From: an uncultured Bacteroidales bacterium
GTDB lineage: Bacteria; Bacteroidota; Bacteroidia; Bacteroidales; Paludibacteraceae
Assembly (NCBI GenBank): GCA_900319645.1
Contig: ONPG01000019.1
Location: 1-42,725, forward strand
Length of the DNA: 42,725 nucleotides
Direction of reading: 5' to 3'
Both the position numbers and the translations under genes were made by a program. Below the pieces are notes generated by a model. It was not told the DNA's origin. It did not search any database and was given only the letters and a program-made list of their open reading frames with translations. Position 1 is the stretch's first letter. Every line of letters begins with the position of its first letter. Below, in pieces: positions 1 through 42,725 of this stretch.

Positions 1-280
1 AGGCGCTCCCGTCCTTGGAGGACTGGCTGTGATGCCGCTTATTGTCCTGGCATTCTTTTCTTATTGGGTGTTTGTGCGGCATGAATTGATGATGCTGGAT
101 ATCGTCATTTATATCGCCAGTATGATTGGCGCCATCCACCTTGCCAAACGTTGGCGGACATGTGCTGTTGTGCAACGCCTCTGGCCGTTATGGATAGTGC
201 TCATCGTGCTGGCTATCATTACCATCGGTATCCTGACCTACCACGCACCTAACTGGATCATCTTCGCAGATTTAGGATAA
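1..280 (+). CDS. Integral membrane protein, C-terminal part (5' end outside window)
   Basis: The reading frame is open from the left edge of the window (first full codon at base 2) to a TAA at 278-280, so this is the C-terminal part of a longer protein; the GTG/ATG at 29-34 need not be its start. The visible ~92 residues hold about three hydrophobic stretches (PLIVLAFFSYWVFV, DIVIYIASMIGAIHLA, LWPLWIVLIVLAIITIGIL) and a short tail ending PNWIIFADLG. The layout resembles small multi-pass proteins of the DUF6512 type, but I cannot confirm the family. The next gene begins 13 bases downstream on the same strand, so the two are probably co-transcribed. Function unknown. Confidence 0.6.
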   Translation, partial: GAPVLGGLAVMPLIVLAFFSYWVFVRHELMMLDIVIYIASMIGAIHLAKRWRTCAVVQRLWPLWIVLIVLAIITIGILTYHAPNWIIFADLG

Positions 281-293
281 TATGAACTGAAGT

Positions 294-965
294 ATGACAC
301 CCAAACTATTCTTACAAGCTCTAACGAAGTTCGTTCTCGGACTACTGACGATTGGGCTATTGTTATTTCTTCCTGCCGGGACTTTTAACTTCTGGCAGGC
401 ATGGCTGTTCATTGGAGTGTTGTTTGTGCCGATGTTCATAGCCGGTATAGTGTTGATGATTCGCCAGCCGGAACTACTGCGCAAGCGACTGGACGCCAAA
501 GAGCAGCAACAAGAGCAGAAATGGGTAGTCGCCTTGAGCGGCTTGATGTTTATTGCCGTGTTTGTTGTGGCAGGACTAAACCGCCGTTTTGGATGGTATA
601 TGCTGCCCGATTGGGCTGTATATATAGCGACGGCTATCTTCCTTGTTGCATATGCCATGTACGCCGAAGTAATGCGTGAGAATGTGTGGCTGTCACGGAC
701 GGTCGAAGTACAGGAGAACCAACAAGTGGTAAGTACCGGTCTGTATGGCATCGTTCGCCACCCCATGTATGCAGCCACATTGCTGCTGTTCCTCTCTATG
801 CCGTTAGTGCTCGCCTCGCCGTGGTCATTTGTCATCATGCTCATATATATCCCTATCATCGCACTTCGTATTCGCAACGAAGAGCAGGTGCTTGAACGTG
901 AGTTGAAGGGATACACAGAATACAAACAACGCGTTCGTTATAAAGTAATTCCGTTTATTTGGTAA
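294..965 (+). CDS. Isoprenylcysteine carboxyl methyltransferase-like membrane protein
   Basis: A 223-residue protein with about five membrane segments. The C-terminal half carries the signature of the ICMT/PEMT-like membrane methyltransferases: TGLYGIVRHPMYAA near residue 155 and a distal acidic motif RNEEQVLERE followed by GYTEYKQRVRYKVIPFIW. In this superfamily the RHP(M)Y and E-E regions bind S-adenosylmethionine and shape the active site at the membrane surface. Bacteria do not make prenylated CaaX proteins in the eukaryotic way, so the substrate is unknown; a small lipid or isoprenoid is possible. Start ATG at 294 follows the upstream stop by 13 bases, and the next gene starts one base after the stop, which indicates an operon. 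Family assignment is firm, the reaction is inference. Confidence 0.85.
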   Translation: MTPKLFLQALTKFVLGLLTIGLLLFLPAGTFNFWQAWLFIGVLFVPMFIAGIVLMIRQPELLRKRLDAKEQQQEQKWVVALSGLMFIAVFVVAGLNRRFGWYMLPDWAVYIATAIFLVAYAMYAEVMRENVWLSRTVEVQENQQVVSTGLYGIVRHPMYAATLLLFLSMPLVLASPWSFVIMLIYIPIIALRIRNEEQVLERELKGYTEYKQRVRYKVIPFIW

Positions 966-966
966 T

Positions 967-1371
967 ATGAACACCTTTCAAAAGATATTAACTTTGTTCA
1001 TAGGCATCGGCGCAGTAGTCGGTGCGGTAATGATGTGGGGTGACCCGACGGGAGTTGCATGGGGCGGAGAACCATTATTAGAATTGCTCCGCGCAAAGAT
1101 GCCGTGGCCGGATGTGTTCTTTCGCAACTTTATTCCGTCCGGTATAGTACTATTGGCGGTAAACGGTCTTACGCAATTCGTAGCAGCTTATCTGCTTTTC
1201 AAAAACCATCCGCTGGCATATTGGGCAGTACTGGTTTGCGGTATTATCCTGATGCTTTGGATTGCGCTCGAATGTTGGATATGGGGCTTCAATCCTGTCG
1301 GTAATTTTTACTTCATCCTTGGCCTCGTCGAAACCATTTCAGCAGCAATTAGTTTGCATGGAAACAGATAG
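967..1371 (+). CDS. Small four-helix membrane protein of unknown function
   Basis: A 134-residue, strongly hydrophobic protein with about four predicted membrane segments (residues ~5-25, 52-75, 82-105, 112-130) and a periplasmic or cytosolic loop with a WGDPTG motif near residue 24. I do not recognise a named family. It starts one base after the ICMT-like gene and its last 14 bases overlap the start of the AlkD-like gene, so it is translationally embedded in a four-gene operon. No catalytic motif is visible. Confidence 0.75.
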   Translation: MNTFQKILTLFIGIGAVVGAVMMWGDPTGVAWGGEPLLELLRAKMPWPDVFFRNFIPSGIVLLAVNGLTQFVAAYLLFKNHPLAYWAVLVCGIILMLWIALECWIWGFNPVGNFYFILGLVETISAAISLHGNR

Positions 1372-2050
1372 AATAGATATTACCGCTCAACTCTTTGCGT
1401 TGCAAGACAAGGTGTATGCTGACTTCCAAAGCAAGTTACTGCCGACTGTCAAACGCGAGACGGTTATTGGTGTGCGGACACCGAACTTGCGCAAAATGGC
1501 GAAGCAAATTTGCAAGACTCCTGCTGCGCAAGAGTTCTTGCACAGTTTGCCTCATCGCTATTTTGACGAGAACCAAGTGCACGCGTTTATTCTGTCGGAA
1601 GAGAAGGATTTCGAAATGTGTATTGACGGATTGGAACAATTTCTTCCGTACGTAGATAATTGGGCAACGTGTGACCAATTATCGCCTCGTTGCTTCAATA
1701 AGCATATGCAAGAACTATTACCATTCATTCGCAAGTGGATGAGGAGCAAGCATACCTATACGAAACGCTTTGGCATAGGGATGCTGATGCGCTACTTTTT
1801 GGACGAAGCTTTCCGACCGGAGTACTTGGAATGGGTTGCCTCAATTAAGAGCGATGAGTATTACGTCCGCATGATGCAGGCATGGTTTTTTGCTACGGCA
1901 CTCGCCAAACAATGGGATGCTACGCTACCTTATATAGAGCAACATCGCTTGCATCCATGGACGCACAATAAGTCAATTCAAAAAGCTATTGAGAGTTATC
2001 GTATTACGGACGAGCAGAAAGAAATTCTGCGAGTATTGCGGATCAAATGA
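1358..2050 (+). CDS. DNA alkylation repair protein, AlkD-like HEAT-repeat family
   Basis: The 230-residue product (start ATG at 1358) matches the ALR/AlkD-like fold built of HEAT-like helical repeats: VIGVRTPNLRKMAKQI near the N-terminus, VDNWATCDQLSP mid-protein and FGIGMLMRYFLDEAF, with HPWTHNKSIQKAIESYRI at the end. AlkD-type enzymes excise positively charged alkylated bases (N3- and N7-alkylpurines) without flipping them; members of this branch are often only annotated as 'DNA alkylation repair'. I chose 1358 rather than the upstream in-frame codon at 1262 because family members start shortly before the LFALQD segment and the upstream part overlaps the previous gene. A hairpin 44 bases after the stop may end the transcript. 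Confidence 0.85.
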   Translation: METDRIDITAQLFALQDKVYADFQSKLLPTVKRETVIGVRTPNLRKMAKQICKTPAAQEFLHSLPHRYFDENQVHAFILSEEKDFEMCIDGLEQFLPYVDNWATCDQLSPRCFNKHMQELLPFIRKWMRSKHTYTKRFGIGMLMRYFLDEAFRPEYLEWVASIKSDEYYVRMMQAWFFATALAKQWDATLPYIEQHRLHPWTHNKSIQKAIESYRITDEQKEILRVLRIK

Positions 2051-2093
2051 CAATTTGGGCTGATTTTGGGTCGATTATAATGCGTAACAATAA

Positions 2094-2119
2094 CAAAGCC
2101 CGCAATTTTGCGGGCTTTG
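2094..2119 (+). terminator. Hairpin, probable terminator of the alkD operon
   Basis: Perfect 10-bp stem CAAAGCCCGC/GCGGGCTTTG with loop AATTTT. GC-rich, placed 44 bases after the AlkD-like gene. The T-run is short on both strands, so efficiency is uncertain; it could also act on transcripts coming leftward. Confidence 0.5.
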
Positions 2120-2137
2120 CGGTGCGGACGAGACTCG
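2116..2137 (-). repeat. Stray copy of the tRNA-Asp 3' end
   Basis: These 22 bases are identical to 2297-2318, which spans the last ~18 bases of tRNA-Asp, its discriminator base and the start of its terminator. The copies are 181 bases apart and in the same orientation, and each is followed (on the minus strand) by a hairpin of different sequence. The rest of a tRNA is not present here. This pattern fits an attachment-site scar or a decayed tRNA copy. Confidence 0.6.
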
Positions 2138-2204
2138 TCGTCGGAAGCGGCGATCAATGACTGCGTTACTGCGTAACTTGTGTAATTGTCGCGCTCCCTC
2201 CTCT

Positions 2205-2228
2205 CCCCACAAAATAAATTTTGCGGGG
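2205..2228. other. Inverted repeat between the two tRNA-end copies
   Basis: CCCCACAAAAT followed by AA and ATTTTGCGGGG gives an 11-position stem with one A/C mismatch. It lies in the 160-base segment between the duplicated tRNA ends and is not followed by a clear T-run on either strand. No function assigned. Confidence 0.4.
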
Positions 2229-2261
2229 ACCCCATGAGAGTTCGAGTCAGACCATCACACG

Positions 2262-2299
2262 AAAAAACGCAACCTCTCTGATGAGAAATTGCGTTTTTT
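2262..2299 (-). terminator. Terminator of tRNA-Asp
   Basis: Perfect 11-bp inverted repeat AAAAAACGCAA/TTGCGTTTTTT starting directly after the tRNA 3' end on the minus strand; the stem is followed by T residues, as in intrinsic terminators. The A/T flanks make it symmetrical, so it could work in both directions. Confidence 0.85.
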
Positions 2300-2300
2300 G

Positions 2301-2374
2301 CGGTGCGGACGAGACTCGAACTCGCGACCTACGGCGTGACAGGCCGGTATTCTAACCAACTGAACTACCGCACC
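2301..2374 (-). tRNA. tRNA-Asp (GTC anticodon)
   Basis: Reading the minus strand from 2374: acceptor GGTGCGG pairs with CCGCACC at the 3' end, D-arm TAGTTCAGTTGGTTAGAAT, anticodon arm CCGGC-CTGTCAC-GCCGT-like with GTC in the loop, T-arm containing GTTCGAGTC, discriminator G. The sequence is close to E. coli tRNA-Asp. The 3' CCA is not encoded (CAA follows the discriminator). It has its own promoter about 190 bases upstream and an intrinsic terminator directly after it. Confidence 0.95.
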
Positions 2375-2565
2375 TTTTCGCGCGAAGCGCGACTCAATAT
2401 GATTCGTGACTATTGCTTTGCAATTTTCTCCGAGGTAAAACCTCGTCGATTATTCACTCATGTAAATTTTCGTCGCCTTCTCGCTCTCCGATTTCGAAAG
2501 TAAACTTTCTCATCGGGGTTTGGTTTACAATCTGTAAAGATCGTGCTCTTTTTCAAAAGCGAGTG

Positions 2566-2597
2566 CAAAGGTACTGCTTTTTTTTGACATGACCAAA
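2566..2597 (-). promoter_or_regulatory. Bacteroidota promoter for tRNA-Asp
   Basis: On the minus strand TTTG (2597-2594), exactly 20 bases, then TACCTTTG (2573-2566): the -33/-7 elements used by the primary sigma factor of Bacteroidota. The spacer ends AAAAAAAAGCAG, as at the ybeY and rpmH promoters of this window. The first gene downstream is tRNA-Asp, which implies a leader of roughly 185 bases that must be removed by processing. Confidence 0.8.
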
Positions 2598-2629
2598 TTT
2601 TTTTGCATTTTTTTTCAAAAAAAGTGCAT

Positions 2630-3499
2630 TTAATGGTAATTTTGAGCATTTTCTACCGCTTTATGGGCAGACTGACGGGTTAAACGAGCTTGTTGGTGGG
2701 TCATTTTGCGGTTTTTATAGCAATTTCGGCGAACGTCTTTTCCCGTCAGAATTTCGTACCAAACAGACGCAGCCGTAAAACGCCCATAGACATAATTGAG
2801 ATGATAGCCGTCACGGCAAAGCGTGTCCCCAAGACGTGTGCTTCGAGCACGCTGAATGGCTTCTCCGCAGGGAATAACGATTAATTGACGATTGGGCGAC
2901 TTAGGATTTAACGATTGATTGGACAATTGTTTATTATTGGCGATTTGTTGGACGTAACGGGTGCAAGATTGAATAGAATCCCACATCTCCTGCTGGCTGC
3001 TGTGATAGCGCTCAAAAGCAGGATGCTTGGCATCTTGGCTATATGCCCATGTTTGCATCCAACAGAGTTGCGCTTGGGGCTGATAGGCACGAACGGTATC
3101 AATCAGCATGGAGAGCCAAGGCTCGAAAGAGGAACGGATACCGCTGTCGTGGCTTGCCTGCTGGAGGGAGATATAATCGTACTTGCCGTCACGGAGCGCC
3201 TGACGAAGCGTGACCGTGTCTTTGACGACACGACATTGCCGAACGGACGGCTTAGAATTTGACGATTTGCCGATTGAATCCACCGTACAACTGGTGCATA
3301 CACGATGGGAATAGGCGGCGGTATCCTTCATCAGGAAGCGTGCGTGCTGCTCCAAAGAACATCCGCCGTAGTAGAGATCGTGGACCTCCACTTTGACTCC
3401 CGCCGTGTAGCACAGCGGAACCAGTTCCTGCTCCACAGCATCCCAGGAAAAAGAGTTTCCTATACAAAGGACACGGATGAGTAATAAAACAGTTAACAT
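2630..3499 (-). CDS. DUF4886 / SGNH-hydrolase-like protein
   Basis: A 289-residue protein that begins MLTVLLLIRVLCIGNSFS. The GNSFS block (Ser16 likely nucleophile), YYGGCSLEQH (residues 43-51), YDYISLQQASHDSG (108-120) and DGYHLNYVYGRF (230-241, Asp/His) are the conserved blocks of DUF4886, a Bacteroidota esterase-like SGNH family of unknown substrate. Start 3499 was chosen because upstream in-frame sequence overlaps the polA end. The N-terminal hydrophobic stretch is short and runs straight into the first catalytic block, so export is doubtful. Residues 188-207 (NNKQLSNQSLNPKSPNRQLI) are encoded by a 7-bp-period array that looks inserted, and 77-88 may be a second insert. It closes the minus-strand run after polA. 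Confidence 0.8.
   Translation of the reverse strand: MLTVLLLIRVLCIGNSFSWDAVEQELVPLCYTAGVKVEVHDLYYGGCSLEQHARFLMKDTAAYSHRVCTSCTVDSIGKSSNSKPSVRQCRVVKDTVTLRQALRDGKYDYISLQQASHDSGIRSSFEPWLSMLIDTVRAYQPQAQLCWMQTWAYSQDAKHPAFERYHSSQQEMWDSIQSCTRYVQQIANNKQLSNQSLNPKSPNRQLIVIPCGEAIQRARSTRLGDTLCRDGYHLNYVYGRFTAASVWYEILTGKDVRRNCYKNRKMTHQQARLTRQSAHKAVENAQNYH
2884..2945. repeat. 7-bp-period array inside the DUF4886 gene
   Basis: Degenerate units on the plus strand such as TTGACGA, TTGGGCG, ATTTAAC, GATTGAT, TGGACAA follow each other with a 7-base spacing and are read in frame as the Asn/Ser/Gln/Pro-rich insert at residues ~186-206. Confidence 0.6.
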
Positions 3500-3607
3500 A
3501 ATTGTCAAAAAATATACTAATACTTCCGTAGCAGGCTCGATATGGTCTCGGTAAGGTCTCGAGTATTGTCCAGGATTACCAAACAATCAGGTGCTGCGGA
3601 TGAGGGG

Positions 3608-5983
3608 TTAGTGGGCTTCGAGCCAGTTGTTGCCGACACCACATTCGGCGATGAGAGGAACAGAGAGACTGACAACGTTCTGCATCTCGGAGACAACTAT
3701 TTCGCGTACGCGTTCGACTTGCGCCTCGGGCACGTTGAAGTTCAATTCGTCGTGCACCTGCATGATCATCTGAGCATTTTCGCATTTAAGCATTTTATCA
3801 TTTTCGCATTTAGACATTTCTGCTTTTAGCTCTTTGAGGCGGCGGTGGATGGAGACCATCGCCATTTTTATGATGTCTGCGGCGGTACCTTGTATGGGGG
3901 CGTTGACGGCGTTTCGCTCGGCAAATGAACGGACGGTAGCGTTGTGGGAGTTGATATCCGGGAGGTAGCGTTTGCGTCCGAAGAGTGTCTCAGCGTAGCC
4001 TCGCTGACGCGCGAGTTCTTTTTGGGACTCGATATATTCAATTACACGCGGGAAGGCGGCGAAGTAATCGTCGATGAGTTGTTTAGCTTCCGTGCGTGAA
4101 CAATCGAGTTGCTGCGCGAGCCCGAAGGCTGATATGCCGTAAATAATACCGAAATTGGCGGTCTTGGCTTGCCGACGCTGATCTTTGGTCACTTGGTCGA
4201 TAGGTATGCCGAAGATTTTCGCCGCGGTAGCAGCGTGGATGTCTTGTCCGTTTCGGAAAGCCGCAATGAGATGTTCGTCCTGGCTGAAATGCGCCATGAG
4301 GCGGAGTTCGATCTGACTATAGTCGGCACTTAGGAACTTGCAGCCGGGATCGGGTATTACCGCTTCGCGGATAAACCGTCCGCGTTCGGACCGGATAGGC
4401 AGGTTCTGGAGGTTCGGATTGCTGGAAGAAAGGCGTCCGGTAGCCGTCACGGTCTGGTTGTAGGTGGTGTGGATCTTGCCATCCAGCGGGCTGATGTAGC
4501 TGGGCAGGGTGGCGATATAGGTAGAAACGAGTTTCTTCAGTTCGCGGTAGTTGAGAATGAGCCCGACGACCTCGTGACGGTCGCGGATAGCGAGGAGGAT
4601 CTCCTCGGAAGTGGCGTACTGTCCTGTTTTGGATCTCTTAGCTTTGGAATCCAGTTTGAGTTTGTCGAAGAGGAGTTCGCCAACTTGGCGAGGACTATTG
4701 ACATTGAAGGTCTCCCCCGCCACCTGGTAGATGTGTTGTTCCAGCTCGTGCAGCTCCCCGGAGAGGGTAATCTCCGCTTCGTGCAGTTTGGCGACATCGA
4801 CGCGTACACCGGCTTCCTCCATTTCGCGCAAGACGGGTACGAGCGGCAGCTCGACGTTCTGATAGAGGTTCCAGAGGTTGGTATCCGCCTTGAGGGCATC
4901 CCAATCGGGCTCTTTGTGGGGATTGAAAGCCACCTCGGGATTGAGGAGATATTGACAGAGGCGGGCTTCGATGGAATCGTGAATTATTTTCTCATTTTCA
5001 CATTTTTCTATTTTCTCATTTTCATCTTCGGCAGAAGCGAAGAGGTCGAGTTGGTTGGGATCGGCGGGTTTGGCTTTCTGGGAAGCGGGTTTATCCGCCA
5101 AATCTGACGGATTAAGAGGAGAGGGGGCGAGTTTCTTGAGGAGGGTATTGAACTCCAGCTCCGAATAGAGTCTGGTCAGTTCTTCGGCGTTCGGCTCTTT
5201 GCGGAGGAGCTGCGTTTCGTCAAGCGAGATGGGCACGTCCGTACGAATAGTAGCCAAGAAACGCGAGAAGCGGATCTGTTCCTGCTGGCTCTCCACTTTC
5301 TGGCGCAAAGCACCTTTGATCCAGTCGGTGTGCTCGAGCATATTATCAATGGTACCGAACTGCTGCAGCAAAGCAACAGCGGTTTTCTCCCCCACTCCTT
5401 TGCAGCCTGGTATATTATCACTGGCGTCTCCCATTAGTCCGAGCAGGTCGATCACTTGTTCCTGGTTCTTCAAGCCGTATTTAGCGCAGACCTCTTGCGG
5501 TCCCATTATCTCAAACCCTCCTGTATGCCGCGGACGATACATGCGGATACGGTCGGATACCAACTGTCCGTAGTCTTTGTCCGGAGTAGCCATAAAGACA
5601 TCGAAATCAGCTTTCTCCGCCTGTTTAGCGAGCGTACCTATTACGTCGTCCGCCTCAAATCCGGGCACCTCCAGTTGGGCGATATTCATTGCCTGCAACA
5701 GTTGTTTGATCACGGGCACAGCGCGGCGTATATCCTCCGGCGTCTCTTCTCGCTGGGCTTTATATTGCTCGTACGCCTCATGGCGGAAAGTAGGTCCGTG
5801 CGGGTCAAACGCAACGGCTACGTGCGTCGGGTTGACCTTGCGCAACAAGTCATCCAACGTGATACAGAAGCCAAAGATGGCAGAAGTGTTTTCACCTTTG
5901 CTGTTCATGCGTGGCGTACGAAGAAACGCATAATACGCTCGGAAAATCATCGCGTATGCATCAACTAATAGTAATTTTCTCAT
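3608..5983 (-). CDS. polA: DNA polymerase I lacking most of the 3'-5' exonuclease domain
   Basis: 791 residues, against roughly 920-940 for usual Bacteroidales PolA. Residues 1-290 are the 5'-nuclease (MRKLLLVDAYAMIFRAYYAF, GFEADDVIGTLAKQ, TPDKDYGQLV, H3TH at GLMGDASDNIPGCKGVGEKTA). Residues 371-791 are the polymerase: motif A DYSQIELR (554-561), O-helix RRQAKTANFGIIYG (603-616), motif C VHDEL (743-747). Between them, where ~190 residues of 3'-5' exonuclease with a DxE motif are expected, only about 60-80 residues remain, without DxE; a short piece, SIEARLCQYLLNPE, resembles the end of that domain. Residues 320-334 and 722-738 are in-frame products of 7-bp-period arrays. I chose ATG 5983 because the family begins MRKLLLVDAYAM; that start itself lies inside such an array. 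It follows ung in the operon. Confidence 0.93.
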   Translation of the reverse strand: MRKLLLVDAYAMIFRAYYAFLRTPRMNSKGENTSAIFGFCITLDDLLRKVNPTHVAVAFDPHGPTFRHEAYEQYKAQREETPEDIRRAVPVIKQLLQAMNIAQLEVPGFEADDVIGTLAKQAEKADFDVFMATPDKDYGQLVSDRIRMYRPRHTGGFEIMGPQEVCAKYGLKNQEQVIDLLGLMGDASDNIPGCKGVGEKTAVALLQQFGTIDNMLEHTDWIKGALRQKVESQQEQIRFSRFLATIRTDVPISLDETQLLRKEPNAEELTRLYSELEFNTLLKKLAPSPLNPSDLADKPASQKAKPADPNQLDLFASAEDENEKIEKCENEKIIHDSIEARLCQYLLNPEVAFNPHKEPDWDALKADTNLWNLYQNVELPLVPVLREMEEAGVRVDVAKLHEAEITLSGELHELEQHIYQVAGETFNVNSPRQVGELLFDKLKLDSKAKRSKTGQYATSEEILLAIRDRHEVVGLILNYRELKKLVSTYIATLPSYISPLDGKIHTTYNQTVTATGRLSSSNPNLQNLPIRSERGRFIREAVIPDPGCKFLSADYSQIELRLMAHFSQDEHLIAAFRNGQDIHAATAAKIFGIPIDQVTKDQRRQAKTANFGIIYGISAFGLAQQLDCSRTEAKQLIDDYFAAFPRVIEYIESQKELARQRGYAETLFGRKRYLPDINSHNATVRSFAERNAVNAPIQGTAADIIKMAMVSIHRRLKELKAEMSKCENDKMLKCENAQMIMQVHDELNFNVPEAQVERVREIVVSEMQNVVSLSVPLIAECGVGNNWLEAH
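3769..3826. repeat. 7-bp-period array in polA, next to motif C
   Basis: Plus-strand units of the type GCATTTT, CGCATTT, AAGCATT, TTATCAT, TTTCGCA; in the polA frame they encode residues ~722-739 (SKCENDKMLKCENAQM), directly before IMQVHDEL. Most PolA proteins have no residues here. Confidence 0.75.
4984..5026. repeat. 7-bp-period array in polA at the lost exonuclease domain
   Basis: Plus-strand TATTTTC, TCATTTT, CACATTT, TTCTATT, TTCTCAT, TTTCATC units, encoding residues 320-334 (ENEKIEKCENEKI) in frame. The sequence family is the same as in the arrays at 3769-3826 and 5970-5999. Confidence 0.75.
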
Positions 5984-5999
5984 TTTCTTATTTTCGCAT
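5970..5999. repeat. 7-bp-period array between ung and polA
   Basis: Units AGTAATT, TTCTCAT, TTTCTTA, TTTTCGC, ATTTACC. On the minus strand the array reads GCGAAAATAAGAAAATGAG and contains the ATG start of polA. It links the ung stop to the polA start in 16 bases. Confidence 0.65.
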
Positions 6000-6662
6000 T
6001 TACCATTTAATGGGCTTGAGGCCGTTTTTGATGAGATAGTTGTTGGCGGCGGAGAAATGTCCGCAGCCATCGAATCCGCGATAGACGGAGAGCGGCGAAG
6101 GATGGGACGTCTGGAGAACCAGATGTTTTCTTCGGTCGATGAACTGTCCTTTGCGTTGCGCGTAGGAGCCCCAAAGCATAAAAACGAGGTGTTCGCGTCG
6201 TTGGTTGAGAGCATCTATAGCCGCATCGGTCAGTTCCTCCCACCCCTTTCCCTGGTGGCTTCCGGCTTTGTGCGCCTCGACCGTCAGGGTGGCGTTGAGC
6301 AGAAGGACGCCCTGTTCCGCCCAGCGGCGAAGGTCTCCGGAAGCCGGGATAGGTGTACCGAGATCGCGATTGATCTCCTTATAGATATTTACGAGCGAAG
6401 GGGGAATCTGCACCCCCTCGGGCACCGAGAAAGAGAGCCCCATCGCCTGCCCTTCCTCGTGATAGGGGTCTTGCCCGATAATCACCACCCGCACTTTGTC
6501 AAAGGGGCAGGAATCGAAGGCGTTAAAAATAAGACCCGCCGGCGGGAAACACCGGCTGGTCTTATACTGTTGACGCACATATTGAGTGAGGAGTTCGAAA
6601 TAAGGCTTGTCAAACTCCGGTTGCAGCACTTGCTTCCACGACTCCTCTATACGTACGTTCAT
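6000..6662 (-). CDS. ung: Uracil-DNA glycosylase
   Basis: A 220-residue family-1 uracil-DNA glycosylase, which removes uracil from DNA as the first step of base excision repair. Visible motifs: the water-activating loop GQDPYH (63-68, Asp65), the uracil-specificity and Leu-loop region with HPSPLS (187-192, catalytic His187), and LLLNATLTVEAHKAGSH (120-136). The length is normal. ATG at 6662 is chosen because the family starts just before EESWKQVL; it lies two bases after the queA stop. Being next to polA puts two repair enzymes side by side, with polA able to fill the gap that ung starts. Confidence 0.96.
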   Translation of the reverse strand: MNVRIEESWKQVLQPEFDKPYFELLTQYVRQQYKTSRCFPPAGLIFNAFDSCPFDKVRVVIIGQDPYHEEGQAMGLSFSVPEGVQIPPSLVNIYKEINRDLGTPIPASGDLRRWAEQGVLLLNATLTVEAHKAGSHQGKGWEELTDAAIDALNQRREHLVFMLWGSYAQRKGQFIDRRKHLVLQTSHPSPLSVYRGFDGCGHFSAANNYLIKNGLKPIKW

Positions 6663-6664
6663 AG

Positions 6665-7768
6665 CTAATCCACGATAAGCATAGCATCGCCGTAATCGCC
6701 GAAACGATAGCCTTCCTTGACCGCCTCGTTGTAGGCGTTCATCGTCTCCTCGTACCCCGCAAAGGCAGCCACCATCAGAAGCTGGCTGGACTGGGGCATA
6801 TAGAGGTTGACAAAGAACGAGTTGGCCGCCGAGAAATGATAGGGCGGATAAATAAACTTGTTGGTCCAACCGTCGTAGGTCTTGAGCATACCGTTGGTAC
6901 CGACGACGTGCTCCATAGCGCGCATCACCTCTGTGCCCACCGCACAAACACGATGCATCCCTTCGTGGGCTTTGTTGACTGCCTGCACCATAGCATCGGG
7001 CAGGATGATCTGCTCCGACTCCATCTTGTTTTTCGTCAGGTCCTCCACATCAATATCCTTGAAGATACCCAACGAGACATGGCTGGTCATGAAAGTGGTG
7101 TCCACGCCGCGGATCTCCAGACGCTTGAGCAGCTGTTTGGAGAAATGCAGTCCCGAAGCCGGAGCCGCTACGGCACCCACTTTGGTAGCAAAAATAGTCT
7201 GATAGCGCTCGTTGTCCATTTCATCGACGGGCTGGCCGTGGAACAACGTGTTGAACTCCTCGAGCGATTTCTCGTCCATGGGGCGATGGATATACGACGG
7301 TAGCGGAGCCTGTCCCAAGGCATAGAGACGCGGCACGAATTCCTCGTTGTCGTAGTCGGTAAGGAAACGGAAGGTGCGACCACGGCTGGTGGTGTTGTCA
7401 ATAACCTCAGCCACGATAGCCGAATCGCCGTCAAAAGTCAGTTTGTTGCCGATACGGATCTTTCGCGCCGGTTCAACCAGAACATCCCAGTAACGCAAAC
7501 GGTGATTCAACTCGCGGAGCAGGAACACCTCAATCAAAGCGTTGGTTTTCTCCTTGTGTCCATAGAGACGCGCGGGGAAGACCTTTGAGTCGTTGAGCAC
7601 AAAGAGGTCGCCCTCGTCGAAATAGAGCACTGTGTCTGTCACCATCTTGTGTTCCACTTCACCCGTCTTACGGTGAAGCACCAACAAACGGGCGTCATCC
7701 CGATAGGGCGCCGGATACTGGGCAATCAATTCTTCAGGCAGTTTGAACTTGAACTGACTGAGTTTCAT
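6665..7768 (-). CDS. queA: S-adenosylmethionine:tRNA ribosyltransferase-isomerase
   Basis: Transfers and isomerises the ribosyl part of S-adenosylmethionine to make epoxyqueuosine in the wobble position of GUN-anticodon tRNAs. The protein (367 residues from MKLSQFKFKLPEELIAQYP) has the conserved blocks FVLNDSKVFPARLYG, VFLLRELN, TSRGRTFRFL, and AAPASGLHFSKQLL with SHVSLGIF. The frame also has an ATG at 7786 (MYKTND-), giving six more residues; I prefer 7768 because family members begin at MKLSQFKF. The tRNA-Asp of this window has a GTC anticodon and is a natural substrate for queuosine modification. The gene lies between truB and ung in one run. Confidence 0.95.
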   Translation of the reverse strand: MKLSQFKFKLPEELIAQYPAPYRDDARLLVLHRKTGEVEHKMVTDTVLYFDEGDLFVLNDSKVFPARLYGHKEKTNALIEVFLLRELNHRLRYWDVLVEPARKIRIGNKLTFDGDSAIVAEVIDNTTSRGRTFRFLTDYDNEEFVPRLYALGQAPLPSYIHRPMDEKSLEEFNTLFHGQPVDEMDNERYQTIFATKVGAVAAPASGLHFSKQLLKRLEIRGVDTTFMTSHVSLGIFKDIDVEDLTKNKMESEQIILPDAMVQAVNKAHEGMHRVCAVGTEVMRAMEHVVGTNGMLKTYDGWTNKFIYPPYHFSAANSFFVNLYMPQSSQLLMVAAFAGYEETMNAYNEAVKEGYRFGDYGDAMLIVD

Positions 7769-7797
7769 ATCATTCGTTTTGTACATAATCGTATTGT

Positions 7798-8505
7798 TTA
7801 TCTCGTTTCAGTCGGGCACGCTTGCAGTTGTTCTAAAAAAGAATCTATTGTCAAACAGTCCTCAACCCGTGTTTCTCCTACGCGAGTGCGTCTAAGCGCG
7901 GTCAGATAGGCTCCGGAGTTAAGCCGCTCGCCGATGTCACGTGCCAATGCGCGGATATACGTGCCTTTGGAGCACACGACGCGAATCGTCAGCTGCATCT
8001 GCTCAGCATCAAAAGCCAACACCTCAATCTCGTCTATCTTCAGCAGCTTGGGTTTCAGTTCCACCTCTTTGCCCTGTCGTGCGAGTTCGTAGGCACGTTT
8101 TCCGTTGATCTGCACAGCAGAGAACATCGGCGGTACCTGCCACTGCTCGCCCAGGAACTGCGGGATGGTTTCGTCTATCCGTTCGCGGGTAATATGCGCA
8201 GTCGGATAGGTGGCATCCACCTCTTTCTCCATATCGTAGGAAGGAGTGGTGGCCCCCAGTTGGAGGGTGGCAATATACTCCTTGACGTCGTACTGGAGCT
8301 GGTCAATCAGTTTGGTTTTCTTGCCGGTACAGATGATTACCACGCCGGTTGCCAAGGGATCGAGTGTGCCGGTATGCCCCACTTTGAGTTTCTTGGTCCC
8401 CAGTTGGCGGCAGAGCGCATAGCGCACTTTGGCTACCAGGTCAAACGAGGTCCAACGTAGCGGCTTGTCGAACGCCAGAATCTCTCCTGCTGCGAAATCC
8501 CACAT
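7798..8505 (-). CDS. truB: tRNA pseudouridine(55) synthase
   Basis: A 235-residue TruB that makes pseudouridine 55 in the T-loop of tRNAs. Motifs: LAFDKPLRWTSFDLV, VGHTGTLDPLATGVVIICTG (catalytic Asp49), DTTY-region replaced by a normal ATYPTAH stretch, and CSKGTYIRALARDIGE. Start at 8505 (MWDFAAGEILAFDKP) is preferred to the in-frame ATG at 8532, which would overlap uppP. It follows uppP with one base between stop and start, and precedes queA, so the two tRNA-modification genes are coupled. Confidence 0.95.
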   Translation of the reverse strand: MWDFAAGEILAFDKPLRWTSFDLVAKVRYALCRQLGTKKLKVGHTGTLDPLATGVVIICTGKKTKLIDQLQYDVKEYIATLQLGATTPSYDMEKEVDATYPTAHITRERIDETIPQFLGEQWQVPPMFSAVQINGKRAYELARQGKEVELKPKLLKIDEIEVLAFDAEQMQLTIRVVCSKGTYIRALARDIGERLNSGAYLTALRRTRVGETRVEDCLTIDSFLEQLQACPTETR

Positions 8506-8506
8506 A

Positions 8507-9313
8507 CTACACCAGTGTCGTGATAATAGCAATCGAACCCACTATAGTGCAATAGATCGCGAACCACACCAGACGCTGACGGCGGACGATCTCAATCATG
8601 AATTTACAAGCGAGACAGCCGGTAATGAATGCTGCGACAAAACCAACGGCTGCCGGCAGCAGATCGAGTTCGCTTACCACTTCGCCTTTGATCATCTTGA
8701 GCATATCGAGGAAGGCTTCGCCCATGATAGGTATCAGCACCATCAGGAAAGAGAACTGCGCCACGCTCTCTTTCTTCACTCCGCAGAGCAAGCCGGTAGC
8801 GATGGTTGAGCCCGAACGACTCAGACCGGGCAACACGGCACATGCCTGCGCCACACCGATGATGAAAGCATCACTATAACGCACTTCGTGTCCGGAAGTC
8901 TGACGGCGGTTTTGAATCCACTCGCTAAGCGCCAGCAGGAAAGCTGTCACCAGCAAGCAAATGCCCACGAGCAGCAGTCCGTTGCCGAACAGCGCCTCGA
9001 CCTCGTCCTTAAAGAACATACCGACCACAAACACAGGTATCATCGACACAAGGATCTTGGCGGCATAGTCTTTCTCCGAATTCCATTTGAGCGTCGTGAA
9101 CGTGCCGCGGAGCAGCCACGCCACTTCGTTCCACAAGACTACCAGGGTGGACAGGACTGTGGCTGCGTGAACCACAATGGCAAAAGTAAGGTTCTCTTCA
9201 CCGGATGTGCCAAGCAAAGCCTGTCCGATCTCCAAATGACCGGAAGACGAAACCGGCAAAAACTCCGTCAACCCCTGGATGACGCCTAAAACCAAAGCTT
9301 GCAACCAGTTCAT
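8507..9313 (-). CDS. uppP: Undecaprenyl-diphosphatase
   Basis: A 268-residue BacA/UppP membrane phosphatase which regenerates undecaprenyl phosphate, the lipid carrier for peptidoglycan and surface polysaccharides. Motifs: [16 protein letters not shown] (residues ~15-30) and the second half-site [16 protein letters not shown], together forming the inverted-repeat active site; about eight membrane segments. Overlap of 4 bases with the upstream DUF3098 gene points to translational coupling. Bacitracin tolerance is the usual phenotype of overexpression in the family. Confidence 0.96.
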
Positions 9314-9522
9314 TTTTTCTTAGGGCGATAAAGGATGGCTACTATCATGCTTACGAACCCGAAGAGCGAAATCATCGGGCCGACCGTGATCCGGCGGAAA
9401 GAGAAAATATCCGGGTTGTACACCTCTCCCGAAGGTTCGCCTGTCATCAGGCAGAAACCAAGCACGATGATCAGCACGGAAACGGCTATCAAGATGAGGT
9501 TGAGTTTGGGTAAATGTTTCAT
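9310..9522 (-). CDS. DUF3098 small membrane protein
   Basis: 70 residues with two membrane segments (about 8-28 and 48-65), a central loop [21 protein letters not shown] and a basic RPKKK tail. This matches the Bacteroidota-specific DUF3098, which is usually found between ftsX and uppP as here. No activity is known; the conserved place suggests a role in cell envelope or division work. Stop overlaps the uppP start. Confidence 0.9.
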
Positions 9523-9545
9523 ATTATCAATTCAACTTAAATTTC

Positions 9546-10406
9546 TTAAATCTCGTAGAGCGAGTTATTGTCCATGCGGATATAGCGTCCGGTAGCAATC
9601 AGCGAAGCCCAGAGCGTGATGAGCAATCCCGAGCAAAGGACAACCACACTGACGAAAGCAATGTTCTGCCACGTCAAGGGGAAGAGGAGAATTCCCATCT
9701 TAATCTCGACATAATAGACCACTCCGCTCAGAACCGCCAAAGCGACCAAACCGGCAATAAAGCCCATGAGCATATTGCGCAGCACGAAAGGACGGCGTGT
9801 CACCCACGAAGTGGCACCCACCAAAGTCATCGTGTTGATCAGAAAACGCTGGCTATATATCTGCAAGCGGATCGTATTGACAATCAATACCATAGCCACC
9901 AATAGCAGTACAACTGCTATCACCAGCAGTATCACGGAGAACTCGCTCACGTTGCTGCTCATCAGGTCCGCCAGGTCGCGCGGATAAAGGACTTCGGTCA
10001 CGTAAGGCAGTTCCTCCAGATTGGTAGCCAGTTCCTCCAACTGCTCCGGCGCGCTGTATTGGTCGGAGGGGTGTATCTCGTAGCTGGCGCTGAGGGGATT
10101 ATACCCCAGGAAAGAACTCGGGTCCTCGCCCAGCGTGGCAATATGCTCTTTGAGAGCTTGCTCGCGGGAGATATATTGGAAACTGCTGCAACTGGGGCTG
10201 GCGTTGAGAATTCTCTCCAGCTGGGCACATTGCGTGCTGTCGGCACTCTGCGTCAAGACGGCAGTAAGCGTGATATTCTCACGCATCCTCGCCACGAGGG
10301 CACCGGCAGAAAGGAGGACGATACACTCCAAACCGATCAGGCACAAGACCAGAGCCACACTGACGGCGGCAGTGATATATGAATTTCTGAAACGATGTTT
10401 ACGCAT
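9546..10406 (-). CDS. ftsX: Cell division permease FtsX
   Basis: A 286-residue FtsX (start MRKHRFRNSYITAAVSVALVL): one N-terminal membrane helix, a periplasmic domain (~45-165), then three membrane helices ending in ALIATGRYIRMDNNSLYEI. FtsX works with the ATPase FtsE to activate peptidoglycan hydrolases at the division site; ftsE is not in this window. An in-frame ATG six codons upstream (10424) is possible. The gene starts a new transcription unit after the terminator that closes the gld operon. Confidence 0.93.
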   Translation of the reverse strand: MRKHRFRNSYITAAVSVALVLCLIGLECIVLLSAGALVARMRENITLTAVLTQSADSTQCAQLERILNASPSCSSFQYISREQALKEHIATLGEDPSSFLGYNPLSASYEIHPSDQYSAPEQLEELATNLEELPYVTEVLYPRDLADLMSSNVSEFSVILLVIAVVLLLVAMVLIVNTIRLQIYSQRFLINTMTLVGATSWVTRRPFVLRNMLMGFIAGLVALAVLSGVVYYVEIKMGILLFPLTWQNIAFVSVVVLCSGLLITLWASLIATGRYIRMDNNSLYEI

Positions 10407-10425
10407 ACTATACCCAAAAAGCACA

Positions 10426-10453
10426 AAAGAGGCAGGTAATTGCCTGCCCCTCT
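10426..10453 (-). terminator. Terminator of the gldK-N operon
   Basis: On the minus strand AGAGG-GGCAGG, loop CAATTA, CCTGCC-TCTTTTGTG: a 6-bp GC stem with an A/T extension and a T-rich tail, 11 bases after the gldN stop. It separates the secretion operon from ftsX. Confidence 0.8.
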
Positions 10454-10463
10454 GTTTGGTTGA

Positions 10464-11411
10464 TTAATACTCCCAGAGGTCTTGCTCAAAATTGAGCAAC
10501 TCATTCGCGATACGGCCCTGTTCTTTTTGAGCCTCTTTAGCCGTCTTGGTGTAGTTGGGAATCCAGCGGTTGTACATATTGCCTTCACCTACTATATAAC
10601 TGGTATAGAGGTGTTTCTGGAAGAACTCGTCATATGTCACACGCTTGGTTTCATTGCGATTCGGGATAATATACTGCATAGCCAGATACGGACGCAAGTC
10701 ATCAAACGGAATCCAGAACATGATGGATTGGTTGAGTGATGCCATGATATCCGACTCGTCGCGGGTAGTGATCTTATCTGCCTGCATCGGAGCTATAGCG
10801 ATGATTTTCTGATACATACGCGATGTGTGTTTGTTGAAGAACACAATCTCCTGAATCAGATATTTCAACTGGTTGCGTACCACAGCCTCGAAGCGGTAGA
10901 AGTTAGGCGACAACTCGTCAGCAATACTGTCGTAGTGGATCAGCATGTAGTCGGAGCAGCAAACCTCGTAGTGCATCGGGTCGTCCGAATAGTCTCCCGT
11001 CGGGTCGTCCACCATAAACATCATCGGAATCATATTCTTAGCGAGTTTTTCTTGCTTGAAATTAGGCTTGATCGTACCTTCTTCCTTAGCATAGATAGAC
11101 AAACCATCCACCACTGCATCCGTAATCACTTTGAAGAGGTTACGGTAATCGGCATCGTCCGACTTGGTCGGAAAATAGATCTGATAATTCTGCTTGTAGC
11201 GCATATCGATGATACGATAGACATAGCGCGACCAGATGATATCATCCAGACGATGCTCCACCTGCACAATCGTGTCGTGTGCCTGCGAGTATTCCTCCGT
11301 TTGGATTTTGGCACTACCTAACTCATCGAAGAATGAGATCACGGGGTGTTGTGCCCGAACTGCTACCACGCTGAGCGTAAAGCATACAATTAAACTGAGT
11401 TTCTTTATCAT
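10464..11411 (-). CDS. gldN: Type IX secretion protein GldN/PorN
   Basis: A 315-residue exported protein (signal peptide MIKKLSLIVCFTLSVVAVRA-Q) of the GldN/PorN family. Visible family blocks are DIIWSRYVYRIIDMRYKQN, ADYRNLFKVITDAV, IQEIVFFNKHTSRMYQKIIAIAP and YDEFFQKHLYTSYIVGE. In Porphyromonas PorN sits with PorK in a ring on the periplasmic side of the outer membrane that links to the PorL/PorM motor. It is the last gene of the operon, 12 bases after gldM, and is followed by a terminator. Confidence 0.96.
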   Translation of the reverse strand: MIKKLSLIVCFTLSVVAVRAQHPVISFFDELGSAKIQTEEYSQAHDTIVQVEHRLDDIIWSRYVYRIIDMRYKQNYQIYFPTKSDDADYRNLFKVITDAVVDGLSIYAKEEGTIKPNFKQEKLAKNMIPMMFMVDDPTGDYSDDPMHYEVCCSDYMLIHYDSIADELSPNFYRFEAVVRNQLKYLIQEIVFFNKHTSRMYQKIIAIAPMQADKITTRDESDIMASLNQSIMFWIPFDDLRPYLAMQYIIPNRNETKRVTYDEFFQKHLYTSYIVGEGNMYNRWIPNYTKTAKEAQKEQGRIANELLNFEQDLWEY

Positions 11412-11423
11412 AATCGTATTGTA

Positions 11424-12995
11424 TTAATTCAAGTACAGAATAACCGGTGACAAACGGGTATCTTTTCCGTCCGGACCTTTGGCGCGGATATCATTGATAA
11501 CCACCATAGCTCCGACTTTCAGTTTGCCCAGACGATCCAACTGCTCCTTGGTGAACTTATTGCCACGCGACTCCATAAACATACCATTGACGTTGAGTTT
11601 GAAGCTGGTGATCTGGAAGGGCAGGTCCAACAATCCATCAGGTCCGTAGGATGCCACAATCGTCGAGGCAGTATTGAGCAATGCGCCACGCGAGATCTTG
11701 GAATCGGTAGCGTACTCGGTCTCTCCCGATTTGAAGTAAGCACCCGGTTTGGGCAACGCCTTCACGCGATACTCGCGGCTTCCCATCGGCTGCATTTTGC
11801 CGTCCAACTCTGCGGTTACGTTGATAGTCACACTTTTGGTTGTTTCGTTCGGTTTGATAATCCAATCTCCACCATGTTGCGTAAGCGATGCGCCGGTTGC
11901 CGACACTTTGATTTTATCGTTCGACACACCCGGTACCGAGATGGAGAACTTGTTCTCGTATCCGCGATACATAATGTTCAGGTCGTTGTTAGAGATAGTC
12001 ACAGCCGGTTCACTTACGCTATACTCGCTTTGGAACTGCAGGTTCTGCATCGTACCGGAAGAGGGATCCATATAAGAAATCCAACCTGAGTATTTCTTAA
12101 GTCCCACACTGGTAGCAGCAGCCTCATAGATACCATGATCGTTGATACGCTGACCCTCTACATAGTATTCCGGACGCTGCGTTGAATCGACAGCCGCCAA
12201 AATAATCTGAGCGGTATATTTACCACCACGGATCACGTAGTTGGAATTCGGTATCACGTACGCGTTCAGTTTGTTCACACGCAGGTCACCTGCATCCGTA
12301 CGATCCATCAAATACTGAATCAACTGGCTCTCCGAACTGCGTACATCATTCTGCAACTTGGTCAGGATAGTGATTGATGCGCCCACAGGCATATTGTCGA
12401 ACACGGCAATTTCCCAGTCGCACGAATCCTTCAAGTGGTTGTTGTATCCGCGTTCTGTAGCCAGCGATTTAAGAATAGCATCATGCAACTCGGCATCGTT
12501 CTCCGCCAATTCGGCTGCATAATCACGAAAATATGCCACCATTGATTTCAAAATAGCACCATTGCCTTCTACAATCGCATACTGACCTGTTACATCCAGA
12601 TTGGAGTTTCCCTCGATATGCAAGGTCGGGTCTCCTTCTGTTGCACGGCGTGCATCTACCGCTTTCTGGCCATCCGCCAGAGTCACAATATCCTCTTTGA
12701 ATTTCTGGATATAGTTATACAGCGAGTCGGCACGGAGACGAACTTCCACAGCCTTGTCAAACCACTCTTGCGTTTTCTCAGGGTTGTCTGCGTTAGCAGC
12801 CTGGAAATCGCGGTACAACTTGGCGTTGCGTGTATTGGATGCGGATATCGAAGAGTGCAGACTATTGTCCACTAACGAAAAGCCGTTCAGAATGTCTGCA
12901 CTAACGTTCAACGCCAACATGGCGGTGAGCACCAGGTACATCATTCCAATCATTTTTTGTCTCGGGGTTTCCGGACAGTTTTTTGCTCCTCCCAT
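11424..12995 (-). CDS. gldM: Type IX secretion motor protein GldM/PorM
   Basis: 523 residues: a short cytoplasmic N-terminus with CPETPRQKMIGMMYLVLTAMLALNVSADILNGF as the single membrane segment and start of a long periplasmic part with the usual helical domain (to ~220) and three Ig-like domains. The conserved cysteine/glutamate-containing N-terminus fits GldM. With GldL it forms the proton-driven rotary motor which spans the periplasm and powers type IX secretion (and gliding in gliding species). Normal length; gldL lies 20 bases upstream. Confidence 0.97.
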   Translation of the reverse strand: MGGAKNCPETPRQKMIGMMYLVLTAMLALNVSADILNGFSLVDNSLHSSISASNTRNAKLYRDFQAANADNPEKTQEWFDKAVEVRLRADSLYNYIQKFKEDIVTLADGQKAVDARRATEGDPTLHIEGNSNLDVTGQYAIVEGNGAILKSMVAYFRDYAAELAENDAELHDAILKSLATERGYNNHLKDSCDWEIAVFDNMPVGASITILTKLQNDVRSSESQLIQYLMDRTDAGDLRVNKLNAYVIPNSNYVIRGGKYTAQIILAAVDSTQRPEYYVEGQRINDHGIYEAAATSVGLKKYSGWISYMDPSSGTMQNLQFQSEYSVSEPAVTISNNDLNIMYRGYENKFSISVPGVSNDKIKVSATGASLTQHGGDWIIKPNETTKSVTINVTAELDGKMQPMGSREYRVKALPKPGAYFKSGETEYATDSKISRGALLNTASTIVASYGPDGLLDLPFQITSFKLNVNGMFMESRGNKFTKEQLDRLGKLKVGAMVVINDIRAKGPDGKDTRLSPVILYLN

Positions 12996-13015
12996 TTCCG
13001 ATGAGTATTAATTTT

Positions 13016-13975
13016 TTAACTTAATGCATTAAGCATGTTTCCGTAAACAGCGTTGAGATCAGTTACCTGTTTCTGCAACTGTTGTGCGCCTTTGGCGAAA
13101 GCAGCCTGCGCCTCAGCAGCCTCCTTGGCGAAGGCGATCTGGTTCTCAGCAGCCTGCTTCGTAGCAGCGGTGATGTTCTTCTGCGCCTCGGTCTGAGCCT
13201 TAGCAGCCTCAATCTGACTCTTGGCGATCTCCACTTGGCTGTTCAGCGTCTGCAACTGCAATTCATATACCGAGTTCAGCGCAGCCACGCTCTTGCCTAC
13301 CTGAGCTGCGTTCTTAGCAGCTTGCTCTACGTTATCACCATAAGCTTTGGTCTTAGTAATCACTTGCTCTACCTCGCCATTCACCTTGGTGTAGTTCTGT
13401 GCCAAGGTAGTTGTAGCAGCAGCGTACGAATCGGTAGCAGCTTCAGCAGCAGCCAGTTTCTCGCCCAGTTTGACGCCGGAAGTAGCCACTTTGCCCAGTT
13501 CGCTGAACTGAGAAGCGGTCTTAGCCAGATCGGCGATACCGTCTTTCAATGCCTTGAGATCTTCGTCTTTCAAAGCGGGGACGTCAGCACGCGAAGCCGC
13601 CGAACCTGCTTTAGCAGCCGGAGCCGGAGCAGTACCACCTGTTACGGATGCAAGATCCGGACGAGGGATAGTCAACAGTTTCTCTTTCTCTTCGTCGGTT
13701 ACTGTATGCGGGTCAACCAACTGCGGGAACACTTCCTCCCAGTGGAACGAAGCATGGGGTTTATCCATTACACCGATAAGGAACAGCAACACCTCTGTAC
13801 CCATACCCAGGTTAAGCATCATAGACGCACCGGGATAGTGCTGGATCTTGAACAATGCACCCAAGATTACGACAGCGGCACCTACCGAATAGACGATACC
13901 TACCACACGCTGTCCTTGATACGAATCATACCAACGTGCAAACGCACTCTGTTTTTTAGCTTTTTCTGCAGCCAT
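13016..13975 (-). CDS. gldL: Type IX secretion motor protein GldL/PorL
   Basis: 319 residues. The N-terminal part has two membrane helices (VGIVYSVGAAVVILGALFKI and MLNLGMGTEVLLFLIGVMD) with the intermembrane Glu in GTEVLLF that is conserved as part of the proton path. The remaining ~220 residues are cytoplasmic and Ala/Gln/Lys-rich with a long coiled-coil region (TLNSQVEIAKSQIEAAKAQ). GldL forms a pentamer around a GldM dimer. The C-terminal coiled region is typical in kind for the family. Confidence 0.97.
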   Translation of the reverse strand: MAAEKAKKQSAFARWYDSYQGQRVVGIVYSVGAAVVILGALFKIQHYPGASMMLNLGMGTEVLLFLIGVMDKPHASFHWEEVFPQLVDPHTVTDEEKEKLLTIPRPDLASVTGGTAPAPAAKAGSAASRADVPALKDEDLKALKDGIADLAKTASQFSELGKVATSGVKLGEKLAAAEAATDSYAAATTTLAQNYTKVNGEVEQVITKTKAYGDNVEQAAKNAAQVGKSVAALNSVYELQLQTLNSQVEIAKSQIEAAKAQTEAQKNITAATKQAAENQIAFAKEAAEAQAAFAKGAQQLQKQVTDLNAVYGNMLNALS

Positions 13976-14015
13976 ATTTTTCTAAAAATGAGATTATAGA
14001 TTATGTTTTATATTA

Positions 14016-15362
14016 TTAATCGCCGATATACGAACGAACGCAGCGGAATCCGATATACGGACGGCTCTCGTACTGATACTCGTAGGTACGCACGCCGCAC
14101 TGCATGAAATAACTGATGTCTTTCCAGCTACCGCCTTTGACCACCTTGCGTTTCAAGATGGGCGGGTCAGCCTTACGGGACATATAGCTATAGTCCGGGT
14201 TCAAGTCGTGGATATGGGTATTGGCGGCACTCTGATAAGCGGAGTTGGTCCACTCTGCCACGTTGCCTGCCATATCATACAGACCGAAATCGTTCGGACG
14301 GAACTGCGCTACGCGCATAGTGGTAGTTCCGGTATCGTCCACATACGAACCGCGGTAGGGTTTGAAGTTCGCAAAGAAGCACCCCGATGCATCGCGGGCG
14401 TAGTTGCTACCCCACGGGTACATCGCCATGCGGCGTCCTCCACGAGCTGCGTACTCCCACTCTGCCTCGGACGGCAGACGGTATTCGCATGCGCCCACCG
14501 AAGAGTGCTGGGCATAGTATTTCGTACGCCAGCTGCAGAATGCATGCGCCTGCTCCCAAGTGACACCCACTACAGGATACTCGGAGTAGCCCGGGTGGCT
14601 GAAATACATCTGGAGCATCGGGTCATTGTACGAGAACTGGAAATCACGCGCCCACACCAGCGTATCGGGATAGATACAGATAATCTTATCCGTACGCAGG
14701 TCCTTCGGCGATTTCAGCGGACGATAAATCGTCGAGTCGCGAATACCGCCGTTCGCGTCCACCCAGAACGTGTCCACACGTGCAGTAGATCCGGGAGGAT
14801 AGAGACTCGTTGCCACGTCGAATTTATTACGTTGCGGCAGGGCCTCGTCCATATTCACCCAACTGTAGCGGTAGTGCAGACTATTGGTTTTCAGCGTACC
14901 GTCATCGTAGAACAACGAAGCCAAAGCTTCTATCTCGTCTTCGTCACGGGTGTTCCAAGGCACTTTCTTGCGCCAGTTCAGACGGAAATTGGTTTCGTCG
15001 AAATCCTCATTCTTCGGCTGGATAGCGTACTCTGTTCTTCCGGCAGCCACCAGGTTGGTCATCGCAATCGAATCGCGCACCCAGTTAACGAACTGGTGGT
15101 ACTCGCTGTTGGTAATCTCGGTTTCGTCCATCCAGAAAGCCTCTACGGTCACCATCAGGATGTTGTCCGGTTGCTCAAACACAGCCGACTGCGTGTTCGC
15201 ACCCATCATGAACGAACCTTTCTTGATGAAAAGCATTCCATAGGGATTAGCCTCGCGGAAGACACCGCCATTGCCGCTGCCTACGAGTTCACCCGCAGGC
15301 TTGTTACAACTCGCCAAGGCTGCCGCCAAAGCGATAATTGGCAAAATCTTTGTTACTTTCAT
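14016..15362 (-). CDS. gldK: Type IX secretion lipoprotein GldK/PorK
   Basis: 448 residues with a lipoprotein signal (ALAASCN, Cys19) followed by a formylglycine-generating-enzyme/sulfatase-modifying-factor fold: MLFIKKGSFMMGAN, WMDETEITNSEYHQFVNWVR, YPVVGVTWEQAHAFCSWR, YRLPSEAEWEYAARGG, DMAGNVAEWTNSAY, VVKGGSWKD and PYIGFRCVR. In GldK this fold is structural, building the outer-membrane-associated ring with GldN. First of the four canonical gld genes, 40 bases after the porP-like gene. Confidence 0.97.
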   Translation of the reverse strand: MKVTKILPIIALAAALASCNKPAGELVGSGNGGVFREANPYGMLFIKKGSFMMGANTQSAVFEQPDNILMVTVEAFWMDETEITNSEYHQFVNWVRDSIAMTNLVAAGRTEYAIQPKNEDFDETNFRLNWRKKVPWNTRDEDEIEALASLFYDDGTLKTNSLHYRYSWVNMDEALPQRNKFDVATSLYPPGSTARVDTFWVDANGGIRDSTIYRPLKSPKDLRTDKIICIYPDTLVWARDFQFSYNDPMLQMYFSHPGYSEYPVVGVTWEQAHAFCSWRTKYYAQHSSVGACEYRLPSEAEWEYAARGGRRMAMYPWGSNYARDASGCFFANFKPYRGSYVDDTGTTTMRVAQFRPNDFGLYDMAGNVAEWTNSAYQSAANTHIHDLNPDYSYMSRKADPPILKRKVVKGGSWKDISYFMQCGVRTYEYQYESRPYIGFRCVRSYIGD

Positions 15363-15401
15363 ATTGTTTTAATTGCAATTAATTTCGTTTGTTTATATTG
15401 C

Positions 15402-16367
15402 TTACAAGTATCGTATTGACTTGTATTTGTTGGTTCGTTTGGGTTTGAGGATATCAAATCCGTAAGCCAGGTAAATCTCGTGGCTGCCGTAGCTCTCCAA
15501 AAGGAGTTTGTTGTGTGGCAGTTCGCAGGTGTAACCCAGTTGGAGACCCGAGATGATGTCTATCCCCAGGAGGATGTTGACGCTTCCGGCTATACGGTAG
15601 CCCAATCCCCAGCGGTAGCGGTCTTTGTAGTCGCACATCAGCGTGAGGTTGACGTCCCATCCGCGGAAATCGGTCATCACCATCGCGCTGGGAGTCAGCA
15701 TCCAGTCGCGGTAGTTTTTGAGGCGGAAATGGTAGCCGCCTGTGATGAACATCGTTCCCCGGACGCGCATTTCTTTTTTCTCGCCTTCGGTGCCGCCGCT
15801 CCAGTCCATCTTAGGCATGGTCAGGTGGCCATAGCTGATGCCTGCCCACCATGTCGGAGCTGCGTAATAGACACCCAGTCCCATGTCGAATTTCATGTCG
15901 GACTTGCTGCCGCTCGGCAGAGCCGGATCGCTGGTCTCGTGGTAATCATCCTGCATCTTGCTCAAGTTGATCGAATCGCCCTTGAAGCCCACATTGATGA
16001 ATCCCAGATCCACGCCCAGACTCAGATAACCGCTTCCTAATTTCAATCGGTACGCATACTGCGCGTACAGGGCCTGGTTGGTGAACAATCCGAAACGGTC
16101 GTTCAAAAACCGCACTCCCGCGCCGTGATACGTCTTGCCTATCACAAACGGCGAACTGAAATTGAACCAGGTGCTCATCGGCGCATTGCTAATGTCCACA
16201 TATTGCATGCGGTGCATTCCTGCCACTTTCATCAGGTCGCCTTCTCCTGCCGCTGCGGGATTGTAGGCTGTCGGCAAATACATATATTGTCCCATCTGCG
16301 GGTCAAACTGCGCATAGCACATCGCAACAGACACCAGCCCTATGAATAGAACAACATATCGTTTCAC
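15402..16367 (-). CDS. porP: PorP/SprF-family type IX secretion outer membrane protein
   Basis: About 321 residues. After a signal peptide (VKRYVVLFIGLVSVAMCYAQ) come the PorP/SprF hallmarks: FDPQMGQYMYLPTAYNPAAAGEGDLM, HRMQYVDISNAPMSTWFNFSSPF, and a beta-barrel-like rest ending GFDILKPKRTNKYKSIRYL. Family members are outer membrane proteins that connect to or anchor secreted substrates. There is no ATG at the start: I place it at GTG 16367 because a clean signal peptide follows; a TTG at 16385 would add six residues made from the 7-bp array just upstream. The gene heads the gldKLMN operon, a conserved neighbourhood. Confidence 0.9.
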   Translation of the reverse strand: MKRYVVLFIGLVSVAMCYAQFDPQMGQYMYLPTAYNPAAAGEGDLMKVAGMHRMQYVDISNAPMSTWFNFSSPFVIGKTYHGAGVRFLNDRFGLFTNQALYAQYAYRLKLGSGYLSLGVDLGFINVGFKGDSINLSKMQDDYHETSDPALPSGSKSDMKFDMGLGVYYAAPTWWAGISYGHLTMPKMDWSGGTEGEKKEMRVRGTMFITGGYHFRLKNYRDWMLTPSAMVMTDFRGWDVNLTLMCDYKDRYRWGLGYRIAGSVNILLGIDIISGLQLGYTCELPHNKLLLESYGSHEIYLAYGFDILKPKRTNKYKSIRYL

Positions 16368-16402
16368 GTAATTATCAATTGTCAATTTTCAATTGTCAAT
16401 CT
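16368..16402. repeat. 7-bp-period array between DUF2795 and porP genes
   Basis: Units AATTATC, AATTGTC, AATTTTC, AATTGTC, AATCTTT on the plus strand fill nearly all of the gap between the two genes and end directly at the probable GTG start of porP. Confidence 0.75.
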
Positions 16403-16630
16403 TTAATATTCCTCCTCGTTAAAGAAGAAATCCTCATCCTGTGTAGGATAGTCCGGCCAAATATCCAAAATACTCTCATACACTTCCTCATCGTCGTCTT
16501 CCAGTTCCTCCAAATTCTCTATTACTTCGGAAGGAACACCCACCCGATTTGCATAATCGAGCAACTCGTCCTTGGTGGCTGGCCAGGGAGCATCTTCCAG
16601 TTTCGATGCCAATTCAAGAGTCCAATACAT
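16403..16630 (-). CDS. DUF2795 small acidic protein
   Basis: A 75-residue protein, MYWTLELASKLEDAPWPATK followed by an acidic middle and the ending YPTQDEDFFFNEEEY. This is the Bacteroidota form of DUF2795, nearly invariant at its N-terminus across the phylum; its function is unknown. It is the first gene of the transcription unit that continues into porP and gldKLMN, and it has a good promoter 133 bases upstream. Strong conservation and first position suggest a housekeeping role, not necessarily in secretion. Confidence 0.9.
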   Translation of the reverse strand: MYWTLELASKLEDAPWPATKDELLDYANRVGVPSEVIENLEELEDDDEEVYESILDIWPDYPTQDEDFFFNEEEY

Positions 16631-16762
16631 ACCTTACTCCAAACTAATGATGGTTTGACTCAATTTTTAACTATCTCGTTTACAGCCCATTACGACGCGA
16701 AAAGATGCCGTGAATGCACGGCAAAACGCCCCTTTTGGGCACAATTTTGCAAAATTATCGTG

Positions 16763-16794
16763 CAAAAGTAGTAAAAAGTTTCGATTTGTGCAAG
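16763..16794 (-). promoter_or_regulatory. Bacteroidota promoter of the DUF2795-porP-gldKLMN operon
   Basis: Minus strand CTTG (16794-16791), 20 bases, TACTTTTG (16770-16763). The -33 side continues CTTGCACA, similar to the other promoters here. It implies a leader of ~130 bases before the DUF2795 ATG, with no gene in it. Confidence 0.7.
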
Positions 16795-16871
16795 TTTTTT
16801 TTAATTATTTTGCGTTTTTTGATGTTTTTTTTGACAAATCATGCTTTTTTTGGGTCATTTGCCACATTTTA

Positions 16872-17381
16872 CTATTTTTGCCATTTTTCCTCATTTTCGC
16901 CTTTCAGGTGGACCAAATAGCGCGCCAGAACGAACAAATAATCGCTCAAACGGTTGATATATTTCCGTTCTTGTTCGCCGCAGCTGTCCGCCTCAATCAT
17001 CCTTCGCTCGGCTCTGCGGCAGACGGTTCGGCATATATGGCATCGTCCGGCTGCTTCGTTGCCGGAAGGCAGCACAAACGCGTGCATCGGAGGCAACTGG
17101 GCTTGTATCCCGTCGATCCACTCCTCCAGCTCGTGCACATCGTCCGGACGGATCCACTCGCCCGGCGCACAACTAAGGCTCGCGCCGATATTGAAGAGTT
17201 TGTTCTGGATGCGACGCAACTGGCTGTTGGCTGGTTCGTCGCAGCAGACACGAAGCCATCCCACATAACTGTTCAGTTCATCTACCGTGCCGTACGCTTC
17301 CAGCCGGGCATCCGTCTTGCTCACACGCTGACCGTTCGCCAGCGATGTCTCACCTTGGTCTCCTGTTTTCGTATAAATCAT
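16872..17381 (-). CDS. Cob(I)alamin adenosyltransferase, PduO type
   Basis: 169 residues. The ATP-binding N-terminal motif YTKTGDQGETSL (3-14), RVSKTDARLEAYGTVDELNSYVGWL, and the later RTVCRRAERRMIEAD (Arg/Arg for ATP and intersubunit contact) identify the PduO-type ATP:cob(I)alamin adenosyltransferase, which makes coenzyme B12. No cobalamin riboswitch pattern is obvious upstream. The final residues GENEEKWQK differ from the usual ending and come from GAAAATG-type repeats, so the tail may have been altered by the 7-bp arrays. It is probably co-transcribed with the methyltransferase gene upstream of it. Confidence 0.93.
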   Translation of the reverse strand: MIYTKTGDQGETSLANGQRVSKTDARLEAYGTVDELNSYVGWLRVCCDEPANSQLRRIQNKLFNIGASLSCAPGEWIRPDDVHELEEWIDGIQAQLPPMHAFVLPSGNEAAGRCHICRTVCRRAERRMIEADSCGEQERKYINRLSDYLFVLARYLVHLKGENEEKWQK

Positions 17382-17408
17382 AGCAATTAGAATTTCTAAA
17401 TTAAAAAT

Positions 17409-17507
17409 GTCGTGATCTCGATATTTCGATATCTCGATATTTCGATATGTCGATATTTCGATATGTCGATATAACGTATTGTCAATTATCCATTATCAAC
17501 TATCCTT
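17409..17507. repeat. 7-bp-period arrays between methyltransferase and adenosyltransferase genes
   Basis: Two arrays back to back: about nine TCGATAT-type units (17416-17474), then ATTGTCA, ATTATCC, ATTATCA, ACTATCC units. The second enters the 3' end of the methyltransferase gene and supplies its stop codon (TAA, 17486-17488) and last residues. Confidence 0.85.
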
Positions 17508-18310
17508 ATTTTATAGTGTCGCTTGAGGTAGTGTTTGTCCACGAACACCAATCCCATGTGATACAGATCCATCGTGGTAGTCACGCGCGGGTCGCTTTTG
17601 ATTTCCTCCCACGCCTGCTCCATTTCGCGCGAGTAATGGATGTCGTCGATTGCCAGAATACCTTTCTCGTCCAAACGCGGCAACAGGAAGTTCACATACC
17701 GCATAGTGGCTTCGTAGGTGTGGTTAGCATCTAAGAACATAACATCGAGCCTCTCTCGCGCGTATATATATAAGGTGTCATCTATATTTCCGCTCACCCA
17801 CTCTATGTTCTCCAGCTTGCGTTCGCGCCAAACGCCTTGCGCCACTCGCAGTACGGCTTCGCTTCCCTCCATCGTCATCACATGATTGCGGCTGTCGGCA
17901 CTCGCCAGATAAGCGGTCGTCACGCCGAGCGACGTACCGAGTTCCAAGATCTCCAGCGGCCTTTTCCGCTCCTCGCCCATAAAATTGACGAGCCGGAACA
18001 GCACTTGTCCCATCCGCGGGCTCTCCAGCTGGCGTTTGGCTATGTCGCAGACACGCCTGCGGATAAGCTTGCCTTCAGGCGAACCGGCTGATCCGTAGTC
18101 GGTCACATCCAATTCGTCTGTACACGCCAAGAGCCGGCGGCGAACACGCTCTATTTCCGAGAAACAGTAGTAGCTGTTTTCGTCGCGCAGGATAAACCGC
18201 ACGATGCGGAACAGATACGGCGAATGGATCCCTTCGCCCGTCGTGTTCCACGCCGTCAAATGGTGACGGATATACGCCCAAATCCTGTGTATCGTGTCTT
18301 TTTTATTCAT
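17486..18310 (-). CDS. Class I SAM-dependent methyltransferase
   Basis: 274 residues from MNKKDTIHRIW. Motif I LEILELGTSLGVTTAYL (119-135) and the acidic VMFLDANHTYEATMRY with ILAIDDIHYS mark a Rossmann-fold methyltransferase of the O-methyltransferase (catechol-like) type; the N-terminal GEGIHSPYLF block is typical of a Bacteroidota subgroup with unknown substrate. I chose ATG 18310 rather than the upstream in-frame ATG 18349, since a promoter -7 element lies between them (18319-18326). The last residues (RIVDNG) and the stop are encoded by a 7-bp-period array. Confidence 0.85.
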   Translation of the reverse strand: MNKKDTIHRIWAYIRHHLTAWNTTGEGIHSPYLFRIVRFILRDENSYYCFSEIERVRRRLLACTDELDVTDYGSAGSPEGKLIRRRVCDIAKRQLESPRMGQVLFRLVNFMGEERKRPLEILELGTSLGVTTAYLASADSRNHVMTMEGSEAVLRVAQGVWRERKLENIEWVSGNIDDTLYIYARERLDVMFLDANHTYEATMRYVNFLLPRLDEKGILAIDDIHYSREMEQAWEEIKSDPRVTTTMDLYHMGLVFVDKHYLKRHYKIRIVDNG

Positions 18311-18318
18311 TTGGGCTG

Positions 18319-18350
18319 CAAATTTACACAATTTCTTGCACATGTGCAAA
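18319..18350 (-). promoter_or_regulatory. Promoter of the methyltransferase gene (leftward)
   Basis: Minus strand TTTG (18350-18347), 20 bases, TAAATTTG (18326-18319). Only 8 bases lie between the -7 element and the ATG at 18310, so the leader would be about 4-5 bases. The -33 continues TTTGCACATGTG and overlaps the -33 of the rightward promoter. Confidence 0.75.
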
Positions 18351-18366
18351 AAAAAGTGTAATTTTG
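18335..18366 (+). promoter_or_regulatory. Promoter of the SpmA/SpmB-like gene (rightward)
   Basis: CTTG (18335-18338), 20 bases, TAATTTTG (18359-18366). The ATG is at 18371, four bases after the -7 element, so the transcript should be leaderless or nearly so. The palindrome GCACATGTGC (18338-18347) is shared with the leftward promoter. Confidence 0.75.
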
Positions 18367-18370
18367 CAAC

Positions 18371-19603
18371 ATGATTTTGAATTATATTTGGATTTCGCTC
18401 ATTTTACTGGCAGTAATAATGGGTTTAGTGCAAGCTTTATGCTTCGGCAATGTGGATATTTTCTCCACGATCCTCAACTCGACATTCGACAACGCCAAAA
18501 CGGGTTTCGAACTCTCGTTAGGTCTCACCGGCGTGCTCTCATTGTGGATGGGAATCATGAAAATCGGCGAACAAGCCGGAGCGGTCAACACGCTCGGCAA
18601 GGCGATCAATCCGTTCTTCAGTCGTATTTTTCCGGAAGTACCGAAAGGCCATCCTGTCTTCGGCTCGATGCTGATGAATATCGCCGCCAATATGTTAGGT
18701 CTCGACAATGCCGCTACGCCGATGGGACTCAAAGCGATGAGCGAGTTGCAGGAACTGAACAGCGACAAGCAGAAAGCCTCGAACGCGATGATTATGTTCG
18801 TCGTGCTGGGAGCAAGCGGTCTGACGCTTATCCCTACCACGATTATGGCTTATCGTGCCCAACTGGGCGCAGCCAATCCCGCCGACGTCTTCCTGCCTAT
18901 CCTGATTGCCACTTATGCCGCCACGCTCGCAGGACTCATCTCCGTCTGTGTGGCACAAAAAATCAAAATGAAAGATCCGGTAGTATTGGGCACGGTCATC
19001 GGCCTGACCGCCTTGGTCGGACTGCTGGTGTGGGGAGCCACTTGTCTGAATCCGCACACGCTCTCCGTCGTCTCGGCTGCCTCCGCGGCTATCATCCTGT
19101 TAGGCGTCATCTGCTGGTTCATCCTGCAAGCAATGAGCAAGCACATCAACGTCTATGACGCTTTTATCGACGGCGCGAAAGGCGGTTTCCAGACCGCGGT
19201 AGGTATTATCCCTTACCTCATCGCTATCCTTGTGGCGGTTGGGATGTTCCGTGCCAGCGGCGCGATGGATCTGCTGGAGCACGGTATAGCGTGGCTCTTC
19301 GCCGCCTGCGGCATCAATCCCGACCTGGCGGGAGCCGTTCCTACCGCTTTGATGAAACCGCTCAGCGGAGGCGGAGCACGCGGACTGATGCTGGAAGCGA
19401 TGACGACCCACGGAGCGGACAGCCTCGTCGGACGCCTCTGTTGTATTCTCCAAGGCACTACCGACACCACGTTCTACGTCCTCGCGGTCTATTTCGGTTC
19501 GGTCAATATCAAGGACACCCGCCACGCAGTTGCCTGTTGTCTGATAGCTGACCTCGCCGGCGTCATCGCCGCCTTCGCCATCGCCCCGATTTTCTTCTCG
19601 TAG
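18371..19603 (+). CDS. SpmA-SpmB-like fusion (nucleoside-recognition/Gate-domain membrane protein)
   Basis: 410 residues, about ten membrane segments. The N-terminal half matches spore maturation protein A (GLTGVLSLWMGIMKIGEQAG, HPVFGSMLMNIAANMLGLDNAATPMGLKAMSELQ), the C-terminal half SpmB (YDAFIDGAKGGFQTAVGIIPYLIAILVAVGMFRASGAMD, ALMKPLSGGGARGLM, GTTDTTFYVLAVYFGSV). In spore formers the two are separate proteins; in non-sporulating Bacteroidota the fused form is usual. The Gate domain is also found in nucleoside transporters, so transport is likely, but the substrate is unknown. The ATG at 18371 lies so close to the promoter that translation probably starts without a leader; there is no Shine-Dalgarno. 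Confidence 0.9.
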   Translation: MILNYIWISLILLAVIMGLVQALCFGNVDIFSTILNSTFDNAKTGFELSLGLTGVLSLWMGIMKIGEQAGAVNTLGKAINPFFSRIFPEVPKGHPVFGSMLMNIAANMLGLDNAATPMGLKAMSELQELNSDKQKASNAMIMFVVLGASGLTLIPTTIMAYRAQLGAANPADVFLPILIATYAATLAGLISVCVAQKIKMKDPVVLGTVIGLTALVGLLVWGATCLNPHTLSVVSAASAAIILLGVICWFILQAMSKHINVYDAFIDGAKGGFQTAVGIIPYLIAILVAVGMFRASGAMDLLEHGIAWLFAACGINPDLAGAVPTALMKPLSGGGARGLMLEAMTTHGADSLVGRLCCILQGTTDTTFYVLAVYFGSVNIKDTRHAVACCLIADLAGVIAAFAIAPIFFS

Positions 19604-19622
19604 GATAAAAATGGCCTTCGTA

Positions 19623-19654
19623 TTTGCATATTCCAAAAAAAAGCAGTACCTTTG
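19623..19654 (+). promoter_or_regulatory. Bacteroidota promoter of ybeY
   Basis: TTTG (19623-19626), 20 bases ending AAAAAAAAGCAG, TACCTTTG (19647-19654), then CAC. The ybeY ATG is 20 bases downstream. Confidence 0.85.
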
Positions 19655-19674
19655 CACCCGAAAACAGAAAACAG

Positions 19675-20094
19675 ATGATACGTTTTACGACTGACGACAT
19701 AGCCATGCCGGCATTGGAAGAACGCCGCGTGACGCGCTGGATCCGCGCCGTGGCAGCCCACTACGGTTTTGGTGTGGGCAACATCAACTATATCTTCTGC
19801 TCCGACGAGCGCGAGTTGGAGGTCAACAGGCAGTTCTTGGGCCACGACTACTACACCGACGTCATCACCTTCGACTACTCCACCGCCAACACCCTCAACG
19901 GCGACATCTTTATCTCGCTGGATACCGTGCGGTCGAACGCAGAGATGGTAGGCGCAAGTTTTGACGACGAGCTCAGACGCATCCTTATACACGGCGTGCT
20001 GCACCTCACCGGCCAAGGCGACAAGACGCCCGAGACCAAAACACAGATGACCGCCAAGGAGGAACACGCACTCGCGCTTTGGAACAAATCTTAA
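19675..20094 (+). CDS. ybeY: Endoribonuclease YbeY
   Basis: 139 residues. YbeY is a zinc-dependent endoribonuclease for 16S rRNA 3'-end maturation and ribosome quality control. The metal site reads HGVLHLTGQGDK (His106, His110, then Asp116 instead of a third His), the form seen in Bacteroidota. Upstream blocks IFCSDERELEVNRQFLGHDYYTDVITFDY and NGDIFISLDTVR fit the family. ATG 19675 lies 20 bases after a strong promoter; the in-frame codon at 19624 would be inside it. The end of the gene carries a 16-base sequence repeated upstream of the pectate lyase gene. Confidence 0.95.
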   Translation: MIRFTTDDIAMPALEERRVTRWIRAVAAHYGFGVGNINYIFCSDERELEVNRQFLGHDYYTDVITFDYSTANTLNGDIFISLDTVRSNAEMVGASFDDELRRILIHGVLHLTGQGDKTPETKTQMTAKEEHALALWNKS

Positions 20095-20208
20095 TAATCG
20101 TGTATGTTTTGAGGGAAGAAAAAGGGGTACCCCTATCCCGATATTGTCCCGATAAAGTCTCGATATAGTACCGACTTTGAACCGATAGTACAAAATCTTA
20201 ATAATCGT
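20086..20208 (+). repeat. 16-bp direct repeat flanking the ybeY-pectate lyase gap
   Basis: AAATCTTAATAATCGT occurs at 20086-20101, covering the end and stop codon of ybeY, and again at 20193-20208. Between the copies are CCCGATA/CTCGATA-like units and the palindrome AGGGGTACCCCT. It looks like a local duplication or a small insertion with target-like repeats. Confidence 0.55.
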
Positions 20209-20238
20209 ACATTTTTCACACATAACAAAAATAAACAA

Positions 20239-21843
20239 ATGAAACACTTCACCACCCTTTTAGCCGCATCGCTATTCATTCTTTCGCCGTTAAAGGCCGT
20301 CAATTACTGTGCTTCATCTTCGTGGGGCAATGCCGGCACTTCGGTCACGGGCGGCGGCAACGCCACGCCTACCCTTGTCACCAACGAGAGCGAACTGACC
20401 GCTGCGTTGGGCAAAGCCGGGAGCGTGATCATCATCACGCAGGACATCACCGTGACGAACCACATCAGCACGGACAAGAACAACCTGACCATTATGGCAT
20501 TGCCGGGCAAACGGCTTATCTCCGAGCAGCAGAACAAAACCAACTCCGGCATCCTGTATCTCAAGGGAAACAACCTGCTGCTTCGCAACCTGACTTTTGA
20601 AGGTCCGGGCGCCTACGACTGCGACGGATGGGACAACCTCTGTCTGGACAGAGCCACGAACGTGTGGGTGGACCACTGCGATTTCCAGGACGGTTGCGAC
20701 GGCAATTTCGATATCAAAGGCAAGTCGGACAACGTGACCATCAGTTGGTGCCGTTTCCGCTATCTCAAAGAGCCGAAAGCCGGCGGATCGGGCGGATCGA
20801 ACGACCACCGTTTCTCCAACCTCGTCGGTTCGGGTTCGTCCGATAAGCCCGAAGACGGCACCTATAACCTCACCTTCGCCTACTGCTGGTGGGACGAGGG
20901 ATGCAAGCAGCGAATGACCCGCTGCCGCAACGCCGAACAGCATTTCCTCAACTGCTACTGGAACAGCTCCGTAGCCGACTACTATATCGGTCCCGAGAAC
21001 GCCGTTTGCTATTTCGAGGGCTGCACTTTTGCCGGCAAAGCCAACTCAGCGAAGGGCATCTGGAGCGAGTTCAACGGTTCGGACAATGCCTGCCGGTTCG
21101 TCAACTGCACCGGCAACCTGCCGTCCGACCAAGGCACGGTGGAGGCTCCCACCTATTCGTATGACCACCTGACTGCAGCCACTGCCAAGAACTACGTGAC
21201 CAACAGCAGCTGCGGAGCGGGTGCCACACTGACTGTCACCACCAACGCGGAAGCAAGCAGCACATGCGACACTCCGGAGGAAGGTGGCGGCGAAGGGGCT
21301 GCGAGCGGCGAGTGCTGCATCGATCTCAGCTTAGGCGAAACACCTACTACGAGCAATGGAGGAATACCCTCGAATTTCAACCGGATAACAGTCACTGCCA
21401 ACCTGGCAAAAGGCACTTGGGACCAAGGCTATCTCAACATGGGCGGCAATGCAGACTATATCACCTTCGACGTCTCGGCGTACAACAGCACAATCCTCTC
21501 TGTCTCGTTTGACGTCACCATCCCAGGGTGGACGACCGAAAAGAACACGATCGCCTACCATTGGAACAGCGACACAAACACCAAATACAATATCTCCAGT
21601 CCTAACAAAGAGATTGTCGAACTGACCGCACCCTCCAACGCCAAGTCATTCACTATCCAACGTTCAGCAGGCACCAGCACGCGTATCTCGCAGCTATGTC
21701 TGACCCTCCAGACAGACAAGACCACCGGCGTAGAGGAGGTACGAAGGGACGATGTACAATGTACAAAGGTCATTGAGAACGGAGTTCTCTATTTGATGTA
21801 CAACGGGACAATGTACAATGTACAAGGCCAAAGAGTAATGTGA
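20239..21843 (+). CDS. Secreted pectate lyase, polysaccharide lyase family 1
   Basis: 534 residues. Signal peptide to about residue 20 (FILSPLKA), then a right-handed beta-helix of family PL1: IIITQDITVTNHI, LLLRNLTFEG, TNVWVDHCDFQDGCDGNFDIKGKSDNVTISWCRF (calcium-binding Asp region) and KQRMTRCRNAEQHFLNCYW (catalytic Arg region). It cleaves polygalacturonate by beta-elimination. Residues ~355-500 form a second beta-rich domain with unknown role (perhaps carbohydrate binding). The C-terminal ~35 residues (KVIENGVLYLMYNGTMYNVQ, then GQRVM) resemble the short C-terminal signals of Bacteroidales exported proteins, which would fit type IX secretion; this last is inference. The tail is rich in TGTACAA units. 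Confidence 0.9.
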   Translation: MKHFTTLLAASLFILSPLKAVNYCASSSWGNAGTSVTGGGNATPTLVTNESELTAALGKAGSVIIITQDITVTNHISTDKNNLTIMALPGKRLISEQQNKTNSGILYLKGNNLLLRNLTFEGPGAYDCDGWDNLCLDRATNVWVDHCDFQDGCDGNFDIKGKSDNVTISWCRFRYLKEPKAGGSGGSNDHRFSNLVGSGSSDKPEDGTYNLTFAYCWWDEGCKQRMTRCRNAEQHFLNCYWNSSVADYYIGPENAVCYFEGCTFAGKANSAKGIWSEFNGSDNACRFVNCTGNLPSDQGTVEAPTYSYDHLTAATAKNYVTNSSCGAGATLTVTTNAEASSTCDTPEEGGGEGAASGECCIDLSLGETPTTSNGGIPSNFNRITVTANLAKGTWDQGYLNMGGNADYITFDVSAYNSTILSVSFDVTIPGWTTEKNTIAYHWNSDTNTKYNISSPNKEIVELTAPSNAKSFTIQRSAGTSTRISQLCLTLQTDKTTGVEEVRRDDVQCTKVIENGVLYLMYNGTMYNVQGQRVM

Positions 21844-21880
21844 TGTGCGAAGGACGGATGTACAATGAACGAAGGGACTA
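21738..21880. repeat. TGTACAA-type repeats around the 3' end of the pectate lyase gene
   Basis: TGTACAATGTACAA pairs occur at ~21754 and ~21811, with further ATGTACAA copies at ~21796 and ~21858 and repeated ACGAAGGGAC (21751 side and ~21869). The heptamer TGTACAA is tandem in two places. Part is translated as the C-terminal tail of the lyase, part lies in the gap and in the start of the next gene. Confidence 0.5.
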
Positions 21881-22386
21881 AGGAATATTGGTGGGGATTT
21901 GCGGCACTGCCGGATGGTTACGAGTACCCCAGTAGAGGCGAGGACAACCCGCTGACGCCGGTGTGCCAATTCGCCTACGGGGACGGCTTGGTGTCTGTGT
22001 TTGCCGATCTGGACTATTTCTTCGGAGACATTGAGGCGGATGGCGGCCATTTAGGCGAATGGGACCGGGCGTTCTTCCGCGTCCTCTACACCGACGACCT
22101 GAGTCATCTGCACGAACACGAGATACGCTATCCGGACGGCACAAGCGCTGTGCCGGAGCCGCGCGGACTGACGGACTACCCATCGCTCGTCCTCTCCGAA
22201 CCCACCTGCTGGCAGGACGAACTCGCGCAGGACTACCCGGGCTACCAAGTGCTCGTCCAACTCGAGGAAGACGACGACATCCACCTCCGCTTCTACGACT
22301 GCGGCACATTGTTCTTCCTTATCAAGCCCGAAGACCTCGCCGCCAAACGCTTCGACCGCGTCCGGTGCGTCCTGTACTCCTTCTAA
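21865..22386 (+). CDS. DUF1963 (YwqG-like) protein
   Basis: 173 residues, acidic, no signal peptide. GFAALPDGYEYP, then PLTPVCQFAYGDG, LVQLEEDDDIHLRFYDCGTLFFLIKPEDLAAKRFDRVRCVLYSF: the last block is the usual closing motif of DUF1963/YwqG proteins, which are small cytosolic proteins of unknown function that are often found near toxin or immunity genes. ATG 21865 lies 22 bases after the lyase stop, within a repeat-rich start region, so the start is less certain. First of four acidic genes of unknown role in a row. Confidence 0.75.
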   Translation: MNEGTKEYWWGFAALPDGYEYPSRGEDNPLTPVCQFAYGDGLVSVFADLDYFFGDIEADGGHLGEWDRAFFRVLYTDDLSHLHEHEIRYPDGTSAVPEPRGLTDYPSLVLSEPTCWQDELAQDYPGYQVLVQLEEDDDIHLRFYDCGTLFFLIKPEDLAAKRFDRVRCVLYSF

Positions 22387-22429
22387 ATGACCAAATTGTA
22401 AATGAATAAATGCTTAAATTCTACTTGCC

Positions 22430-23614
22430 ATGACACCTGTTTTCAAAGACTATCTTACTCAGAATGACATTAACGGCTATCTGACTGCCCTTTACCAAGA
22501 AGCGGACAAGGGCGATGCCGGTTCGCTGCGTATCTTGCTCTATTTCTCCGTCATGGTTTCCGAGGTGGAGGATGCGATGGACTACGTCGATAAACTCATG
22601 ACTATTGACGATGACTATGTCTTTGCTGTATGGCCGTATCTGTCCGCTGCTATTAACGAACTGAACGAGGAACTCGGTACCTGTGATGACGACGAGAAGT
22701 ATAAATACACCCTCGGCGCCAAGTTCAAGACTGCCCTCAACACCGGCGACATGGAGTATGAGAAAGAGCATCTCGGCTTCGAGTCCCCCTTCCGGCTCTT
22801 TGGTGACAAGATCATTATCCTCCAGCGTGCCTACCTCCATCATGTAGGCCAGCAGATCTATCCCATGATAGACGACAGCGTGGAGACCAAGCCCTGCGCG
22901 CCGAAGGAGAAGATTGACTACTGGTACAGCCTGTACCGCCGTAGTGACTGCTCGGCAAATCAGGAGACTATTTATAACGACGCCAAGCCTTATGCCGAAC
23001 AGGGTGACCCCGATGCGATGCTTGTAGTAGGCTACCTGCTCGCCCACGGCATAGAGACCAAATACGACAGCCCGCGCGTTATTATTCTTCGCGCCAACCC
23101 GGATTTCGCGTTGCCTTTTCTCCGCCGCGCTGCCGATGCTGGTCTTCCCGGAGCATGCTGGGAGACGGCTGCTGCTCTGTTCCGCAAAAAAGAGACTGAG
23201 AGCGAAGCACTGGGCTGGCTATACGTGGAGAAAGGGGCGGAAATGGACGATAAGGACTGCCTGCGTTGCCTGTTCGGGCGCTACGAAGGCAAGGACGATG
23301 CAAAAGCGTTTGGCTATCTGGTGCGCCTTGCCGACCAAAACAACACCCACGAATACAAACTCACACTCGCCTATTGGTACGAGACAGGACGCGGCTGCGA
23401 GAAGGACGAGAAGAAAGCCTTTGAACTCGCCGAATATGTCTGGAAGAACTCTTCCGCCAGCCCGTACGACAGCAGTCAGGAGGACTCCGTCGGAATGCTC
23501 TGCCGCTATCTGCGCGAAGGTATCGGTTGCACCCCTGACCTTAAGCGCGCAGAAAAAATCGCCCGTTGGTACCAAGACGACGAGGACCGGATGTTGGAAA
23601 TGCTAACCAGGTAA
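22430..23614 (+). CDS. Sel1-like/TPR-like repeat protein
   Basis: 394 residues, cytosolic, acidic. The second half has helical repeats of the Sel1 type: AEQGDPDAMLVVGYLLAHGIE, ALPFLRRAADAGLPGACWETA, YKLTLAYWYETGRGCEKDEKKAFELAEYVW and GMLCRYLREGIGCTPDLKRAEKIARWY. Such solenoids bind proteins. The first ~190 residues are not recognised. The stop codon TAA (23612-23614) is followed at once by TTGAGAA repeats. Confidence 0.75.
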   Translation: MTPVFKDYLTQNDINGYLTALYQEADKGDAGSLRILLYFSVMVSEVEDAMDYVDKLMTIDDDYVFAVWPYLSAAINELNEELGTCDDDEKYKYTLGAKFKTALNTGDMEYEKEHLGFESPFRLFGDKIIILQRAYLHHVGQQIYPMIDDSVETKPCAPKEKIDYWYSLYRRSDCSANQETIYNDAKPYAEQGDPDAMLVVGYLLAHGIETKYDSPRVIILRANPDFALPFLRRAADAGLPGACWETAAALFRKKETESEALGWLYVEKGAEMDDKDCLRCLFGRYEGKDDAKAFGYLVRLADQNNTHEYKLTLAYWYETGRGCEKDEKKAFELAEYVWKNSSASPYDSSQEDSVGMLCRYLREGIGCTPDLKRAEKIARWYQDDEDRMLEMLTR

Positions 23615-23630
23615 TTGAGAATTGAGAATT

Positions 23631-24242
23631 ATGAAAGCACTACAATCTACTCCCGAGGCATTGGAGAAATATGCCCGAATCTGCAATGACTATTGTGAGA
23701 AAGCCCAAAAGATCCTGCAGGACCAAGACGACCCGAGCCCCATCACCAATTGGGCGCGCGAAGTGATTGTCTATGCCAAGCATCTCGGTCAGTTCGAGCA
23801 CATGCTCGGTGCGGCCTATGTCGTCACACGCGATATGGCGGATTGTCTCTTCGACCACCCGCGGCTCCTGCTCGAACTCAAAGAGACCGAACTGGAGATT
23901 CTGGAATATATCGAAGCACAGGAGCAACACGACTTGGAAATAACCGAAGATCTCCGCGATGAGATAGCGCAACTCAAAGCGAACATCCAAGCGGCGGACG
24001 AAGGACGTTGGGACGACATCGTGACGGACAGCCATCTGAACCACGACCCGGTGGAATGGACAAAAGCCTATGAGGACGTGATAGACGAAGCCGACCACGA
24101 AGCATATCAACATCTGACGGACACACCACGCGGAATGGGCTTTTGTTTCGGCTACTGGGCGGAGAAACGTGCCGCACTCGCTAAACGCGGCATCGACTGG
24201 AACAGCCCCTCCCGCATGAACCCGGGAGTGATGTTTGACTAA
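23631..24242 (+). CDS. Hypothetical acidic cytosolic protein
   Basis: 203 residues from MKALQSTPEALEKYARICND; strongly acidic and helical, with a conserved-looking end GMGFCFGYWAEKRAALAKRG then IDWNSPSRMNPGVMFD. I do not recognise a family with a known function. I use ATG 23631 because the three codons before it are made of TTGAGAATTG repeats. It follows the Sel1-like gene by 16 bases and is followed by a broken small acidic reading frame. Confidence 0.65.
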   Translation: MKALQSTPEALEKYARICNDYCEKAQKILQDQDDPSPITNWAREVIVYAKHLGQFEHMLGAAYVVTRDMADCLFDHPRLLLELKETELEILEYIEAQEQHDLEITEDLRDEIAQLKANIQAADEGRWDDIVTDSHLNHDPVEWTKAYEDVIDEADHEAYQHLTDTPRGMGFCFGYWAEKRAALAKRGIDWNSPSRMNPGVMFD

Positions 24243-24265
24243 ATAATTCATAATTCGTAATTCCT

Positions 24266-24416
24266 ATGTCCTATCTCGAATTACTCTACACCGGTCAGTA
24301 CGACGAATTGGTCAATCAAGCTCGATAACGACGAAGACTGGCGAGAGGTCATTGACGAACAACTCGGTGATGACGAGCCCGAAGACGATGACGGTCGCTA
24401 CGATGCATGGGCGTAA
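24266..24416 (+). pseudogene. Possible frameshifted small acidic gene
   Basis: ATG 24266 opens MSYLELLYTGQYDELVNQAR and stops at 24328. The other frame continues smoothly from the same place with SIKLDNDEDWREVIDEQLGD and an acidic end to TAA 24414-24416. Joined by a one-base shift near 24315 they would give a coherent ~49-residue acidic protein that fits its acidic neighbours. A natural frameshift or a sequencing error are both possible. Confidence 0.4.
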
Positions 24417-24442
24417 GAAAGCAAAATTGAAAGGCGAAATAT

Positions 24443-26881
24443 ATGAAAAAGACTATCATCCTGCTTGCATTAGCAATGACTGCGCTTAGTGCCTACGCGC
24501 AGACTTATCTGATAGAAGCACTCAAACCCACGGAAGAGAACCGTATCAGTATCATCTCCTCCAAAGTGGGCTTGAATGATTTTGACGCACAGCGTATTGC
24601 GCATATCTACCATGTCAATACCACACTCGTCATCAAAGGAGCGGGTCACGGACTCATCGGCTCCGATGACCATGGCTATGTGACCTACAGTCTGAAGGGT
24701 GCGTACTCCAAACTCACCTTCTGGCTCGGTCCTACACGTCGCGCCGGAGGACTCACTGCAAAATCGCTGCTCACTATTACCGCCGACGGCAGACGAGTCT
24801 TCGACAAGCCTGTCTTCCAACACGACCCGCCACAGTTCGTCACGATTGATGTCAAGGGCGTGGACGAGTTGAAGATGAAGGCACTCGTAGGCGAATTGGA
24901 TATCGCGCTTGCCTATGCGCAACTCTGGAAAGAGGGAGCGAATATAGTACAACCTAAACTGCCTGTCTCCTATCCGCAAGGCAAACTCAAACTCGTGGAC
25001 CAACTTATCCCGTACTATACCAACGGGCAAATCAATCCTATCCAACCGAAAGACAAAGCACCTGACTCACTCGAGGAATATCCGAATACGGAGGAGAGCA
25101 TCAGCATGTGCCGCCACGAGTTCAACAGCGGGCTCCAATTCACCTCGGACCAGAAACTAATCGGCAACCCCTCCTACTATTCCTATTTCTGGCTGGGCAA
25201 ACGCTACGAGAAACTGTCCTTTATCGTCGGTCCACGGGACAACCAGAGTTCCAACACCTCCGCCTGGCTCGTCATCTACGGAGACAAGAAAAAGATTCTC
25301 TATGAGGAAATAGTCCGCCAGACCGACCTGCCGAGACAAGTCGTCGTCGATGTATCCGGACAGGAAGCTATCGCTTTCTCCTGCGAACTGCGTTCAAGCG
25401 ACTTCCTCGGCTCTATCACCTTCGGAGCAGTGGATATATACGCTTATCCCAAGGGCGACACCTCCGTACCGCAGGAGGGATTGGCTAATATCAATAAAGG
25501 ACAGGTCGCTAAACTCAAATCGCCGGCATCTCTTATGACCAATATCCTGCCGTACTCCGTAAGAGGCGTGGCGAAAGCCAAGAACACCCTCTTCACCGGC
25601 GAGTCGTCCTATATCACCTTCTCTATGGGTGGAGAGAAGTTCTCCGAAGGACTTATCCTTGCCTCGGGAGCTACCTTCTTCGACGATAATATCGACGCGT
25701 ACGCCACCTTCGACCTCGCAGGAGAATTTGACTATATCTCTTTCTATGCCGGTATGCTGACCAACAGGCGCGTGCTTGAAGACGACAGACTCCGTATCTA
25801 TGCAGACGATAAACTCATCTTTGACACAGTTATCCATTGCACAGAGCCTAACAAGTACTTCGAGGTGCCTGTCAACAAATGCCGCTCGCTTCGGTTCGCT
25901 AAACCCGGTAACAAGAAACAAAAACAATGTTTCATCGGTGTGGGAGATATAGCTCTCTACCGCGGCAAACCGGTCAAGAACGACCTCTTCTATCATGAAT
26001 ATCCTGACTTCCCGGAGGAAGCAGACCTCATTGACCTCTGCCAGCGACCGTATTTCCACTACGTGGGACGGTATCTCTCCTCACTCACCAACTTCGATTT
26101 CAACGACTGCTTCAAACCCGGCGGCACCAAACGGGACTGCTTCAATATGAAAGACGGTTCTCAAATCTGCAAAGGCGTCATGCTTGAAGCTAATGTACCA
26201 TTGGCGTTGGAGGACATCACCATGACCGATGCGGCTATCATGTTCCTCGTTGGAGCGGGAAGTGCTCTCACACAAAGCGATTTCGCTGCCTATTCAGGGA
26301 CGTCGGCCGGTGGTGGTCTCACAGGCGATTTGGCTATACTCAGGCTCATGAATCCTAAAAACAACGGACAAGCTTCTGTCGTAGCCTTCAATCCGTATGG
26401 ACAGTATCAGACCTGCACCTTCTCTATCGCCAACAAAGCGGAGTACTGGGACGAAGTGGATAAACTCGTTAATCTGGGCGAACGCAAAGACCATCCGTTC
26501 CGCCTCAATATCATCGCTGACCAACAGCTGGTGAAACAGATTGATGTATATAACCTTATGGAGCCGCAGACCTTTACCGTACCTATTCATAACTGCCACT
26601 CGCTCGTCTTCTGGCTCGAAGATGGTCCTACACGTTCCGGTCAGTTCGTGCTCTACGACATGACGGTGAGCAAGAAACCCTATATGCCCACCAAACAATG
26701 CTGGGAGGTGACGTTCACGCAAGACGGCGCAGCGCAGACCGTCTATGGCTGGCTCACCGAGCAGGAACTATTGGAAAACATCGCAGAGATGCGTGCCGAC
26801 CCCACGGTCAGCAACATCTCCTACCGCCCCGCCAAGGCGAACGACCGCAACGGATGCGAGGTACTGTTTGACCAGCGATAA
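24443..26881 (+). CDS. Secreted protein with NPCBM-like repeats
   Basis: 812 residues with a signal peptide (MKKTIILLALAMTALSAYAQ). The mature part holds about four copies of a beta-sandwich-like unit, each with a pattern like YVTYSLKGAYSKLTFWLGP ... LTITADGRRVFDKPV ... VTIDVKGVDELKM (about residues 60-160, 225-345, 390-515, 590-725). This resembles the NPCBM carbohydrate-binding module, but I can only judge by pattern. No catalytic domain and no clear type IX C-terminal signal are visible; the final ~70 residues (WEVTFTQDGAAQTVYGWLTE) differ from the repeats. It may bind glycans at the cell surface or in the periplasm. A strong terminator follows. Confidence 0.7.
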   Translation: MKKTIILLALAMTALSAYAQTYLIEALKPTEENRISIISSKVGLNDFDAQRIAHIYHVNTTLVIKGAGHGLIGSDDHGYVTYSLKGAYSKLTFWLGPTRRAGGLTAKSLLTITADGRRVFDKPVFQHDPPQFVTIDVKGVDELKMKALVGELDIALAYAQLWKEGANIVQPKLPVSYPQGKLKLVDQLIPYYTNGQINPIQPKDKAPDSLEEYPNTEESISMCRHEFNSGLQFTSDQKLIGNPSYYSYFWLGKRYEKLSFIVGPRDNQSSNTSAWLVIYGDKKKILYEEIVRQTDLPRQVVVDVSGQEAIAFSCELRSSDFLGSITFGAVDIYAYPKGDTSVPQEGLANINKGQVAKLKSPASLMTNILPYSVRGVAKAKNTLFTGESSYITFSMGGEKFSEGLILASGATFFDDNIDAYATFDLAGEFDYISFYAGMLTNRRVLEDDRLRIYADDKLIFDTVIHCTEPNKYFEVPVNKCRSLRFAKPGNKKQKQCFIGVGDIALYRGKPVKNDLFYHEYPDFPEEADLIDLCQRPYFHYVGRYLSSLTNFDFNDCFKPGGTKRDCFNMKDGSQICKGVMLEANVPLALEDITMTDAAIMFLVGAGSALTQSDFAAYSGTSAGGGLTGDLAILRLMNPKNNGQASVVAFNPYGQYQTCTFSIANKAEYWDEVDKLVNLGERKDHPFRLNIIADQQLVKQIDVYNLMEPQTFTVPIHNCHSLVFWLEDGPTRSGQFVLYDMTVSKKPYMPTKQCWEVTFTQDGAAQTVYGWLTEQELLENIAEMRADPTVSNISYRPAKANDRNGCEVLFDQR

Positions 26882-26900
26882 AATAGGATATATTGCATAC

Positions 26901-26932
26901 AAAATGGCGACTCATCTGAGCCGCCATTTTTA
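26901..26932 (+). terminator. Bidirectional terminator between convergent genes
   Basis: AAAATGGCG-A-CTC, loop ATCT, GAG-C-CGCCATTTTTAT: 9-bp outer and 3-bp inner stem with a T-run on the plus strand; the A-rich left flank gives T residues for the minus-strand transcript of the sdh operon as well. Confidence 0.9.
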
Positions 26933-26937
26933 TATAC

Positions 26938-26957
26938 ATCAGCCAAGCTTGGCTGAT
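26938..26957. other. Perfect 20-bp palindrome at the sdhB stop codon
   Basis: ATCAGCCAAGCTTGGCTGAT is fully self-complementary and its last base is the first base of the sdhB stop codon complement. As RNA on the minus strand it forms a hairpin just after the stop, before the terminator at 26932-26901. It may protect the 3' end of the sdh transcript. Confidence 0.6.
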
Positions 26958-27712
26958 TAATCCTTGAACTTGGCTGCAAGGAACTCGCGGTTGAGACGGG
27001 CGATGTTCGCCAGCGAAACGGATTTCGGGCACTCGGCAGCACACGCGCCGGTGTTGGTACAGTTACCGAAACCGAGTTCGTCCATCTTAGCTACCATCGC
27101 TTTGGCACGCGCCGCAGCCTCCACCTTGCCTTGCGGCAGGAGAGCGAGCTGGCTGACCTTGGCGGAAACGAAGAGCATCGCCGAGCCGTTCTTGCAGGCA
27201 GCAGCACAAGCGCCGCAACCGATACAAGACGCTGCGTCCATAGCCTCGTCAGCTACCGGCTTCGGGATAGGTATTGCGTTCGCGTCGGGTACTCCGCCGG
27301 TGTTGACGGAAACGAAACCGCCCGCCTGCATAATCTTGTCGTACGCGCCACGATCGACCATCAGGTCTTTGATTACCGGGAACGCACGGCTACGCCACGG
27401 TTCTACGGTGATCGTCTCGCCGTTCTTGAACTTACGCATGTGCAGCTGGCAGGTGGTGATAGCTGAGTCTGGTCCGTGCGGGTGACCATTGACGTACATC
27501 GAGCACATACCGCAGATACCCTCACGGCAGTCGTGATCGTAGGTTACCGGGTCTTTGTGCTCCGCAACGAGTTGCTCGTTGAGAATGTCGATCATCTCCA
27601 GGAACGATGCGCCTTGGAAAACATGCTTCAGGTCATAAGTCTCGAAATGACCTTGTGCTTTAGGTCCTGCTTGTCTCCAAACACGAACCTTAATATCAAT
27701 ATACTGATCCAT
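26957..27712 (-). CDS. sdhB: Succinate dehydrogenase/fumarate reductase iron-sulfur subunit
   Basis: 251 residues. [2Fe-2S] ligands in CREGICGMC (Cys62, Cys67, Cys70) and Cys88; [4Fe-4S] and [3Fe-4S] sites in [11 protein letters not shown] and [13 protein letters not shown]. It passes electrons between the flavoprotein and the cytochrome b subunit at the membrane. In anaerobic Bacteroidales the complex works mainly as menaquinol:fumarate reductase in succinate formation; the direction cannot be read from the sequence. Last gene of the operon. Confidence 0.97.
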
Positions 27713-27718
27713 AAAAAT

Positions 27719-27752
27719 AATTTACGATTTGACGATTTACGATTTACGATTT
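27719..27752. repeat. 7-bp-period array between sdhA and sdhB
   Basis: ATTTACG, ATTTGACG, ATTTACG, ATTTACG, ATTTATAG units. On the minus strand the array encodes the last two sdhA residues (Lys-Ser) and its TAA stop (27744-27746). Confidence 0.85.
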
Positions 27753-30026
27753 ATAGTTACGGGTCTTTCTCTCAGTAAACTCGTAGTCAAGCGGCTCTTT
27801 GATGAGTTCGGGTTCGGAGTCTTCGCCGGTGTATTTCCAGCATCCGACATACGAGAACTTGTCGTCCTGACGAAGTGCCTCGCCTTCGGGTGTCTGGTAT
27901 TCCTCGCGGAAGTGACCACCGCAGCTCTCCTCACGATGGAGGGCATCCACTGCCATCAGACGGCCAATCTCGATGAAGTCCGCCAGACGGAGGGCTTTCT
28001 CCAGCTCGTTGTTCAGGCTGTTCGCCTCACCCGGGATATAGACGTTGGTCCAGAACTCTTTCTTGATAGCGTCGATTTTCTTGATACCTTCCTTGAGGCC
28101 CTCAGCCGTACGACCCATTCCGACGAAGTCCCACATGATGAGACCCAGCTCTTTGTGGATCGAGTCAACCGAACGCTTGCCCTGGATAGACATCAGTTTA
28201 TTGATCTTGTCCTGAACAGCTTTCTCAGCCGCTGCGAACTCAGGCAGGTCAGTACTCATACGCGGTACGCCGATCTGGTCGCTCAGGTAGTTCTGGATGG
28301 TATAAGGCAGCACAAAATAGCCGTCTGCGAGACCCTGCATCAGCGCCGAAGCACCCAGACGGTTGGCGCCGTGGTCGGAGAAGTTAGCCTCGCCGATACA
28401 GAACAGACCCTTGACACTTGTCTGCAGCTCGTAGTCCACCCAGATACCGCCCATCGTATAGTGGATAGCCGGGAAGATCATCATCGGGTTCTCGTACGGG
28501 TTCTCATCGACGATCTTCTCGTACATCTGGAAGAGGTTGCCGTATTTCTGTGCCACTACGTCCTTGCCCAGACGCTGGATAGCGTCGCTGAAATCGAGGA
28601 ACACAGCCAGACCGGTGTTGTTCACGCCGTAGCCTTTGTCGCAACGCTCTTTGGCGGCACGCGAAGCCACGTCACGCGGAACGAGGTTTCCGAATGCCGG
28701 ATAGCGACGCTCCAAATAGTAATCGCGATCCTCTTCGGGGATATCGCGTCCCTTGATCTCGCCTGCCTGCAGACGTTTGGCGTCCTCCAGTTTCTTCGGA
28801 ACCCAGATACGTCCGTCGTTACGGAGCGACTCCGACATCAGTGTCAGCTTCGACTGGAAATCGCCGTGCTTCGGAATACAGGTCGGGTGGATCTGTGCAT
28901 AGCACGGGTTGGCGAAATAAGCGCCGTGGCGGTACATCTGCATAGCCGCCGAACCGTTACTTGCCATCGCGTTCGTGCTCAGGAAGAACGTGTTTCCGTA
29001 TCCGCCGGAACCCACTACTACTGCGTGCGCAAAGAAGCGCTCGATGCGGCCGGTAACCAGGTTGCGGGCGATGATACCACGGGCACGTTTCTCGCCGTTT
29101 TCGTCGGCGATCATCACAATATCCAGCATCTCATAGCGGGTGTACATCTTCACTTTGCCTTTGCCAATCTGGCGGCTCAAAGCGCTGTATGCGCCGAGCA
29201 GCAACTGCTGACCCGTCTGACCTTTTGCGTAGAACGTACGGCTCACCTGTGCGCCTCCGAACGAACGGTTGTCTAACAAACCGCCGTATTCGCGGGCGAA
29301 AGGAACACCTTGTGCCACACACTGGTCGATGATATTGTTACTTACCTCTGCCAGACGATAGACGTTCGCCTCGCGGGCACGGTAGTCACCACCTTTGATG
29401 GTATCATAGTAGAGACGATAAACACTATCGCCGTCGTTCTGGTAGTTCTTCGCTGCGTTGATACCGCCCTGTGCTGCAATCGAGTGCGCACGACGCGGAC
29501 TGTCCTGAATACAGAAGTTGAGCACGTTAAAGCCCATCTCTGCCAACGATGCAGCTGCACTCGCACCTGCCAGACCTGTTCCCACTACGATCACGTCCAG
29601 ACGGCGTTTGTTAGCCGGGTTGACGAGTTTCTGGTGATTCTTGTAGTTTGTCCATTTGAGCTCCAGCGGACCTGCGGGGATCTTCGCCATTTCCGGAGTG
29701 ATCACTTTCACGTTCTTCTCGCTCGGAGTAGCCATCACTTCCGCGGCAGCCGCAGCGGCTTTGCCGGATTTCTTGGCAGCATCAACTACCGCCTCCACAG
29801 CCTCTTTCACCTCGGCACGCTCAGCTACTTTCTCGGCGCGAGCCTGTACTTCAGCAGCTACTTCTTTCGCTTTCTCCGCCACAGCCTCAGCCACCTCGAC
29901 AGCCTTCTCTTTAGCGGCTTGTACTGCTTCCTGCACTTGCGGATCATTGGCTACTTGCTCTACTTTCTCTTTTACTACTTCGGCTGCTTTCTTTGCAGCA
30001 TCCAGTATATCTTCTTTCTTTGCCAT
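27744..30026 (-). CDS. sdhA: Succinate dehydrogenase/fumarate reductase flavoprotein with an added N-terminal helical domain
   Basis: 760 residues; usual Bacteroidales proteins have about 645-660. From residue 113 ([18 protein letters not shown]) on, it is a standard flavoprotein: FAD motif [20 protein letters not shown], covalent-FAD His181 in [17 protein letters not shown], substrate regions [16 protein letters not shown] and [33 protein letters not shown], and the closing [18 protein letters not shown]. Residues 1-112 are an extra segment rich in Ala, Lys, Glu and Val ([20 protein letters not shown] ...), predicted as one long amphipathic helix like LEA or apolipoprotein repeats. An ATG at the old start (29690, residue 113) could still give a short form. 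The last residues and stop come from a 7-bp array. Confidence 0.96.
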
Positions 30027-30029
30027 AAG

Positions 30030-30066
30030 ACCATTTACGATTTAGTCATTTACGATTTACGATTTA
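30030..30066. repeat. 7-bp-period array between sdhC and sdhA
   Basis: CATTTACGATTTAG-type units: ATTTACG, ATTTAGTC, ATTTACG, ATTTACG, ATTTACA. The sdhC stop (TAA, 30064-30066) lies in the array. Same unit as at 27719-27752 and 37849-37908. Confidence 0.85.
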
Positions 30067-30753
30067 CAGCATCGCGATGCCCATTCCCAGATAATACAGC
30101 ACTACAACGGTGAACGGCAGTACAACGAGTGTAGCCATAACCGTGCTGATCACCTCTACGCGTTTCTGCCATTTGAGGTTGTTCAAACCCATAGAGGTCA
30201 TAGCCGAGCCCACACCGTGATTGAGGTGCAGCCACAGCACTACGAACCACAACAGATAGAGCACGCAATACACCTGACCCCATACCGGAGTGGTAAACAG
30301 TGCTTTCACATAAGCTGCTCCGTTCTGCGGATCAAACGCACCCGTCTCGATGCCCGACAGTTCTGCAAACTGCATCTTGAACCAGAAATTGTACAGGTGC
30401 AAGCACAGGAAACCGAGGATCACAAAGCCCAGCACGAGCATGTTCTCCGACTCCCAGGTCACGCCCTGTTTCTTGTCGGTTACCGCATAGCGGTCGTTTC
30501 CACGGGCAGCACGGTTTTGAGCTGTCAGATACAGACCGTAGCAGAAATGTACCAACACCAGAAACGCAATTCCGAGCGATCCGATGACGGCGTACCAGTT
30601 AGCGCCGAGGAAACGGCAAATGGCATTGTAAGCCTCTTCGCTGAACACCAGCGCAAGGTTCATGCAACCGTGAAACAGCAGGAAGAACACCAGCGCTGCT
30701 CCACTCAGAGCCATAACGAACTTACGGCCGATAGATGAATCTTTTAACCACAT
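30064..30753 (-). CDS. sdhC: Succinate dehydrogenase/fumarate reductase cytochrome b subunit
   Basis: 229 residues, five membrane helices, of the B-type single-subunit cytochrome b (FrdC/SdhC of Bacteroides, Wolinella and Bacillus type). It begins MWLKDSSIGRKFVMALSGAAL and has the membrane His residues FFLLFHGCMNL, VLVHFCYGLYL, CLHLYNFWF and VVLWLHLNHGVGSAM, candidates for the two heme ligands pairs. It anchors SdhA/SdhB and exchanges electrons with menaquinone. First gene of the operon, with a ~175-base leader after a strong promoter. Confidence 0.95.
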   Translation of the reverse strand: MWLKDSSIGRKFVMALSGAALVFFLLFHGCMNLALVFSEEAYNAICRFLGANWYAVIGSLGIAFLVLVHFCYGLYLTAQNRAARGNDRYAVTDKKQGVTWESENMLVLGFVILGFLCLHLYNFWFKMQFAELSGIETGAFDPQNGAAYVKALFTTPVWGQVYCVLYLLWFVVLWLHLNHGVGSAMTSMGLNNLKWQKRVEVISTVMATLVVLPFTVVVLYYLGMGIAML

Positions 30754-30931
30754 AAGATGTTTGTGTTTTTTTAGATAATTAATATTGTTTGTTTTATTGT
30801 TTGTTTCGGTCTTCAGAATGTGTTTTTCATTCGCTTCCGAATGTGCCTTTTATGCTCTTCTGCACGCGTTTTTCGTACGCTTTCGCACGTGTTAAAATAC
30901 GCGCACATGCACTTCGACACCAATTCGGCTG
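30754..30931 (-). promoter_or_regulatory. sdhCAB leader with two small hairpins
   Basis: The gap from the promoter to sdhC has no gene. Two similar tetraloop hairpins lie in it: 30874-30889 (CGTGCG-AAAG-CGTACG on the minus strand, one G-U pair) and 30828-30843 (CATTCG-GAAG-CGAATG, perfect 6-bp stem). Both have purine loops and are 46 bases apart. They may be a stabiliser or a regulatory site; no known riboswitch class is recognised. Confidence 0.4.
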
Positions 30932-30963
30932 CAAAGTTACAAAAAAGTTTTCACATGTGCAAA
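30932..30963 (-). promoter_or_regulatory. Bacteroidota promoter of sdhCAB
   Basis: Minus strand TTTG (30963-30960), 20 bases, TAACTTTG (30939-30932). The -33 continues TTTGCACATGTGAAAAC, almost the same as at the 18.3-kb divergent promoters. Confidence 0.85.
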
Positions 30964-31236
30964 TGCGCACGCATTTTTTTTGCGCTTGCGCGCATTTTTT
31001 CCGCACACACGCGCATTTTCCTTAAATTTGTCTTAAGATTGTTACTAAAAATAGCGTGATTGTAGCGTGATTCGCGGCTCGATACCGGGAAACAAACAAG
31101 AAACAAACACGCTCCAAAGAAATGTCCGGTTCCTGACAAACAAGTAACAAAACAATCAATTTTTCATCAAAACCGGACGTTTTTAGTGCCTCAAAACCAC
31201 AAAAATGCCGCATTTTCGCAAAAAATTGCATAAAAA

Positions 31237-31268
31237 TTTGCACATGTCAAAAAAAAGCAGTAATTTTG
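31237..31268 (+). promoter_or_regulatory. Bacteroidota promoter of rpmH
   Basis: TTTG (31237-31240), 20 bases ending AAAAAAAAGCAG, TAATTTTG (31261-31268). The -33 side reads TTTGCACATGTC. A leader of about 68 bases precedes the rpmH ATG. The rest of the 30964-31236 stretch is AT-rich with GCGCA-rich runs (30965-31020) and has no gene I can support. Confidence 0.85.
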
Positions 31269-31339
31269 CACGCTTTTTTCGTCGGAACAGGCGAACAAAG
31301 GCGCAATTTGAATATTTTCACACTAAAACCTATAAGACA

Positions 31340-31498
31340 ATGAAACGTACATTTCAACCTTCGCAGCGCAAGCGCCGCAACAAACACGGTTTCCTCGAGA
31401 GAATGGCTACCGCTAACGGTCGCCGCGTATTGGCTGCCCGCCGTGCTAAAGGTCGCAAGAAACTGACCGTAGCCGACGAGGGACGCCACAAGTTTTAA
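31340..31498 (+). CDS. rpmH: Ribosomal protein bL34
   Basis: 52 residues, [20 protein letters not shown] followed by [20 protein letters not shown]: the invariant bL34 sequence, a basic protein of the large subunit close to the exit tunnel region. ATG 31340 is chosen by family; the in-frame codon at 31205 lies before the promoter. In many bacteria rpmH is near dnaA or rnpA, which are not seen here. Its TAA stop is followed immediately by TTGACAA repeats, then a terminator. Confidence 0.97.
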
Positions 31499-31529
31499 TT
31501 GACAATTGACTATCGACAATTGACAAAAT

Positions 31530-31566
31530 AGGGAAAAGAGACTCGTCTCCTTTCCCTTGTTTTGCT
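31530..31566 (+). terminator. Terminator of rpmH
   Basis: AGGGAAA-A-GAGAC, loop TC, GTCTC-C-TTTCCCT followed by TGTTTTG. Twelve paired positions with one mismatch and a T-rich tail, 32 bases after the rpmH stop and just after a TTGACAA array (31499-31526). Confidence 0.8.
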
Positions 31567-31647
31567 AAATCCTTTCAACTTTCAAGATTTTCGCTTGCCG
31601 AAAATAATCGTTCGAGCGAAGCGGGATAAGAACTTTCAATTTACTAA

Positions 31648-31983
31648 ATGGAATCAACACGTCAACACAAGATCGCCCGTCTCATACAGAAAGACATGAG
31701 CGATATTCTTTTACGCTACGCGCGCACGCTGCATAGCACGCTCATATCCGTGAGCGAGGTACGCGTGTCGCCCGACCTCAGTATTGCACACATCTACGTC
31801 TCGATCTTCCCGCAGGACCGCGTCAAAGAGACGATGGCACTCATCGAAGAGAACACCCACAAGCTCCGTGGCGAACTCGGCACGCTCGAGCGTCATCAGC
31901 TGCGTGTCATCCCCGAGATCGCTTTCCACCTCGACGAGACCCTCGACCGGATGGAGCGCATAGACGAACTGCTCAAAAAATAA
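31648..31983 (+). CDS. rbfA: Ribosome-binding factor A
   Basis: 111 residues. RQHKIARLIQKDMSDILLRY, TLISVSEVRVSPDLSIAHIYVSIF and the ending PEIAFHLDETLDRMERIDELL are the RbfA signature (KH-like fold). It binds the 30S precursor and helps 16S rRNA 5'-end maturation, also in cold. It precedes the LolC/E-like gene, a common Bacteroidota pair. A TTAACAG/TTAACGT array starts at its stop codon (TAA 31981-31983). Confidence 0.95.
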   Translation: MESTRQHKIARLIQKDMSDILLRYARTLHSTLISVSEVRVSPDLSIAHIYVSIFPQDRVKETMALIEENTHKLRGELGTLERHQLRVIPEIAFHLDETLDRMERIDELLKK

Positions 31984-32043
31984 CAGCTTAACAATTTAAC
32001 AGCTTAACAATTTAACAGCTTAACGTCTTAACGTCTTAACGTC
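31981..32043. repeat. 7-bp-period array between rbfA and the permease gene
   Basis: TTAACAG/CTTAACA/ATTTAAC units followed by three ACGTCTT units (CTTAACGTCTTAACGTCTTA). The array begins with the rbfA stop codon and ends 18 bases before the GTG start of the next gene. Confidence 0.9.
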
Positions 32044-32061
32044 GCGCAGCGACCGCCCTTC

Positions 32062-33270
32062 GTGCGAAGCACCGAATCCTTCATAGCCTGGCGATACCTC
32101 TTCTCCAAGAAAGGGCACAACGCCATTAACATCGTCTCTGGCGTCTCCGCCGTGGCGGTGGCGGTGGTTACGGCGGCTATGATCTGCGTGCTCTCGGTGA
32201 TGAACGGTTTCGGCGCACTCGTCGAGCACATGTTCTCCGAGTTTGATGCCGAACTGCTGGTTCTGCCTGCCGAAGGCACTACGCTCCGCACGGACGCACC
32301 GGAGATAGCCGAACTCTATGCTCTGGACGGTATCGAAGCCGTCTCCGCCCAACTGGAGCAGACCGCACTCGTGCGATACAAAGACCATCAGACGCCGGCG
32401 CGTGTACTCGGAGTGGACAGCCTCTTCGCGCGCACAGCACACATCGACTCGATCATCACGGACGGCTACTACTCCGTCTATGACGGCGCCTTCGAACGGG
32501 CGGTGCTCGGACGCGGACTCGCCGCACAGATAGGTATCAACGCCCATTTCACAGGGGCGCTTCATCTCTACGCGCCCAACCGCACGGAACGCGTCAACCT
32601 CCTCCGCCCGGACAAGTCGCTCGTACACGAACACGCGTTCATTGCCGGTACGTTTGCCGTCAACCAGATGGAATACGACGACCAGCTCATGCTCGTCTCG
32701 CTCACTCTTGCCCAACGCCTCTTCGGCTACGACGACCACACCGTCTCCGCCCTGCGCATACAAACCAACGCCAAACACCTCAAACAGCGCATCGCGCAAA
32801 CCATCGGTCCCGAATACCGGGTCCTTGACCGCTACGAGCAACAATCGGATTTCTACCGCATCCTGCGTATCGAGAAACTGCTGACCTTCCTGCTCATGGT
32901 CTTTATCCTACTCATCGCAGGATTCAACCTCATCGGTTCGCTCTCGATGCTTATTCTGGACAAACGCGACGACATCCGTATCCTCTCCCATCTCGGAGCG
33001 GACGAGTCCCTCATCCGCCGCATTTTCCGGACGGAAGGCTGGCTGATCTCGTCACTCGGCGCACTCGCCGGACTTGTGCTCGGCACGCTCCTCTGTCTCG
33101 GTCAGCAGCACTTCGGATGGCTCAAACTGGGCAACGGAAGTGATTATGTGATCTCCGCTTATCCGGTGGTAGTACAGCCTGCCGACATCCTCATCGTCGC
33201 ACTCATCGTCCTCGTCCTCGGGTTCCTCACTGCCTGGTATCCCACAAGGAAACTGAAAATTGAAAATTGA
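32062..33270 (+). CDS. LolC/LolE-like ABC transporter permease
   Basis: 402 residues, FtsX-like permease with an N-terminal membrane helix (HNAINIVSGVSAVAVAVVTA), a large periplasmic MacB-like domain (~50-265) and three C-terminal helices (LTFLLMVFILLIAGFNLIGS, WLISSLGALAGLVLGTLLCL, PADILIVALIVLVLGFLTAW). FIAWRYLFSKKGHNAINIVS is the classical start of the lipoprotein-releasing LolC/E group, which extracts lipoproteins from the inner membrane; the ATPase LolD is not in this window. The start is GTG 32062, as the frame has a stop at 32029 and no ATG. The end LKIEN and its TGA stop are made by AAAATTG repeats. Confidence 0.9.
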   Translation: MRSTESFIAWRYLFSKKGHNAINIVSGVSAVAVAVVTAAMICVLSVMNGFGALVEHMFSEFDAELLVLPAEGTTLRTDAPEIAELYALDGIEAVSAQLEQTALVRYKDHQTPARVLGVDSLFARTAHIDSIITDGYYSVYDGAFERAVLGRGLAAQIGINAHFTGALHLYAPNRTERVNLLRPDKSLVHEHAFIAGTFAVNQMEYDDQLMLVSLTLAQRLFGYDDHTVSALRIQTNAKHLKQRIAQTIGPEYRVLDRYEQQSDFYRILRIEKLLTFLLMVFILLIAGFNLIGSLSMLILDKRDDIRILSHLGADESLIRRIFRTEGWLISSLGALAGLVLGTLLCLGQQHFGWLKLGNGSDYVISAYPVVVQPADILIVALIVLVLGFLTAWYPTRKLKIEN

Positions 33271-33300
33271 AAATTGAAAGGAGTTATTAAATTGAAAATT
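33250..33300. repeat. AAAATTG array at the end of the permease gene
   Basis: Four tandem GAAAATT units (33254-33279), then GAGTTATTAAATT and two more. It codes for the last residues and the stop of the permease and reaches to six bases before the lipoprotein gene. Confidence 0.9.
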
Positions 33301-33305
33301 GAAAG

Positions 33306-33938
33306 ATGAAAGCCAAAGCCAACGCCAAAGCCAACGCCGCCAACGCATTTTTGTCCATTGTCCATCGTCCATTGTCCTTTGTCCATTGTACATTGCTCCT
33401 TTGTACATTCCTTTGCGGTTGCCGTCGCTATGACCCGGTTCCTTACCGCGGCATGCCGAAGGAGTTCAATCTCGGCTACCAGGAGATCTACGGACATTGC
33501 TACGACTCTATCCCCTATTCCGTCGTCGCGCTCGATCTCTATTCCGACAGCCTCACGCTGGACAAAAACCACCGGATGCAAGGCACCGGCTACAACCTAT
33601 ACCTCTCGGATATCTTCGTCTCCGACAGTCTCCTCACGCCCGGTGAATACCACTCCCTCCCTCTCGCCAATCACCAAACACCCGTCGCCGTTACCCCGAA
33701 CACTTTCCTTCCCGGCAGAGACTGGGACGGCACACCCACCGGCATCTATCTGCTCTACGTGGAAGAGGGCAAACTGCAAACTATCCAACTGCTTGACAGT
33801 GGTTCGTTCGTCGTACGCGACACTACCAACGGACTTCTGGACCTCCAGTTCACGCTATACTACCGGAACGCGTACGGCTCCAAAGCCACTTATCGCCCGC
33901 ATTTCCAAGGAGAACTCATTCCATGGCGAAAGAAATAA
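33306..33938 (+). CDS. Lipoprotein of unknown function with a repeat-derived signal peptide
   Basis: 210 residues. N-terminus MKAKANAKANAANAFLSIVH then RPLSFVHCTLLLCTFLCGC with a lipobox (LCGC, Cys39), so an outer- or inner-membrane lipoprotein. The mature part (YDSIPYSVVALDLYSDSLTL, GTGYNLYLSDIFVSDSLLTPGEY) resembles small Bacteroidota lipoproteins of unknown role. The basic n-region is encoded by GCCAAC/GCCAAA hexamers and the hydrophobic region by TGTCCAT-type heptamers (33350-33410). The stop overlaps the xerD start by 16 bases, so the two genes are coupled. Confidence 0.75.
   Translation: MKAKANAKANAANAFLSIVHRPLSFVHCTLLLCTFLCGCRRYDPVPYRGMPKEFNLGYQEIYGHCYDSIPYSVVALDLYSDSLTLDKNHRMQGTGYNLYLSDIFVSDSLLTPGEYHSLPLANHQTPVAVTPNTFLPGRDWDGTPTGIYLLYVEEGKLQTIQLLDSGSFVVRDTTNGLLDLQFTLYYRNAYGSKATYRPHFQGELIPWRKK
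33350..33410. repeat. 7-bp-period array encoding the signal peptide
   Basis: TGTCCAT, TGTCCAT, CGTCCAT, TGTCCTT, TGTCCAT, TGTACAT, TGCTCCT, TTGTACAT units in tandem; they encode FLSIVHRPLSFVHCTLLLCT, the h-region of the lipoprotein signal. Confidence 0.9.
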
Positions 33939-34828
33939 CCGAAAATATCTACCGCGAGTACCACTCGTGGCTGCGGTTGGAGCGAGGCTATTCGCCCAAT
34001 ACGGTAGAAGGCTACGAGCAGGATTTGCAACGCTTGCGCAACTACGGCGAGGAGCACGGAGTAGATATCGTACACACCTCTTTCGACGAGCTCCAGGAGT
34101 TTGTCTTCCAGGAGTTCAAGACCATCACTTCCGCGGCTACGCAAGCACGCACCCTGGCGGGTATTCACTCGTGGTATAGGTTTCTGCTCTACAAGGATTA
34201 TATCGACCAGGACCCTTCCGAACTGCTGGAGGGGCCCAAGAAAGACAAACATCTGCCCACCGTCCTCTCGCTGGACGAAGTCAACCGGCTCATGGCGGCT
34301 ATCGACCTCTCCTCCAACGAAGGTCATCGCAACCGCGCGATGCTGGAGATGCTCTACGGAAGCGGGCTACGCGTGAGCGAACTGACCAACCTCCGCCTCA
34401 GCCAGATCTACCTCGACGAACACTATATGCTTATCCTGGGCAAAGGTAGCAAACAACGTCTTGTGCCGCTCTCGCCCGTCGCCGAAGAGTGGTTTGGCTA
34501 CTGGATACAGGATCGTAACCGGTGGTCCGTCAAACCCGAGGCACAGGACTACGCATTCGTCAACCGCTACGGACGGCCGCTCACACGCGCGATGGTCTTC
34601 ACCATCATTAGGCGGCTGTGCGCCGAAGCGGGTATCACCAAGACCATTTCGCCCCACACTCTCCGACACTCGTTTGCCACCCATCTGCTCCAGAACGGAG
34701 CCGACCTGCGGGTGATCCAGCAACTGCTCGGACACGAAGACCTCGCCACCACCGAGATTTACACCCACGTGGACGTACAGGACCTCAGAAAAGCTATCCT
34801 GCAATACCACCCCGCAAATAAAAATTGA
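33923..34828 (+). CDS. xerD: Tyrosine recombinase XerD
   Basis: 301 residues. Catalytic residues are in place: Arg150 (GSGLRVSEL), Lys174 (GKGSKQR), His245 and Arg248 (HTLRHSFATHLL), His271 (LGHED), Tyr280 (TEIYTHV). The N-terminal SAM-like DNA-binding domain starts ENIYREYHSWLRLERGYSPN. It is the chromosome-dimer-resolution type by length and sequence, not an integrase of a mobile element, although the surroundings are repeat-rich. It overlaps the lipoprotein gene. The end PANKN and the TGA stop lie in a TTGACAA array. Confidence 0.93.
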   Translation: MAKEITENIYREYHSWLRLERGYSPNTVEGYEQDLQRLRNYGEEHGVDIVHTSFDELQEFVFQEFKTITSAATQARTLAGIHSWYRFLLYKDYIDQDPSELLEGPKKDKHLPTVLSLDEVNRLMAAIDLSSNEGHRNRAMLEMLYGSGLRVSELTNLRLSQIYLDEHYMLILGKGSKQRLVPLSPVAEEWFGYWIQDRNRWSVKPEAQDYAFVNRYGRPLTRAMVFTIIRRLCAEAGITKTISPHTLRHSFATHLLQNGADLRVIQQLLGHEDLATTEIYTHVDVQDLRKAILQYHPANKN

Positions 34829-34915
34829 CAATTGACAATTGAAAGGAAACATATTGGTAACTGGTTGAGAGGACTCCTGCTCCTTTCAGTTTTCAGTTTT
34901 CACCTCTCAGTTCTC
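34821..34915. repeat. 7-bp-period arrays at the start of the DUF5686 gene
   Basis: First AAATTGACAATTGACAATTG (34822-34841), which contains the xerD stop and the TTG start of the next gene; then TTTCAGT, TTTCAGT, TTTCACC, TCTCAGT, TCTCCAG (34884-34919), which encode LLLSVFSFHLSVLQA of the signal peptide. Confidence 0.85.
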
Positions 34916-37438
34916 CAGGCGGTGGAGACCATCATCGTGGGCGAGGTGGTCAACGACGCGACGGGAGAACCCGTTCCGAACGTCAACATCCGTTTCCGAG
35001 GCACCAAAATCGGCACTACCTCTGACGAGACGGGCGCGTACGCACTGCGCGTGGACATGCACGCCAAATCCGTATTGGTATTCTCTGCCGTCGGCTACCA
35101 CTCCCAGCGTTTTGAGATCGAACCGGGCACGACAGCAGGTCTCGAAGTGGCGCTCCATGAGCGTACGGCGGTGCTGACCGAAGTGGTGGTCACGCCTTCC
35201 GAGAACCCTGCGCTGGCTATCCTCCGTCAGGTGCGCGAACGACGCGCGGAGAACGACCGTGTTCTGCGACCCGACCTCAGGTCTACTGTCCGACGCGAAC
35301 AGACACTCTATATCTCCCAGATCCAGAAACGCCACCTTCGCCGTGCGCTCTGGCGAAGCCTGCAGGCAGGATTGATAGCCCAAGACGACAGCACGTATAT
35401 TATGCCGCTCTACCGCGAGACGCAGACTTTCATGCTTGCCGGGCAGGAGATGATACCCGCCAACGACCAGCGTTCGCAGGCGGTTGTGCTTACCGCTACC
35501 GACTACTCGTCGCTCCTCAACCTCTCCGGCAACCTGGATTTCTATCAATCCAGCGTCCCGCTGATGGGGCACGCTTTCCTCTCGCCCCTCGCTCCTTCCG
35601 GCAACCTCTACTACCGCTATTATCTGGACGAAGAAGAGACCACCGATCCCCAATCACCTGTCACCAATCAGGTCCTGATCCGTTTCCGGACAAGGAATCC
35701 GTTCTACGCCACCTTCAACGGCGAGATGCTCATCGACACGACGACGTTTGCGCTCCGGGCTATCCGTGCCTACGTACCGCCCGAGGTGGCGGTCAACTAC
35801 GTCAACAATATCCACGTCTCGCAGACCCTCGCGCCGGACAACACCCTCGCCGAAGAATATATCTCCGTCCTGCTCGATTTCGCGGTCAAGACCGAACAGA
35901 CCGCTACGGTCTTCCCCACTGTGCTCCTGACTAACCGCCTGAGCAATCCCCAATCAACTCTCAACTCTCAACTGTCAACTCCCAACTCTCAACTCTCAAC
36001 TGTCAACTCTCAACTGTCAACTATCAACTCTCCCGGGGGAGCCGACTCACTTGCTTTCGCGGCGCTGGACAGCCTGCCTATAATACGTACCGCCAAGTGG
36101 TTTGCTACGATAGCCACCACCGGCTATATACCCACCGGCACACCCGTGGATATCGGTCATATTGAGGAAATTCTGCAAGTCAACCGCTACGAAGGCGTAC
36201 ACGTGGGCTTGCCCTTCCGAACCAACGAGCGGTTCTCCCAAGTGGTCTCGCTGGAAGCGGCGGTCGGTTACGGGTTCCGCGACCGACGTCCGAAAGGTCT
36301 CGGGCGTGTGTCCGTCAACCTGCCCACGCTTCGCAAACAGACCCTCCAAATGGAGTACCGCGACCATTACGTGTGGTCGGAAGTCGATGATTTCAGCCGT
36401 CTCATGCGCGAGAACTCGATCGGCTACGGCAATTTCGATTTCACGGCTTACGCCTTCGAAGCCTTGCATCGCGACACGCTCTGCCGCAGTACGTTCATGC
36501 GTCAGCGTCAGGGACAGATCCACTGGTTTGCCGACTGGGGCGAAGGTCACTCCACACGCCATGGCTATCCTGTCAGCCTCGAGACACACGCGTACATCCG
36601 TTTCGGCTGGCAGAACGACCTGCCCCAACTACCCATCACCCATCAGCAATCATCAATCACCAATCACCCATCCCCCGTCATTTCCTACCAATCCCTGAGT
36701 CTGATTGCCCGTCTCAGTTGGGGAGAGCGCAAGTACGACGGCTTTTTCTCCCGCCGTTATGCCTATTCCCCGCGTTACCCGGTGCTCTACCTCGGGCTGG
36801 AAACCGGTCACTGGGCCTCCACGGGCAATCAGCAATCAACAACCGGCAATCACCCATCACCCGTCAGCAATCCCCAATCCCCCGAAGGAGGTCTCTATGC
36901 CCACCTGCGTGTGATGCTCACCCAGAACGCTCAGTTAGGTATGGGCGGCACGCTCGCCTATACGATGCAGGCAGGAGCCGTTTTCGGCAAAGTGCCGTAT
37001 TTCCTTCTTTGGCAGGCGAACGCCAACCAGGGATATGCCTACGACCCCCATCGTTTCACGCTGCTGCACGGCGGAGAGTTGCTGGCGGACAAATACCTCG
37101 CCCTGCACACCGAATGGAACGGACACGGTATCCTCTTCAATCTGATTCCGGGTATCCGCTGGCTCCACCTGCGTGAGCTCGTCGAAGCCAAACTCGCGTA
37201 CGGCTATCTCTCCAATAACCCATCACCCATCACCACTCACCCATCACCCATCACCCATCACCCATCCTCCGGCGAGGGCTTACTGTACGCCGAAGTGGGT
37301 GTAGGTATCGGCAATATCCTCCGCGTCTGCGATCTCTATTCCGTATGGTCGGTAGTGCCGCTATCCTCCACCCTTTCCGCCCAACAAAAAGGAAGTGCCA
37401 AATGGGCACTCCGATTCCGTATTCACTTGGGGCTCTGA
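34832..37438 (+). CDS. DUF5686/CarboxypepD-regulatory-like outer membrane protein
   Basis: 868 residues. A signal peptide (GLLLLSVFSFHLSVLQA) is followed by a carboxypeptidase-regulatory-like beta-sandwich (VGEVVNDATGEPVPNVNIRF ... LTEVVVTPSENPALAILRQV, ~35-125) and a large DUF5686 part that should form an outer-membrane beta-barrel (alternating strands to the final WALRFRIHLGL). Function in the family is unknown; a TonB-box-like role is not evident. No ATG is near the start: TTG 34832 lies inside a repeat array, and a second TTG (codon for Leu13) is possible. Four clear repeat-coded inserts and one weak one interrupt the barrel region: residues ~272-280, 371-401, 601-623, 664-685 and 795-813, all rich in Asn, Ser, Thr, Pro, Gln or His. 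Confidence 0.85.
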   Translation: MTIERKHIGNWLRGLLLLSVFSFHLSVLQAVETIIVGEVVNDATGEPVPNVNIRFRGTKIGTTSDETGAYALRVDMHAKSVLVFSAVGYHSQRFEIEPGTTAGLEVALHERTAVLTEVVVTPSENPALAILRQVRERRAENDRVLRPDLRSTVRREQTLYISQIQKRHLRRALWRSLQAGLIAQDDSTYIMPLYRETQTFMLAGQEMIPANDQRSQAVVLTATDYSSLLNLSGNLDFYQSSVPLMGHAFLSPLAPSGNLYYRYYLDEEETTDPQSPVTNQVLIRFRTRNPFYATFNGEMLIDTTTFALRAIRAYVPPEVAVNYVNNIHVSQTLAPDNTLAEEYISVLLDFAVKTEQTATVFPTVLLTNRLSNPQSTLNSQLSTPNSQLSTVNSQLSTINSPGGADSLAFAALDSLPIIRTAKWFATIATTGYIPTGTPVDIGHIEEILQVNRYEGVHVGLPFRTNERFSQVVSLEAAVGYGFRDRRPKGLGRVSVNLPTLRKQTLQMEYRDHYVWSEVDDFSRLMRENSIGYGNFDFTAYAFEALHRDTLCRSTFMRQRQGQIHWFADWGEGHSTRHGYPVSLETHAYIRFGWQNDLPQLPITHQQSSITNHPSPVISYQSLSLIARLSWGERKYDGFFSRRYAYSPRYPVLYLGLETGHWASTGNQQSTTGNHPSPVSNPQSPEGGLYAHLRVMLTQNAQLGMGGTLAYTMQAGAVFGKVPYFLLWQANANQGYAYDPHRFTLLHGGELLADKYLALHTEWNGHGILFNLIPGIRWLHLRELVEAKLAYGYLSNNPSPITTHPSPITHHPSSGEGLLYAEVGVGIGNILRVCDLYSVWSVVPLSSTLSAQQKGSAKWALRFRIHLGL
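35942..36032. repeat. AACTCTC/AACTGTC array in the DUF5686 gene
   Basis: About twelve tandem heptamers (AACTCTC, AACTGTC, AACTCCC, AACTATC), read in frame as QLSTLNSQLSTPNSQLST-type heptapeptides (residues 371-401). A 7-bp unit read in triplets repeats every 7 codons, which is what the protein shows. Confidence 0.95.
36632..36700. repeat. CCATCAC/CAATCAT array in the DUF5686 gene
   Basis: Units CCATCAC, CCATCAG, CAATCAT, CAATCAC, CAATCAC, CCATCCC. Encodes ITHQQSSITNHPSPV (residues ~604-620). Confidence 0.9.
36823..36885. repeat. CAATCAG/CCATCAC array in the DUF5686 gene
   Basis: Units GCAATCA, GCAATCA, CAACCGG, CAATCAC, CCATCAC, CCGTCAG, CAATCCC. Encodes GNQQSTTGNHPSPVSNPQSP. Confidence 0.9.
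37214..37270. repeat. CCATCAC array in the DUF5686 gene
   Basis: About eight units of CCATCAC/CCACTCA type; encodes NNPSPITTHPSPITHHPSS (residues ~796-814). A pure stretch CCCATCACCCATCACCCATC is near 37248. Confidence 0.92.
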
Positions 37439-37442
37439 CGGC

Positions 37443-37701
<259 letters not shown>

Positions 37702-37721
37702 GTTGTTTTTCAGCAGGTAGT

Positions 37722-37908
37722 ATTGGACTATTATTGGGATATTATTGGGAGATTATTGGGTGATTATTGGGTGATTAGGTAAACAGCAGGATAACCTCAG
37801 CGTAGTAATAGCTCTGTTTCGGGACACTTGAACCGCATCTAAAACCTCGTAAATCCTCAATAAATCGTACCTCGTAAATCGTCAAATCGTAAATCGTCAA
37901 ATCGTAAA
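37722..37908. repeat. 11-bp and 7-bp arrays in the gap after DUF5686
   Basis: 37722-37775 holds four ATTATTGGGTG/ATTATTGGGAT units (11-bp period). 37849-37908 holds CGTAAAT/CGTCAAAT units like those in the sdh operon. The sequence between them (37776-37848) has no feature I can support. Confidence 0.8.
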
Positions 37909-37925
37909 TATTACGTCCCTGAAAA

Positions 37926-38089
37926 GGAGCGTCAGCTCCGCTTTTTCTTCTTTTCTCCGGCATCCGATGCCGGCTCGTTCATAATGACCTAATCACGTGA
38001 GTACGTGATAACGATTCTTTCTTCTTTGTATTACAGGCGTTTGGCAAACGCCGCTCTCCTTCGTCCATTAGCCCCGAATTTAATTCGGG
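37926..38089. repeat. Cluster of five inverted repeats
   Basis: GGAGC-GTCA-GCTCC then CTTTTT (37926-37945, terminator-like); CCGGCATC-C-GATGCCGG (37957-37973); ATCACGT-GAGT-ACGTGAT (37992-38009); GGCGTTT-GGC-AAACGCC (38036-38052); CCCGAATT-T-AATTCGGG (38073-38089). All stems are perfect, of 5-8 bp, and different from one another, within 164 bases without a gene. Confidence 0.85.
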
Positions 38090-38168
38090 TTGAAAGCGTC
38101 GCCCGTTGGTAGGTGTAAAAATTGACGCGAAATGTGGATTAATTGACACTAAAAATCCAAAGCAATCC

Positions 38169-38217
38169 ACTTTGCGTAAAAAAATGACCTGTTTAAGTGA
38201 CTTTGCGTAAAAAAATG
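38169..38217 (+). repeat. 18-bp direct repeat upstream of the DinD-like remnant
   Basis: ACTTTGCGTAAAAAAATG at 38169-38186 and 38200-38217. Each copy contains CTTTGCG, like the -7 element of the promoter just downstream (ACCTTTGCGTG), so these may be duplicated promoter pieces. Confidence 0.6.
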
Positions 38218-38225
38218 CATTTTCT

Positions 38226-38257
38226 ATTGCGCATGCAAAAAAAATTATGTACCTTTG
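38226..38257 (+). promoter_or_regulatory. Bacteroidota promoter of the DinD-like remnant
   Basis: ATTG (38226-38229), 20 bases (CGCATGCAAAAAAAATTATG), TACCTTTG (38250-38257). A ~75-base leader precedes the ATG at 38332. Confidence 0.75.
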
Positions 38258-38331
38258 CGTGCAAAATTTATTTTTACAATTAAAAATAACAATAAACAAC
38301 TATATAAATTTAATAGTACGTAAACCACTAT

Positions 38332-38761
38332 ATGGCAACACACGATTTGGTAAAATTATTTGATGATCGCAAGGTGCGTGTCTTCTATGACGATGAAAGT
38401 CAATTGTGGTATTTCTGCATAGCAGATGTAGTTGAAATCTTAACTGAGTCGCGTGACGTACCCCAGTATATTAAGCGAATGCGTCAACGCGATCAAGAAC
38501 TCAATTCCGTGTGGGGTACGATTTGTACCCCCCACCAATTTAAGTCATCTGACGGTAAAACAGACGGCAACAGACCTCAGCAAAGAGCGCAACCCCGAAG
38601 GTCTCGCAGAATCAGCGCATGTGGCGAAAGACGGCGCAGAAGTGGCTCGTAACGCCCGCGCAGACATTGAGCAGCGTCTTGGACATTCGGTGATCAGCAG
38701 CGACAAGGTCATCGATCATATCACTCCTAAAGACGAGTTGCCTTTTATAAAGGAAAAATAA
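38332..38761 (+). pseudogene. Broken BRO-N/DinD-like gene
   Basis: The first frame (ATG 38332) gives MATHDLVKLFDDRKVRVFYD and LWYFCIADVVEILTESRDVP, the start of BRO-N/DinD (DNA-damage-inducible protein D) family proteins. After about residue 70 (VWGTICTP) the matching frame changes: the frame ending at 38761 gives TATDLSKERNPEGLAESAHV and AKDGAEVARNARADIEQRLG, which is the C-terminal end of the same family. The ~150 residues that should lie between are missing. So this gene has an internal deletion with a frame change near 38545-38560. It still has an intact promoter. Confidence 0.8.
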
Positions 38762-38843
38762 TCGAAAACTACGAAAACTACGAAAAGTACGTTAACAAAG
38801 CAAACAAAAAAAAACAAAAATAATCAATTAACAAATCAAACTT

Positions 38844-41800
38844 ATGAACAAACTAAAGTTTTTAAGCTGGTTTGCGTTAACAATCTTTAGCGCAACAGCG
38901 ATGTGGGCAACAATTCCAATGGGTTCGGTTGATGGTGTAACGGGACACAACGGCTCTTTTCATGTATGGGGCTGGGCTCTCGACCCCGATCAGCCCAGTA
39001 CTGCTATTGCTATACACGTTTACATCTATCCGCAGGGGAGCACTAATCCGGTCAAGGGCTACAACGCCACTGTTGCCAACCTGAATCGCCCTGATTTGAA
39101 AAGTGACGACCCAAACTCCATTGGCGCACGGTACGGTACAGTACATGGTTTTGACTGCTGGATTGATGTCACCAGTGAGGTTCCTGCCGGCACATACGAT
39201 GTAAGAGTTTGGCCTATCAATGTAGGAAGCAGCGAAGGAAATCATACTATCACATATTCAGGTAATGGCGGAGAAGTGAAAACCATCACGATTTCTAATC
39301 CCTACACCGTTAGCTACAATGCCAACGGTGGTACCGGTGCACCGAGTGCCCAGAGAAAGGTAACGAGTATCAATATTACTTTGAGTAGCACAACTCCGAC
39401 TCGCACAGGGTACACCTTCAACGGCTGGAACACCGCTTCCAATGGTAGTGGTACCAACTATGCCAAGGGTGCTACCTATTCCGCGAACGCGAGTGCAACT
39501 CTTTATGCGAAATGGACGGCGAACAAGTACACCGTAACGCTCAATCAACAGAGCGGTTCAGGCGGTTCTTCTTCTGTGCAGGCTACTTACGATGCCAACA
39601 TGCCTTCGATGACCAAGCCGTCCCGCACAGGTTATACATTCCAAGGTTATTATGATGCTACATCAGGTGGTACGCAGTACTATAAAGCCGACGGTTCTTC
39701 TGCACGTACGTGGAACAAGGCCAATGCCGCAACGCTCTATGCGCGTTGGACAGCCAATACCTATACCATCACTTTGGATCCGCAAGGCGGTACAGGCGGA
39801 GACGGCAGCAAGACTGCTACGTTCGGCTCCGCTACACCTACGGTAAATATCCCCGGACGTAATGGGTATAGTTTCGGTGGTTATTATACCGGAAAGAACG
39901 GAACGGGTACCCAGTACCTCAAGCCGGATGCTAATAACACCGCCACTAGCGTTCGCAACTGGGACATCGCCTCTAACACCACGCTCTATGCTAAATGGAA
40001 CGCGCGTACGTACGCGCTGACGTTCGACCAGCAGGGCGGTAACGGCGGTACTGTTTCTACAACAGCTACCTTTGATGCGGCCATGCCTGCGGCTACGATG
40101 CCGACACGCGCCGGTTATACCTTCAAAGGCTACTACGATGCCGCTACCGAAGGCACGCTGTATTACAACGCAGACGGTTCCTCTGCTCATGTATGGAACA
40201 AGACCGCAGTGGCTACACTCTACGCGCGCTGGGAGATCATCAATTATACCGTTGCTTATAACCTTGATGGCGGCGAAGTGGCTGTTGCTAACCCGACGGA
40301 ATATACGGTGGAGACTGAGACTTTTACGTTGAACAACCCGACCAAGGAGCATAATGACTTCCTCGGCTGGACCGGTTCCAACGGCGAGACTCCGCAAACG
40401 GAAGTGTCGATTGCCAAAGGATCAACAGGAAACAAGACTTATACCGCCAACTGGTTGCTGCATACGTTTGCCGTAGAGACCGATGAGTCGATGGCGGCAG
40501 ATTGGAGCCTCACGCCTGCCAGCCCCGTGGGTGTGGGTCAGACCTTAACCGCCACCTATAGCGGTACAAAACGCGTGAAGAGCGTTTCCTATTTCAAAGT
40601 GCCGGTTGTAACAGCTCCTACTCCCAAGTTAGGTATGATCTATACCGGTGAGGCACAAGAACTGGTGAATGCAGGTACTACCACCGGCGGTACGATGCAA
40701 TACAAAGTGAACGAGGGCGAATGGAGCACCTCTGTTCCTTCGGCTATCAATGCCGGCACCTATACTGTTTATTATCGCGTGCAAGCCGATGAGACGTATG
40801 CAGGAAATGCCGGCGGCTCGTTCGACGTGACGATTACCAAGGCTACAGCCGTATTGACCGCACCGACTGCAAAAACGAATCTTACGTATAACACCAAAAC
40901 GCAGGAACTGGTGAATGCCGGTTCTACAACCGCTGGTACACTCCAATACAAAGTGAACACCGGCGAATGGAGCACCGCTGTTCCTTCGGCTACCAATGCC
41001 GGTACGTACGCTGTTTACTACCGCGTAGCAGGAGACGACAACTATGCAGACATAGCCGAGGCTTCGTTTAACGTGACCATCGCCAAAGCTACACCTGCGG
41101 CTGTAACGCTTTCGAAGACGAGTATCTCATTTGGTGCAGACGATTTCACAACCACGTTTACCGTAACGCGTACCGGTGATGGAGCAATCAGTGTCTCCTC
41201 AAGCAATAGCGAGGTTAAATGTACACTCAGTGGCAATACCGTTACGGTACGTCGTCGCTCGGGTCGCCCGCTATCGGACATTACTATTACCGTGAGTGTG
41301 GCTGAAAGTGCTAACTACTTGGCACCTGCCAATAAGACCTGCTCTTACTCCCATAGTGCACTTCGTACACCGGCTAATATCCAAGCGAAAGATAAAGGCT
41401 GTTTCTTGGGTGCTTACGGTTATCTTTGGCCGAAGGACTACGCTACTGACATCGTAGAGCCGCTACAAGCCGTAGTAGCATATGTAGGTAGTTGCGACAA
41501 ATATTTCGACAAGTGTCTTTGTATAGCTTTGGAAGATATCAGTAATACCCGTCTCAGCCGTGCGGATGCTGCTACTGCTGTTAATACATGGGCTTCGTCC
41601 CATAGTGTTAACGTAGGTGGCACTGTTTATTCCAGCGATGCAGGCGGATATTATGATTTTGCAAGTCCGTCTAACTACAAGATCCGAGACTGGGCGGTTG
41701 CAAAAGGCTGGAGAATTCCTACCGTGTGCGACTGGCGCTATATCATGAATGCCTACAAGGGTTCTTCTCTTACTAACCCGGCAGGTGTAAATCATTCTGT

Positions 41801-42029
41801 GAACCCGAACCTCTGCAAATGGTCTGAACTGCGAACGGCGATTAACAATGCTACCGGTGGTACGGCTATGAAAACCGACAATAACTATGGTAGCAGTACC
41901 CGTGATGACGGTAATAGCAATATAGGTACTTGGCACGTAGGTTCTGGCGACGGCGGATCGGCTACCTGGTGGTGGGCAAATGACCACGACGGCTACAAGT
42001 ATTACTACCGCGCAGTATTTGCATACTAA
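38844..42029 (+). CDS. Large InlB-repeat surface protein
   Basis: 1061 residues. Signal peptide (MNKLKFLSWFALTIFSATAM, cut near WA-TIP). Residues ~25-130 form a beta domain with GSVDGVTGHNGSFHVWGWAL and HGFDCWIDVTSEVPAGTYDV, of the 'GWA.D' type also known from Actinobacteria cell-wall proteins. Residues ~150-545 hold five InlB B-repeats (Listeria-Bacteroides repeat; TPTRTGYTFNGWNTASNGSG, ATLYAKW endings). Residues ~590-850 are three MBG/Ig-like units (two near-copies with QELVNAGTTTGGTMQYKVNE). The C-terminal ~190 residues (GWRIPTVCDWRYIMNAYKGS, ATWWWANDHDGYKYYYRAVF) look like a FISUMP/DUF1566-type lectin-like fold. Probably an adhesin; no clear type IX C-terminal domain. Confidence 0.85.
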   Translation: MNKLKFLSWFALTIFSATAMWATIPMGSVDGVTGHNGSFHVWGWALDPDQPSTAIAIHVYIYPQGSTNPVKGYNATVANLNRPDLKSDDPNSIGARYGTVHGFDCWIDVTSEVPAGTYDVRVWPINVGSSEGNHTITYSGNGGEVKTITISNPYTVSYNANGGTGAPSAQRKVTSINITLSSTTPTRTGYTFNGWNTASNGSGTNYAKGATYSANASATLYAKWTANKYTVTLNQQSGSGGSSSVQATYDANMPSMTKPSRTGYTFQGYYDATSGGTQYYKADGSSARTWNKANAATLYARWTANTYTITLDPQGGTGGDGSKTATFGSATPTVNIPGRNGYSFGGYYTGKNGTGTQYLKPDANNTATSVRNWDIASNTTLYAKWNARTYALTFDQQGGNGGTVSTTATFDAAMPAATMPTRAGYTFKGYYDAATEGTLYYNADGSSAHVWNKTAVATLYARWEIINYTVAYNLDGGEVAVANPTEYTVETETFTLNNPTKEHNDFLGWTGSNGETPQTEVSIAKGSTGNKTYTANWLLHTFAVETDESMAADWSLTPASPVGVGQTLTATYSGTKRVKSVSYFKVPVVTAPTPKLGMIYTGEAQELVNAGTTTGGTMQYKVNEGEWSTSVPSAINAGTYTVYYRVQADETYAGNAGGSFDVTITKATAVLTAPTAKTNLTYNTKTQELVNAGSTTAGTLQYKVNTGEWSTAVPSATNAGTYAVYYRVAGDDNYADIAEASFNVTIAKATPAAVTLSKTSISFGADDFTTTFTVTRTGDGAISVSSSNSEVKCTLSGNTVTVRRRSGRPLSDITITVSVAESANYLAPANKTCSYSHSALRTPANIQAKDKGCFLGAYGYLWPKDYATDIVEPLQAVVAYVGSCDKYFDKCLCIALEDISNTRLSRADAATAVNTWASSHSVNVGGTVYSSDAGGYYDFASPSNYKIRDWAVAKGWRIPTVCDWRYIMNAYKGSSLTNPAGVNHSVNPNLCKWSELRTAINNATGGTAMKTDNNYGSSTRDDGNSNIGTWHVGSGDGGSATWWWANDHDGYKYYYRAVFAY

Positions 42030-42041
42030 TATCTATATACT

Positions 42042-42725
42042 ATGAAAACTAAAAATATGAGATATATGAAAACAAGATTATCATTGGCCCTCGCCTTTCT
42101 GCTGATAGTGGTACAAGGCTTATGGGCACAGACCCCCATGACACCGGCTGGCGAGAACACGTGGACAGCGCCGATGCCGGCATACCAAATTCTGTTGCAT
42201 GCAGAATACTGGGACGAGTATGTTATTTCGTATGAACTCAACGGCGGTATTAACCATGAGGAGAACCCCGTTAAGTATTACGAAGACCAAGAAATAACGC
42301 TGAAAAAGCCTACCAAAGAGGATTATATCTTCCTCGGTTGGACAGGCTCTAACGGAGTGACACCGCAAGAATTTGTAACGATTGCTAAAGGCTCAAGCGG
42401 CGACAAGAACTATGTAGCCAACTGGAAGTTAGATCCTGAAGTGGCTAAATTGGAGATTTTAACAGAACTCTATAATGCCATCGGCGATGATGTCTGGACC
42501 GGTTACGGTGTCAACACGGGTGTGATCAGTTACAGCCGCGGTGGTGCAGAAGCATTCCACGCATCCTTCATGGGTGGTAACTACGCATTCGACCTGCCTT
42601 TCGCAGCCTTCACGGAGGCAAGCAAAGCAGCTAATACGGACGGCTCATATACCTACACTCTGACCTGCAACCTGCCGGCACAGACCGGTATGGGTCAAGA
42701 GACCTTGCATGTAACCCTCAAGAAC
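42042..42725 (+). CDS. InlB-repeat exported protein, N-terminal part (runs off window)
   Basis: Starts ATG 42042 (alternatives 42057 and 42066 in frame), 12 bases after the previous stop, so the two are in one operon. A signal peptide (RLSLALAFLLIVVQGLWAQ) is followed by one InlB B-repeat, YEDQEITLKKPTKEDYIFLG plus WTGSNGVTPQEFVTIAKGSS, closely related to the fifth repeat of the upstream protein. From ~residue 140 a new region begins (ILTELYNAIGDDVWTGYGVN). The frame is open to the window edge. Likely a tandem paralogue or a partner surface protein. Confidence 0.8.
   Translation, partial: MKTKNMRYMKTRLSLALAFLLIVVQGLWAQTPMTPAGENTWTAPMPAYQILLHAEYWDEYVISYELNGGINHEENPVKYYEDQEITLKKPTKEDYIFLGWTGSNGVTPQEFVTIAKGSSGDKNYVANWKLDPEVAKLEILTELYNAIGDDVWTGYGVNTGVISYSRGGAEAFHASFMGGNYAFDLPFAAFTEASKAANTDGSYTYTLTCNLPAQTGMGQETLHVTLKN

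What the first reader, a model, noticed from the sequence alone, without database searches (positions are those of the whole stretch)
2884..37908. A genome-wide-looking family of degenerate 7-bp-period arrays
At about twenty places the window has short tandem arrays whose units differ between sites (ACGATTT, TTGACAA, AACTCTC, CCATCAC, CTTTCTA, TCGATAT, AAAATTG, TTAACGT, TGTCCAT, GCATTTT) but whose period is always 7. The common element is the period, not the sequence, so they are unlike an insertion element, a CRISPR or ordinary microsatellites, which spread one unit. They are common in gaps and also occur inside genes in frame. Constant period with free sequence suggests a copying mechanism with a fixed 7-base step. 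Similar heptapeptide runs (QLSTLNS-type) do occur in proteins of other Bacteroidales; I do not know of a mechanism for them.
Basis: partly seen in the sequence, partly recalled or inferred. Interest (0 to 1): 0.82.

Follow-up and report, generated by a model that had tools for sequence, protein, structure and literature searches.

The report
Seven-base repeats filling spare DNA
This uncultured gut bacterium, probably from the rumen, fills gene gaps, some signal peptides and protein loops with short tandem arrays that mostly repeat every seven bases; the kind of repeat is known, but here the repeated word often differs between species at the same place, which could help explain why seven is favoured in bacteria.

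Summary
Period 7 dominates short tandem repeats in the window (16 exact runs against 0.1 expected), in 443 kb of its genome (98 against 2.0) and in 38 loci of relatives (79; next 21 and 14, multiples of 7, then 11 with 28). An order-level outgroup sample lacks it (3 in 168 kb). Three of the ten units named are period 8.

The sequence is not free: units form a cloud, by my reading around TGANANN, with a dialect per genome. Same-unit arrays share no flanks. At orthologous sites in close species, arrays often keep place and period while unit type shifts; 12 of 26 length changes are multiples of 7. Best reading: STRR-type heptamer repeats that grow and homogenise in place where sequence is unconstrained. 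They abut stop codons (31 of 80 against 14.5 by chance) and a few seem to encode signal-peptide cores. No copying machine is shown.

Abundant heptamer repeats in bacteria are already in print; species dialects at shared slots were not found in my searches. New variant of a known kind.

The parts
16370..16400 (-). heptamer array AATTGAC/AATTGAA/AATTGAT, at the 3' end of a minus-strand gene call
19660..19675 (+). heptamer array GAAAACA, 2.3 copies
21808..21825 (+). heptamer array ACAATGT near the end of a pectate-lyase-like gene
   Evidence: Pfam
23613..23630 (+). heptamer array AATTGAG at a gene junction, overlapping the upstream stop codon
24243..24274 (+). degenerate heptamer array ATAATTC directly after a stop codon
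27732..27753 (-). heptamer array TAAATCG (ACGATTT of the finding), at the 3' end of a fumarate reductase flavoprotein-like gene
   Evidence: Pfam
30048..30067 (-). heptamer array TAAATCG, at the 3' end of a reductase membrane-subunit-like gene
   Evidence: Pfam
31497..31526 (+). heptamer array AATTGAC overlapping the stop of the short reading frame 31340-31498 (reads as ribosomal protein L34, recalled)
33250..33279 (+). heptamer array TGAAAAT covering the stop of the FtsX/MacB-type permease gene; 7 compact relatives have one copy (ATGAAAATC) here
   Evidence: Pfam
33289..33312 (+). heptamer array TGAAAAT running into the start codon region of the next reading frame
33351..33395 (+). heptamer array TGTCCAT in frame, apparent hydrophobic core of a lipoprotein-like signal peptide (FLSIVHRPLSFVHCTLLLCTFLCGC)
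   Evidence: judged by eye
34823..34842 (+). heptamer array AATTGAC; its TGA is the stop codon of the XerD-like gene
   Evidence: Pfam
34884..34902 (+). heptamer array TTTCAGT in frame, apparent signal-peptide core of the DUF5686 protein; units at this place in relatives include TTTCACT, TTTCAAT, CTTTGTA, GGCTCTT
   Evidence: judged by eye
35954..36032 (+). 11-copy heptamer array TCAACTC in frame (STLNSQL-type heptapeptide) inside the DUF5686 gene; the relatives printed have other fillers here
   Evidence: Pfam
36631..36680 (+). heptamer array ACCCATC in frame in the same gene
37212..37266 (+). heptamer array ACCCATC in frame in the same gene
37486..37515 (+). heptamer array CTTTCTA inside an 89-bp tandem unit (37451-37693)
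37575..37604 (+). heptamer array CTTTCTA, second 89-bp unit
37664..37700 (+). heptamer array CTTTCGA/CTTTCTA, third 89-bp unit
37861..37909 (+). mixed 7/8-base array TAAATCG/TCAAATCG
17415..17472 (.). period-8 array TCGATATT, named as a heptamer in the finding
31981..32043 (.). period-8/16 array TAACAGCT, CTTAACGT, named as a heptamer in the finding
3773..3830 (.). degenerate period-8 array AGCATTTT, named as a heptamer in the finding

Best explanation
These are short tandem heptamer repeats of the kind called STRR or long simple sequence repeats, at high density in a genus whose named relatives are Paludibacteraceae or Bacteroidales, several from the rumen. Shown: a period-7 excess; a restricted cloud of units with a dialect per sampled genome; arrays at the same slots in related species, often with different units; an excess of length changes in steps of 7; boundaries between unit types that shift within arrays; placement where sequence looks unconstrained (gaps, apparent signal-peptide cores, variable loops) and against stop codons. 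Inferred: arrays grow from a local copy by slippage or unequal recombination, the 7-base step being favoured during growth; a changed unit spreads through its array, so place and period are inherited while the word drifts; exchange limited to the repeats themselves, by short homology, gives each genome its dialect. Strand choice is set by coding: the purine-rich strand usually carries a stop codon and is tolerated, or useful, at gene ends, while the pyrimidine-rich strand is stop-free in 97 of 108 units and can be read through inside genes. No specific function or dedicated enzyme is needed.
For: Period excess. Dialects: within-genome pairs at distance 1 or less 17-38%, between genomes 0-10% (six genomes); in the 12.9-kb relatives' loci the same contrast is weaker, 16.0% against 10.2%. 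Descent at a site: 20.8% and 25.0% at two orthologous sites against 10.2% for other site, other genome. G081 against G082, 28 sites with arrays in both: 18 same unit, 7 one base apart, 3 different; G081 against G083, 27 such sites: 12, 7, 8; G082 against G083, 15 such sites: 7, 4, 4. Steps of 7: 12 of 26 length changes are exact multiples of 7, about 3.7 expected at 1 in 7 (the three pairs are not independent). Unit-type boundary shifts at equal length: sites 1 and 17. A possible seed: at window 33250 the unit TGAAAAT stands once (ATGAAAATC) in 7 of the 28 relatives printed, which have no array. No shared flanks between same-unit arrays: longest shared word 5.28 against 5.06 for different units; 3 of 215 and 2 of 600 pairs share 10 bases or more, none 14. 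Placement: 73 of 108 in gaps; 31 of 80 gap or gap-edge arrays touch a stop against 14.5 (sd 2.6) at random, 7 touch a start against 12.0 (sd 2.6). Orientation in co-directional gaps 40 purine-sense to 17 (p 0.003); gene ends 10 of 10 purine-sense (p 0.002); gene interiors 15 pyrimidine-sense to 6 (p 0.08). Stops on the purine strand only in 70 of 108 units.
Against: At one site G083 differs from G081 and G082 by one substitution in each of four copies without a length change (site 51), more than simple slippage predicts. The same unit at many loci without shared flanks is not explained by purely local growth. With arrays masked, two-copy duplications in own-genome gaps show no special excess at 7 (run 7-8: 8 against 3.2 expected at 7; 10 against 3.4 at 8; 16 against 3.5 at 9; 16 against 3.0 at 10; 14 against 3.8 at 11). 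Indel lengths between close species show no clear peak at 7 (19, 17 and 23 events of 7, 8 and 9 bases in the closer group, 41, 30 and 25 in the other), and clean tandem events were few (14 of 463 and 14 of 753). 14 of 26 length changes at arrays are not multiples of 7. At many orthologous sites an array faces no array or another filler (11 of 51, 31 of 61 and 34 of 50 sites in the three pairs), so loss, gain or whole-filler replacement is common.
Confidence: 0.6

Rival explanations
1. A dispersal process, mobile or template-driven, writes heptamer arrays into many sites of one genome; the dialect is its template.
For: Genome-specific dialects; one unit family, up to 3 mismatches, at 145 overlapping places of the own genome with 0 in the reversed control; an all-copies unit change at one site (site 51); AAAGTTG faces AAAGGTG at two orthologous sites and AATTGAT faces AAAGTTG/AAAGTTT at two (sites 51, 62, 56, 58).
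Against: No shared flanks. Unit changes are not coordinated genome-wide: G083 keeps AAAGTTG at site 30 and the mixed array at site 16, and a third AATTGAT-type site faces TTATGAT (site 64). No candidate enzyme was sought.
Confidence: 0.15
2. The arrays are selected elements: all-frame translation stops or spacers at gene ends.
For: Excess at stop codons (31 of 80 against 14.5), TGA in 13 of 23 array-borne stops against 79 of 301 overall; orientation bias 40 to 17.
Against: Frequent loss and replacement at orthologous slots; 10 of 23 array-borne stops are TAA; the orientation bias could be survivorship, because the stop-bearing strand cannot lie inside a gene.
Confidence: 0.12
3. Fast turnover reflects exchange of old filler alleles between co-resident species by homologous recombination in the flanks.
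For: Two filler alleles at one site split close species in a way that crosses their closeness (L078 and L079 against L080 and L104, although L079 and L080 are the closest pair); L081 and L088 share a nearly identical gap.
Against: Explains reassortment, not the origin of arrays or the 7-base period.
Confidence: 0.1
4. Assembly or binning artefact.
For: The record titles seen name uncultured or metagenome-assembled genomes.
Against: The same arrays at the same place, some in the same phase, in separately assembled species; arrays are short (86 of 108 have 2-4 copies), shorter than a usual read.
Confidence: 0.02

Closest known systems
Heptanucleotide long simple sequence repeats (LSSR) of bacteria, Mrazek et al. 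2007, as described in the introduction of PMC4679880 and in PMC4692102
   Different: Here units are degenerate, form a dialect per genome and differ at shared slots; the original paper was not seen (not held)
TAACTGA direct repeats of marine Beggiatoaceae, Cyanobacteria and some Bacteroidetes (MacGregor 2015, PMC4679880; abstract and four sections seen)
   Same: Short heptamer arrays; TAACTGA read as TGATAAC fits the TGANAAY core; indels mostly in 7-base increments between two close Cyanothece strains
   Different: There one exact unit, mostly just upstream of start codons; here many units, at stop codons, starts not favoured
Cyanobacterial STRR sequences (recalled; the introduction of PMC4692102 mentions three tandem heptanucleotides of Calothrix)
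   Same: Several different heptamer families in one genome
   Different: Units and distribution not compared here
GGGNATC quadruplex-forming heptamers of Xanthomonas and Nostoc (Rehm 2015, PMC4692102; abstract, introduction and discussion seen)
   Same: Heptamer arrays mostly in non-coding DNA between co-directional genes, some near stop codons, variable in length and sequence between close species
   Different: Not that G-rich unit: it is absent from the own-genome list

Membership tests
Heptamer LSSR / STRR-type repeats (general kind) | head-to-tail heptamer arrays, many per genome, mostly outside genes | tested here: met
   108 arrays in 443 kb, 73 in gaps by my own gene calls
Heptamer LSSR / STRR-type repeats (general kind) | 7 is the commonest unit length | tested here: met
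Heptamer LSSR / STRR-type repeats (general kind) | copy number varies in whole units between close relatives | tested here: met
   12 of 26 changes exact multiples of 7, 14 not; between species, not strains
TAACTGA repeats (PMC4679880) | unit TAACTGA as the favoured sequence | tested here: not met
   AACTGAT, its canonical form, is absent from the 39 own unit classes (443 kb); TGATAAC arrays occur in other genomes of the phylum
TAACTGA repeats (PMC4679880) | majority directly upstream of start codons | tested here: not met
   7 of 80 gap arrays touch a start, 12.0 expected; gene starts come from my own gene caller
GGGNATC quadruplex heptamers (PMC4692102) | G-rich unit GGGNATC | tested here: not met
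   not among the 39 own unit classes
Phase-variable contingency loci | copy number switches reading frame or expression in a population | not testable with these tools
   no reads or strains at hand
Insertion sequence or other mobile element | copies share sequence beyond the repeat | tested here: not met
   no flank similarity between same-unit arrays beyond chance (32 bases each side)
CRISPR | repeats separated by unique spacers | tested here: not met
   arrays are head to tail

The most novel reading that the evidence does not exclude
A dedicated activity with a 7-nucleotide step writes and rewrites heptamers in unconstrained DNA across the genome; when its preferred word changes, arrays change word while keeping place and period, which would explain dialects and the all-copies change seen at an orthologous slot.
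Probability: 0.06. Interest if true: 0.92.

Novelty: new variant of a known kind. Interest (0 to 1): 0.55.

Why it matters
Why heptamers dominate long simple repeats in bacteria has been open since it was noticed; the printed guess is the length of DNA that the polymerase touches (as told in PMC4679880 and PMC4692102). This genus offers dozens of species with comparable arrays that keep period and lose sequence, so the step, the homogenisation and the seeding can be measured apart. It also shows repeat DNA apparently taken over as signal-peptide cores, loops and stop codons, replaced from species to species while the flanking genes stay alike.

Tried and rejected
Mobile-element spread: rejected for lack of flank similarity. 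Free units: rejected. Assembly artefact: rejected. Coordinated genome-wide unit replacement between G081/G082 and G083: looked for. Pattern places, grouped by me into loci, show a dialect shift (purely GG-type to purely TT-type loci: G083 16 to 10 with 4 mixed, G081 1 to 11 with 4 mixed, G082 3 to 12), but orthologous sites do not change together; not supported. The reversed control contains the TT form itself and is no control. (TCAAYTN pattern) matched 22 of 41 genomes, but its reversed control also matched 16 of 41 by my count, so I rest nothing on it. Indel spectrum between close species: no clear peak at 7 and few clean tandem events. The script failed half-way; its second half was rerun, changed. 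One search's length differences carry a one-base offset; one search gives exact ones. One search listed 94 sites; one search merged near-duplicates to 90. Literature: no printed description of these repeats in Bacteroidales or Paludibacteraceae was found. Searches returned none, 10 and 42 only PMC4679880; of 11, 37, 41 and 62 I read only the listings. The library lacks most subscription papers, and I did not read the cited originals.
Full report
Observation. TRF and an exact self-match scan confirm a strong excess of period 7 in the window: 16 runs of at least 9 matching bases, 0.1 expected; the next periods are 21 (9) and 14 (6), multiples of 7, and no other period from 2 to 24 exceeds 5. In 442,725 bases of the same genome the figure is 98 against 2.0 expected; the next periods are 11 (39), 21 (38) and 14 (34). 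A mismatch-tolerant scan finds 108 arrays, 2 in one Markov shuffle.

Host and range. Loci around its XerD-like gene in other genomes come from records titled Paludibacteraceae, Bacteroidales or Bacteroidia, several from rumen, reticulum or omasum by their titles. In 38 of the 39 such loci (one Lentisphaeria locus left out), 467,670 bases, period 7 leads with 79 runs, followed by 21 (42), 14 (34) and 11 (28); 29 of 38 have at least one period-7 run. Order-level outgroups (14 genomes, 168,069 bases, some stretches very short) have 3; samples of two genus members, G008 (40 kb) and G067 (20 kb), have none, and G018 (40 kb) has one. A pattern for one unit family, TGANAAY in three copies and a bit, matches in 39 of 296 genomes of the phylum including our own; our genome has 89 overlapping matches and 0 for the reversed control. 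The control also hits 17 other genomes by my count of the rows, so part of this is plain repeat richness. A related pattern in 41 relatives matched 22, but its reversed control matched 16.

The sequence is not free. The 98 exact runs fall into 39 unit classes, AAAACTG alone 18. Of array pairs in the genome 16.9% differ by at most one base in the best rotation and strand, against 3.9% when letters are shuffled within units and 2.7% for random intergenic heptamers. Within-genome pairs are closer than between-genome pairs in all six genomes compared; in the relatives' loci the contrast is smaller, 16.0% against 10.2%. Many units can be written as TGANANN on the purine-rich strand: my reading of the lists, not a fitted model.

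Same slots, other words. In the gap after the XerD-like gene, 15 of 35 rows (our own included) show a period-7 array by a strict test, with units AATTGAC, AAGGTGA, AGTTGAG, CTTTGTA, GGCTCTT and others; two genomes appear twice. In our genome, and by eye in L072, L081, L088 and L098, the stop codon of the gene lies in the array. The apparent signal peptide of the next gene is itself written in heptamers, TTTCAGT here, TTTCACT in L101, TTTCAAT in L081, L088, L106 and L109, in the same phase by eye. A stretch inside the DUF5686 gene (Pfam), filled here by 11 copies of TCAACTC, holds other fillers in the relatives printed: some with 8- or 9-base steps or hairpin-like units, some without a clear repeat, and close relatives share theirs. 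At the permease-lipoprotein junction, 5 of 28 relatives show arrays; 7 of the others (L071, L078, L079, L080, L085, L104, L108) carry one copy of the unit TGAAAAT there.

Close species. Between G081 and G082 (92.3% identity over aligned blocks) and G083 (about 87%), 90 array sites were kept, 50 placed in all three, 12 in two, 28 in one only. G081 against G082: of 51 sites placed in both, 12 have an array in neither, 28 in both (18 same unit, 7 one base apart, 3 different), 11 in one. G081 against G083: of 61, 3 neither, 27 both (12, 7, 8), 31 in one. G082 against G083: of 50, 1 neither, 15 both (7, 4, 4), 34 in one. Where the unit is the same or one base apart, 26 of 55 comparisons differ in length, 12 of them by exact multiples of 7 (not independent, three species). 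Two arrays show a moved boundary or order of unit types at equal length (sites 1 and 17). One array differs in all four copies at once (site 51). Arrays also alternate with a quite different filler, a C-rich hairpin, at the same slot (sites 19, 28, 38, 46, 49, 57). Over all indels between these and five further syntenic contigs there is no clear peak at 7.

Placement. 73 of 108 arrays lie in gaps by my codon-usage gene calls; starts are uncertain, and some gap arrays (such as 33351 and 34884) are probably in-frame signal-peptide DNA that the caller left out. Of 80 gap or gap-edge arrays, 31 touch a stop codon against 14.5 at random, and 7 touch a start against 12.0. 23 of 301 stops lie in an array, 13 of them TGA against 79 of 301 overall. 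In co-directional gaps the purine strand is sense in 40 of 57, at gene ends in 10 of 10, inside genes in 6 of 21 (the last is not significant). Arrays form the core of apparent signal peptides at window 33351 and at own contig C20 9300, 39746 and 190608, 4 of the 7 rows listed, and at window 34884; by eye, without a signal-peptide predictor.

Mechanism. Same-unit arrays share no flanking sequence beyond chance, so no element carries them. Steps of 7, boundary shifts and site-wise kinship favour growth and homogenisation in place; dialects require in addition either exchange limited to the repeats or a sequence preference. In gaps with arrays masked, short two-copy duplications show no special excess at 7, which places the preference in growth or spread; the counts are small. 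I therefore file this as a heptamer LSSR/STRR-type repeat system with unusual turnover, not as a new copying machine.

Literature seen. PMC4679880: abstract, introduction and the sections on distribution in Cyanobacteria and Bacteroidetes, on similar sequences and on roles. PMC4692102: abstract, introduction, discussion. Both report that heptamers were found over-represented in 2007 and the guess that 7 bases is the stretch touched by the polymerase. The 2007 paper was not held. Cyanobacterial STRR details are recalled.

Noticed in passing
window 37470-37489 and the two repeats after it; L046, L075, L082, L094, L106: Small hairpin-like filler units around GAA or GCA loops (such as CAGGCGAAGCCGGTCT and CAGTCCGCAGGACGGTCT) whose stems seem to change in matching pairs, dispersed in gaps and in-frame loops of relatives.
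   Followed up: no
sites 19, 28, 38, 46, 49, 57 (G081, G082, G083): A C-rich hairpin filler (CCTACCCC..CCCTCCCTAAAAGGAGGGGAA type) stands at the same slots where a close species has a heptamer array: whole fillers seem interchangeable.
   Followed up: partly
own genome sample; window 37721-37777, 20136-20174: Period 11 is the second commonest repeat step (39 exact runs); 28 of 33 tolerant-scan arrays lie in gaps.
   Followed up: no
window 37451-37693: 89-base unit in 2.7 copies that itself contains heptamer arrays and a hairpin word.
   Followed up: no
L079, L080, L078, L104 near 9087-9098: Two filler alleles of one in-gene stretch are distributed across four close species in a way that crosses their closeness, suggesting exchange of short segments.
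   Followed up: partly
own genome gaps: After masking arrays, short two-copy duplications are most in excess at steps 9 to 11 rather than at 7.
   Followed up: no
window 3608-6214: The window carries a DNA polymerase I-like gene (Pfam DNA_pol_A); no link to the repeats was tested.
   Followed up: no
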